Origin: Owenia fusiformis
Lineage: Eukaryota; Annelida; Polychaeta; Sabellida; Oweniidae
Assembly (NCBI GenBank): GCA_903813345.2
Contig: CAIIXF020000002.1
Location: 5,246,001 to 5,310,000 of the forward strand
Length of the DNA stretch: 64,000 bases
Reading direction: 5' to 3'
This document shows positions 1 through 64,000 of the stretch, piece after piece; within the stretch, counting starts at the first letter, position 1, and every line of letters begins with the position of its first letter. Made by a program: the position numbers and the translations under genes. The notes under the pieces were generated by a model that was not told the DNA's origin, searched no databases, and was given only the letters and a program-made list of their open reading frames with translations.

Positions 1-194
1 AAGGTACTTTTGTGAGATGATATTAGCTTAACCCTCATTTGCTATGAATGACATGATATGACGTCATAAAGCACATACGTTAGCAATATCGGATTGTTTC
101 ATTGTCTCTTTTCAAGTTGGATTTTGATTTGGAATAATTGGGGTTTAATTTGCTTATGACTGGTGTATTCTTTGATTTTTTTTCTTGCTGTATT

Positions 195-460
195 CTGTAA
201 CCATGGTAACGGCACATTTGCTTACATATTCCATCCTCCTGAGCAGGTGTCCAGAATCAGTACCTCCTTCTTCCTTGCTATAACCAATTTGGAAGCGCCT
301 GATTTAATTGAATCAAGTGATCTAATTATGTGCAATGGCTTATACATGATTTCTGTCACAGTATTATGACAGCCAATCAGATTGTGAGTTCTTATCGCAG
401 GGGGTAAAAAGAAAGAATATGTTCTGGATTTTGAAGCCCTGTGATCAGAGGATGACATAT
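195..460. repeat. Dispersed element, copy 1 (inverse of the copy at 19240-19510)
   Basis: The stretch containing GGTGTCCAGAATCAG, CTTCTTCCTTGCTATA, CAATTTGGAAGCGCC and GGATTTTGAAGCCCTGTGATC reappears in reverse complement at 19240-19510. Both lie in transcribed regions. A central short inverted repeat (CTGTCACAG... / GCTGTCGCAACACTGCGACAGC in copy 2) suggests a foldback element. Confidence 0.65.
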
Positions 461-589
461 TCAGACAATTACCATTTGCTTAAGTCTGTAAAATATAAGC
501 CACATGGGAATGCATGAATTCAATTGTATAATTTCATTTGTAACATTTTGGATTTAACTGCATTGATCAACCACTATATGTATTTTCAG

Positions 590-1433
590 TGTTAATTCAT
601 ATTCTTTAAACACTGGTGTGGATTATGGAGTGATAATTCAACTACGTATAGGACATGATAATAGTGGTTGGGGACCAGGATGGAAATTCGCTCAGGTTAG
701 TTGGCCTTAAAGCCATATCCATATTGGCAGGTATTTATATTCTCTTCTAATATCAGTCTCATCTCATTTATCAAGTTTATGTATTTTGCAAAATTGCCCT
801 GTCCCAAGTGTGCGCTCATCGAAAACATGTGGTATTGAAACAAGGAAGACTGCAGGGAAATATTCTGGACAAACTGGTTTGTGTTAATAATTAGTGTAAT
901 TCATCAACAAAATTGCCCTATTAATTCTAGTGTCTACTCTACCAAAACACATGCTATTGAAACAAAGAAAGACAATTAGTTCAAATCAAGGGAAATGGTC
1001 ACAACAAACTGCTTTGTGTAAGTGGTTTAAAGTGTCATTGTCTAGCAAGATTGCCCTATCCTATTTTCCGAGTACATACTCATCCGAAACACATCTTGTT
1101 GATAGCATATCACTGGCTCAAATCCAGACAATTGATCAAGACTATTTAGTGTTTAGTTGGGCAGCATATGACTTTTAGACTTGTTGACACATGCCATCAG
1201 TATCACTCAGTAGAGGAGGTTATTTCCCATAGTGCAAAGATGGAATTGCCTTGCAATGACCTCCTTTGCTGGCCCAATTGTTGAACCGGATTTTTTGCCA
1301 TTAATTTAATAGAGTTTCCTTTGTTATCTCAAGGCTGTGGTTACTGACCGCCAAAGTGGTACAGAAACAACATTTTCCTGCAATTGTTGGATTGAGAATT
1401 CACCTTACTATGCTGACCTCGCAGCCAAGGCAG
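590..1433 (+). CDS. Two exons encoding most of a PLAT/LH2 domain
   Basis: Exon 590-695 (after TTTTCAG) encodes a stretch ending [16 protein letters not shown]. Exon 1334-1433 continues [20 protein letters not shown]. The order I-x-H-D-N-x-G, W, then V-x-V/T and F-x-C-x-C-W-I is the central to C-terminal strand pattern of PLAT domains of lipoxygenases, polycystins and lipase-like proteins. The first exon begins in phase 2, so at least one earlier exon with the N-terminal strands is missing. The 638-nt intron between them holds no exon that I can support. Identification is by recalled motif, not alignment. Confidence 0.75.
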
Positions 1434-4400
1434 GTAAGACAAGTATATCCTCTCAAAAATGGAAGAGAAGTATTTGGAAACCGATAAGGAGAGTTTACCA
1501 TTGTGTTTTCATCTTTACAATGAGATACATCTGAATAACAGGTCAACATCCTTGGTTGTTGCATGGTCAAAATTCTAAATTGGATAGACAGGATACATAC
1601 AAGTATTGTTTTTATCTTCATATAAATTGAGGGAAAATCATCATAACATGAGATGTCTTCATGCCGTCTTCATTAAGTAGATTTATATACTAAATGATAA
1701 TGCTAATATTTTTGCCTCATCCATAGCTTCACCAATGAAAATGCTTTATACCGACCTTGACCCATAAAAATGCTTTATTTTGTAGTTAATGGAGCTTGGG
1801 GCAGCTGGGGCAGTCTCAGTGGATGTTCAACATCATGTGGTAGAGGCTCCAGAAGAAGAACAAGACAATGTAACAACCCACCACCCAGTGGGGCAGGTGT
1901 ATCTTGTAAAACTGGTTCGTCCATTGAATATCGGGCCTGCACAAATAGGCCTTGTCCAAGTAAGCAGACTTTAAGTATCCAAAATAAAAAATTGAAAATG
2001 CTATACGTCAGAATTGAAGTCAAACCCTTTCAAGACAGTGGGCTTTATTTTGCCCTTTATATCACAAAAGAGATGACTGGATGTAACTGGAATGCTGATT
2101 CATGGTCCTAATTTTTGCTGGACTGATGTTTTCCTTGTTCATGTTTTTTCTCTTGTTCTGTTTTTTATCTCTTTGGCACTGGTCCTATTTATTCATTTTT
2201 TTGCTTCTTCCACTATCTCAGTTTTAATTTGTTGATTAATTCTTCAAGTTCCCGGAGAATGGAGTGATTGGTCAGCATTTAGTCCCTGTACTGCAACATG
2301 CGGGGGAGGTACTCAAACACGGAATAGATCATGTGACAGACCAATACCAAATCATTTTTATAATCATAATTTGTAGTTCATGGAGGATGGGGTGATTGGT
2401 CAGCATTTAGTTCCTGTACTGCGACATGCGGGGGAGGTACTCAAACACGGAATAGATCATGTGACAGTCCAATACCAAATCATGGTGGTGATGACTGCTT
2501 GGGTCTTGATGGAGAAACTCAGTTGATTAATGAAACTGAAAGTGCTGATTGCAACATGGATCATTGCCCAGGTATGACAGTACAGTGTTTTAAAACAGTT
2601 TCTTTCCCATCGTTTTTTTCAAAATTAATCAATAAGCAAACAAACAGAACAATACCCTAAGTGCTCATGGAGAATGGAGTGATTGGTCAGCATTTAGTCC
2701 CTGTACTGCAACATGTGGGGGGAGGTACCCAAACACGGAACAGATCATGTGACAGTCCAATACCAAATCATATTTATAATCATAATTTGTAGTTCATGGA
2801 GGATGGGGTGATTGGTCAGCATTTAGTCCCTGTACTGCGACATGCGGGGGAGATACCCAAACACAGAATAGATCATGTGACAGTCCAATACCAAATCATT
2901 TTTATAATCATAATTTGTAGTTCATGGAGGATGGGGTGATTGGTCAGCATTTAGTTCCTGTACTGCGACATACGGGGGAGGTACTCAAACAAGGAATAGA
3001 TCATGTGACAGACCAATACCAAATCATTTTTATAATCATAATTTGTAGTTCATGGAGGATGGGGTGATTGGTCAGCATTTAGTTCCTGTACTGCGACATG
3101 CGGGGGAGGTACTCAAACACGGAATAGATCATGTGACAGTCCAATAACAAATCATGGTGGTGATGACTGCTTGGGTCTTGACGGAGAAACTCAGTTGATT
3201 AATGAAACTGAAAGTGCTGATTGCAACATGGATCATTGCCCAGGTATGACAGTACAGTGTTTTAAAACAGTTTCTTTCCCATCGTTTTTTTCAAAATTAA
3301 TCAATAAGCAAACAAACAGAACAATACCCTAAGTGCTCATGGAGAATGGAGTGATTGGTCAGCATTTAGTCCCTGTACTGCAACATGTGGGGGGAGGTAC
3401 CCAAACACGGAACAGATCATGTGACAGTCCAATACCAAATCATATTTATAATCATAATTTGTAGTTCATGGAGGATGGGGTGATTGGTCAGCATTTAGTC
3501 CCTGTACTGCGACATGCGGGGGAGATACCCAAACACAGAATAGATCATGTGACAGTCCAATACCAAATCATTTTTATAATCATAATTTGTAGTTCATGGA
3601 GGATGGGGTGATTGGTCAGCATTTAGTTCCTGTACTGCGACATACGGGGGAGGTACTCAAACAAGGAATAGATCATGTGACAGACCAATACCAAATCATT
3701 TTTATAATCATAATTTGTAGTTCATGGAGGATGGGGTGATTGGTCAGCATTTAGTGCCTGTACTGCGACATGCGGGGGAGGTACTCAAACACGGAATAGA
3801 TCATGTGACAGTCCAATAACAAATCATGGTGGTGATGACTGCTTGGGTCTTGACGGAGAAACTCAGTTGATTAATGAAACTGAAAGTGCTGATTGCAACA
3901 TGGATCATTGCCCAGGTATGTCAGTACAGTGTTTTAAAACAGTTTCATTTCCATCGTTTTTCTTCAAAATTAATGAAACAACACATATGGAAAAACTCAC
4001 CTAACTAATGAAACTGAAAGGACTGTACTTTAAAGAGCAACACAAATCAATGTCCAGTCTGATCCTTAAACTAAAATATACTAAACTGACAGTGCAATAT
4101 ATCTAACGCTTTTACTTTATGACCTCTATGCATATATATTTGAAACTTTTAAAGGTGGAGAAACTCTGGTTAATGAAACTTCGGCTAATGAAACACTGGC
4201 TTATGACACTGAAAACATTGACTGCAATACGGCTGAGTGCCCAGGTGAGTTAAAGGGTCATCATGGTTTTTAACTCGTTGCCAACATATTTTGCTTCTTA
4301 AATAAAGATATGTGATTTGTTAATTGTGACTAAGAATTAATCAGTCATCATTCTACCTTGATCTTTGCCCATAAACCAAAACCTAATTGATCCGAAGCTC

Positions 4401-7400
4401 TTACTGTACATATACAAAGATCAAAAATGTATATTGACTGGACAGGCTAACTTTTCAATACAAATAGTATTAAGGTATTGAATGATTTGAGGTTATATAT
4501 AGGATATATTCTGCTCGAGAAATTCCGTATTGGAACGAGACAAAGACGAGTGCCGATACAGAATATCGAGACAGAATATATCCTGTATTGCACTTCAAAT
4601 CATTCAATAACATTTTTATCTTGTGATCCTCTGTATTACTACTGAGATTGTTCCCTCTGTACCAATATTTTCTGTATTGCGACGGAGATGATCAGCGAGA
4701 CAATCTCAGTAGCAATACAGATTGGTACAGCACAAGAACTGACCAATCAGAGGGCTTCATTTTACAGATCATACGATTAATATAACATGTAGAACTAAAT
4801 GATGGTAAAAGTAACAGTTATAAATTATTATGTAACATTTAACAATAATGTGTACTAAATGTTTTCAGTGATACATTCAGTTTCAGAAATCAGAATAAGT
4901 AAATAACTCAGAAATATTTTGAGAGGCAGTCTAAATGCAAAAGATCATATGGATATATTTTTCAATGACTTATATAAGATGCAAAAGAAGAACTAAGATG
5001 ACCAGCATGATGTATACCAACAATGATGCACAACTATGATGACCAAGATCTGATGGACATATCCTATGATGACCAACTAACTAAGATCAGTAGAAGATTA
5101 ACATTTGACATTCGAGAGAAATCTAGAATTTGCAAATTGTATTGTACTAAGAGGAGAACTAAAGATAGTTAATGTCAATTCATATGATGCTGATACAATG
5201 ATGCATAAAATTGATGATTAGCACACCATGGTTAACAGTGATTATGATATCAACAATGTGTACAGGTGAAGAATGAATTAAGCAACAATGATACACAAAT
5301 CTTGCTTACAAAGAATCATGTCACCGTGATCATCATACAATGATGCAAAATTACAATGATGCACAACTGCTTCCAACAAACAATTATGGAATGATGATCA
5401 AAATACAATGATGCACAATTGTTACTAACAAACAATCATGGTGTGATGATCAACATATAATGATGCAAAATCACAATGATGCATAATTGTTACCAAAAAA
5501 TAATCATGAAATCATGATCAACATACAATGGTGCAAAATCACAATGATGCACAATTGTTACCAAATAATCACGGAATGATGATCAACATACAATGATGAA
5601 AATCACAATGATGCACAATCATTACCAACAAAAAATCTTGGAATGATGATCAACATACAATGATGCAAATATAACAATTTTGCACAACAATAATTAGAAA
5701 AGTCATCACACTACATGTTATAGCAGTCACAACACAACAGTAATACACAGAAACAAAGATGCACAATGAGGATGACAAATAATCTAATCACAGAGAAAGA
5801 CAATGATGCACAACAATGATGACCTTACCCTGACAATATGACATTGTGCTTGCTTTTCTTTGTTTGTGCTGCCCAATAACATTTTTGCTTTGTATGTTTG
5901 TTTGGATTATGTTGGCCTTTGCGACAGAAACGCAATATGGTAAGTAAGAATAAATCATCCCATAAAAGTGAGTACATGTATTAGTTTGATGTACAGGGTA
6001 TCTCATGAATAAATCATTTTATAAATACACACATATCATAGACAAATCACAAGAGTTTATAGATATATTGGTATTAATAACAGTAAAACCTGTAATGTGG
6101 AATACCTTTCTGTAAGGGACAACTCTCTTTATAGAATAGCTTTCCAAATGGAACAAGCTCAAATGATTCAAATGTTAATGAACCCTCTCTATAAAGAACA
6201 CCTGTCAACTTAGAACAATTTTAGTTTGTATGAGGGGCATTCCATGTAGACAGGTTTTACTGTACATGTAAAATATATTGTATTATATTCTATTTATTAT
6301 GAAATCATGTAATTGTTTTAAAATATCATTCTAATTTCACATCTATATCTAAGCTGATTATTTTAGGAACTGAATGTAAGACATCAGCTGACTGTAAGGA
6401 TGCGAATCGAGCACATTGTCTTCCTGATGGGCTTTGCCACGAATGCCGTGCCCACACTGACTGTGATGAGAAATACCCGATATGCTCTAAGAATTCTGAA
6501 TATATCAATGTATGTGGTGATCCTCGAGTCCAGCAAACCATCAAAGGTAATGCACCAGATCAGTGATCACACCAGCATTAAAGCAAGTGGGCGCAGCACC
6601 CATCTGAGATTTTGAAAATAGGCTTGCACCCACCTGGAAATCCATTTGCACCCATCTGAATATCCATTTGCACCCACTTGAAGATGAGAAAAATCATGAA
6701 AAATAAATTGGCATATTTTAACCAATTTTGGTCTGAATTGTGAAAATGAGAATTTTGCACCCAACTGAGAAAAAATCCTGGGGAGATCACTGCGGACCAC
6801 TAGGGAACATATCTGGGGTCAGATGACAATTCTCGAGAACTTGAAGATAGATTTTAAAAAAAAGTTTGGTCAAACTTCCAGAGGGCCTCCTTATTTGCGA
6901 AAGTAACCTATACCAGAACTAAAGACTTTAACCACCAGCACAACTGGGAAAATAATAAGATTTAGGAAACAACGCCTTCGAGGAAATATGCTTTCAAGCA
7001 GGACTCAGCATTGCTATAGAGCACTTTAACAGCGATGATAGGTGCTTATGGGAATCAGGGGCATCTGTCCAATGAATATCCCAATAAATCTGTGTGCTTA
7101 TGGGAATCAGGGGCATCTGTCCAATGAATATCCCAATAAATCTGTGTGCTTATGGGAATCAGGGCCATCTGTCCAATGAATATCCCAATAAATGTGTTTT
7201 CTTTTTCTGTAGGTACAGACCTGAAGTTCTGCTACAAGATCTTTGGTGAACCAGGGGAGACGTATCTATATCTCAAGGATAGAGACCTAGGTGAGGAGAA
7301 TCAAATTCCATATTTCCAAATAATGCTAAAGGTCATCTTATACTTGTTTTTTAAAGCTCTTTAATATAACTTATGGGACATTGATTGATTCTTTTGATTG

Positions 7401-8523
7401 AGTTACGCTAGTAATAGTAAGGAAATGTCTTATTCAAACAGTTTAGATGAATTTCTCTCTCAAAAAGTTCTGTTTCAAGTTGTGGAACATATAAATTCGA
7501 TATCGTAAAACAATGGGAATAAAAATAGACAATGATTGTTTTTTATATGACCCCCTAAATATTATATTCTAAGAGCATTTAAATACCTGATAATTTATTC
7601 ATACAAGACCCCTTGAAAAATTATCAATTCACATATATCACATACATTTCTTCCATCCAGCTATTTACGCATCATTCAAACAAATCTACCATGAAGCCAA
7701 TGTTGCTCAATTCATCGGGAAACTAAGCATTAAGAAAGGCAATACATGGATCCACATAACACCAGGTTGGATACATGTCAAAGATGGCTTAAAAGCGAAG
7801 GAAAAGAAATACAACATACGTCATCACAACACAATCAAGCTGTCTGTCGGGCGAATCTCCAAATGGCGTCCTATTGATATATATTTGGATAATGACAATA
7901 CAGTAATAGCTGTCAGGCCAGTTGGATATATCTTTGAGGGCAAACCCCATTGGTATCTGAATTTTGGAATCTCGGAGTATGTTGGCATGAGCAATTCAGC
8001 AGATGGCATTATGGGTAGGTTGAGTATGGCTCATCGCAACAAATTTCTGACTAATAAATGTTTTAAATAATTAGGTAGACCTTTCTTTTTCTGTATTAAT
8101 TTTAATAATACTCAAGTTATAGAGAAATAAAATTCTTAAGTTGGATTCTTCAAAAAATATTGGACAGTCTCCTGACCAATATTTTCTCAAAAAAGTCAGA
8201 TATTAAAAAATATCTGGCAGTTTTCAGAAAAGGTCAGAATATTGCCAAATTACAGGTAACTTAGAACCAATCATATTGCAGTACCTAAACAGGGTGCATA
8301 ATAATTTGTTATATTTGTAGGATCCATAACACACAAAGCTGCATTTAAGCCAACAAAGGGCAAGAATGGAGTGGTCACATGGTTAGATCAAAAGCTACAT
8401 GTTCATAGAGATGGTGCTGTATGTTGGAAGGTCATTGATCGCGATGAAAAACATTTTCTGAAGGCACTTCACATATTCAAACGAGATCTTTCTCATCTTG
8501 ATAAAAGCAATAAACATGTTTAA
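590..8523 (+). CDS. Secreted PLAT / thrombospondin type 1 / ITI heavy-chain C-terminal-like protein, 5' partial
   Basis: Phase-compatible exons are 590-695, 1334-1433, 1786-1959, 2377-2571, 3049-3243, 3721-3915, 4155-4244, 6367-6546, 7213-7290, 7661-8014 and 8321-8523 (stop TAA). Every junction from 1433 onward is phase 1, so modules can be added or skipped without a frameshift. Joined, they give about 622 residues: the C-terminal two thirds of a PLAT domain, one divergent and three near-identical TSP1 domains, a TSP1 tail, an 8-Cys module, and a C-terminal domain resembling that of inter-alpha-trypsin inhibitor heavy chains. The Cys-rich modules imply an extracellular, disulfide-bonded protein, but the signal peptide would lie left of the window. 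PLAT binds lipid or protein and TSP1 binds matrix; an adhesive or matrix role is inference. I do not recognise a named gene. AATAAA at 8833 is a candidate polyadenylation signal. Confidence 0.8.
1786..1959 (+). CDS. TSP1 domain exon 1 (divergent copy)
   Basis: A 174-nt exon, phase 1 on both sides, bounded by TTTGTAG and GTAAGC. It encodes a full thrombospondin type 1 repeat opening with [20 protein letters not shown] and ending [10 protein letters not shown]. The W-x-x-W pair, the CSTSCG motif, the RxRxR strand and six Cys are all present. It differs clearly from the later, nearly identical copies, so it is older and not part of the recent amplification. Confidence 0.9.
2377..2571 (+). CDS. 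TSP1 domain exon, full copy B
   Basis: 195 nt, phase 1/1, between TTTGTAG and GTATGA. It encodes a complete TSP1 domain with [17 protein letters not shown], the TQTRNRSC strand, an INET sequon and a DCNMDHCPG end. Six Cys are present. The copies at 3049-3243 and 3721-3915 encode almost the same protein. Confidence 0.85.
3049..3243 (+). CDS. TSP1 domain exon, full copy F
   Basis: A second intact 195-nt TSP1 exon, 672 bp downstream of copy B. Differences from B are a few substitutions, for example ATAACA for ATACCA, which changes one Pro codon to Thr. The acceptor, donor and phase are kept. Confidence 0.85.
3721..3915 (+). CDS. TSP1 domain exon, full copy J
   Basis: The third intact 195-nt TSP1 exon, again 672 bp from its predecessor. 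Its donor reads GTATGT instead of GTATGA. The intron that follows diverges from the earlier copies after about 60 nt, marking the right edge of the amplified block. Confidence 0.85.
4155..4244 (+). CDS. Short exon encoding only the C-terminal half of a TSP1 domain
   Basis: 90 nt, phase 1/1, between TTTTAAAG and GTGAGT. It reads [20 protein letters not shown] then DCNTAECPG, the same ending as the full TSP1 copies (GETQLINET, then DCNMDHCPG), but lacks the W-x-x-W and CxxTCG half. A second, badly decayed tail-only copy lies at about 3985-4030. Whether the 90-nt exon is spliced in cannot be judged from sequence; the splice sites and phase allow it. It carries two clustered N-glycosylation sequons. 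Confidence 0.55.
4474..4735. repeat. Compound imperfect palindrome
   Basis: Left arm GTATTGAATGATTTGAGG with AGGATATATTCTG pairs with CAGAATATATCCTGTATTG and CTTCAAATCATTCAATA near 4560-4610. A second stem follows directly: CTACTGAGATTGT at about 4637 pairs with ACAATCTCAGTAG at about 4701. The result is two adjoining large stem-loops. Confidence 0.65.
5330..5680. repeat. Imperfect ~60-bp tandem repeat
   Basis: Units contain ATGATCAACATACAATGATG, then CACAATGATGCACAATTG, then TTACCAACAAACAATCATGG, with many substitutions and small indels. At least five units are visible. It lies inside an intron of the PLAT/TSP1 gene. Confidence 0.7.
6080..6263. mobile_element. MITE-like element with ACAGTAAAACCTGT terminal inverted repeats
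   Basis: It starts ACAGTAAAACCTGT and ends ACAGGTTTTACTGT, a 14-bp inverted pair with no internal ORF. Related copies are at 34764-34914 and 37166-37343 in INPP4 introns. All three share interior GGAAC / GTTCC-type motifs. Non-autonomous TIR element; superfamily not assigned. Confidence 0.65.
6367..6546 (+). CDS. Exon encoding an 8-cysteine extracellular module
   Basis: 180 nt, phase 1/1, between TTTTAG and GTAATG. It starts [18 protein letters not shown] and continues with [19 protein letters not shown]. Spacing is C-x5-C-x7-C-x4-C-x2-C-x5-C-x6-C-x8-C, looking like two short repeats of a C-x5-C..P/H.C pattern. Comparable short Cys-rich repeats occur in many secreted proteins; I do not assign a named family. 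Confidence 0.75.
7043..7198. repeat. Three 52-bp direct repeats abutting an exon
   Basis: Three nearly perfect copies of a unit starting TGCTTATGGGAATCAGGG and ending TATCCCAATAAAT. The last copy ends about 14 nt before the acceptor of the exon at 7213, so the array supplies sequence where a branch point would normally lie. Confidence 0.85.
7213..8523 (+). CDS. Three terminal exons: ITI heavy-chain C-terminal-like domain
   Basis: Exons 7213-7290, 7661-8014 and 8321-8523. The reading frame opens [20 protein letters not shown], passes [16 protein letters not shown], and ends [20 protein letters not shown] followed by VI and a FLKALHIF motif. ITIH C-terminal domains show the same order: D-x-LCF with ExPG near the start, YFGKLG/I, HGLxGQ, then V-x-Q-L-x-V-x-R with VCWFV and a final hydrophobic stretch. 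The match is by recalled family pattern, so the family call is probable, not certain. The last exon carries the stop TAA at 8521-8523. Confidence 0.7.
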
Positions 8524-8570
8524 GAATTGTGAAAACATATCACAAGTGAACAACAGACAAGAGGACTTAA

Positions 8571-8765
8571 GCCCGTAGCCAGGGGGGTTCGATGGGTTCG
8601 ATGGGTTCCCCCCCCGACCAAAAAATCTTACAAATCATGCAGTTTTTCACCATTCTGAGCACTTTTTAAGTGATTTTGGCCATTTTTGAACCATAATTGT
8701 CACAAGTGAACCCCCCTGGAATTCTTCAAAAAGTGAACCTCCCTTGGCATATCCTGGCTATGGGC
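8571..8765. mobile_element. MITE of the CCCGTAGCCAGG family
   Basis: It starts GCCCGTAGCCAGGGGGG and ends CCTGGCTATGGGC, a terminal inverted repeat, with a shared interior (CATGCAGTTTTTCACCATTC, then TGAGCACTTTTTAAGTGATT). Other copies: 28657-28827, 39138-39334, 43348-43500 (degenerate) and 58207-58350 (3' end degraded). This copy lies 48 nt after the stop codon of the PLAT/TSP1 gene, so it may be in its 3' UTR. Confidence 0.7.
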
Positions 8766-9539
8766 CTGAAACTGGTATGTTTAACTGATAGAATAGTGGT
8801 TTTGGTGCTTCAATTTCTATTAGTTTTGCATTAATAAATCCTGTATCGTACATGTATATTACCCAAGAAAAACTCAAGAAATGTAAATACAAGAACAGCT
8901 AAACATTAAAGAATGAAGAGCGATTAAGGACTTAAATCTCCATATGAACATGGATTATACCAAGATGATTATGGATTAGAAATACATATAATATAAATTA
9001 GATAATATCAATATGCATAGTAGGATGATATTATTATAATACTTGTAGGTGTTAATCATGTATCAAATCTTGGTATGAACATTGATTATGCTTAACACTT
9101 TCAATTTAAAAACCTATATATTATCCCATAGAATTAATCATATGAACATGGATTATTCCAAAATGAATTGCATGTAGAATAATAATTCTCCATATGAACA
9201 TAGTCTAAACCAAGATAACTGTGGATTTAATCAACAAATAAAATTGGATTATACATCTTCATCTACTCGGATCATAATACATGAAAATAAAATGGATTTA
9301 ACAAAAGTAAATAAAGATAAAAATATGATTTCTCATGGTTTAAACTAAGATGATTATGAGCAAGGATTATGTCTACATACAATGAAGAGGGATTATTCCA
9401 AAGAAAGATTATATCTATAATTGATGGTAAAATGAATATGGAGGACATCTCCATATAAACCATTATGATTATGGATTTTACATTTTGGCTTATAGTATAT
9501 CAAATGAAAATGATTAAGGATTACTTCTTGTAGTGAATA

Positions 9540-9995
9540 TGGATTATAAATTACACCAATATTATTATGGATTACCTCTATGTCAATGAATTACACTGTA
9601 GTGAGCATGGATTATACCAATATGATTATGGATTATATCTATGTCCATGGATTACACTGTAATGAACATGGATTATACCAATATGATTATGGATTACTTC
9701 TATGTCAATGGATTACACTGTAGTGAACATGGATTATACCAATATGATTATGGATTATATCTATGTCCATGGATTACACTGTAATGAACATGGATTATAC
9801 CAATATGATTATGGATTATATCTATGTCCATGGATTACACTGTAGTGAACATGGATTATACCAATACAATTATGGATTATATCCATGTCTATGGATTACA
9901 CTGTAGTGAACATGGATTATACCAATATTATTATGGATTCCTTCTATGTCAATGGATAACACTGTAGTGATCATGGATTATACCAATATGATTAT
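9540..9995. repeat. 61-bp minisatellite
   Basis: Units carry GAACATGGATTATACCAATA, TGATTATGGATTA and TATGTCCATGGATTACACTG. Unit starts at 9661, 9722, 9783, 9844, 9905 and 9966 give an exact 61-bp period; about seven copies. It fades leftward into degenerate ATGGATTAT repeats. Confidence 0.9.
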
Positions 9996-10829
9996 GGGCC
10001 AAGGCCATATAAGGAAGTTCATTCTTGTATGGCCTTACATCTATATCTAAATGAAAATGGATTATTACAATGTACGCTAATGTACAATACTATGATTAAA
10101 TGCATACAATACAAAATCATACAATATCTAATTAAACACTGCATGAATAAAGGTCAGAATGTCATTTTGATGCATCAGAGTTTTCATTAACAAGCAGCAA
10201 GCAACAGAAAGTTTTTTACAGTTGCCTGCTGGTTTGTAGAACTTAAAAACTGTTTGTTAAAATGACAATGTCTAGTAATTTTGCCACTGTTGTTTTCAGT
10301 CATTTTTCTGAATGTCATGAATCTTAATGAAACCTCTGTATAATTCTCCTTAAGTAATGATTAATAAATAATGTATTGCTTGTTTAGTGCAAGACAAGTG
10401 TTTTTTCTTAGTGGAAACAATCAGGAAATCCCTTGGTATTTTTACATCAAAATATCAGGAATTTTAAGATTGAATGATTGTTGAATATTAAAAGGCCCTA
10501 TGTAAACTAACCATTCTGGCTTATATTTTTTCAAAAAGCTTTTTTTAAAGGACTTTTGTTCAAAAAAGAATCCTTTTAAAAATGAGTCCATTAAAGTAAA
10601 ACTTGAATTGTTAGTAAGTTAATTGTTAAGTAAAAATTAACATTCAATGCAAAGCATAATCCTAAGCTTTTTTATAATTATTTTGTAGCAAAAATATTAC
10701 AGCTGCTGTGTAATTCTAATAATTCTAACCAGTTACTCATAAGCCTGGAAAGTGGATCAGTTTTTCTGACCCTGTTTTAAGAAAATTGAGTGGAATGGAC
10801 ATGAAGCTGAATGAATTTTTGGCACTTAC

Positions 10830-13800
10830 CTTTCTTCACCTGGCCATCAATGATAGCAACATTAGCTACAGCTCCCCTATATTTATCATACCATGAATCA
10901 AATAGCAGGCCTTTAAAGGGCTTCTTGCGGTCACTCTCAGGCCTACAAATTAAAACCAAACCTCTCATAAAACAATTTTAATTCACCATAAATCATATTC
11001 CAATATTGCATTCTTTGCATCTTTCACTACTTACATTCTAGAACAGTGAACAAAGGCAGAAGATGACTGGTAAATTGACATAGCATTTCTGAAGATCTGA
11101 CATTGCTGATTTGACACAACTGATGTTTTTACATTACTTATTAACCTGTTGACTTCCCAGAGTGAATAGATTTTTCGTCACCTCAGAAATGACCTTGAAA
11201 CCCAGAGTGACAAGATAATCTGTGACAAATTTTTTTTCGCTAAATGCTCTTATTTGAAAAAGTGATGAATTGACATAGCAATTCTGAAAATTTAACATCA
11301 ATGATTTGATATTACTTCTGACTTTACATTACTAAAACCATGTAATGTAGACTGTACATACGGAGGTATCTGTTCTACTATTCTCTGAAGAAGTTCATCA
11401 GTTCCTGTTCCAAGTTTGGCGGAGATCTGAAGGAAAGAACATAAGAAACATTAAAAGTATGTCATTGATTAAAAAGTTCAAGTTATACAATTTTGATTCC
11501 AGTACCAATTATATTGATGCAGACTGCAGTAAATAATCATAACGTTGCATGATTGATGCATCGAGGATCTCATAATATACAATAATCATGATGACTCCAG
11601 GGTTCATAGTCACAACTTGCTATAGTCCATTTTAAGTTTTTTTTGTTTTTTTGTTAAATTAGTCCATTTTAAGTTGCTATAGCTTTTAAGTATCAATAGA
11701 CTGTTTTGGAAGTGAATTCACACAATTTTCTTCAATTTTTTTGCAGAAATAAAAACATCAAATCACAAATTGTCTCATCGACTCCAGACTCTGTTCTGTT
11801 TTTCAAAATTAAGTTGACTAGTTTTCTTCGCGACTTGCACCACTTCCTTACTAAGTCTTATTAAACGAAAAGATAAGTGCGCTACAAATGCTTATGCAAA
11901 ATATGCTTTGTAATCATCTGACTGTTTGTAACCCATTATGACAAATTACTTTGGTACCTTTAATATATCCTCCTTCTTACAGTCAAATAAACTTTGTATT
12001 TGCAGCTTCACTTGTTCTGGTTTCGCATTCTTCAAGTCAATTTTGTTAATGACTGGAATGATGACCAACTCCTTTTCAAACGCCAAGTAAAAATTAGCTA
12101 CAGTTTGAGCCTGAATTCCCTAAAATGGAATATCATATAACATTTAGGTGTTTCATTACTTCAAGCCTGTGGACTCCCTCTTATATTCCTCACCAACACA
12201 TAATAAGAGGGGGACTATTAAAAGGGCTTGAAGCAGACTTATGGTAAACATAAAACAGATTTTAAGGCTACAGTTGACTTAAACAGATGTCTTTGAAAGA
12301 CATTGAAAAACAGAGTTCATTTTGACCAAATCAAATCATAGGTATTTTTGATCAAAATTTGCATAGCTAACAAGAATAGCCAGAACAGACTGGTATAATA
12401 CATGTACAAGGGCCAAATTGTTCTTTTAATCAAAACTAGAATGCCGGTATACAAGTTATTATCCACTAACCTGATTTGCATCTACCAGTAGGATTACACC
12501 CTGACAAGCAGTCAGTGACCTGGCTACTTCATAGTTAAAATCAACATGACCCTGAAATTAGTAAAGTCAGTATAATTTGTCTTCAAATGAACAAAATTAT
12601 TTAGATACATTATAAAATAAATTGCAATGTCAACAATATAAACAGATTTAAGAAGCATAAATAGAATTCTGTTATTGCACAACTTTTTCTCATTGATTAT
12701 CACAATATAGTATTTCATAAGACTTTATAGTGGAAAAATTTAATATAACATTTTATACACAAAAGAAAGAGACTGTTTATATATAAAAGGTTATATTTGA
12801 AAAGCTCAATGTTTTAACTAATTAACACACCTAACCAATTATAGTCACACATTTACAGGGTGTCCAATAAATAAGGTAAAATATATTGTAACTTTCTAAA
12901 TATTGCACCAATCTTGATGAAATTTTCAGAGTTTGTAGCCCTAACTTTTTTACCTTTATTCTGCGAATTTAAAGCATCTTCTATTTGATTGGCTAAAGTT
13001 GTGATTGCTATAGCAACCGAAACAACAAAAAAGGGGGGGCAGTTAGTATAGGTAGGGTCAACTTACTGGTGTGTCTATGAGATTCAACATGTATTTCTCC
13101 CCATTGTAATCATAGAACAATGTAGCAGTCTGTGCCTTCACTGTGATTCCTCTTTCACGCTCAACTTGCAGCTTGTCTAAGACTTGTTCATTCTTTTTCT
13201 GTGCCGATATCGTCTCTGAAGAAACGGAGGTGGATGGAGAGGATTACATTATGTCAAATCCAGAAATTACCAGTCACTTTCTTTATCAGGAGAGCTGTCA
13301 ACACATCTGATAAGAAGTGTTCTCAGCAGCTCTAGTGAAACTTGATGCTATGTTTTGGTCTAATACAAGATGCAGCCTACTTGTAAATAAAATACAGTTA
13401 TCCTTGTACGCAATATATGGTTCAACAAAAAACAACTACTAAAAGCAACAACTAAATATGAGAAACTTATGTGGTATATGCCATGTTTATGTGTCTGATC
13501 ATATAATCTTGAAATTATCCATCAATTGGCGCAATTAAGGAAACCAGAAAACACATTTGATGAAAGGGCGGTGTTTATAGTCTGTATGAAATGCCCCTGC
13601 ATTAAGTCTCACATATATGAGTTTTAAACATTAAGTTAGTAGATTAAAGTGTTGATACGAAATCTCAGTAATAGTACCAGTTAGGAGATAAGGTGATGTC
13701 CGATTAAACATTACGATTGCTGGATATGAAAGATGAGATTGACATTGCATTTACGAAAATGAAACAAGGCATCAACATACAAAATGTCACCACCTGTCAT

Positions 13801-15697
13801 TTGTTTCAGATGACAAAAAACAATCACCAGATGCCAAATATACCAACTGATGAACACCAATCGCCACCACAAAAAAAGTTGGCGACTATAGCACTATGTC
13901 ACCACTTGCCAGGAACCATCTAAACAAAGCAATATGCTGTGAATACAAATGTACAAGGGAGTGTAAAGAGGAGCAGGTTTCAGTGCACATGACCCAAATT
14001 AACTTCTTAATCATTACATAGCAGCAATAATAGCATTTGTATACCTTGATTTATACATTATTTTGAAAGCATACCTTAATTTAGAAATTCATTGTTTCCA
14101 TGTTTACAACAATGGATTTAGTTATTTCTAAGAAAAGAGAAATACTGATACATCATCTTTTACTTGAAAATTTTGGAAATGTACAACTGTGATCAACAGG
14201 ATAAATACTAATCACTAAAAAGAAATATTTAACTTGAATAAATACTGATACACCATAGCGTAATTGTTTTGAGCAAATGTTCATGAATGACAAAATATAG
14301 TATTTTTCAAAAAAAAAAAATTAATCTGGAGATATAATGATACATCACAGTATATTTTTGAGAAAGTATTCACCTGTGATTTCATCATGATTCTAAGAAA
14401 AAGTAATAATTAAATTTTGAGAAATACTGAAACATCACAGTATATTTTTGAGATAATCTTCAAAATCATGAGAAATACTGATACATCTTTTGAAGAATAT
14501 AAAATTTTTGAAAAATACGGAGACATCAAAGTTTATTTTTGAGAGAATGGATCACCTGTGATCTCCAGCAGTCTGTCAGCTAATGTACTTTTCCCATGGT
14601 CTACATGAGCAATGATGCTGAAGTTGCGGATCCTCTCTACAGGGATATCCCTCAGGTCAGTAAACTGGAATAGAATGTGCTACTTGTTTGAATAAATAGG
14701 GAAAAGGTTGGTTTGTTTAATTAGAATGTTAATTTTTGAGAAATTCAAGTGGAAGACAAATCAACATTTTCAAATTTTTTTATATGGGGAGGATTGGGGC
14801 TAAAACAAAAATGATCATGGAATAACATTTTTCCACAGTCTACATTAGATAATCTCTATAGTCATGTGATGTGCATGTGATTTTGTTAATAATAACATCA
14901 CTTTCATACAGTACTTAACTATTACATTATCAATTTTTTTAAATCAACAAAACTTGGCGACTATAGCACTATGTCACCACTTGCCAGGTTGCATTCATAT
15001 ATTTCACAGCAAAAATTAAAAAAAATTACCTTTGGTTTATCTGAGAAGCATGCCACTAAAAATGGATGACTCTTGTTAATGGACCTGAAAATAAAAAAAA
15101 ATTGAATCAAAATTGGAGAGGTTCAGGGGTTGCTTTGTCTGGATCGTGCTTGGCTACTCCAATGTTTTTTTACAGGTACATGTATACTGTTACAGGTACA
15201 CTGTTACATTAATCAGGATGAAACGCAAAGTCCATCTCAATTTTTTCCATCAAAAAATAATGGAAATCTTGGATTGCTTCTAGTTTGGCTTATAAAGTGT
15301 GTGGCCTCTTATATTTGGATGTTTCTCTGCCATGTTATTTTCAATAAGATTAACATGGCTGAAATTCTTCAAATTACAAGACGGCACAGGCTTATTGCAC
15401 AAAAAACTAAAAGATCTGAAATATACAAATGTCATTCATGTACATTATGAATATACTTTTCCATATATTATTGCACAATGGTCTCCCAATTTCTTATTTT
15501 TGCCATTCTACTGACGAAATGAAGCAGTGAAATGGACTCTAAGCTGAATGACTTGAATTTAGTGAGAGACAAGAAAAAATCATCTCAATAACTTACCTCA
15601 TTCTTGTAAATATGGAGCTCTTTATCGATTTCTTAATATATGGAGGAGTATTCCTGTATATAGTGCCACATAGGCAACTATAGCGGAGAATTATCAT
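10830..15697 (-). CDS. GUF1: Mitochondrial translation factor GUF1 (LepA/EF4), N-terminal eight exons only
   Basis: Coding exons in transcription order: 15597-15697 (ATG at 15695-15697), 15030-15084, 14556-14664, 13067-13215, 12471-12551, 11958-12119, 11362-11426, 10830-10942. Phases agree at all junctions, giving 278 residues. EF4 back-translocates or otherwise rescues stalled ribosomes; GUF1 acts in mitochondria. Visible G-domain motifs: AHVDHGKS (P-loop), VERERGIT (switch I), DTPGHVDF (split exactly by an intron), NKID, and [13 protein letters not shown]. The last exon reads [20 protein letters not shown] and ends DGQVKKG, the start of domain II. The family is about 600-650 residues, so over half is missing although a good donor (GTAAGT) follows. 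The first 34 residues are basic with no acidic residue, as expected for a mitochondrial presequence. Confidence 0.9.
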
Positions 15698-17209
15698 GTT
15701 CTTTAGTGGCTTTTAGTCAAAATTTGAAATTATTTTCTTTTGCTGATGGGCGCAGCCATCTTGGAAGGAGCATGTAGTGATTCATTTTCAATTGCCATAT
15801 TCTAAACATTTCAGCTGTTTTTAATACTTAATGACATGATACAATACCTTAATATACACATCTATTGGAAATATACTAAAATAATACAAAACATCACATT
15901 TGTGTGAAAGTAACAACAAATTATTTGAAAAGAGACACTAGAGCTCTAGCTAGACAAAACTCGCAGTGCATAAGCGGAAGTAAATTATTTTAAAAATAAA
16001 CTTTTTGAGTTCTTGACATTTTAGATGATTTAGCCTCTTGTTCACGTAAGCATGCAATTATTTTAAGCATTTTTCTTCTAATAACACACATGTTTATACA
16101 TTCGTTCAGTATTAGAATATGTGAGTGTTTCTTCGCCTCTTCTCACAGTTCTAATTTTGGGGAATTATTTTTTTGGAACTGTTTTTTAGATCTAGGCCTT
16201 ATAATCATTGGGATTTACCTTCTTCCAAGGCAATATTTTTGTTTTGTCCTACCAGCATTCACTGAGTAAAATCATAGATCAGTTTAGATCAAAATACAGT
16301 GTAATGTAATGTAATGTAAGAGAGGTAACAGAGAGGTAATTTTGTACAGAAGTCAGTGAACTATATTCTGAGAATACCTTAGATGCATGTATGCACAATT
16401 CACTAAGACAGGTTTTAGTGCATACTTTAAATGGATAATGTACAAGTAAACTGTACATTTATGTTTAAAATAAGCAAAATTGAGAAAGAAAATGGATTAT
16501 TGATGACCATGTAGGCCAAATTAAATAAAAGAGGGTTGAAGGAAATATTTGACAAGTCAGAGCTATTTTCAAAACAATGTTTTGTAGTGAGAACCCTGCT
16601 GAGGTAACTTATTGGATATTATTTTAAGTCGTCTTTATATTTTAGGGTAATGTGCATGTAGGATCAGAATCCTCATTCATGTCATTGGGGTGGACTGACT
16701 TTTTCACATCAGTCCTAGCACAAGATTTCATTTAGTATTTTCATTAACCAATATATTGTATGGAGATATTACAAATTGAAAGTTCCATTGAATCCATGGG
16801 AGTTAATCTAGTATGTATCCAACAGACTGACTAGAAGTCAGTCTGTTATGATGTACTACTTTCCTGTGGAAATTGCAGTGAAATTTTTTGCACAAAATTA
16901 TCAATTGGAGGAAACATTTTTTCAATAAAATAAACATTACAAAATTTCAATTAAATAGTAAGGTACAATTAAATGCAATAAAAAGTAACACAGCATATTG
17001 TCTAGTGGAAATAAAGCTAGTTGAAGTAACAAATGTGCAAATTAATTTTACCCAATCGGCCATTTTGAATAGCACTTCCTATGTAAACAAATATTTGGAA
17101 TTACCAAACTTTAACATAGGTGCCTTATAGTCTGAATGTAATTCAGACTAAATAGGATATAGTCTAGGAGTTAATCTAATGACAGCAATAATGTACCATT
17201 GTTTTTCAG
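15698..17209. promoter_or_regulatory. Divergent GUF1 / INPP4 upstream region
   Basis: About 1.5 kb between the GUF1 start (reading left) and the first visible INPP4 exon (reading right). The first non-coding exon of INPP4 should lie here or overlap it, because the exon at 17210 opens with a polypyrimidine acceptor. No convincing TATA box or CpG-rich patch is visible. The 300 nt before 17210 are AT-rich. A shared bidirectional promoter is inference from orientation only. Confidence 0.4.
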
Positions 17210-20200
17210 ACGAGATGTGGAAAAAGACTCTTTAAAAACAAAAAGCCGCATTCAAGAGTTTTTTAGCCAGCCTATCAAAATGCGTTTCAATGCCAAAGAA
17301 ATGGCAAATCTTGCCCAGCAGAAAGCAACAAAGTATGACAAAGAGGGTCTCTTACACATCAAAGAAAAACCAGAGGGTCTGTTTAAGTCAAGAAAATCTG
17401 AAGGTAAGCTTCTTATAATGGTCTGCTGTGTGGTATTATGCCAGTGTTTTTAAATATTTGTATTACTACTGAAAAATGTGTTTCACATACTTATTCTGTC
17501 CAGTTGGAATCATAATTCAATTAATTAATTAATTAATTAAATTAATTAATTACACACTTTTTGGTACTTTCACTACCTCTCTTAGTGAACACCTGTCTCT
17601 AATGGACACCATTCCTTTGCCCATACTCTACTTAATTCTGCATAAATCACCCTCTCTGGAGCAAACATCTACCAACACTGAATGTTTTCTTCTGGGCAAA
17701 AAAATTCAATACAAACATGTTTAAGCTGGTATCAAGTTTACAATTTGATCTTATGACCAAGTTTTATTAAATATAAATACGCCATTTGATTTTAGTGATG
17801 TTTAGGTATAGATCCAAATGTTTCTGTATTTATGTTTATTTTGTTAACTTGGAATTTGCACATAATTAGTACCTCTCTTCAGTTACATCATACATTTACT
17901 TTCATTACACAGATTTCGAAGATTTTTAGATACTTTTCTTTCATACAGTTGGCATCTTTGCTTTTTATTTTATTAATACCAATATATTACTTTATCAGTT
18001 GCTACCAGTTCTTTAATTACACATATTTTGTTCTATTTCCAGTTTACACGGAAAGATGTTTCCGGTTGCTAGGCAACTTGCTCTTCTATTTTAAAGGAAA
18101 AGATCCGGTAATGATAAAGTTTTGCATTATCATCCTTCAAATGTATTTATCAATAATGTTTTGATTTTTTGTTGATGTAAGATCAGTCATTATTCAAATG
18201 TTATTATGATGATTAAGCAATTCATCACCCTGCATTCTAGTAGGTAGCCATTGCATTGTGTCCTACCCTCATAATGACAATTTGTGTATGAGCTTGAGAG
18301 CTAAATGATAATATGCAGTCTACCATGGTATTGTTTGCACTATTTGTTTCTTAACCCTTTCCTGCCCAGAACTGATTTAAGCAAAATTCCTGTGTTGTCT
18401 TTGAACACATGTTTCAGTAATTTTTCCCCATAAAAGTAAATATATTCTAAAGGATTAAAGAATGTTGCATAATAAAAAAATAAAATCTAAGTAAAGTGTT
18501 CTGCTTTAAATTTACGGTATTCTAAATCAACTATAAGGTCAGGTTATGTAATTATGTCGATTGGTGTGATTGCGCAGGAAAGGGTTAATGAGGAACAATT
18601 CTTGATTTATATTTTCTTGCTTTGTTTCACTCAGTTTTGTTCAAGTTAGCACTATAGACCATAAGAAAATTGACAATTTGGAGAGCAAAATCCTTGTCCC
18701 AAATGAATTAATGAAATATAAAGACAAAAAAACAACATTTCTTCAACAATGTTTAATTTGTTTCAGAACTCAGAACCTCTAGGATGTATTGTATTAGAAA
18801 GATGTGCTGTACAGTTAGACCTTGAGGAGCAATTACCATACTCTTTTACAATTGGTATGTAGTATGAAATATACACAGTTAGACCTTGAGGAGCAATTAC
18901 CATACTCTTTTACAATTGGTATGTAGTATGAAATATACACAGTTAGACCTTGAGGAGCAATTACCGTACTCTTTTACAATTGGTATGTAGTAATGAAATA
19001 TACACAGTTAGACCTTGAGGAGCAATTACCATACTCTTTTACAATTGGTATGTAGTATGAAATTTACATACTACGGTGCAGCTGGTCATGAATTGTATTA
19101 TTGTAGTTACTAGTTAGAAATTATATAAATATTGGGCTAGAAAAATTGTGTTTCTATGGATGCTATAATCAATTTGTGAATTCATAAAGATGCTGATGAA
19201 TATTGCGTCGAAACAAAGAATTGTACCATACTAGTTGAACCACATCCTCCGTCCGATCACAGGGCTTCAAAATCCAAAATATCTTCTTTCTTTTTACCTG
19301 CTGCGATAAGCAGTTAGCATTTCCCTGATTAAGAACTCGCAATTTGATTCGCTGTCGCAACACTGCGACAGCAATCATGTATACGTCATCGGTGTATAAT
19401 TAGATCACGTGATTCAGTTTAATCGGGCGCTTCCAAATTGCTTATAGCAGGGGGGAAGAAGAAGAAGAAGGTACAGATTCTGGACACCTGCTAAGAAGGA
19501 TGGTTGGACCATAACACCAATAATGTATAATTGTCTTATTTTCAGTATTTGAGTCTGATGAGAAGCTGACAAATCTTGCCTCAAATTCAGAGGAAGAGCG
19601 CGATTCCTGGATCGAAGTACTCCATATCGCAAGTTACGAGTGTCTACAAATGCAGTTACAGAGCCTCCGTGAACAAATCCAGAGCAAGACAGGAAGAGAC
19701 CCCTTAGAGAATCCTCTACCTACGATGGATGAAGACTCAGAAATGCGAGGTGAAATACAATTATACAAAGTTATTGTTAATTTTTGCTTCATTAACTAAA
19801 TGTGTTGCAATTTATATAGGGAATACACGGGTTCCTTAAGGCTAGTATAATTACTACACTCTAAGTGGGGCAACTCAGTTTTAATGCTTCATGAGTCGTC
19901 GTAAAAATTGCTAAATCAAATTATTGAAAAGGGTAGTTTGCGAATTGATTCTTTGAAACCTTAGTGATTTAAAATGCCTAAGAGAAGTTTTTGATAATGC
20001 ACTTACATACCCCCTACGGTTATCTAGTGTGTAAATGTAACACTACAGATAATTAACTACATGAATAAATGAATAAAAAATATTAAAAAAATATAGTCAA
20101 ATGTATTCAAGCTCCAGTTTGACAAAATAATGCTTATTTTAAATTAACCATTTTTCTCATACTTTTTATATTTCCCAGGTGTCAGTGACGAGGAACCCAT

Positions 20201-20217
20201 GCTGGAGATATGCTTGG
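17210..20217 (+). CDS. INPP4: INPP4 exons 1-5: N-terminal PH-like region
   Basis: These exons encode [75 protein letters not shown] and [15 protein letters not shown], then a helical stretch ending [13 protein letters not shown] basic strand, [16 protein letters not shown], and a late helix with a conserved Trp are the usual PH-domain landmarks. Exon 1 is open upstream of ATG 17280 for 23 codons to its acceptor; I prefer ATG 17280 because the homologous block starts MRFNA, but an upstream start spliced in phase is possible. Exon 5 is only 39 nt. Confidence 0.75.
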
Positions 20218-23200
20218 GTAAGTTTGTTGATAATAGATATAAGGCAATGATTTTTCACCAACAATGCATTTACTCCCCCTTGTATTTGTAAAATCTATTA
20301 TTAAGTCCATTTTGTTTTTCTAGATTGCGAAGATCTTCTTTGTTTCAGATTTTAGCCTGTTTTGATTTATTTTACAGCATGTGAAAATCTCCCCTGTATC
20401 GCAGCGAATGTTCCTCCGAACCCTTTCATAGCAGTCAGTGTGATTACACCTCCCCAACAGCAGTGGGCTAGACATGGACACTCTGAAATCATAGAAGTAA
20501 GATGTTCATGTTTATTGTTAATGGGGGTTAGGTTCGAGGGAGAGTTTTATTAAGTTAAGCAGTATTTGGATATATATTTTCTGCAACAACAGTTAAATCT
20601 GTCAATCTTAATTATCTTAAGATGACAATCCTTTTGATACCCCCTGTACTTATCAATTCAACTTGCGATATTTTTCTTTTCAGAAAACCTGTAATCCTGC
20701 CTTCTTGACGACAATTGCATTTGGAACGGGAAATATGATAGCACCATCGACTCGAGTGAAACTCACTGTGTACGATATAAAGGAACGAATCACAAGTACA
20801 GTACGTATATAAGTAAATCATTATCTTTTGTTATAGTATAGTCAGGTTAAGTTAGCCATGTTTCATGTTTCAAAATAAGCATAGAATAAAATTAGCTGTA
20901 AGCAAGTGCTGAAAAAAGAAGTTGTATCGTGTATTGAATTTGGCAATAGCTTATATTTCTTTTCATTTGACAACATCATTTCATATATATTTACAAAACA
21001 ACAAAAATAAATAAATAGAAAAAATTATTATATATTTTCAATGTGCAATTTGTTCTGAGATAATGGTTATTTTGAAGACCTTTTTATTTTCTTCATTCCA
21101 GAGTAACATACATGTACTTTTTAATCTGGCAAAAATGATATTGTCAAGTCTCTGATTTTGAAGTATGAAACATAAAGGCTATAATTGTGGCTAATAATTG
21201 CATGCAACATATTATTCTAGTCTTTTTTTGTCAACTTAACTTTTTTTGTGGACAGTGCTCAGTGGTTTGGGTTTGTCTTCAGCATCTGTTACAAATGGAA
21301 GGTGGTGACATTTTGCATTTTAACGCCTTGTTTGATAAATATAATAGTACAAGCAAATTGTTGTGCATATTTTCATGATAGTTAATATACAATGGAGATT
21401 GCCTTTTTGTATTAAAGAGGCAATATGCTAAAATCCAAACATGTATTTATGAGGAAAATGTCTCAAATTGCACTCCTACAGTAAGATAACTAATGAAATT
21501 ATTGGTTTTTATGTTTCAGATTTATGTTTTATATCTATTAAAAACAGAACAAAATAACTCCATAAGGTTCTCACTCATTAGACACTAACTTTGATAGAGT
21601 AAAATTATGGAAATATTAAATTGATGTAGTACCTCTTTATTGAACATTTACATATTATCTAGTTATCGTACCTAATAAAGGTACGATATTGTCGTCAGCT
21701 TGACGGGCGGGCGGGCGGCGGGCGGGCGGCGTCTCACTTTTCAACTTGTCTACAGGTTTCCAGCCAAACCATTTGACAGATTCATCTGAAATTTTCAGGA
21801 ATGTTTCTACCTATCAAAGTTAAGAACTGATTAGTTTTTGGTCATTCTGGGTAAATTTTAAGGTGGCCATTTTGGATTTTCTGTCCTAAAATCTTCACTT
21901 TCAAGACTTGTCTACAGGTTTCCAGCCAAACCATTTGACGGATTCATCTGAAATTTTCAGGAATGTTTCTACGTATCAAAGTTAAGAACTGATGAGTTTT
22001 TGGGCATTCTGGGTAAATTTTAAGGTGGCCATTTTGGATTTTCCGTCCTAAAATCTTCACTTTCAAGACTTGTCGACAGGTTTCCAGCCAAACCATTTGA
22101 TGGATTCATCTGAAATTCTCAGAGATGTTTTTACGTATCAAAGTAAAGAACTGATCAGTTTTTGGGCATTCTGGGTATTCTGGGTATTTTTGTATTAAAG
22201 AGGCAATATGCTAAAATCCAAACATGTATTTATGAGGAAAATGTCTCAAATTGCACTCCTACAGTAAGATAACTAATGAAATTATTGGTTTTTATGTTTC
22301 AGATTTATGTTTTATATCTATTAAAAACAGAACAAAATAACTCCATAAGGTTCTCACTCATTAGACACTAACTTTGATAGAGTAAAATTATGGAAATATT
22401 AAATTGATGTAGTACCTCTTTATTGAACATTTACATATTATCTAGTTATCGTACCTAATAAAGGTACGATATTGTCGTCAGCTTGACGGGCGGGCGGGCG
22501 GCGGGCGGGCGGCGTCTCACTTTTCAACTTGTCTACAGGTTTCCAGCCAAACCATTTGACAGATTCATCTGAAATTTTCAGGAATGTTTCTACCTATCAA
22601 AGTTAAGAACTGATTAGTTTTTGGTCATTCTGGGTAAATTTTAAGGTGGCCATTTTGGATTTTCCGTCCTAAAATCTTCACTTTCAAGACTTGTCTACAG
22701 GTTTCCAGCCAAACCATTTGACGGATTCATCTGAAATTTTCAGGGATGTTTCCATGTATCAAAGTTAAGAACTGATTAGTTTTTTGGCATTCTGGGTAAA
22801 ATTTAAGGTGGCCATTTTGGATTTTCCGTCCTAAAATCTTCACTTTCAAGACTTGTCTACAGGTTTCCAGCCAAACCATTTGACGGATTCATTTGAAATT
22901 TACAGGGATGTTTCTACATATCAAAGTTAACAACTGATTAGTTTTTGGGCATTCTGGGTTAATTTAAAGGTGGCCATTACGGATTTTCCGTCCTAAAATC
23001 TTCACTTTCAAGACTTGTCGACAGGTTTCCAGCCAAACCATTTGATGGATTCATCTGAAATTCTCAGAGATGTTTTTACGTATCAAAGTAAAGAACTGAT
23101 CAGTTTTTGGGCATTCTGGGTAAATTTTAAGGTGGCCATTATGGATTTTCCGTCCTAAATTCTTCACTGTCACAATGCTGTGTTTTAGGTACGATACTGT

Positions 23201-26200
23201 TCACGTCTGTGCCTTGTTTTTCTGTGTTAAAGTATATGTAAACATTTTAGTACATTTAAAGTACGACATGTTCACATTTAATATTAATGTATTAATTAAT
23301 ACAAATTCTTATCAATAGTATATGCTCATTTCAGTATGTTGCTAATTTTGTTCTCTAAATGTCAAGACATGTTTAATGAATTGTAAATAAACATTATAAG
23401 GGGGACACAGACACCAGTAACATTGGTATTGTGTTAATAAATAAAATAAAGTATGACAACATCAAGTGGAAAAGAGAGGAATTGGCAAGAATTGTCACCC
23501 ATGTGTGATCAATGATTTTGTATGTGGATGTTAAATAAGACATTACTGGCATTGAAATGTAAAAGGTTTTGAGAACGTCAGACTTAATTATAAATGTACA
23601 TGCATAGACCTCATTATTTTGTCAAAAAATGACATGGGAAAAATAAAATATAGAGAGCATTCCAAATAGTTTAGAAATATCTGAGAATTAAAGACTTCAT
23701 TCATTTGACCTGACAAACAATCTCAAACATACATGTATTATATATTATACATGTAATACACCAGTATGCGATATATGTTGGTGCTAATGAATGAGTTGAA
23801 ATTATGTGTTGTAATGTATCATTTTAAAGTACATGTACATTTTAAATTATGTACATGATATACATCAAAATAAAGTCAAAATTAGCATGACTATTCTGAT
23901 ATTTCAATATCAAATTGGAAATAATGATATACAAGCTGTATATGTTTCAGTTTCATAAAATATTTCATGTTATATTGTAGCTAAATATCAGGCCAATACT
24001 CAAGAACAGACGCTATCCAGGGGGTGTATGCATATTTTAATTGCTTTATGTATTTAAATGGTCACTGCTTTAACCTGCTATACATTTTTAAGACTTATAA
24101 TTACCAGCTTAAACTTTTTGCCTCATTATTTTTTAGTAAACATTTCAATAAAGATCTGTAGCATGAATCTCAGACATATTTCTGTTCACAGACATCCAGA
24201 TTTTTCTATTTCCAGATGTTTTTATTTCTATTCATCTGAAATGACAATGACATATTTGTTGTGCTGTCATATATGACTTCTATATTTTTTCATAATGACA
24301 TCATGTGGTGATAAAAGTGTCATATTTTTGAGTTTGATCATGTTTTATGATTAAGACCTGCTTCCACCATTTCATTATATCACATTGACTCAATGTTGAA
24401 TGATGACGTAAAATCATTAAAATTTGTGAATCTGAAAAAATACAAAAGGACGATTCTCGGTTTGGAGAACAAAGTTCATCAATCTAGATGAGCATTATCC
24501 CTGCTTCGGACAAATTTGATTTTTTTACATAATATAGATTTGAATGTTCTCTTTTGAATAGTCATAATTTAATTTGGGTAATATTTCTAGATTTTTCTCA
24601 AAAAAATATTTGCGCAGTACATTGATGAACTTCTTTCCCCAAATCGAGACTTGTATTTTATTAAAATCGGTCTAATTGAGCGTTATCCCTGCTCCAGACC
24701 AATTTGATATTTTTACATCTTGTAGATTTAAATGTCCTCTTTTGAATATTCATAGTTTAATTTGGGTAATATTTCTATATTTTTCATGAAAAAAAATATT
24801 AGCTCAGGAGACTGTTCTCCAAACCGAGAATCGTCCTTTGACAAAAAGCTGAACAGTTAAGAAAGGTTTGCAATATTAAATCAATAACCTAACTTGCAAA
24901 TGTTATACTGCAACTCAATCGTCCTTCATATTAAATACCTTAATTAAGGCTACATGTACACTATCCCCTCTTTATGCGGGCTTTGAATACCTTTATTTTT
25001 GCTACTATATACCATATACCCTATATCCCATTCCCATCCCTTATTTCTATAACATATTATTGATTCAAAGATATTGATTAAAAAAAACAGTTTATGATGT
25101 ATTATACCCACTGGCGAATCCAGAAGCTACAAGGGGAGGGGGGCAAATTTTAAGTCAGGAAAAAGTTTTTTGATAATTTGGCTTAGAAGGTCAAATTATG
25201 CCCAGAAAGGCCCATTTTGAGACCCTACACAATTTTTGGGTCCAACAATTTTTGGGGCCCTAACATTTTTTTCTTGGCTCACAAAGGGGGGGGGGGGGGG
25301 GAGCTGGATCCGCCAGTGATACCATAACATATAATTAACACATAATGTAACTAAATACAGGGTGGTCCAAAAAAATGGGACACTCGTATTTCAAAAATAA
25401 ATATTGATTTTCTTGATCAAAACATGTCATATTATCTACCAATGGATAGGGAATTTACTTATCCTTAATTTGGTGTATCATAAGTTCAAATTTATTATAA
25501 TGTCTGTCAACCAGCGTCCATAACATAAATGACGTCATTTTAGTTTCAAAACAGGTTTTCAAAAACTTGCAAAAAACAAGTTTTTTGTCAACTTTATTTA
25601 CACATTTTCAGTCTCTCAAGGTCAGAATTAAATTATTGAGAAGTGGAATTCATTGTCTCAAGAGAATATCAATGATGCTGTTGGCCAGTTTAGGCCAAAT
25701 TAAGGGCTACAATTGATCAAAATGGTGGACATATTGAACAGAAATAAAGTTGACAATAAAACTTGGTTTTAATTTGCAAGTTTTGGAAAACCCGTTTTGA
25801 AATGAAAATGACGTCATTTATATTATGAATGCTGGTTGACAGACATTATAATAAATCTGAACTTATGATATACCAAATTAAAGATAAGTAAATTCCCTAT
25901 CCAATGGTATATAACATGACATGTTTTCATGAAGAAAATCAATATTTATTCTTGAAATACGAGTGTCCCATTTTTTTGGACCACCCTGTATATATTATAT
26001 GTATGGTCCAGGAAACTGGGCAAGCAAATCTTGACAGCATTGCCATGTATGCAAATGTTTCAAAGCTCCAGTCCCAATAGCTAAAGTGGTACAGCACTTG
26101 TCATGTTATATGAAGGTTGTGGGTTCAATTCCCATCTAGGTAGAATGACAAATTCACCTTAATTTGATCCATTGTTGAAATTGACATAAGATTCAGTATC

Positions 26201-29200
26201 TACCTCTTAGGCTCTTAGGCTAAAGAGCAATAGAAATAATCTTTAATAAAGATGGCAGCACAATCAAATTGTTTGTTGTAAAATTCTACCAGTGCTGCCA
26301 TCTTTATATTGTCCTAAAACCCATTATCTGTCTCTTATGCTGTGCTTATTTAAACCAGTGATATCACTTGGCTTTCCCTAGCCTTTAACAGTTCAGTCAC
26401 TATCCACAATATATAAAAAACTGAACCAGGTATAATATGAGGTTATATAATGGTTGATTCTGTATATCGTGTTTATACTCAAGTGAGTATATGATATATT
26501 CACGAGTGACTGAAGGGAACGAGTGAATATATCATATACTCACGAGAGTATAACGATATACAGAATCAACCATTATATGATCTTATTATCCCACCCAAGT
26601 AATCAAGTCGAAGAGTTGTATACGCTATCCAGGAGTTGTATACGCTATCCGGAAGTTGTATACGCTATCCCGGAGTTGTATATCGTTCTCAAGAGTTGTA
26701 TACGATGAGTGTTGGTTTTATATTGCAGTTATACAATGCTATTATACAATCATATAAAGCACTTAGGGTGGGATAAAGGTATAAACGCAATGTTATGATT
26801 ATATTAAAGGATATATAGCTTTATTATTTCTCTGTAGTGATAATCAGCATGTGATTGGTCAGTCATGTAACATGTGACCAAAAATACCACAAGGTATTCC
26901 ATTCATGTGTAAGTCATCGATATGAAAGGTGTATTTTTAGAAAAATAAGTACAGGTATTCAACGAATGTGACGTCACATGTATAGACTACTTTGAACATG
27001 TGGCATTATTTATCCAATTTTCAATTTTTGAGACACTATATAGTTGATAGAGGAATATTGTTAAACTGATGATATGTATGAAATAATAAAACAAATATTG
27101 AATTCTGTTTTCCTGCAATACCTGTATGTATTACATACCTAGCGAAGCATTTGTATGGAAGTCAATGGGAAAGTTAGCGAGCTATATCCACCGATATTGC
27201 CCGATTACCCCGATATAGCCCGCTTACTTCGTTTTGATATTAGATTTCTTTAATAACCATGATAATATCATGACGTCACGTCATTGATACAAAGTAACCA
27301 TGGAAACAAAGGCATGTTATACATCAGTTATGTCACTATGACGTGAAATATGCCTTCGTTCTTGCCCAAATATAGAGCCTCCCAAGGTCGGCCTATATTG
27401 GGAGAACTCAGGCATATTTCACGTCATAGTGACATAACCTCTAAATATTACAGGGGGATGTATTCCACTTGCCCTTCGGGCTGGGTGGAATACACCCTCA
27501 GAAATATATACCAAATATTCCATTCTATTGAGGTGAATACATGTTCATCTTTCCCTCAGTATATTTCCCGCAGCCCGAAGGGCAAGGGAAATATACCTGA
27601 GGGAAAGATGACCATGTATTCACCGAAAATAGAATGGAATATTTGATTTATTATATCATTTGAATGTTCTACAAATTAAGTGTATTTCTTTTAACGCATA
27701 GATACAACGCATGTGCTCGTCAAAATAACCACTCTAACTACAGCTTCTCTTAGATGCAAGATATTGCCATCTTTCATCCTCAAAAGTCATACGTGCAAGA
27801 TGACTTGTGACATCACTGGTTTATAAACATCAAGAACATGGCAACGGATACACAATTGCTATGAGTAACCATGCTCATACTACAAATATAAGCTGTGACG
27901 TCATAACAATGAAGTTTTATTGCCCTGCGTATCCAAGTATTTTCCACAATATTGTTGTGACGTCATAACAAAAACATAACATCCGGGACTTTCTACCGTG
28001 GTATATACTCCGTGGTATATACATCGTGGTATATACAGTTGAAAACGAGGCTGCGGCTGGAGGCTGCAGGAAACGATAAAATACACCCTAATATTTTTAA
28101 TCATGTGATCGGTTCTTATCCAATGAGAAAGCGAGAAACATTTCAATGATATAATAAATACAGGTATTGCACTCAACATCATTCAATATTTGTATATTAT
28201 TCTTAGAATTTTTCATATTGAAACTGTATATGTGTTATTTTGCTTGTAAATCATAGATGCTAAAATAAATGAATGAACCTGTCATTTTTAGATGGCTCAA
28301 TTAGGACAAGCAGTATTCACCATTAAAGACCTTTTGGCTGCAGAGGCAGACAGACTTAGACTAAAGCTACAGTAAGTCAAAAACTAATTTAAAAAACAAG
28401 GGGGTTCTCATCTTATAGTATTGACTAATATTTTGAATTTTTCCCATTTCATGAATGAATCTTATCTATCAGACTCTCTCATATGAAAAAGCAACTTTAG
28501 ATTGCTCAAAACTTAATCAGAATTTTTTGTATATCTGCCATGGTGTTTTATTCTTGGACTCGGAAAAACCATAATACAGTACAGTAACCAAGAAAAGAAA
28601 CCTATAGATATTGTTCCTGGGATATTGTAGCAACAATGTATTGTCTACCAAAGCAGGACCGTAGCCAGAGGGGGAGCGGAAGCTCCCCCCCCCCCTGGCC
28701 AGAAATTCATTCAAAATCATGCAGTTTTTCACCATTCTGAGAATTTTTCGCATGATTTTTAGCCAAAATTGTAAAAAGCTCCCCGCTGGAAAAAAGCTCC
28801 CCCTCCTGGTAAAAGCTGGCTACGGGTCAAGCAAAGCAATAACTTACTGGCTTATTGCTGTTGCTCTTTTAAATGAATCTGTTAGATACTCCAAAATGAT
28901 CACGTGGGAGTTTTATTAAATCATAATATGCATCTACGATGACTTGAGAATACAGTTTTTATTCTGTTTCTAGGTCCCCTGACTTTGAGGAATCTGGCTA
29001 TGTCACAGTGACAGCCTGGCAGGACCAGAGTCTATCACATATGATGAATGGGAATGAGGTAAGAAACTGCATGTATTGTCTTGAAAGGTAGTTAGGATGG
29101 GATGGGACAAAGATACACGATCTGGGTCAGGGTGAGAAAAAGATTGATTCGAGTTCCAACTCAAGTCAGGTTGTATAATTAGCATTTCTTTAGTTATTTT

Positions 29201-32200
29201 TTCAACCTGAAAGACTTTGAATCTTTAACTACAGTTTTTGATTTGGGTCCTAAAGGCCTGAACCTAAAGGCCTCGGGAGGTCAGCTCATTGGGCCATCAT
29301 CTCAGCCCTAGGAGATATGATAGACTTGGCAAGGATTGGGTTGGGTTAGATGTTGCTCAAGAGTTTTTTTTGTTTTTTTTTGCTCAAGAGTTATCACCTT
29401 CTTGAACTGGGCCAGAAGCAGAGGAGATAATTTCACCTTTGCACTGATTGACTTATATTACTCCATGCATGGTGATTCCATCATGCTAAGTTCCAGTCCA
29501 TACCCTTTATAGAATATTGTTTCCTATATCAATACAGGTCTTAATTGACATGACATACTGCACCAAAATTGATTTTAGATAATGAAATAAAAATCCAGTG
29601 GTACTCATCCTATCTCACAAGACAAGATAAGATTTAATAGAATAAAGACTTTACGTGCCCTATGGCCCAAAGGCATGAATTGACTTGACAAGGCATGTCA
29701 GACATGAAAAAGAAATGAGAACCCAGTAATTAGTACAATAGTCACTAGGACAGGGAACTACTAGGGAACCACTGGGGAACTACTAGGGAACCACTAAGGA
29801 ACTACTAGGAAACTACTAGGGAACTACTAGGGAACCACTGGGGAACCACTAGGGAACCACTAAGGAACTACTAGGAAACTACTAGGGAACTACTAGGGAA
29901 CCACTGGGGAACCACTAGGGAACCACTGGGGAACCACTAGGGAACCACTAGGGAACCACTAGGGAACTACTAGGAACCACTAGGGAACCACTGGGGAATA
30001 ACTAGGGAACTACTAGGAACCACTGGGGAACTACTAGGGAACCACTAGGGAACTACGAGGGAACTACTAAGGAACCACTAGGGAACTACTAGGGAACCAC
30101 TAGGAAACTACTAGGGAACCACTAGGGAACTACTAGGGAACCACTAGGGAACTACTAGGGAACCACTAGGGAACTACTAGGGAACCACTAGGGAACTACT
30201 AGGGAACCACTAGGGAACTACTAGGGAACTATTAGGGAACTACTAGGGAACCACTATGAACTACTAAGGAACCACTGGGGAACTACTAGGGAACCACTAG
30301 GGAATTACTAGGGAACCACTAGGGAACCACTAGGGAACTACTAAGGAACTACTAAGGAACCACTAGGGAACTACTAGGGAACCACTAGGAAACTACTAGG
30401 GAACCACTAGGGAACTACTAGGGAACCATTAGGGAACTACTAGGGAACCACTAGGGAACTACTAAGGAACCACTGGGGAACTACTAGGGAACCACTAGGG
30501 AATTACTAGGGAACCACTAGGGAACTACTAGGGAACCACTGGGGAACTACTAGGGAACCACTACGGAATTACTAGGGAACCACTGGGGAACTACTAGGGA
30601 ACCATTAGGGAACTACTAGGGAACCACTAGGGAACCACTGGGGTACTTAAGAGCTTAGGAGGCCTGATATTAAAAAAACAGAAATGACAAATCACAGTAA
30701 CTTTTTACCTTACAGGATCAACCCATATCCCCAATGGAATGTAAAACGAAGAGGCGAGATATGCTTAAACCTGTTTATGACAACATAGTGACAAAGAGCT
30801 ATAGGTTTCCCACTGCAGGAGGTACACAGCTCAGAGTGTGGGAGTACATGGGAGAAAGCAAACTGACCTTCAATATACCAAAGCAATTACTGTAAGTTAG
30901 TACAGTGGTTCGTTTCTTTTTATTTCTATTCATTTATAAAATATAAACATTTATAGCAGTTTGCTTTCACATTATACACCAATTGGTTCATTTTTGTTTG
31001 GGTGCATTGTTCATCATAAATTATGAATGGGTATTGTGATTTGATTGCATTGTTCATCATAAATTATGAACAGGTATTGTGATTTGGTTGTATTGTTCAT
31101 CATAAATTATGAACGGGTATTGTGATTTGGTTGCATTGTTCATAATAAATTATCAACGGGTATTGTGATTTGGTTGCATTGTTCATCATAAATTATGAAC
31201 GGGTATTGTGATTTGGTTGCATTGTTCATCATAAATTATGAAAGGGTATTATGATTTGGTTGCATTGTTCATCATAAATTATGAACGGGCATTGTGATTT
31301 GGTTGCATTGTTCATCATAAATTATGAATGGGTATTGTGATTTTGTTGCATTGTTCATTATAAGTTATCAATGGGTATTGTGATTTGGTTGCATGGTTCA
31401 TCATAAATTATGAATGGGTATTGTGATTTGGTTGCATCGTTCATCATAAATTATGAATGGGTATTGTGATTTGGTTACATTGTTCATCATAAATTATGAA
31501 CGGGTATTGTGATTTGGTTGCATTTTTCATCATAAATTATGAATGGGTATTGTGATTTGGTTACATTGTTCATCATAAATTATGAACGGATATTGTGATT
31601 TGGTTGCATTGTTCATCATAAATTATGAACAGGAATTGTGATTTGGTTGCATTGTTCATCATAAGTTATTGTGATTTGGTTGTATTGTTCATCATAAATT
31701 ATGAACAGGTATTGTGATTTGGTTACATTGTTCATCATAAATTATGAACGGGTATTGTGATTTGGTTGCATTGTTCATCAATAAATTATGAACGGGTATT
31801 GTGATTTTGTTGCATTGTTCATCATACGTTATGAATGGGTATTGTGATTTGGTTGCATTGTTCATCATGAATTATGAATGGGTATTGTGATTTGGTTGCA
31901 TTGTTCATCATAAATTATGAACAGGTATTGTGATTTGGTTGCATTGTTCAACATAAATTATGAACAGGTATTGTGATTTGGTTGCATTGTTCATCATAAA
32001 TTATTAATGGGTATTGTGATTTGGTTGCATTGTTCATCATAAATTATGGATGGGTATTATGATTTGGTTGCATTGTTCATTATAGATTATAAACGGGTAT
32101 TGTGATTTGGTTGCATTGTTCATCATAAATTATGAATGGGTATTGTGATTTGGTTGCATTGTTCATCATAAATTATGGATGGGTATTATGATTTGGTTGC

Positions 32201-35200
32201 ATTGTTCATCATAGATTATGAACGGGTATTGTGATTTGGTTGCATTGTTCATCATAAATTATGAATGGGTATTGTGATTTGGTCACATTGTTCATCATAA
32301 ATTATGAATGGGTATTGTGATTTGGTTGCATTGTTCATCATAAATTATGAACGGGTATTGTGATTTGGTTGCATTGTTCATCATAAATTATGGATGGGTA
32401 TTATGATTTGGTTGCATTGTTCATCATAAATTATGAATGGGTATTGTGATTTGGTTGCATTGTTCATCATAAATTATGGATGGGTATTATGATTTGGTTG
32501 CATTGTTCATCATAGATTATGAACGGGTATTGTGATTTGGTTGCATTGTTCATCATAAATTATGAACAGGAATTGTGATTTGGTTGCATTGTTCATCATA
32601 AATTATGGATGGGTATTATGATTTGGTTGCATTGTTCATCATAAATTATGGATGGGTATTATGATTTGGTTGCATTGTTCATCATAGATTATGAACGGGT
32701 ATTGTGATTTGGTTGCATTGTTCATCATAAATTATGAACAGGAATTGTGATTTGGTTGCATTGTTCATCATAAGTTATTGTGATTTGGTTGTATTGTTCA
32801 TCATAAATTATGAATGGGTATTGTGATTTGGTTGCATTGTTCATCATAAATTATGAATGGGTATTAATATTTGATCTGACCAATCACAGTCAATTATCAT
32901 TATTCGAAATATCATAGTACATTATTTTTAATTGTATGCCTTTGTTAATTGCAGTTCTCTGTGGATTGAGGAAGAGAGTAGATCCATGCAGCAACTACAA
33001 GACCTTGGAGTTGTACGTTACTTTTACTAGACTTATCATATTCTCTCTAATAACAATGAGTGCACAGTTCCAATGCAACTTTTATGTTGAGTATGGTCTC
33101 AAGTGATAATCTTAGTGATAACACCTTATCCGCAATAATTTTTCTCATTTTTTACGTGCGCTTATTTGAAATCCTTTAAGACTTTATCTTACCCTTTTAA
33201 AATTACAATTTGGAAACCGCACTGTTTGTTCATTTAATAGAATATTGTGTATAAAAATAACATGTGTATCGCACTTAAGTTTTTGAGTTATAAGTGCTAT
33301 GATACTTACTAGATTACTATTCTAGTATCTATATTAATATTATAACCCCCAGAGATTACTGTCCCTCTCTCGATTGGTTCTTCCAGAGACTTAAAGGCCT
33401 ACTTTGCATATTTTCAATTAAGTATAGTGGGCCTTTAATTACAACATTTTTCTTTGTGCCTTTACACTCAGTCTGGCAAGTTAATGATGCGAAGAGGAAA
33501 ACTATAAAGCCCAGAGAACCATACATGTTCAGGTACAAGTTCATTTAAAATTGTATAGCTTAAACTCCCAAATAGATGGTATAATGGGAGTCCCAATAGC
33601 CAATAGTCTCAGTACTTTGTGATTGAGCTGATATACATGAGCTGTTGTTTGTTTCAGTTAAGTGCAGAGTGGAATAGTAAAGTGAAGGAAGCTTTGGAGT
33701 TACATATGAATCTCATTAGCGTTTACAAGAAAAATGTCAGGTTCCTTGCTGAACAAAATGGTGAGTTTCAATAATATACAATAATATGACCAAATGTAAA
33801 TGACAGTTTAATTGTGAAAATGAAAAAAATCCAAGATCGCAAAGTAAGCTTTCTAATCTGAATACCATTGGGACCAGTCAAAGTGTTTTGTTTGGCAGGT
33901 GTTAACATTTCAAGGTTTGTTACATGGTAGTTTAGCATAATAAAAAATGGGACTGCAAAACATTCACAACCAGAGGTCTTTGGATACACAGGTATAGTGC
34001 ATCTTAAAAGTGCTTTTAATTGATACATGAAATGAACATCTTACAAAAAACAGCTTTACTCAACTATGACTACTGTACGTGTAAATCGAATGAAAATACA
34101 CATGCACTAATAATCAGTTATGGTAAGATAATAAAGATGTCGCTATGCTATTAAAACCTATTTACTTTGTAAATAATCATTACTCTCATTTTGACTTGTA
34201 ATTTAAGTGTAAAGATAGCAAATGAAAAGCATGGTCATCTGGCCATTTTACAGAATTAATCCTGCTAACCATAGTTGACCTGTAGGAGCCTTGTATACGT
34301 ACATGTTTACATTGTTATGATTTTAGGTGCCCCATTCAAACCCAGTAGACTGAAAGCAAATAAAGAGTTAGAATTCGTGCCCACTAATTTACACTTGCAG
34401 AGAATCTGGGCTCAGAATGCAATGAAAGAGACAAGTAAGAAAATCTTCCGTTTTTTTTCTTTCTTTAAGATTTTTCTTTCTTTTTGCTTCACATTACCAA
34501 TGTTTCTGGAAATAAGATTAGTTCCTGTAGGATCAAGATTCTAACTTTGTTTCAAACTTAAGAAACAATTTAAATTGTGTTATTTCACTGAAAGGAAATG
34601 CTAACAATTTCTTGGGCTCTGAGCAGTCATGGTATATACAGTACTCATATGATGGAGTACTACATGTAACATAAATAGTAAATGTGCATTAGATTTGTGT
34701 TTTCAACTAGCCCAAGTGATTTACATCATATTTTTAGATTCACTATTTGATTGTGAATATTATCCAGTAAAACCTGTGTAAGTGGAACTTCTGTTCTGTT
34801 CAAAATCATTCAACTTAGGCTTTTCCACTAAATCGAGGTTTAATGAACATTTAAAAATGTGTTCCACTTAACTTATACATGTACAACAGTATACCACTAT
34901 CCAGGTTTTACTGTTGTTCAATAGTTTAATGGTATTTTATGATTATAATTGCAAGAGCCTTTTTTACTTATTTTGTATTTTTTGTTTATTTTAAATTAGG
35001 TGGTTGCTATGACATCACGACAGTTGGAGCATTTACAGCCTACTCTCAAAAATACAAAAATGGCGGACTAAAAAGACTCTTGAATCAACAACGTGAAATA
35101 TTTGACCTTAACAGTGGAGAATCTCAGTTAGATGACAAAATGAGGAAATATTATAAAATCCAAAACAATTTGATTCGATTAAGGGATGATATACATTACC

Positions 35201-37429
35201 ATTGTGAAGGTGTATGTAGAGCTGCTCTGCAAAGGTCGTTGAGTGAGCTTAAGAAATCTGTCTCTGCATTGACTGAAAAAGTAAGTCTCATTTAAGGTGG
35301 GACTTTTTCCTTCAACATAAAGGCAGGTATGTGTTTGCATCATGAATGTAGCATTGAACACATATGAAAAAGTTTATTGATGGATCATGTCCCACCTTAA
35401 TTGAATTTAAAAAATAACAGATTGCTCAATAGCTATTTAAGGTAGGCACTGGGTTTCTCACAAATATAATGATGAATATTGTCATACTTGTAGAGAGTGG
35501 GTCAATCGAAAATGAGGTGAATAGATCTTTCCAATAAATCCAGATTTATTATGTTATGTTATAGGCTTAGGTGTCTCTATCCCTGCAAAACCACATACAA
35601 TTGTTCAATGGCAAATAGTTCATTTCACTTCATTTTTGAATTACAAATTTCTCACACAGACACCATATGGCATATACGTGTGTTAGCATAATGTAACTTG
35701 ATACCTAAAGGTAAAAACAGATCCTCATATTAAGCTGGTATCTTTATCCTGGCTGGAACCAGAGACAGTTCTAGTCAGTGCCAGTTTTTTATGGAATCAG
35801 CTGCACTCTAGTAATCAACATTCTGGTGTACCAGTTAACATTCCTTTTGCCACATGCTGGGATTGAACCCAGGACCTCAGAATCAGAAATCCAGCTTGCT
35901 AACCTTTGCAACACAGAGACATGGACAATTAGTTAATCATAATTCTGTTTGGAAAAATTACTACCTTTTATATATCCTGGGTTCTTTGGCTTTGCAAAAT
36001 ATGTTTATTGGACATGTAATTTGTGCATTTAAACATAACTGCCATGACTCATTTTCAGACACAACAACTTTTGGATTTATTAGACGATCCTCTAGTCAAG
36101 AAAGCAGTTCAGCTGTACTCAAATGCCAAACATGGTGCCCCAGGGGACAGACGTGGTGTTGTCTCATTATCTCCTGCTATAGAACTTATGAATCCTGCTT
36201 TCGCCTTAGAGCAAGCTAAGTTAAAGAGAAGGCGTTCTTACACTGATGTTGATTCAATAGATTCCCCGCCATTATCTCCGGAGACCCCTGAGATTGAAAA
36301 TAAAGAACAAAGATGGCCGCCATGGAGTAATCCTGATAATAATAAAGCAATGCAAGAGGAACCCTGGGTAATATAATTATTTAAAAAATATTAATTTTTT
36401 TTCACTAACACCCCAGTCACATTTCCTACGGCGACCTTGCGGTCTATCATTTCTGCGGCCAGTAACATTTCTACGCTCGCCGTGGAATTTCTGCGCTCTC
36501 ATACTTTTGCAGTCAAATTTCCCACGGCAGCCGCACGGTGAATTTAAAATTTCTGTTGATAAATTATACTTTTTTCATTTTATTTACATCGGGACAATTT
36601 CTAAATGTTATTCATAGTGCTAGGATGTAATATCAAATGAAAAGTGATCGTGAAACATTGACAAATAATGATTCAATCTTGCTGAGCCAGTTGATTTCTA
36701 CGGGGACCTCAGAAATGAACAAATATCATAACTACGAGTTATAATTTCTACGGCGACCCTGCGGCCTGTAAACAACTAGATACGCCGTACGGAGGCCGCA
36801 AGGCGAGCGTAGTTTTCCTACGCTCGCCGCAGAAATACACTGATTTAATTGATCTGCCGTCGACGCACGGCCTCCATATGACAAATGTGACTGGGGTGTA
36901 ACTAATGGTCTTGTAGAATGAGAAACCTGGTTGAATATTAAATATAAATTTGCATACTGATATTCTGAATTTCTGACAACTGAAAAATAAAAGCAAATGA
37001 AAAACAGGCAAAATTGTTTAAAATTATAATTTTTAACATGAAAACAGTTACATTTCTCAAAAAACATGTATTGGAATAAAACAATTTTGAGAAAAAAATT
37101 ATTTGGTCACATGCAAATTTAAGCTAGAACCCACTTTAAATTAATGATTGTACCAAATTAATTGTACAGTAAAACCTGTCTAAGAGACACACCTTTGGTA
37201 CCTCTAAAAAGTGTTCCATTTGGGAGATGTTCCACTTGTAGAGGTCCATTTGACTTTAAGTTAGTTGGTTTTGGGACTCTGAAAAGTGATCCATTAACAG
37301 AGGCATTCCACTTCTAGAGGTGTTCCACTTTACAGGTTTCAATGTATGTAAATCGATTATTGTCCTTATTGTATTTTCAGGACATTTTTTTTTTAATTTT
37401 TTTATTATTATTATTTTTTTTAATTTTTA

Positions 37430-37460
<31 letters not shown>

Positions 37461-40400
37461 GGACATGGTTCGTCTGAACACAGAAGCAGCCATGATGTGT
37501 GTGGTATCATCAGTTAGTCATATAGAAGAGTCACTAGTAGATCTATCTAACTGGTTAGAAGATATCACGCCACTAACAGTGAAGCTGAAAAGCTGTGTAG
37601 AAGCTATGAGCAAGCGTGCCAAATCTAGTCTTACATTTTTTGCTCTAACAGTAAGTATAGGAAACACTAGCGATTGAATGTGAAGTGAAATGGTAAAAGG
37701 GTTTTATTTACATGTTCAATGGTCTCTTATGAGAGATTACAAGAGGCGTTACTAACAAAAAAATAAAAACTGGAGCTTTGACAAATGTGGAGATACTTTC
37801 TTTTTTTTTATGGAGATACTTTATAAGTGTGCATATATGGTTTCCTACGTGTATTTAGTCAATTTTTTGCTTTTCAAATATTTCCTAAAACATTTGTAGT
37901 ACTCACCCCATAAGTGTTGTTGTTTACTTTGTGATGCCTCCTCTTTCAGGAAAGAAGTAAAAGCCAGAGCTTTGTCCATACACTCAGATATAGAAGAGAT
38001 ATAGTCTTCTCTCAGGCTGTGAGTTTTCTTTAAATTCTTTATTTCATGATTTTAGCTGTGTATTAATTTGTACATTAAGTTAATGTGCAGCATTTGTTCC
38101 TCACAATGTTTCTCTCATAAGGATTCCTGGCAAGTCAAATTTTATGAGAATTCATTTTGAATCTGTCTGTGACAATCTTACTGCAGCTACGTCATATTGT
38201 TTGGTTTGGTTTTGTCTTCTGCAGAAAGGCCTTTAAGTTAAATTTTGGAATTCATCATTTTAACTTCTTAGGAGTGAATAATGACAGTGCATGTATGTTT
38301 TTATTAAAGGCAGAATCTGATCTATAGGGGATGACAAAATTACAAGCAACATGTATAGTTGACCTTACCAATCTATTCCTTACAATACATGTATCAAATA
38401 CAATATCTCCCAAAAGATTCAGAATATGTTTTAAATTGGTGAAGTTATTAATGATTCAAAGTGCAAAAAAGAATGAAAATGTTTAAATTCTCCCAAATAA
38501 TAAGAATGGTAACCATTCTTAGAGAAAAATAATACATTATTGTAAAAATCTTTAGTTTTCCTGGAATAAAGTATGCACTTTTGTGATTTTTAGAAAATAG
38601 ACATGACAAGGAATGACATAAGCAAAAAATATGCTTAGTTTGAAACAATTTTTTGTTTAGCCTGCTCGCTATATCTGATTCTCTCTTTAAGTTGTCACTT
38701 TGACAAAATTTTAACCATTTCATCATTCATTCAATGAAAAAAGATTATCAAATAATGATTATTTCTGTACGTGTACATGCTGGATCATATGCAATCGCAA
38801 ATGATAGAATCTAAAATGTTTTTTAAAGTTAACATCAGTTGTGACGGCATTTATGACCAAGTTACGCAGCAGTATGACCAACGAAACGTTTCTCCGCCAG
38901 CTCTTCAAACTTGGAGTATTACTGGAGTTTGAGAGTTTGCTCAGTTGTCATGGCGATGAGATGGCTATGATTGAAGATATGATGATCGGGGTACAAGATT
39001 TACAACGAGTCAAAATCAAACTTATTCAGTCTCATAAAACAAATGAGATTCTACCAAGAATACAGGGTGTTAGGTATGTATGGGAAAACAAAGAATACAG
39101 GGTGTTCAGACTCAAATTGTTGACATGTTAGAGGCAGGGCTGTAGCCAGGTGGGATTCAGGGGGTTTTAACAACCCCCCCCATCTTGTAAAAATACTTTC
39201 AAAATCATACAACTTTTCACCATTTTAACTCTTTTCAAGCGATTTTGTGCCCGGATTTTGGGCCCAAATTATCAAACACCCTAGAAATTAATAAAAATGA
39301 CTCCATCCTCCCTTGGCAGTGCTGGCTACAGGCCTGAAAGGTAAGTCAGGTATGAGAACTACATACATGCCTTGCCAAAATTTGACAGAACAATACTTCT
39401 GGAATAATGTTAATTGTATACTGTCGTGTGTTTCATTATTACTATTTAACAAATAGCACCCTCAAACATTTTGAATGCAATTACAAAAAAATTAATAAGT
39501 GTCGATGCAGCCATTATATTGGCTACTACCTTTTTCCCATCCAAAGAAAACCTGGGTGATTAACCTTGTTTGTTTGTTTGTTTTATTTATTTCTTAAATT
39601 CCAAATAATACAAGTATACCTAATGACTAATATTGATATAGGGTACTTTGATATGTAATCTACTTTCATTTTATAATTAATGCTAATTAATAATACACTC
39701 ACCATTATGAACTTTACTTTGTTCCTCCACAACTGTTGACAATTGAGCACTATTATTACATCTCATTGTGATGAGATTGCATATTGCATGAAACTGATGG
39801 CTGGGTGTGGAGTGCACATTGTCTGAATTTAACGTTTGGTATTTTCCATTCCTTTAGAGACTGCATGCCTGCTGGACCCCTTACTAACATAGACAGGTAC
39901 ATATTTCATCATATTTGGTCATATTTTCCATATTTAGTCATTTTGCATTACCCCAGGGTTAATGGTTGCACATGAATTGTATAGTGAAGATCATGAACAG
40001 TACCAGACATACTACATTCTTGTGCTATTATAATGCATGATATATAATGTAAAATAACTACATGTACAGAATGGGCCAAAAGACATCCATATTTCATTTT
40101 GCCCTAACATCTTTAGCATACCATAGATTTCAAAAATAGATTTAACATTCAATTATACAATTGCTTCCAAAATTTCAATAATCTAGAAGTGGTACACCTT
40201 TGTTAGTGCAAAACTTGGGGGGTGTTCCATTTATAGGGACTCAAACCTGTCTACGAGTACATGTACTCTTAAAAGAGCATTCATTCTAAAACGATGTGGG
40301 ATAGACAAAATCCAGTCTCGGAGTCCAGAGGCAATTCAAAGGGTCAACATCCATTCGCAAAGCCGTTGCAATAATGTAGCACATACATATACATGTGCAA

Positions 40401-43400
40401 AGGCATGCATACCTGGCATAGAACATTTAAAGTACAAGCAAAGTACAAAACCAAAACATAAATATTTTGTCAAATTACATGACTTTTGTTTGAATTGAAC
40501 ATCTTTAACAGCAATCATGATTATTTTTTTAGGGATGCGATAGTGGTAGAAATTCCTGTCCCAGAAAATATGTTCCAACTTCTGCCAATTGAGATCCTAC
40601 ATGGTCATCTGATATCTCTTGTGCCAGTCTTCTTCAACATTGGCATAAATGAACAGGCAACTCTAGCTGAAAAGTAAGTCATTTAATGTCTCTTGTGCCA
40701 GTCTTCTTCAACATTGGCATAAATGAACAGGCAACTCTAGCTGAAAAGTAAGTCATCTGATGTCTCTTATGCCAGTATTTTTCAACATTGGCATAAATGA
40801 ACAGGCAACTCTAGCTGAAAAGTAAGTCATCTAATATCTCTAGTGCCAGTCGTTTTCAACATTGACATATATGAACAGGCAACTCTCGCTGAAAAGTAAG
40901 TCATCTGATGTTTCTTATGCCAGTATTTTTCAACATTGGCATAAATGAACAGGCAACTCTAGCTGAAAAGTAAGTCATCTGATGTCTCTTATGCCAGTAT
41001 TTTTCAACATTGGCATAAATGAACAGGCAACTCTAGCTGAAAAGTAAGTCATCTAATATCTCTAGTGCCAGTCTTATTCAACATTGACATATATGAACAG
41101 GCAACTCTCGCTGAAAAGTAAGTCATCTGATGTCTCTTATGCCAGTATTTTTCAACATTGGCATAAATGAACAGGCAATTCTAGCTGAAAAGTAAGTCAT
41201 CTGATGTCTCTTATGCCAATTTTCTTCAACATTGGCATAGATGAACAGGCAACTATATCTGAAAAGTAAGTCATCTAATGTCTCTAGTGCCAGTCTTTTT
41301 CAACATTGGCATAGATGAACAGGCAACTCTAGCTGAAAAGTAAGTCATCTAATGTCTCTAGTGCCAGTCTTTTTCAACATTGGCATATATGAACAGGCAA
41401 CTCTAGCTTAAAAGTAGGTCATCTAATGTCTCTAGTGCCAGTCTTTTTCAACATTGGCATAAATGAACAGGCAACTCTAGCTGAAAAGTAAATGTATTTA
41501 TTTACGGTTGAATCACGAAGTATGAATTAGTGTATAAATAATTTCTGTACGGTCAAGGTGTTTTGAAATGATTTAATAATAGAACGAGGTCATGTATGAG
41601 TGGATTGTTTTCTTGGGTATTGAAAGGTTTTGTAGGCGTCATCTTGGTTCTAAACGTCAAAGCGGGTGGACTAAACTTTACATTATTTTAGAATAACATG
41701 TATTTAGTTTATTGTATGTTCAAAAAATAATTACCATGGTTATTAGGTAAATACTTGTAGAAGTTCAAATCCTCACACTGCTCCTTTTCATGGAGAGGTG
41801 GACCTCCCTATAGAATTTTCTGTAAAGTACACGCTGGTGTATTGCAGTTTTTATATAAAGGGTTGGGTTCCCGGATCAGGAGCCGGTGCAACAGTTGCAT
41901 CGTTAACAACTTTGGTCACAGACAAACCATTTTATTGTGCAAAAAAGCAACTCTTGTATCAGCAAAATAGTTTGTAGACGCTAATTAAATACATAATAAT
42001 CGATAAAGATCGCATTGTAATCATGTTAATTAATGTTGAAAGATGATGATGATATTGTATTTGTCAGTTGGAATAAACGGTTACTGCAGCTCCACTCTCG
42101 GCGCTTGGCGCAGAACCATACCTAAGAGGATGTGTGTTAGGTTTTTTATTGAGAATGAAGAAGCTTTGTTAGGACAGAAGTCATTTTGTATTTCTAGTGC
42201 CAGTCTTTTTCAACATTGGCATATATGAATAGGCAACTCTAGCTGAAAAGTAAGTCATCTAATGTCTCTAGTGCCAGTTTTTTTCAACATTGGCATATAT
42301 GAACAGGCAACTCAAGCTGAAAAGTAAGTCATCTGATATCTCTCATTTAATAGAGGTAAACTGAATTTTGCATGATTATCACTTGCACAATGATTTCATT
42401 ATAAGGTGATTTTTTTTTATCATATTCTAGTATCTTATTGTAATATAAGGGATACATGGCAATGATGTGTTTGTAGTAATTTAATCTACTTTTGCAATTT
42501 GACCTATTTTATTTAAGAAATATAGACCGAAAAGCAGGGGTTATATCGTCGAATACACCCCGCAGGGCTAGGCACAAACGTTTTCCGTACCCTGAACGAC
42601 CGGAGGGAGTGAGGGGTTCGAAAGCTTTTGTGCCTAGCCCCAAGGGGTGTATTCGACGATATTACCCCTGCTCTGAGGTCTATATTACGATTCGAACATG
42701 AAAACTCACCAAATTGTTTCGAATATTCATCATGGTCCGCCGTTACTACGACCCACCGTTATGACGTCACACATTACATGTATTAACTGGGTTATTGATC
42801 TCGAATAAACCCCAGCTGAAGCATTGACTTTGTTTACAGTTTATAGAAGGCGTGAATACAGTCATGTTCGAATATGAGTTTGAGGAATCATCATGGAATG
42901 CCTACAGAAAAGTATCATTTTATTTGAGTTGTGGAGGGTAGCTCCATTGTTTCCAACCAACCTGTATATGTACTCGTATTCTAGCCACCATGTGTATGTA
43001 TTATAGCCACCCTGTGTATGTATTACAGCCACCCTGTGTATGTATTCTTAGCAGGAGATTTCTGTTTTAGGTTTGGTGACACTTCTTTACAAGAACTGTT
43101 GAACTCCGACAATGCAAAGATTCTCGTTAACTACTATGAACAATACACAGACCTTATAGAGGATCCAGGTAAGTGCTTATATAACTGAATCGGAGATATT
43201 TATTCATTAATTAATGAATTCAAGATACTTGTTATTATACTTTATGTGGGAGATGTCTGAACTGGGCACTAATTAGTTTGCCGGGTTGTTGGACATCTTG
43301 ATTATTCAAGTTTTATTTTTGGCTTCCTTGTTTTGCGGCCCCCTCCAGGCCCATAGCCAGCTTTTGCTAAGGAGGGGGGGGGGTGTCACTTTTACAAAAC

Positions 43401-45454
43401 ATTTAGGGGTCCTTACATATTACAAATTTGGCCAAAAATCACTTGAAAACTTCTCAGAATAGTACTCAGAAACTCCCCAAACCCCCTCTGGCTTTGGACC
43501 TCATGGCCCTATCTGATATCCATTTTTCCAGATGGGAATAGTGAAGAGCATGCCCATGCTGCATTCAAAGTGAGTGAACTGGTGGAGAAACTCAAGAACA
43601 ATGTAAGGATCAAGAGGAACAAAAATGTGGAAATTCTACAGATAGCATCTGAGGTAGGATGTATGAAAATTAAGACAGAACATGATTTATGACAAATTTA
43701 GCAAGAATTAAGGTACCGTAAAACCTGTATATCCAAACATCTCTCTTATTTGTACACATATTTATGTGAATACTGTATCTCAGTTCAAATTTGACTCCCA
43801 TTGACTCACATATTGATTGAATTGATTTTATTGAAGTGGTAAAACAGGCGCAAACAGCGACCTTGTCATCTCATGTGCAAACATTGAAATGCTTGAAATT
43901 TGCTTATTTTTCATAACAGGAAGCAGCAATTCAAGGTTTTGTTCTCCCGGGCAATACAATTGAAATGCTTGAAATATTTGAAACTCATCCCAAAGTTTAC
44001 AGTGTACAGTACAGAGAGAACATGACTTGATGATATGATTTTAAATATATTTATTATACTTTGCAGATATGCCGTAGGTTGAATGGGGTAAGGTTCACCC
44101 ATTGTAAGAGTGCTAAAGATAGGACTGCAATGGCAGCCACGTTGGAACAGGTCCAGTTGTTACAACGGGAACATGACTTAGCACCTCATATTTTTAATCA
44201 TGCCCTGAGCTGTATGCGAAGGTATCTAATATGTTTTAAGGTTGTCATGTTTTTGGATAAAAGTTATGAGAAATAATTTGGGTTTTGTTTTATGCTTGCA
44301 TTTTTTGATCAGTTGAGTAAATGAGTTTTATTTTCAAAAATGCATTACAATGGTACACAACAAGGTTCAATTGCTTTGTTTTGAAGTATTTTGACGAAAA
44401 GGATTTTATGCCTGTGTATTACACCTCAAAAATCCTTCATTTTTCAATTCAATTCAATTCTATTTATTTCATAATTCTTATATAATATACACTATAAAAA
44501 CAAGCCGCTAGACACCCTAGTGGGTATATGTTGCGGTTTAACAGAAATTATTAAAATGACATCTAGACTAAATATAAAAGAAAACACTTATATTATGTTA
44601 CATGTAGGTATATAAAAATGGTATTAACAATTTATCAAAGGATTATAAAGCTTTTTTGTCAAAATACAATTTAATCTGGTTTGTTACTTTAACTGATGGA
44701 TATATTGGGCTGAAATTGTTTTGAGAATCCTCCCTGTATGAAACAGACACATAGGTAGATGTCAGAAAGGCTCACAGTTCATTTAAACAAAGTCAGAAAC
44801 CGGAACATGAGAATTTCACTCTACTATACCTATCCCCTAGAAATGCATAAGATACTATGTTGGTCTAATTGTATTGTTTAGTATATTTTTGAAAATACCT
44901 TATTTACATCTAACAGTCATCCGATAAACCATTAATAAGGAATGGACGTATAAAAGCAAATAACATAATCATTACTAATAAGCAAAATGGGTTGCTCATG
45001 AACACCAAATGTAAGGTATACAGTAGAGTGAATTTACCAAAGGGACATTAAATGTCTCTAAATTATCACATTTAGCCATACACATGTACAGGGCTATTAA
45101 AACATTTCAGTCATCGATTTTGGAGCATCTACTTTTCTGATCTTTTTATAAAAACAGCATATTGAGCATGAGGGTAAAATTACAGTTACATGATTTGAAT
45201 AATTAATGAATAAAAACAAATAAAGACAACAATTACTGACACAATATTATGACTAAAGACCTTGAAATTATAAAACCTTGTCAGTCATAACATCAGATAT
45301 GTTTTATGTTTCAAATTCCAGTGAGGGTGTAAGAAGAGAGAATTCCTACAAAAACACAGGGTCAAAGAAATATGCCTTTAATAGCATACAGTTACTGTCT
45401 GTTCCTAAGTTATACAGACCCCCAAATGGAACATTCGGCAATACTCAGACATAG
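17210..45454 (+). CDS. INPP4: Inositol polyphosphate 4-phosphatase (INPP4 type), complete or nearly so
   Basis: Removes the 4-phosphate from PI(3,4)P2, damping PI3K/AKT signalling at endosomal and plasma membranes. Exons: 17210-17403, 18043-18107, 18767-18854, 19546-19749, 20179-20217, 20378-20496, 20684-20800, 28292-28371, 28974-29058, 30716-30891, 32955-33012, 33658-33760, 34327-34434, 35000-35280, 36059-36367, 37462-37650, 37950-38018, 38829-39073, 40533-40673, 43071-43168, 43532-43653, 44067-44221, 45322-45454; possible microexon 39858-39896. All phases agree. From ATG 17280 the coding length is 3108 nt, 1035 residues. Order: PH-like, C2, conserved middle, phosphatase with CKSAKDRT, and the family C-terminus ([18 protein letters not shown]). 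The single gene looks ancestral to vertebrate INPP4A and INPP4B, so no paralogue letter is given. Introns hold several large minisatellites. Confidence 0.93.
18812..19070 (+). repeat. 64-bp tandem repeat copying INPP4 exon 3 and its donor
   Basis: The last 43 nt of exon 3 plus the donor and the first ~20 intron nt are repeated four times, starting at 18812 (in the exon), 18876, 18940 and 19005. Each copy keeps CAGTTAGACCTTGAGGAGCA and TTTACAATTGGTATGT. The three downstream copies have a donor but no acceptor. Confidence 0.95.
19240..19510. repeat. Dispersed element, copy 2 (inverse of 195-460)
   Basis: Reverse-complement relative of the sequence at 195-460. It carries GATCACAGGGCTTCAAAATC, GCTGTCGCAACACTGCGACAGC-type hairpin at about 19350-19371 (two 10-nt arms), GGCGCTTCCAAATTG and GATTCTGGACACCTGCT. 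It ends about 40 nt before the acceptor of INPP4 exon 4. Confidence 0.65.
20378..29058 (+). CDS. INPP4: INPP4 exons 6-9: C2 domain
   Basis: Exons 20378-20496, 20684-20800, 28292-28371 and 28974-29058. They encode [63 protein letters not shown] and [11 protein letters not shown]. This is the strand order and spacing of the INPP4 lipid-binding C2 domain (FVAVSV.TPP, EIIEGT.NP.FL, KL.VYDVKD, LG...F.V..LL). One 7.5-kb intron splits it. Confidence 0.88.
21404..23190. repeat. 783-bp segmental tandem duplication with 162-bp sub-repeats
   Basis: A block starting TTTTTGTATTAAAGAGGCAA at 21404 begins again at 22187. Each copy holds GGTACGATATTGTCGTCAGC followed by a GC-rich array of GGGC/GGCG units, then 162-bp sub-repeats carrying ACTTGTCTACAGGTTTCCAG and CAAACCATTTGACGGATTC. 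Sub-repeat starts at 21744, 21906 and 22068 give the period. The second block has more sub-repeats. The GC-rich core is unlike its AT-rich surroundings. Confidence 0.9.
24445..24839. mobile_element. Short TIR element with an internal duplication
   Basis: Ends are AAAGGACGATTCTCGG(TTTGGAGAAC) and its inverse (GTTCTCCAAA)CCGAGAATCGTCCTTT, about 26 bp each. The interior has two ~200-bp related halves, both with GCATTATCCCTGCT/GCGTTATCCCTGCT and AATTTGGGTAATATTTCTA. No coding capacity. Confidence 0.8.
25109..25318. mobile_element. MITE with CACTGGCGRATCCAG ends
   Basis: It starts CACTGGCGAATCCAG and ends CTGGATCCGCCAGTG. ATACC occurs at both flanks and may be a target-site duplication. The interior has the G-run and CCCAGAAAGGCCCATTTTG; no ORF. 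Confidence 0.7.
25356..25990. mobile_element. Foldback mariner-like MITE, ~240-bp arms
   Basis: TA + CAGGGTGGTCCAAAAAAATG at the left and the inverse CATTTTTTTGGACCACCCTG + TA at the right. Inverted similarity runs about 240 bp inward, including ACACTCGTATTTCAA, CATGTCATATTAT and AAATGACGTCATTT. The TA flanks and CAGGGTG-type tips are typical of Tc1/mariner derivatives. No transposase ORF. Confidence 0.8.
26065..26145 (+). mobile_element. tRNA-like SINE head
   Basis: TAGCTAAAGTGG fits a pol III A box, and GGGTTCAATTCCC about 45 nt later fits a B box. The arms do not form a good cloverleaf, so this looks like a tRNA-derived SINE and not a tRNA gene. Confidence 0.45.
26440..26583. repeat. Long palindrome
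   Basis: Left arm includes TATAATGGTTGATTCTGTAT, then ACTC...GTGAGTATATGATATATTC. Right arm includes GAATATATCATATACTCAC and ATACAGAATCAACCATTATA. The short loop contains GAAGGGAACG. Confidence 0.8.
26608..26705. repeat. 18-20-bp tandem repeat
   Basis: Six units of GAGTTGTATACGCTATCC or close variants follow the palindrome directly. Confidence 0.8.
27327..27647. repeat. Cluster of three nested palindromes
   Basis: First: GTTATGTCACTATGACGTGA at about 27327 pairs with TCACGTCATAGTGACATAAC at about 27420. Second: TGTATTCCAC + GCCCTTCGGGC + GTGGAATACA near 27459-27495. Third: CAAATATTCCATTCTAT at about 27512 and CATCTTTCCCTCAG pair with CTGAGGGAAAGATG and ATAGAATGGAATATTTG ending about 27645, with GCCCGAAGGGC at the centre. 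Confidence 0.85.
28657..28827. mobile_element. MITE of the CCCGTAGCCAGG family
   Basis: Begins GACCGTAGCCAG and ends CTGGCTACGGGTC; the interior shares CATGCAGTTTTTCACCATTC with the copy at 8571. The left flank ACCAAAGCAG is also found beside the copy at 58207, so the repeat may extend further left than the inverted ends. Confidence 0.7.
29745..30646. repeat. 11-bp minisatellite, ~80 copies, in INPP4 intron 9
   Basis: Units alternate GGGAACTACTA and GGGAACCACTA with rare variants (AAGGAACTACTA, GGGGAACCACT). The stretch covers about 900 bp and stops about 70 nt before the acceptor of exon 10. Alternation of the C and T forms suggests a 22-bp higher-order unit in much of the array. Confidence 0.97.
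30716..37650 (+). CDS. INPP4: INPP4 exons 10-16: conserved middle region
   Basis: Exons 30716-30891, 32955-33012, 33658-33760, 34327-34434, 35000-35280, 36059-36367 and 37462-37650. Landmarks shared with INPP4[54 protein letters not shown], and [11 protein letters not shown]. Exon 15 encodes a Pro/Ser-rich stretch with [10 protein letters not shown], likely a disordered linker, ending EEPW like the EEEW motif of the vertebrate proteins. Confidence 0.9.
31003..32873. repeat. 43-bp minisatellite, ~43 copies, in INPP4 intron 10
   Basis: Units contain TGCATTGTTCATCATAAATT, ATGAATGGGTATTGTGATTT and GGT. The period is 43 bp from the first copies at 31003 and 31046. Variants (GAACGGGT, GGATGGGT, GAACAGGA) recur in blocks, and two truncated units (CATAAGTTATTGTGATTTGG) occur at about 31660 and 32770, showing that part of the array itself was duplicated. 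It fills most of the 2.06-kb intron. Confidence 0.97.
34764..34914. mobile_element. MITE with CAGTAAAACCTGT ends
   Basis: CCAGTAAAACCTGT at the left and CCAGGTTTTACTGT at the right, same family as 6080-6263. It lies in INPP4 intron 13, about 85 nt before exon 14. Confidence 0.65.
35293..35400. repeat. Short inverted-repeat element
   Basis: TTAAGGTGGGAC at the left and GTCCCACCTTAA at the right, a 12-bp inverted pair around 85 nt. It starts 13 nt after the donor of INPP4 exon 14. Confidence 0.6.
35835..35925 (-). mobile_element. tRNA-like SINE head, reverse strand
   Basis: On the minus strand GGGTTCAATCCC fits a pol III B box, preceded by GTTAGCAAGCTGG that could be a degenerate A box. No good cloverleaf. 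It sits in INPP4 intron 14. Confidence 0.35.
36409..36898. mobile_element. Harbinger-like MITE, 490 bp
   Basis: Ends CACCCCAGTCACAT and ATGTGACTGGGGTG are exact inverses, flanked on both sides by TAA, a 3-bp duplication of the TWA type used by PIF/Harbinger elements. The interior has repeated CTACGGCGACC / CTACGCTCGCCG motifs in both orientations and is GC-richer than the intron. ORFs in it are short and not protein-like. Confidence 0.75.
37166..37343. mobile_element. MITE with ACAGTAAAACCTGT ends, decayed right end
   Basis: The left end is exact; the right end is degraded (TACAGGTTTCAATGTA). Interior repeats of GTTCCA and GGTGTTCC resemble 6080-6263. Confidence 0.55.
37371..37468 (+). other. 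Duplicated splice acceptor before INPP4 exon 16
   Basis: GTATTTTCAGGACAT occurs at 37371-37385, then about 70 nt of almost pure T/A, then TTTTTCAGGACATGG, the real acceptor at 37460-37461. The upstream copy repeats the acceptor and the first five exon bases. Using it would put poly-T in the reading frame, a run of Phe and hydrophobic codons that stays open to exon 16. Confidence 0.6.
37950..45454 (+). CDS. INPP4: INPP4 exons 17-23: phosphatase domain
   Basis: Exons 37950-38018, 38829-39073, 40533-40673, 43071-43168, 43532-43653, 44067-44221 and 45322-45454. Motifs: [77 protein letters not shown] (the CX5R loop, Cys and Arg intact), LEQ, CMRR, and the C-terminus [20 protein letters not shown] ending NTQT. 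All catalytic-loop residues that I can name are present, so the enzyme should be active. Confidence 0.95.
39138..39334. mobile_element. MITE of the CCCGTAGCCAGG family
   Basis: Begins GGCTGTAGCCAGG and ends GCTGGCTACAGGCC, with the CAACTTTTCACCATTTT interior. It lies just after the donor of INPP4 exon 18. Confidence 0.65.
39858..39896 (+). CDS. INPP4: Possible INPP4 39-nt microexon
   Basis: Between TTCCTTTAG and GTACAT lies a 39-nt open segment, phase 2/2, that fits exactly between exons 18 and 19 and would add 13 residues ([13 protein letters not shown]). Vertebrate INPP4 has no insert here as far as I recall, so if used it is likely an optional cassette. Confidence 0.4.
40599..41492 (+). 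repeat. 74-bp tandem repeat copying INPP4 exon 19 and its donor, ~12 copies
   Basis: The last ~60 nt of exon 19 (GTGCCAGTCTTCTTCAACAT, AACAGGCAACTCTAGCTGAA) plus AAGTAAGTCATCT are repeated at a 74-bp period: GTGCCAGTCT at 40621 and 40695, ATGCCAGTAT at 40769, and so on. Nearly every copy keeps the AAAGTAAGT donor; none has an acceptor. Confidence 0.97.
41493..42192 (+). other. ~700-bp unrelated segment splitting the 74-bp array
   Basis: No repeat units, no TIRs and no coding potential that I can defend. It separates the main array from two stray units at 42193-42350, so it looks like an insertion or a patch of original intron between two amplified blocks. Confidence 0.5.
42193..42350 (+). 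repeat. Two stray units of the 74-bp exon 19 repeat
   Basis: Both contain AGTGCCAGT, TTCAACATTGGCATATATGA and GCTGAAAAGTAAGTCATCT. They retain the donor motif. Confidence 0.9.
42521..42686. repeat. Palindrome in INPP4 intron 19
   Basis: TATAGACC, AGCAGGGGT and TCGTCGAATACACCCC pair with GGGGTGTATTCGACGA, ACCCCTGCT and GGTCTATA. A second inner stem GGCTAGGCACAAA pairs with TTTGTGCCTAGCC. The loop contains GACCGGAGGG. Confidence 0.85.
42975..43048. repeat. 24-bp tandem repeat, three copies
   Basis: AGCCACCMTGTGTATGTATT repeated at a 24-bp spacing, ending about 20 nt before the acceptor of INPP4 exon 20. Confidence 0.8.
43348..43500. mobile_element. Degenerate MITE of the CCCGTAGCCAGG family
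   Basis: GGCCCATAGCCAG at the left and CTCTGGCTTTGGACC at the right, with a G-run and ACTTCTCAGAATAGT inside, which is the inverse of the family interior. In INPP4 intron 20. Confidence 0.5.
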
Positions 45455-45700
45455 ATTGAAAAAGTGTCGAACAGGATCAAAGAAATATGCCTTTAATAGC
45501 ATACAGTTACTGTCTGTTCCTAAGTTATACAGACCTCCAAATGGAACATTCGGCAATACTCAGACTTAGATTGAAAAAGTGTCGAACAGGGTCAAAGAAA
45601 TATGCCTTTAATAGCATACAGTTACTGTCTGTTCCTAAGTTATACAGACCCCCAAATGGAACATTCGGCAATACTCAGACATAGATTGAAAAATTGCACA
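45361..45700 (+). repeat. 115-bp tandem repeat of the terminal INPP4 exon, three copies
   Basis: The last part of the coding exon including the stop (ACTCAGACATAG) is present three times, with internal ATGCC at 45372, 45487 and 45602. The second copy has CAGACTTAG. Between copies lies ATTGAAAAAGTGTCGAACAG. Copies 2 and 3 lie after the stop codon, so they are 3' UTR or downstream DNA, yet stay almost identical to the coding copy. Confidence 0.97.
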
Positions 45701-46768
45701 GCCTTTCTTGAAAGCTCCTTAACCCTTCAGGCCTTTCATACCTTGCAGTAAAGACTGATCCAGGATATCCAGTATGTCATGCTTTTTATTGGCTCGATCC
45801 CATTTTTAGTTCTGGAGCAGAAATTAGACAAACTTATTACTAAATGACTTTTAATTTTTGCTGCTAATTGGTTATACACTGTATTCTTATTTATGCAGTT
45901 CAAGAGCAGAAATTGGATTTAACTTATTGCTAATTTTCAAAATACATCTTTTAATTTTGTGTACAAACATAACTACCACCAAAATATGATATCATGAATA
46001 TAACCAATTCATCCTGGTTCCCTTCATTCATCAGAATGGGTCGATATTTACTTGATAGGTCCCCTATTACATGCAGAAATACAAAGAAATATGAAAATGT
46101 TTACTGGGTGTCCATAAAGTAAAGATACAAATTTACTGCAGATTTTAGAATGGCATCATGAAAAATATCCTCATTTCCTGACATCAAATCTTCTAAAATT
46201 CTGTATCTTTACTTTATTGTAATCCTGTATCCCCAAAAGGCCTCTCAATACAATATTTGGAAATGTTGTGCAAAAGCGAAAATGAAATGTTCTACAGCTT
46301 TCCCCTGCTGTACAAGTCTTTCAGCTCAACAATGAAATCCTGTTTTATACTGGTCAGGAAAGTCAGGATGGGCCACAAACGACCATATTTTTTTTATTTG
46401 ATTAGAACTCATAAAAAGTAATATCAAAATAAAAAATATGGACGTTTTTGGCACACGCTGTACATTATATGTAACTCTTGAACTGTGTAAATCATGTAAA
46501 TCTTAAACTGTGATAATGCAAGGTATACTGTAGATGAGACGTTCTTTTCCTGTTTATACTTACCTACTGTACATGATATATTATAGTCTAGCTACAAGCC
46601 CTTGTGACCCCCCAACCACTTCAACTCTGTGTGAGAAGGTGTCTAGTCAAGTAGAGGGGAGGGGTCACAGAGGCTTAAAGCTAGACTAGATATATTACAA
46701 CACACATGTAGATTTAATGACTAAATTCAGTGGAGTTAGCCTATTAAAAACATCACAAATCAGTGAAA

Positions 46769-46888
46769 ATAATAGTACAATAACGTCATTTCTAAGGGCG
46801 ATATAGTGAAATATTGGACCAAGGGCCGAAGGCCCAAGGTCCAATATTTCACTATATCGCTCGCAGAAATGACGTTATTAGTATTATT
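46769..46888. repeat. Near-perfect 120-bp palindrome
   Basis: AATAATAGTACAATAACGTC, ATTTCT, GCGATATAGTGAAATATTGG and ACC pair with the inverse on the other side; the centre is GGGCCGAAGGCCC. Only a few mismatches are visible. Confidence 0.9.
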
Positions 46889-49800
46889 ACCACCGTTAAT
46901 GACCAGGACTGAAACAGCAAGAAAATCTTACGCATTGAACGATATCTAATTTCCCGGGGAAAATTGCCGGTCCAGAATATATTCTAGAACGGTCCATATG
47001 GACCACCACTATGACGTCACACATTTCTCAGGTCAATACAGTAAAATAAACGCCTTCTAAACTAGCACTAAAACCCCTAGAACTGGCCCGGCAAGGTGGT
47101 AATAATAAACTATACTTATTAAGATACTCTGAATCCAATGATGATTTGCGTTATGCACACTTTGGTTGGACCAACTTTGATAGAGCATAATGTCTACATG
47201 TACTACTCAAATGAAGGGTATTATGTGCTACTAATTAAGTGTACTACTGTATAAGCACAATAAGTAAAATCTGAGACTAACATAGGCTACTCTAAATATG
47301 TTAGTCTCAGGTAAAATGAACAATGTTTTGAAACAGTGGAAAAGATAATTTAGGATATCAACGACTAAATTCCATAGATATAAATTGGACATTTCAGATT
47401 GTGTAAATGCATATGATATAGCCTGTAATGTATTTTTCAAAGAATTTAATTGAAATATAAATAATTGTACATCACATGTATTTAAAAATTTGTAATTTAT
47501 TATGTAGAAATTACATGTAATTAAAATACTAACCTACCTTCCATTTTCAGGATTATTCACAAGGTGCCAATAACATAATAAATAAAAAAAGTAGCATTGA
47601 ATCAATGCAGTTTTACAAAGGTGGTTTTGGGGTGTCTTGTCATGAGTCACTGAATAATTCAGTCATATTAGAGACGATTACAGTGATAAGTTATTAATAA
47701 AAGTAACCAATTATATGATAACAGATCTGTTCATGTATATTTTTTGAACATGCTTGGTCAAGTTAATTTAATTATAAAAATAAAAATTGAAATATTCCAA
47801 ATGGCATGGCTCGTGAATATGAGCAACATTGAAGGTCATTTTTGGTCACATGCTAAATTATATATTTGTAGAAAATGAATTTACTTAAATGTAGTATGTA
47901 TTTATGCATGTTATTTATTGAAGTGACTAGGTGTCTGTAATGTTAATTTTAAAAGACAAATTGTCTTTATTTCTGTGCAATTGTACAAACATGGGCGACA
48001 AAATAAAAACTAGAAATATGGGTCTTGTGGCTTTACTGGTTTGATGCCACGTTAGCGTTATATGGTTCCATATTATATTTTAACAGTGGAAGGATTTTAC
48101 TTCTACATTGGATTTAGTGTTTCCTTCATTTTGAATTTGACAATGTGTATTATTAGTTAGTCCCACGTGCTGTCTATCAATCCTCCGAACAGAGGCCACA
48201 GTACCTCCTTCTTGGAAGAAGGAAGGAACTTAATGGATGATGTCTGGAACCATGCTTTTGGAGGATGTATTTATAATGATCATTTAGTCATAGAATGGAA
48301 TTTTGTAACGGAGAAATTGTGAAAATATATAATTGAATTTTTGCATTACTTTCTGCTTTCTGCATATATTTATATCCTTATTTTACCCCTAGGCCAAGGG
48401 CTTATTTAGTGCCCGGGCCTTAGTATGAGTACTTAACGAAACGACACGACATCTGGGGCTGTGCAAAAACAGTAGTTTCATTGGTTGATTACTCTGCGCG
48501 CAGTCTAGTGATAAACTTTATGAAGTTGAATAAACGTTATGAAGACGAAGCTCTCTTTTAAGAAGTGAAGTCGAACGAATGCAAAGAATATTGGTTGATA
48601 GAACAGTATACGATAAAAGGCCAACGCTTAACCATTGCGAACGAGGCACGTATTACGTTCGCCCTTGCTTAGGCTAAGCAAATAAGGAAGTTATTCGCAA
48701 TTATTACCTTCGTTTTTAGAGATTAAACACACTAATTTATGTGCATGTATGTATGTACATTGTATGAAAGTCCATATGCATTGTGTATTTATTGGCAATA
48801 AAAATCACTCATTATTTCTACATTTTCATTTGATTTACTGGCCCAAATTGCCCGCTTGGCAAAATGGAATTATTAAAGGATTAGGTAAAATATGGTAAGT
48901 GATTTTGGACATATCTTTCACAATGAGTACTTTCTGGGCATAAAAACTATATTTCCTTTCAAGTGAATCCAGAATTAGTTTGACCTTGAACTTTTATCGG
49001 ATGACGTCTTTAGACTAGATCTGAGGAAGCAATTATGAAATGCTATCATTCTAGATCAGTAAAGCATTTTCAATGAAGGACCAAATACAATAAATGAGAG
49101 GCACATCCTCAAACCATTAACCGAACTTTTCGATAAGTGTTCAACGTTCACAATACAAAATTGCAATTTCCATTTGAGTGTCATGACACTACTTTTATTT
49201 AATGTAACTTGTTGATAGTAATCCAACTCTGAGAAATGGAAGAAATACTTTCATACTTTCAAAATCTGAATTGTGGTGCAATTGCTATATACATTGGCTG
49301 ATGCTATGGTTAGTGTAAGTGGAATTACATTTTGGAATTATTTACATGGGCTGATGCTATGGTTAATCAGGGTTCGTACACACCTGGAAATGTCAGGGAA
49401 ATTGATTTATGTTTCCAGGTGCTGGAAATATTAGGGAATTTCAAAATTGGGTCAAAAAGGGCCAAAAATGTCAGGGAATTTTGAAACAGTAGATGTGTCA
49501 GGGAAATATATGCCAGGGAATTGTGTATCTTTGTTAAAAAAATAATTTTCCAGCAAAATACATTTAAGGCTATCTAATGCAAGTGGAATTACATTTTGGA
49601 ATCAATTACTTTTACATTAAGGTACTAACCTGGTCATTTATATAGATATTAGCAAACTAAGCATTGTTCTTGTGTCATGATTCTGATTAAATTGCACACC
49701 GTTTATTCATGTATGACGGATTAATGTTTTAAATGCTGCAAATATGGCATTAAAATGATCTATTAACAACAGTAAGAACAAACATCAACGGGCGACCGTT

Positions 49801-50084
49801 TTAGCATTATTTTCACTGTTTGCAAAGTAAATGTACATGAGATCGGGACATAGTATCAAAATGCAAAATGAACATATGAAAACATATAAAGGTGCATCGT
49901 TCTTACCGAGTGATTTCTCAGAACAGTTTTACTTGGAAAACTACGAATAAGTCGGTACTATCATTAACTTATCTGATCTTGAATTATTATGAAAATAAAA
50001 TTTAAAAAATAAAAAGACACAAACTAAGGAAAAGGCAACACGTTATACTAGGTATAGTACTCTTTACATGGTTATCCTTCCAGT

Positions 50085-50988
50085 CACGGGCTACTAGAGT
50101 TTCCACGTATATGGAGTATGACCGGTTCTTAGGCTACGAGTATGACCTGTTTTGGAAAGTCGTGAGAGGCACAGCTGCTTAAAAATGGAAAATAAAGGTT
50201 AACTTCTATATTATCCTTTTTGAAATTGTGTTTGTTGAATATAGTTTATGCTGTATTTAATAGTAAATGTAACAAAAAAATGTTAAACATGAGCTATTTT
50301 AGCAATGTAACTGTTCATAATGGAATATCAATCAGAAAGTACAGATTTCTCGCCTTAGAGCCAAATCATTAATATCACAGTAGAAAAAAACAAATCCCAA
50401 ACCTTTTTATGGCTAACCTGAACAAGATCTCCAAATCTCAGTTTATATGATCCCCCGTAGAGTGAGCAAGAGAAGGATTTATCTTTTCCCAGAGGATACG
50501 CTTGTGAAATGTCATGGAAGACATTTCACAACCGTATTCTCCAATAATGGAGCACCAGTGACATTCGCATTCTCAAAAATTCAAAGATGTATCATTTTTG
50601 GACAGAGCAGGCTAAATTATTTTAAATATTCATGACTAATTCGTAGATCTAGCTATATATTATACATAAGATGTGTCATCCTCTTCGGAGTTGCGTTGTG
50701 TTACACAAAAACTGATCAAAGATGCTGGAAACTAGGATTTTACGGCTTCAATCTAATATTAATACGTTTTCTCTTGATTAAGGCCCCTTGTGATATGCCT
50801 GGCATTATAAGTATACCAAGTATCATTCATTGACCAAGTAGGATAAAAAGAAAACGTTCGAAAGTGTTCATAAAAAGCAAGTACTCACCTCGTCTGTTTA
50901 TAGGAACAGAAATACGGTCACACTCGTAAGCTTAGAACCGGTCATACTCAATATACGCGGATACTCTAGTAACCCGTGTTCATATCCT
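50085..50988. mobile_element. ~0.9-kb element with ~70-bp terminal inverted repeats
   Basis: Left arm CACGGGCTACTAGAGTTTCC, ACGTATATGGAGTATGACCG, GTTCTTAGGCTACGAGT; the right arm at 50915-50988 is its inverse with about 10 mismatches (ACTCGTAAGCTTAGAACCGG, ACTCTAGTAACCCGTG). The interior has no recognisable transposase. Confidence 0.75.
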
Positions 50989-51453
50989 ATCTAAAAGGAG
51001 CGCAATCATAAGTCCTTGCTCAGTTTTTAGCGCAATAATCATCGGCGTGTGTAGACACTGGGCAGCCTACAGGGTGTCCACAATCCTTGCAATAAATCCA
51101 CTGTTTATTATATAAGTCATTTAAAAGGACAGCAACGGTGAATTGGTATTTAAAATATAGTTTCGTCGTTAAGGGTCTCATCCTCACACATGAACGAATC
51201 CACTGAACGTAGTCTTGCAAATGGGATAAACTGGCAATTCTGGCGATTGGGAAATATGTGAACCAAATCTTTGCGCATGCTTCCGAAGACGTGTGAAGCT
51301 TTCCGAAAGCAGGGGACATGCGCATAGGAACACCCCAACGATGTACAACGTACATACTAATAGAAACGAATTTGCCAATACATGAGAGTTGACGTCAGGG
51401 GATAAGGTTTTCGTTCATGTCAGGAGGTCTTTAAAACCAGACGCAGGTTAAAG

Positions 51454-54400
51454 CTAAACACAATACGTTGGGAAGAGCTTCCTTAGTTCACAGTCCTCAT
51501 CAGCTCTCTCGACATATACTTCTACTTCACACAGGGTCAAAACGTCATCACTTGAATCTGCAGACTTATGAACTACTGCATTACTTATCTTGACGAATCT
51601 TCCAACAGGGGCCCGTGGGAATGATATCGTTGTCGGGTTGCTTAATGGCGTCCCAGCGTGGAAATATGCTCTAGACCAAGATGTGCTATCGGCGTTTGAT
51701 CCATCGAATTCACAGTCGACTTCGATTGCGAAATCATGAAGTCTGTAACCTTTCAAAGTAAATACGAAACCACATTTCAATAGTAATAAGCACATTTGCG
51801 AATCAGAATTTATTCAAAATTAATACCATTGTATTTTAAAGAGCCAATGTCCCAATGAACGCATGGGTTCAGTTCTAGACTTTCATGACCAATTCATGTC
51901 CGCACGTGCACATTCCAACGAAACAAAACCAAAGCAAACAAAGTGTCTCATATCAAAAATAAAGTCCCATGGATTTAATAAGATACTGGTATCGATTCTA
52001 GACTTTCATGAAAAAATTAGATTAAAGATCTAATAGCAAAGGTTTTGCAAAAATAAATCAATGTAGTATAAAACAAATGTATGTATTATGAAGAAATAAA
52101 TATATTATGAAAAAAATAGATATGTGTTTGTAATATTGGTATAAACTTAAGATTAAAAAGTGTCACTATCTCTTTCATTTTTCAACAAATATAGGCTCAC
52201 GTGACATGTGACGCGGGGCAGTCAATTTTGATCTATCGTAGACCATATCAGTATCAAATTACTGATATTTCAACCTCGTCTTGCGAGGCCATTTTGATTT
52301 GAAACATCTTGAATTTGGTGTCAAAATGAAGCTGGTCACGCCCACTTTCAGAGTTATCAATGAATCATTTACTACGACTACTATATTCATTTAGGAGGCG
52401 TGTAAAGTTAACCAATCAGAAAGACAATTGTTCCATATATGGCAGTTCATTAACATATTCAGTGTTTACTACTGCTTTTCACGTCATGACAACACGAGTA
52501 GTAACCAATCAAGATGCCGTATTTTATCACGTGAGTTCAGAGTGACACGCACGCGACATGTTGTCTGGGGTGATCGCGATGTTGAACAATTTCTTCTCGG
52601 AATTTGTCCAGAGAAATCAGCGATTCTAAATTAAGGTAGGTCTAAGGATCTGCCATTTTTTCCTGTACAAGTTATAACTTATCTCTATCGAATCCTAAAG
52701 TTTTGGAAGAAGATATGAAGCGTAGGTTTAAAAACGAAGCGATTAATTTGACGATCTGATTTTGCAATTTGCAATGGCCAATTTACTGCAAGTCCAGTGC
52801 ATGTATTTGACAAGAGATAGCGCCAAGTCTGGTATCTAAATGCTTGTTAAGCCACTCAAAAACAAGATCCATATCTTCTAAATTTGATAACTTTGCAGAA
52901 AACCTGTTTTCATAATCTGTTTTCCGCGTCTAGATTCAAACTGAGTATGATAATAGGATCGCTGGAATCTTCAGTCAATGGCAACGGGTCTTCATTCCAG
53001 AACTCACATTTTTAGTTGATTCTCCGTCATAGTTCTTGTTTAAAGTCCCCATATCTGCTCTCTTACTGCCATACTTGCACACATTTCCCCTCCTTAAATT
53101 GTCTTCATTCAAATTACACCCTCTCGCCGATTTATATAGTCATTTCCCAGAACCCGGGAATCAGAATCGCTGATGTTTGCCATATTGAACATATTATATG
53201 TACTGTAATATCTGTACATTGACTGCTACGCGTTATGGTCACGTGACTAGCGCGATACAGGAAAAATTGGGAATTTCGAAACAACAATTTTTGGGCACTT
53301 TTATTGCAAATTTCAGGTATTTATAAAGTGTTTGTGGTATAAAATATAATCCACAGACATAAATGAACATCCAAACTACATATTTCATTAAGTTTTGGAG
53401 CCTTTTTTGCTCTTAAATCAACATCTTTAAACAATCAACCGGTTTGGCTTGAAACGTGTAGACAAGACTGCATACAAGATTTTTATAGTATAAAAAACAT
53501 ACTTATTTTCAGCCACTTTTTGGGGGACAGCGGGGCAAGAGGGGTCCGCCAAGAGATATTTATCAAAATGTCTCTTGGCGAACTGATTTTGGTCATTCTT
53601 GCATGTACTTTAAGGCCGATATTTTAACATTTCGACAAAAAAACTGTACTCTATCGAAAGGTGCAATACTGCTCAACCAGTATCTTGTTAAATCCATGGG
53701 GCTTTGTTTTTGATATGATACACTTTGTTTGCTTTGGTCTTGTCTCGTTGGAATGCCATGCCCTACTTCAGTATTTACGTTTAGTGGTTTAGAAGTTAGC
53801 CTGTCTAGTTCTATGAATGCTCCAATGTATATTTTTAATTTTCGGCAGAATAAGCATAATATATTCATTATAAAGGATTGGTATCAAAATCGTGAACTAA
53901 ATTCAACATTGTTTTTCTCTTAAAGGGTGACGCATATCGTTTAGCAAATCGAACGCTCGTTTCTGGTGTTGCTCACCGTTTAGTATAAAAGGCCCGATCC
54001 CGGAATAATAATCAAGGGTTCACAGGTTCGAGGTCGTTGTGTCAACACCTCTAACTGTTATATAGCATAAGTATATTATAGATCGTCACACATTTATAAA
54101 AGGGTGATTTTTATTTTGACAAATCAATTCCACATTTATGGGTGACGTTTCAGGATCATCTATTTGTGTATAATAAGGAAAAATTGGCATCTAAATTTCC
54201 CCATAACGTAATAGCACACAGCTTGGCATATGAAATATCCTACAAATGAAACAAAGCAAGACAAACCGGTTTCTAATACAAGGATTTATATTGGCTGTTG
54301 TACATGTATTCTTTGAACGCAATCACTCTTTGGATAACGTTTTCAAAATCATCATAAACGGATTACTTTATCTCAAAGACAATTTCAATAAACTGGATTT

Positions 54401-57400
54401 TACAGAACTCCCCTTATTTCTTAAAAATGGACTGATCCAGTTGATTCGCCTGGAGCCGCCATATTGTTTTTATACGGGATGCTAATCGGAACCCTTTAAA
54501 CCAATTATTGAAAACATTCTGTAATAACACGGTCCTTTTTGTAATGGCCGCTGATTGACAACAATTTAATGGGAAAATTATTTACATACATTTGATATAA
54601 CTGCTTTTGTTAACATTTTTTTAGTGCAATTGTTTTTTGTTCCTTTCTACCAATTCTTGAATATGAAATAAAATAACTTTCTGAACCTTGTTGGAACAAA
54701 ATAGCATAAACAACTTTTTCTTAGATCTCTCAATAGTATAGTTATATAAAGGAAAGTTTGGTTCATTTAACCAAACTTTCAAAAAATTAAAACAACACCC
54801 CCCAAAAAAAATATCAAAATTAAAGTAAAGCTTTTATTTCATTTACAAGATACTTTTTAGGCGAGTCAACTGGATCAGTCCATTTTTAAGAAATAAAGGG
54901 AGTTTTGAAAAATCCAATTTATTGAAATTGTCTTGGAGATTAAGTATAATGATTCTGAAAACTTAATTCAGAGAGTGATTGTTCAAAGAATGCATGATCA
55001 ACAGCCAATATAAATACTTGTATTAGAACTGCTTTGTTTCATTTGGAGGATATTTCATATGCCAAGCTGTGTACTAATACGTTACTGGGAAAGAATAGGT
55101 ATCGAGATGGTGAACTGAATTGAACAATGTTTTTCTCTTAAACCAATTATTGAAATCATTCTGTAAAAACATGATCCTTTGTTGTCTGATTGGCAACAAT
55201 TTAATGCAGATAATACATATTTCATATAACTGTTTTTGTTAACAATTTTTGTTTTTTTAATGCAATTGTTTTTTCCTTTCTACCAATTCTTGAGAATGAA
55301 ATAAACTTTGTTGGAACAAATTAGCATATACATTTTCTTAGACTTAGTTATAAATGTACGAAGGAAATTTTGGTTGATTTTACAAAAAGTATGCAAAGAC
55401 TTAAAACAAAACCCCCAAAAATAGATAAAAATTAAGATAAAACTTTTATTTCATTAACAAGATACTTTTTTTAAATCAACCAAACTTTGCTTTGTACAAT
55501 TACAATATTAAAGATTCTCGCAATCTTTATCCAATCAGCGTTTGCGATGTGTACCGGCTCACGTATAAAAGGCGAATCCAACTCAAATCCATGCAGGGGT
55601 GTATGAGGTACTCGAATAAGAAAGAGCTCGTGAAATCTGAATTTATATGCACATGGTCAATGTTTACACATATTTGGAGTTATTGAAGAAAATGTGATAT
55701 GGGTGTGGTTCCGAATTTGAAGTCATTGCTGGAAAATATGATTTTAATACGTGAAATTATATCTATAAATACAGCACTAAAAATAACAGTACACATGAAG
55801 TACATGTATGATTGTGTCCAAAAATGTTTGAAACCCTTACGGAAAATTCTGTCTGCATTTTGTCACCATTGCTCTTTCTTCCCGCATTCTAGTGCTGTTT
55901 GAATGAATATATTTATTAATGTATTTCTAACTAAAATATATCACTTTTTTTATAAACCACAAACATTTAGATCATAAAAAAATTTATTCAATACTTGAGT
56001 GAGCACGATATGCAAGGGTTACTAAGTTGACACAGTAAATGACCACTGATATTAGAGAGGTTAAGCTACACGTATAGATGCAAACCGTGAACCTGAACGC
56101 GTAAGTCCACGCTCAAGTACACGTTTAAGAAAAAATTTGTTAAGCTACACGTCTGAAACCATGTCAGTGGACGTGGAGCTATATTTATATGGTGACTGTG
56201 TCTAAAGGTCATGTCTTTATGGTGTAATGGATAGCACTACCAACTCGTGTTCGTTAGTTCGAATCTACAGTAGTCGCATCAAAACATTTTGTTTTTTTTA
56301 TTTTTGCTGTATTTAATATTCAATGCGCCCTCCATTACGATCTTCCCATGATCAAAAATGAATTCATCTAATTTTTAAAAATGAATATACTGTTTTTATT
56401 ATTACATTTTTATGTACACTAGTATCGTGTTGACCTATATTCAGCACTGCATTGATGAATGGGCCACTTATTAGGGCCAATATTCAATCATAAAGTTTAC
56501 AGGGGTAGAGATGCCAAACCAGGAAGTCTTTTTGTGTCTGTCAAAATCCATTTGCATCCTACACATCCCTACATCTTATCCAAATATGTTATTAATTAAT
56601 GAAACATAACAGTATAATCTTTGGATTTACAAAGTTTTATGGCATTTCAAAAGTGTAAAAGTTGCTTTTGAAGCATTTTTCTATAGCCATTTTCAAATCA
56701 AATGTAGTGATAGGGCAATCGTAGGCCCTGGTTGTCATTTCATTTCGTTTAATATACCTATTGTACTAAGCCCCGGGTATCAAATTGGCCCTGCCTGATG
56801 AGATTGTACGGAATGTACAAACGATCACATTTGAAGTTGTCATTTACCCATTAAAATGTATTCTTATTTCCAATCAAGGATTTGGGTTTACCAATATAAC
56901 AAGCAAGATTGTCTGTATCAAATATGGGCTCCAGGGCCATCCTAGAACATAGCTAAAATCAATCACGTAATGAACGACGTATAATCACTCATCTACACGT
57001 AAAAACCTGTAACTTTCACGCTTACCTGTAGAAAGTAGACTAAACTCATTTTCCTGGGCGCGCATAGAAGTACACGTTCATGCTTTGTTGAATACGCGTC
57101 TGTAAATTGCACGAATATGATAATCTCATGTAAAAACCTGTAAACTTCACGCTGGCCCACAGGAAATAAACAAATCCGACGTCATTTATCTGCGCGCGCA
57201 TTGAAGTTCACGTTCAAGTTTTGTTAAATACGTGTAGCTTAACCTCTCTACTGTGTTAGTCCATGCACACAGCGTATTCTGCTAATACACAACACCCCTC
57301 ACTTTCATAGTGAAGTGACTAATTGGTTTATGTTTACGTTTTAATGTGTTTTGTGTTCCTTGTTACAGCAAGGGGGGCCAGTAAAGTAGACTAACATGTT

Positions 57401-58727
57401 TGCATGGCAAGTTTTGATCGAATATGTGAGACTGAGACCTAAACACGTTGTGTTTATGTCGTTTGTTCCAATGAGGTTCGGATAGATGTGTCATCTCATT
57501 CCAAACATATGATTCCAAGAACAAAAGAACAATTTGCAGAATTATTTGAAGACTGGTTGAAGAGAAACATGTGTTCAATTCAGTTCAAAATTTTATTTTT
57601 CAAAACAAAACATGTTATAAAATACAGAATCCATTTAATATTAATTTTTTGTATCATATTAGATGCTTTTTAAACTTGCTCTCAAGAGGTGAATTATATT
57701 CTTGCGTATCATATACATAAATCTCACTTACTAACTCTATGAATACGATTCCAAATGACAATCTGGACTAATTTATATGACTTTTCCAAATCAACGATCC
57801 ACCATGGTTCCACGTCATTTGATGCTGTATGCGTGCACGATCCTTCTAAATAATCCCCGTCTGTATTACCATCTACGGCGTTGCTAGACTTACCTCTTCG
57901 AAAGTCGAGATAGATGCTGGATTGATACGTTGTCTTGTTCACCGCTATATTTGTGAAATTTAGCGTTTTTGAATGGCCTGAAAGAATGCCAAAAGTTTTA
58001 AAAATACAAATAGAATCACGTAATAATTAACATATCCACTCGTATTAGTTTAATTTTTGAACAGATTAATTGTAAGTTGTTATAACACTTGAAATTGTAT
58101 TTTCAAAAAATGCTAATTGGCAATAACAAGTATACTAGTAGCCAGGACAGAACAAGTTACGGGGTGATCTTGATCATATTCATAGTATACAATCCTACCA
58201 AAGCAGGCCCGTAGCCAGGGGGGGGGGGGCAAAACATCTTGCAAAATCATGCAGTTTTTCACCATTCTGAGCACTTTTTAAGTGATTTTGGCCATTTTTG
58301 GACCAAAATTATCACAAGTGACCCCCTGGAATTTTCTAAAAAGCGAACCCCCTTAGCAAAGTGACCTGCAAAGTGTCTGCTGAATACTTAAGTCACAACA
58401 CATGAAACACATCTCACCTGATTGAATACGACCAAATCTCCATCCAGATGAATTGCCAAGTGTCATACAATCTACGGCTTCAAATAGCTCACATCTGGAG
58501 GAATCGCCGTGGTAGTTAAATCCTTCACATGTTTTGGCGTGCGCGCACATCAGTAGACAATGGTTCAGCGTGCATATGTTCAGAATGGTCTCAATCGGAG
58601 TGTCGAATAGTTGAAAATCAATTTTTGGTTTGGCGAAAATCCCCGTTGTCCACTGGTTGCAGGTTATAATCTTAACACAGATTCCGAGGAACACGATAAC
58701 TGCGGATACTAATTTAGATGTATTCAT
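51454..58727 (-). CDS. Secreted apple/PAN plus fucolectin (FTP, F5/8C-like) domain protein
   Basis: Three exons: 58418-58727 (ATG at 58725-58727), 57732-57977 and 51454-51749 (stop at 51454-51456); phases 1 and 1 agree; 283 residues. Residues 1-23 form a signal peptide ending ITC. Residues 24-103 hold a Cys-containing apple/PAN-like domain (TLNHCLLMCAHAKTCEGFNY, CELF). The rest is a fucolectin-type domain: NKTTYQSSIY, SSNAVDGN, SCTHT, PWWIVDLEKSY, IWNR, then YRLHDFAIEV and VGRFVKISNA, LTLCEVEVYVE. Fucolectins bind fucose with a His and two Arg; the His (CTHT) and both Arg (NR and RL) are in place, but the usual GDCC between the Arg residues reads IHRV, so the Asp and Cys pair are gone. A secreted glycan-binding, possibly innate immune, role is inference. 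A 6-kb intron splits the lectin domain at the binding loop. Confidence 0.88.
54183..55470. repeat. Compound direct-plus-inverted repeat module
   Basis: Segment 54183-54450 recurs in inverse orientation at about 54858-55085 (CACAGCTTGGCATATGAAAT, TATATTGGCTGTTG, TTAAAAATGGACTGATCCAG). Segment 54495-54850 recurs directly at about 55137-55470 (AACCAATTATTGAAA, CCTTTCTACCAATTCTTGA, ACAAGATACTTTTT). A short third copy of the joining piece (GAACTAAATTCAACATTGTT, TTTCTCTTAAA) is at about 53890. A 79-codon ORF at 54246-54485 lies in the left inverted arm. Confidence 0.8.
56053..57250. mobile_element. ~1.2-kb TIR element in the lectin intron
   Basis: TAGAGAGGTTAAGCTACACG at the left and CGTGTAGCTTAACCTCTCTA at the right are exact inverses. 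Subterminal motifs (GTTAAGCTACACGT, ACACGTTYAAG, TTGTTRAATACG) repeat in both orientations near both ends, as in elements where a transposase binds repeated sites. No transposase ORF. Confidence 0.75.
56215..56282 (+). other. tRNA-like patch (Arg-type boxes) inside the TIR element
   Basis: TGGTGTAATGGATAGCAC resembles the A box and D arm of eukaryotic tRNA-Arg, and AGTTCGAATCT matches a B box about 32 nt later. Anticodon and T stems pair poorly and the acceptor ends do not pair. A decayed tRNA or tRNA-derived sequence. Confidence 0.35.
58207..58350. mobile_element. MITE of the CCCGTAGCCAGG family, degraded right end
   Basis: Starts GCCCGTAGCCAGGGGGG; the interior CATGCAGTTTTTCACCATTC and TGAGCACTTTTTAAGTGATT matches the copy at 8571 almost exactly. 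The right inverted end is not recognisable. In intron 1 of the lectin gene. Confidence 0.65.
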
Positions 58728-60697
58728 TCTTTTTGTTTATGTATATCTGTAAGTCCACTTAACACTTTTCTGCTGTTTTAAACAGTCTCGACGAGGTAAG
58801 ATACAACGAAGTCAGTTCATGAACAAGTTTTTTTCAAAATAACGCGCTGTCTATGTGAGCGAGGACCTTCGTGTGAGAAACAATAGTATGATGCGCGTCA
58901 TGTATACCATATACGCCTTTTCAACGTCATGACGCTGTCAGATCGATACGTTTTAGAATTGTATGCGTTTCGAACAATATATCATATAATCAATGAGGTA
59001 AAATAGCTAATCATCAAGGTTGTCCTTCATGAAGGATGAGGGGGTAAGGTTTTGAATGCATTGTGTAAAAGTAGAGAGAGGTATATACATTTGCCTTCTA
59101 TCGCAAAGTTAAAAAATCGTTAAAGACTAAACAATTAGTGCAGAGGCGTATCCAACGATCATGTATCTAGTGTCAAAATGTATCGAAGCCTGGATATTTA
59201 CATCAAGGCTAACATCTATTCTGATTATCTATAAAAGAAACCATCTTGAATTCGCCACTTTGTTTTGTGTGCTATGTCATTTGACCAATCGTCGACGAGG
59301 GTTATATTTCTATCATTTTGTTTGGGTCATCTTCAAATTCGTTGATCGAAGTACTATAGCACCATCTAAATACGAATATAAACTTTAAAATGACTTCTGT
59401 ACATCTTTCTACAACGTTGTGATATCTGTGTTTTTCCTTAAGATCACTGGGCAATTTTTATAATGACCCGGTCTACCTGTAAATAAGTGATTTTTATCTA
59501 ATGGAAAGCTGAACTCCAAATCATTTTAATTAAATTGCGGCCGGCAAAAAAGTTTGTGTGGATTTTGAAGCACTAGGCGAACAATATTCTCAGGTTCTCA
59601 CTAGTCTAACTAATAAATCATTCAATCACAACTGATTGTGTATTGAGCCTCATATACAAAGTATAAAAAAGAAATCAAAATGAACTATTAATAATATTTT
59701 GTTCTTTTTAGTGATACCTGGGAAAAACCTTATCAAAATATTACGCAATTCACTAGCGCCGCGGGCACACAAAAATACAATCTCAATTTTGATTTTAATA
59801 AGTTGAATTCATCCTGCACGCGCGACTTATTGGTATGAAAGATGGTTTTATTTATGTTTGTTGATGAGTAGTGAAATGAGAGAATACAATATTAAATATT
59901 ACCTAAGTATATGTTATACAGTGCACAGGGAACGGATTATAAGAATTTGTATCAGTGTTTTCTTCAAGTCTGAATTCTACAATGTGAAATATTACAATGT
60001 GTTTTGATTTAGTCCAATAGTGAATTTTGTAATGAAGAAATGAAATGCAAAAACAGATTGAAATGTTATGACTTTTACTTATAGTTATATTCAATTTACC
60101 ACTTGCCTGCAATTAGTAACGAGAAAACTCATCTTGATTCACAAGGTTTCGATTAGACCCAGTGGAAAGCGACGATGAAGAATACTTGTGTATGTATTTC
60201 TCCATTTATTTCAATGGCGCCATATTGGATTCTGGCCCAAGGTGATGCCAGTGCATTCTATCGGTCAAGTGAAGAACTAAACCCCAGGGAATTTAGAAAC
60301 TATACTATCGTGCAATGCTCAGTGATATTCTACATATTTATTGGCAATTAAAAAGCATTCATTATTTCTACATTTTTCATTTAATTTCAATGCAAAATCA
60401 TTTAAGCAGACTGTGACTTCGAGGAATTTAGGCCAAGATATCCACATAATTTTCAAATTAACGCCTGCTAAATTGATTGGTTTTTATAGCAATGAACCAG
60501 AAATATATATGATATATGTTATCTTAGAAATAAACATTATATGTTCGAATCCAAGTTCCCTAAGCGGCCTAAGCCTCGAAAAGTCACATTATATCTCACG
60601 ATTAGATAATACGTCTAACTTATTTATTTACTAAATCAGGTTTTTTTGTACATCAGAAGCATGTGGATTTAGGTAACATTATACATGTTATATAGTA

Positions 60698-60841
60698 GGG
60701 TTATGTACTGGGAGGTTTTGGATATAGGCTATATCCCGAGGAGTATATTTATATCTACCCGAGGGACCGAAGGGGCCAAGGGAGATATAGATATTTCCCA
60801 AGGGATATACCCTATATCCAAAACCGACCGTACATAACTAG
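60698..60841. repeat. Palindrome with ACCGAAGGGG centre
   Basis: GTTATGTACTGGGAGGTTTT, GGATATAGGCTATATCCCGA pairs with the inverse ending AAAACCGACCGTACATAAC. The centre reads GAGGGACCGAAGGGGCC. Confidence 0.8.
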
Positions 60842-60847
60842 TACTGG

Positions 60848-61232
60848 TGTATCTCATACTTGAGTGGGTTTGGGGTAGATATAACCTTTTCCATCTTTTT
60901 CAAATTACAAAATAGGCCTATAGTAAAAGCACATTTTCGTAATATTCCTTTAGTTCAGTACAATATGAAATTGTAACATTTAAACTTTTAAAAAAATTTT
61001 AAACTTTTAAACTTTAAAACTTAAACATTTAATTTTTTTTGAATTTATACTTTTTTAAACTTTTGAAAAATTCCTAGGAGCGGGATGGATATGTTATATC
61101 TGCCCGCATTTGAACTGGGGCGGGACATATACAATATATCCCGCCCGCCCCTCACACAGATATGACATATATTCCCAGGTGATATCTACACCAAACCCAC
61201 TCAAGTATGAGATACACATATATACTGGTATA
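60848..61232. repeat. Long inverted repeat
   Basis: GTATCTCATACTTGAGTGGG at about 60850 pairs with CCCACTCAAGTATGAGATAC at about 61197, followed inward by GTTTGGGGTAGATAT and ATATCTACACCAAAC. A GC-rich inner pair (GGCGGGACATATAC, TATATCCCGCCCG) lies near 61120. Confidence 0.75.
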
Positions 61233-62017
61233 ATATATCAACAATAAAACACTCTATTTTCAAACCTGGTCCCTTGATAATAATCTTTGAAAACATTACA
61301 TTACTAAAGTAATATTACTCAACAGACTAATCGACTTTTTCAATTTAAGATAAGCAGTTTATATAAAAATCTACACCTTGATGTGTTTTTTACATGTTAT
61401 ACAGTTATGTACACAAACTGATCATAGTTGCTTACATATAGTTGTATAGTTGTGTCACTATACATAGTTTTATACTGTTTTAACCTTGACTTAAATCATT
61501 GATAGAACAAGGTTATATTTTATGAACTGCCACCTTCTAAAAAGATGGTAAAAGACGGTAAAGAATTGCATTATATTAAATATATTAATAGAACATACGA
61601 GCAAGGAATATAGCAATGATAATCAACCATGCCTTTAAGTTCATTACGGAAATTCTTTCCTTTACACAAACATATTCTACATAATGTTGATAACATAATT
61701 CAATATTTGTTTTATAATTAATTGTTTAGAGCAAATGTCAGTTTCTCAGATTTATTCACTATCAATTATATATAAGGCTCAATCCACTGGGCTCAGGATT
61801 TCTAGATACTAATAAATACATTATTTTGTAGTTCCAAACGTTCCCCATGCTTTAACTTCACTTCTGGTCCATAGAAATGGACTGGAAGCGGGGGGGGGGG
61901 GCAATGTTTGCTGTTATATAACCAATTATTAGTATCTAGGAATAATGACCCTGATGGAGTTTATACTATACACAATGAGTTAGTTATAATTTATGGAATT
62001 TCCTAGTTTTTAATAGT

Positions 62018-63629
62018 TCAGGATCTAGTTGGGACGATTACAACTGGAATCTTGGTGTGGTGTACAACGTAATCTGAGACACTTCCCAAAATGGTTCGGC
62101 GAATTTTGCCAAGACCTCTGCTACCCATAACAATCATAGTTGCTCCTTCGTCCTCAGCTATCTTGATTATGTGCTCTCCTGGGGAGCCTTTGTTGGGCTG
62201 GGATACAACCTTGTAGTTCACCTGAAAATAAATGTGAGAATGCCATAAAAGTCAGGTTTTGGAAATCACCAACAGGGCATCCTATAGCTACAACCGCAGG
62301 GGTCAAAGATTTTTCTCTTTTAGGGAAGAAAATTGTTCCTGGACCATGTACCAATTGTTCACAAATATAGAGTATACAAAGCTTAAATTGTTTGGAATAA
62401 AATTACAACATTCCTTGATGGTACGTGTGTAAAATGTGAATAAAACACTTGGCCGACACTTGAAGAAGAAATCGTGGTGTGTTGAACTTTAACTTCGCTG
62501 TACACATGGACCTAACCGGTGTCCGGTATACAGACTTTGCTACACGAAAACAAGCGGTGCAGATGTCATGTGCGCAATGTGCGGATATTAACGGTTATTT
62601 TTGAATTTGAATTTCTGATATATCGTCACTTCTCGGATATCTGTAGATAAATGGAAAATGATTGAAGAGTTACAATTGAATCCATTAATCTTAGTTAATT
62701 ATCATAGTGTACAGTTCTTTTTCTTACCTTCTTCTGGATGACCTTTTGTGTATAGCTTGCCTCGAGGTCTTGTTGGGCCTTGTTCTGGTCCTGCATGATC
62801 TTTGTCCATTCATCATGGGGAACGGCAAGCCCCTCTAAAATAATAAGGACAATTTAATCCCCTTGTAATCTATTTTGAAGGTCGGAACAGGGTTAATGAC
62901 TAAGCTATGGAATACTACAATTTACAGGGTGGGCCAAAAAATTGGAACATTTTTTCATCCATTGTAACTTTTTTGTTAGTCACGTATTATCTTCAATACT
63001 TTAGGAAACTGAAACACAAATAATTGTCAACATTTTAACATTTTTACAAATAATCATTTAAGAAAATTAATTAAACCGAAAAATGTTCAATCCCGTACAT
63101 ATTGGCATTTAGTCCTTTCCCCAATAGGTAACACGTTTGTCCAAATTCGTTGCCAAGAGTGAAAAGTGATTACCATTGACAGTCAGACTGTTGAGTGTTT
63201 TGATCCCTTGATTGTATCCAGTGTATAAAATAGCATATTGTGGGGGGGGGGGGGCGTGTAATTTCCTTTCTCAATACAACGATCTCCCTAAATATTAATT
63301 CACACGAGCGAAACTGTTGAAATCAGCAAGTCAAGTAATATGATAATTACTTGGTGACATCTTTGTTTTTTTTACTTATTTTTGCTGCCATCTTTCAAAT
63401 GAAGTATTTTTTTAATTTGATTCACATTTCTCTGTATTTGACATAGACTTCGACTTCAATATACCCGAGGGAAAAATGAGGAGAAAATGATGGAATGAGG
63501 CACGATTGCACTGAACGAAATTTTAGGAGATTGTCTTACCTCTAAATGTGAATGCCGGGAGGGAGGCCTGTTCAGGACTGTGTGCAATGATCACAAGGTT
63601 GTCATCTTTGTGGATATTGGCAAAATAAA
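62018..63629 (-). CDS. Universal stress protein (USP family), 5' partial
   Basis: Exons in transcription order: 63540-63629, 62728-62834 and 62018-62221 (stop TGA at 62018-62020). Phases 1 and 0 agree; about 133 residues. USPs are small alpha/beta proteins that bind ATP and take part in stress tolerance; animal copies occur in several invertebrate groups. The ATP-binding signature G-2X-G-9X-G-S is seen as [15 protein letters not shown], followed by [16 protein letters not shown], the usual C-terminal strand. Earlier parts: [31 protein letters not shown], and a charged helix ending QKVIQKK. The first exon, with the VDxS motif, should lie right of the window. Confidence 0.92.
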
Positions 63630-63894
63630 CTGGAAATATAAAATATATGTCTCAGTCGCAAAAGTTTATCATTTTAAATCTGTAGTTCAAATGATTGATA
63701 CACACATAGCTTAATGGGCGTTTGTGTTTTCATTGTTTAGTATGATGAAATGTTTCATTGCTAAAATATCAGCTTTACTTGAAATAGCTTTAAAATTAGT
63801 ATCGTGTTGCTAAATAAATGTATGAATTTATGTACTTAATGGATGGAATAAATAAATGGATACTAAAATTATCCCAAAATTAGCGAAAGTAGAG

Positions 63895-63996
63895 GAAATA
63901 TCCCAGAGTTCATAGGTGAACCTATCTCTAACTAAAGATGAACCTCTCGATGTTTTTCCTATTTCGAGATAGGTTCTATGAAATCTGGGGTATTTC
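63895..63996. repeat. Palindrome at the window edge
   Basis: AAATATCCCAGAGTTCATAG and GAACCTATCTC pair with GAGATAGGTTC and CTATGAAATCTGGGGTATTT. It lies upstream of the visible USP exons, probably in an intron. Confidence 0.75.
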
Positions 63997-64000
63997 CCCC

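Follow-up and report, generated by a model that had tools for sequence, protein, structure and literature searches.

Minisatellites at exon edges are commoner than random placement predicts in sampled genes of Owenia fusiformis

Minisatellites that span exon/intron boundaries have been described in lancelets as 'mirages'. Two reports place them in several genes, including PGBD5 (PMC3902484), and indicate that their copy number or length differs between haplotypes or cells and that, by RT-PCR, normal mRNA splicing is unaffected (PMC3087553, PMC3902484). The authors call the mechanism unclear (PMC3087553). Exon-edge tandem duplication has also been proposed as a way in which new introns arise, with examples in single genes; one study reportedly describes intron gain by tandem genomic duplication in potato RdRp (PMC4974935), and the AG/GT model of intron gain of Rogers is cited in PMC3087553. 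In humans, internal tandem repeats alter gene structure, and some of them lie at exon/intron boundaries (PMC2812944).

We analysed a stretch of 64,000 nucleotides from the annelid O. fusiformis (hereafter the window). The host assignment agrees with the Forkhead genes, as the 38 matches in this genome lie on the same nine chromosomes that PMC9539403 lists for O. fusiformis, chromosomes 5 and 7 carrying tandem clusters in both. A lancelet host was dropped; a GFP-family search, which drew no response from control genomes either, gave no match, and a search with COX1 located no mitochondrial genome. A first-pass annotation had reported four tandem arrays in two neighbouring genes, and TRF together with the raw sequence located all four at the same places, each unit consisting of coding sequence joined to a splice site or a stop codon (Table 1). 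The 128-bp unit of the first gene comprises 107 exon and 21 intron bases, while the 115-bp unit at the end of the second comprises 99 coding bases ending in TAG and 16 bases of 3′ UTR, and sits at an edge of the coding sequence that has no splice site. That the arrays start inside real exons held for the donor-side and stop-codon arrays, as in the 64-bp array, whose first copy is the true exon end; the TSP1 array, being on the acceptor side, instead ends inside the intact exon. The units had also been called almost identical, a description that is too strong for copies that are 89–97% alike by TRF. The TSP1 region contains a self-repeat with an offset of 672 bp and 98.6% identity, which makes the arrays of exons B and C copies of each other.

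Table 1. Features of the window (positions count from its first base)
Feature	Position	Strand	Unit and copies	Remarks
Acceptor-side array, TSP1 exon A	2247–2483	+	128 bp, 1.9 copies	TRF, sequence read
TSP1 exon A, intact	2377–2571	+		
Acceptor-side array, TSP1 exon B	2665–3155	+	128 bp, 3.8 copies	End of intact exon: 3243
TSP1 exon C and its array (duplicate of exon B)	3337–3827	+		Offset 672 bp; end of intact exon: 3915
52-bp array	7042–7197	+	52 bp, 3 copies	Ends 15 bases short of next exon; adjoins exon, contains none
PH-domain exon, INPP4-like gene, intact	18767–18854	+		Donor GTATGT
Donor-side array at PH exon	18811–19068	+	64 bp (44 exon + 20 intron), 4 copies	
INPP4 catalytic-region exon, intact	40533–40673	+		Donor GTAAGT
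Donor-side array at catalytic-region exon	40604–41491	+	74 bp (70 exon + 4 intron), 12 copies	
Second block of 74-bp units	42178–42343	+	74 bp, 2.2 copies	0.7 kb downstream of first block, same intron
Last INPP4 coding exon, intact, with stop codon	45322–45454	+		
Stop-codon array at last INPP4 exon	45356–45693	+	115 bp, 2.9 copies	

The first gene carries a TSP1 domain, as the intact exon read from the DNA matches Pfam TSP_1 (E 9.4e-12). The second is an INPP4-like phosphatase, supported by tblastn with human INPP4B as the query; its PH domain falls just below the Pfam cut-off (E 3.9e-5), and its C-terminal peptide matched no Pfam family. A DNA search of the genome found the four window units at their own locus only, apart from one 77% match to the TSP1 exon on contig C1. 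A dispersed or mobile introner-like element was rejected for the window units on this evidence, the units being local save for that one weak match. The same kind of search, in one assembly, found no second copy of the window locus, and the idea of a second haplotype on the small contig C222 was dropped after no match was seen among the sampled stretches.

As judged from the genome sequence, these arrays have the same structure as the lancelet mirages. Common to both are tandem units of tens to ~160 bp lying across an acceptor or donor edge, AG or GT in many of the units, an intact exon at one end, and occurrence in several genes. TRF confirms tandem minisatellite-like repeats in the window, and the units of three of the four arrays cross an exon/intron boundary, whereas that of the stop-codon array does not. 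The AG or GT, which is kept in many but not all lancelet copies, is also kept in the Owenia copies, with loss in 6 of the 14 extra copies of two older arrays, L122 and L129, from the samples described below, in which the copies were located by period or by a loose motif. The Owenia arrays differ in their annelid host, the reported mirages being from cephalochordates, although the host group is not part of the structural definition. One of them, moreover, lies at a stop codon and another covers a whole exon, and they are numerous enough for a statistical placement test. Our literature searches, which covered few subscription papers, found no other recurrent case beyond lancelets.

The remaining systems are less similar. 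Intron-gain duplications, like the Owenia arrays, are tandem duplications containing splice signals, but the extra Owenia copies sit inside an existing intron or UTR, and no new intron is seen. The human internal repeats likewise arise by minisatellite expansion, some at exon/intron boundaries; they belong, however, to young segmentally duplicated genes and half of them lie in coding sequence (PMC2812944). The Owenia sample, by contrast, comes from old gene families, and its copies seem to be non-coding. The Owenia units mostly combine part of an exon with one splice site, the whole-exon array L005 being the exception. Arrays of mutually exclusive exons are, in contrast, tandem copies of exons, and such exons are likewise present in a myosin gene on contig C9.

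Recurrence was assessed on exons sampled from the same genome as profile matches to three unrelated families, namely myosin head, kinesin and chaperonin (PF00118), giving 280 matches. For myosin head, 65 of 210 candidates were scored and 87 of 94 matches, in 20 stretches, were used. For kinesin, 122 of 218 candidates were scored and 130 of 147 matches, in 74 stretches, were kept, leaving out 17 of the 18 tandem matches of one array, and for chaperonin all 76 first-look candidates were scored and 63 of 66 matches, in 34 stretches, were kept, leaving out three long intron-poor matches. We read by eye those arrays that overlapped a match, together with some of the others whose period was at least 25. 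Among the matches sampled, 24 of 280 (8.6%) are touched by an edge array (myosin 3/87, kinesin 13/130, chaperonin 8/63). Scoring 122 of 218 kinesin and 65 of 210 myosin candidates could favour repeated exons, a point that also weighs against the placement results below. With the four of the window included, 32 arrays were read by eye, comprising 19 on the acceptor side, 11 on the donor side, one at a stop codon and one covering a whole exon. The unit straddling the exon edge is 28 to 260 bp long, and tandem copy numbers run from about 2 to 18. Wherever the relevant end lay within the sampled stretch, one end copy was part of an intact exon. In donor arrays this was the copy that comes first, in acceptor arrays the one that comes last, and in the stop-codon array the one with the first stop.

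The myosin arrays at profile matches are L009, L014 and L016 5327–6423, and three more lie at exons absent from the profile listing (L016 2190–2781, L016 2919–3989 and the whole-exon array L005 5813–6934). Taken jointly, the exons of the former two give a weak Myosin_head match (E 0.074) where one would be expected. The peptide of the L005 array had no Pfam match, and its designation as a myosin exon is our own assignment. Kinesin genes contributed 14 arrays, one of which shows 18 copies ~159 bp apart in the match listing, and that at L065 2563–2927 belongs to an exon absent from the profile listing; chaperonin genes contributed eight.

In the random-placement tests, an array was reduced to a single unit, for which random positions were drawn within its own stretch, excluding placements that fell fully within an exon. 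The main test used arrays with a period of 50–400 bp and a TRF score of at least 80, took profile matches as exons and counted overlap with a match. In the sampled genes, exon-edge arrays are commoner than random placement predicts: pooled over the three families, 18 of 28 arrays lie at an exon compared with 6.94 expected (P 3.5e-6), and all 18 cross an exon edge when read by eye. The first-pass annotation had proposed such a test genome-wide; the outcome on samples of the genome bears out its suggestion of a shared process behind the four cases in 43 kb. The excess is present in kinesin (11/14 versus 3.75 expected, P 4e-5) and chaperonin (5/5 versus 1.83, P 0.0044), while myosin alone, with profile matches as exons, shows none (2/9 versus 1.37, P 0.41); myosin and chaperonin together, without kinesin, give 7/14 versus 3.20 (P 0.017).

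Several variants of the test were run. None of 52 further exon matches, obtained with human proteins as queries and including three that are extra copies inside L043, was newly crossed by an array, and with them the myosin and kinesin result weakens to 13/23 versus 5.88 expected (P 0.0011). For the same two families, allowing exon-interior placements gave 13/23 versus 6.83 (P 0.005). In the main form of the test, adding the four arrays recognised only by eye, an array-guided and hence biased step, gave 17/23 versus 5.35. At periods of 10–24 there was no excess in these two families (1/22 versus 0.85). Periods of 25–49 gave 4/20 versus 1.46 (P 0.051) without chaperonin and 7/26 versus 2.43 (P 0.007) with it, both counts including L092, which was not inspected by eye. 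At L062 the profile overran the acceptor and its match was cut back by hand; the 39-bp array there is intronic by eye. In the window alone, four of eight long-period seeds, collapsed by hand, cross an edge compared with 0.65 expected (P = 0.002), given 27 exon models that are approximate and incomplete. As the window was picked for its arrays, the independent samples carry the test.

The units themselves lean towards the exon. Across 28 arrays the mean exon share of the unit is 0.61, with 20 above and 6 below one half (P 0.009; for the 260-bp array of L016 the exon length was set by hand), and the exon matches have a GC content of 41% compared with 33% elsewhere. We consider it likely that the exon-edge minisatellites result from exon-biased local tandem duplication, followed by expansion and a survival filter. 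Local tandem duplications would arise and expand via slippage or unequal exchange, with a bias towards exon-containing, GC-richer DNA. Duplications within an exon would break the coding sequence and be purged, whereas those crossing an edge would be tolerated: under exon definition, the acceptor and donor nearest to each other are paired, and at a coding end translation stops at the first stop codon. The extra copies would thereby become intron or UTR, and survivors would pile up at exon edges and coding ends. The excess would on this view combine formation and survival, whose shares are inseparable in these data.

Alternatively, the duplication machinery could be aimed at splice junctions, for example through paused transcription, R-loops or polypyrimidine tracts. 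This would account for the excess at edges and for the intron part of most units being no more than a few tens of bases long. We nevertheless regard it as unlikely, since the units are exon-heavy rather than junction-centred, acceptor and donor arrays both occur in number, and one array lies at a stop codon and another covers a whole exon. Priming of repair or slippage at exon/intron boundaries, as put forward in the first-pass annotation, fails on the same two arrays and on the same exon bias. A point against the favoured reading is that measurement of microhomology at the tandem junctions showed no clear signature, with scattered values and a median of 1, in the 19 arrays measured (6 were cut by stretch ends and 4 skipped).

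The arrays could also be retained by selection for decoy splice sites that buffer or tune splicing. All of 23 arrays, with 102 extra copies, keep the GT/AG core unchanged, compared with 19 arrays expected if these were ordinary dinucleotides (P 0.010), but the motif used to locate the copies includes the core, so that intact cores are favoured from the start. In 24 arrays, the greater constancy of exon parts over intron parts in the extra copies is not significant (5.1% versus 6.4% of pairwise sites, Wilcoxon P 0.10); the per-array averages (3.95% versus 8.61%, P 0.10) and an ungapped count lean in the same direction, and some constraint on the exon parts is possible. For L043, whose intact end lies outside the stretch, one extra copy was used in its place. 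That part of the decoy-site suggestion which the unchanged cores support is offset by the core losses in L122 and L129, and the stop-codon array has no splice site to retain, making selection of this kind a rather doubtful explanation. The lack of significant constraint on the exon part also led us to reject the extra copies as alternative exons. Selection on the reading frame was likewise dropped: the first nine periods were all non-multiples of three, but 8 of 29 were divisible overall (8, 11 and 10 arrays for remainders 0, 1 and 2).

It is improbable, too, that ordinary minisatellites fell on exon edges by chance and were merely not removed. The myosin result alone would fit this, as would the existence of arrays away from edges and the lack of excess at periods of 10–24, but the pooled excess and the five of five chaperonin arrays argue against it. 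An assembly artefact is very improbable. The arrays are numerous and spread over unrelated genes, every array has a unit of its own and variants inside it, and lengths range from a few hundred bases to ~3 kb at the longest; the published O. fusiformis assembly, possibly not the same one, used PacBio, linked reads, an optical map and Hi-C (PMC9977687).

It is possible, and we put it forward tentatively, that exons are hot spots of tandem duplication in this genome, with several percent of all exons affected. Thousands of genes would then carry decoy splice sites as raw material for new introns or exons, and the same general mutational process would act in lancelets and annelids through convergence or common inheritance. 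At the proportion of touched exon matches found here, genome and RNA data that already exist allow the mutation step, the splicing tolerance and the route to intron gain to be measured directly. In genomes of this kind, gene models and the mapping of short reads may err at exon edges.

Two further families were surveyed from match listings. Closely spaced partial matches were not found in a listing of 43 HSP70 matches. The SNF2 search (80 matches, all 79 candidates scored) showed one array, in which one exon of an SNF2-family gene is present five times at a spacing of 137 bp, with four of the copies partial (C2:4915297–4916006), as taken from the listing rather than from the letters.

Among the matches listed in the Myosin_head profile search of the Owenia fusiformis genome, one myosin gene on sequence C9 contains a tandem series of whole exons, all of which correspond to profile positions about 18-84; the series is probably a large mutually exclusive exon set. 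Elsewhere, the stretch between two myosin exons in L016, a sampled genome stretch, is composed nearly wholly of two exon-edge arrays, with a donor-side array followed by an acceptor-side one.

On C2, one kinesin exon recurs in tandem with identical scores in most copies, and the profile-match listing places a series of SNF2-family exon copies, four of them partial.

Coordinates of arrays and exon series (L stretches, local coordinates)
Feature	Location	Unit or spacing	Copies
Myosin whole exons (L001, L002)	G000 C9:37986009-37994334		12 among matches listed
L016 donor-side array	within 2190-3989	83 bp	7
L016 acceptor-side array	within 2190-3989	91 bp	12
Kinesin exon	G000 C2:23266359-23269174	about 159 bp	18 among matches listed
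SNF2-family exon	G000 C2:4915297-4916006	137 bp	5
Window split array	21744-23172	162 bp	
Window bracketing array	within 29752-32865	11/22 bp	
Window bracketing array	within 29752-32865	43 bp	44
L003 array	3636-4404	145/146 bp	
L012 array	2350-3227	145/146 bp	

In the window, TRF found a split array where no exon is known; a GGCGGGC repeat stands ahead of both of its blocks. Two further arrays bracket the exon match at 30764-30892, approaching within about 120 bases on both sides and excluding the exon itself. Finally, similar arrays lie close to two separate myosin genes (L003 and L012), and they look like a single dispersed satellite-like family.
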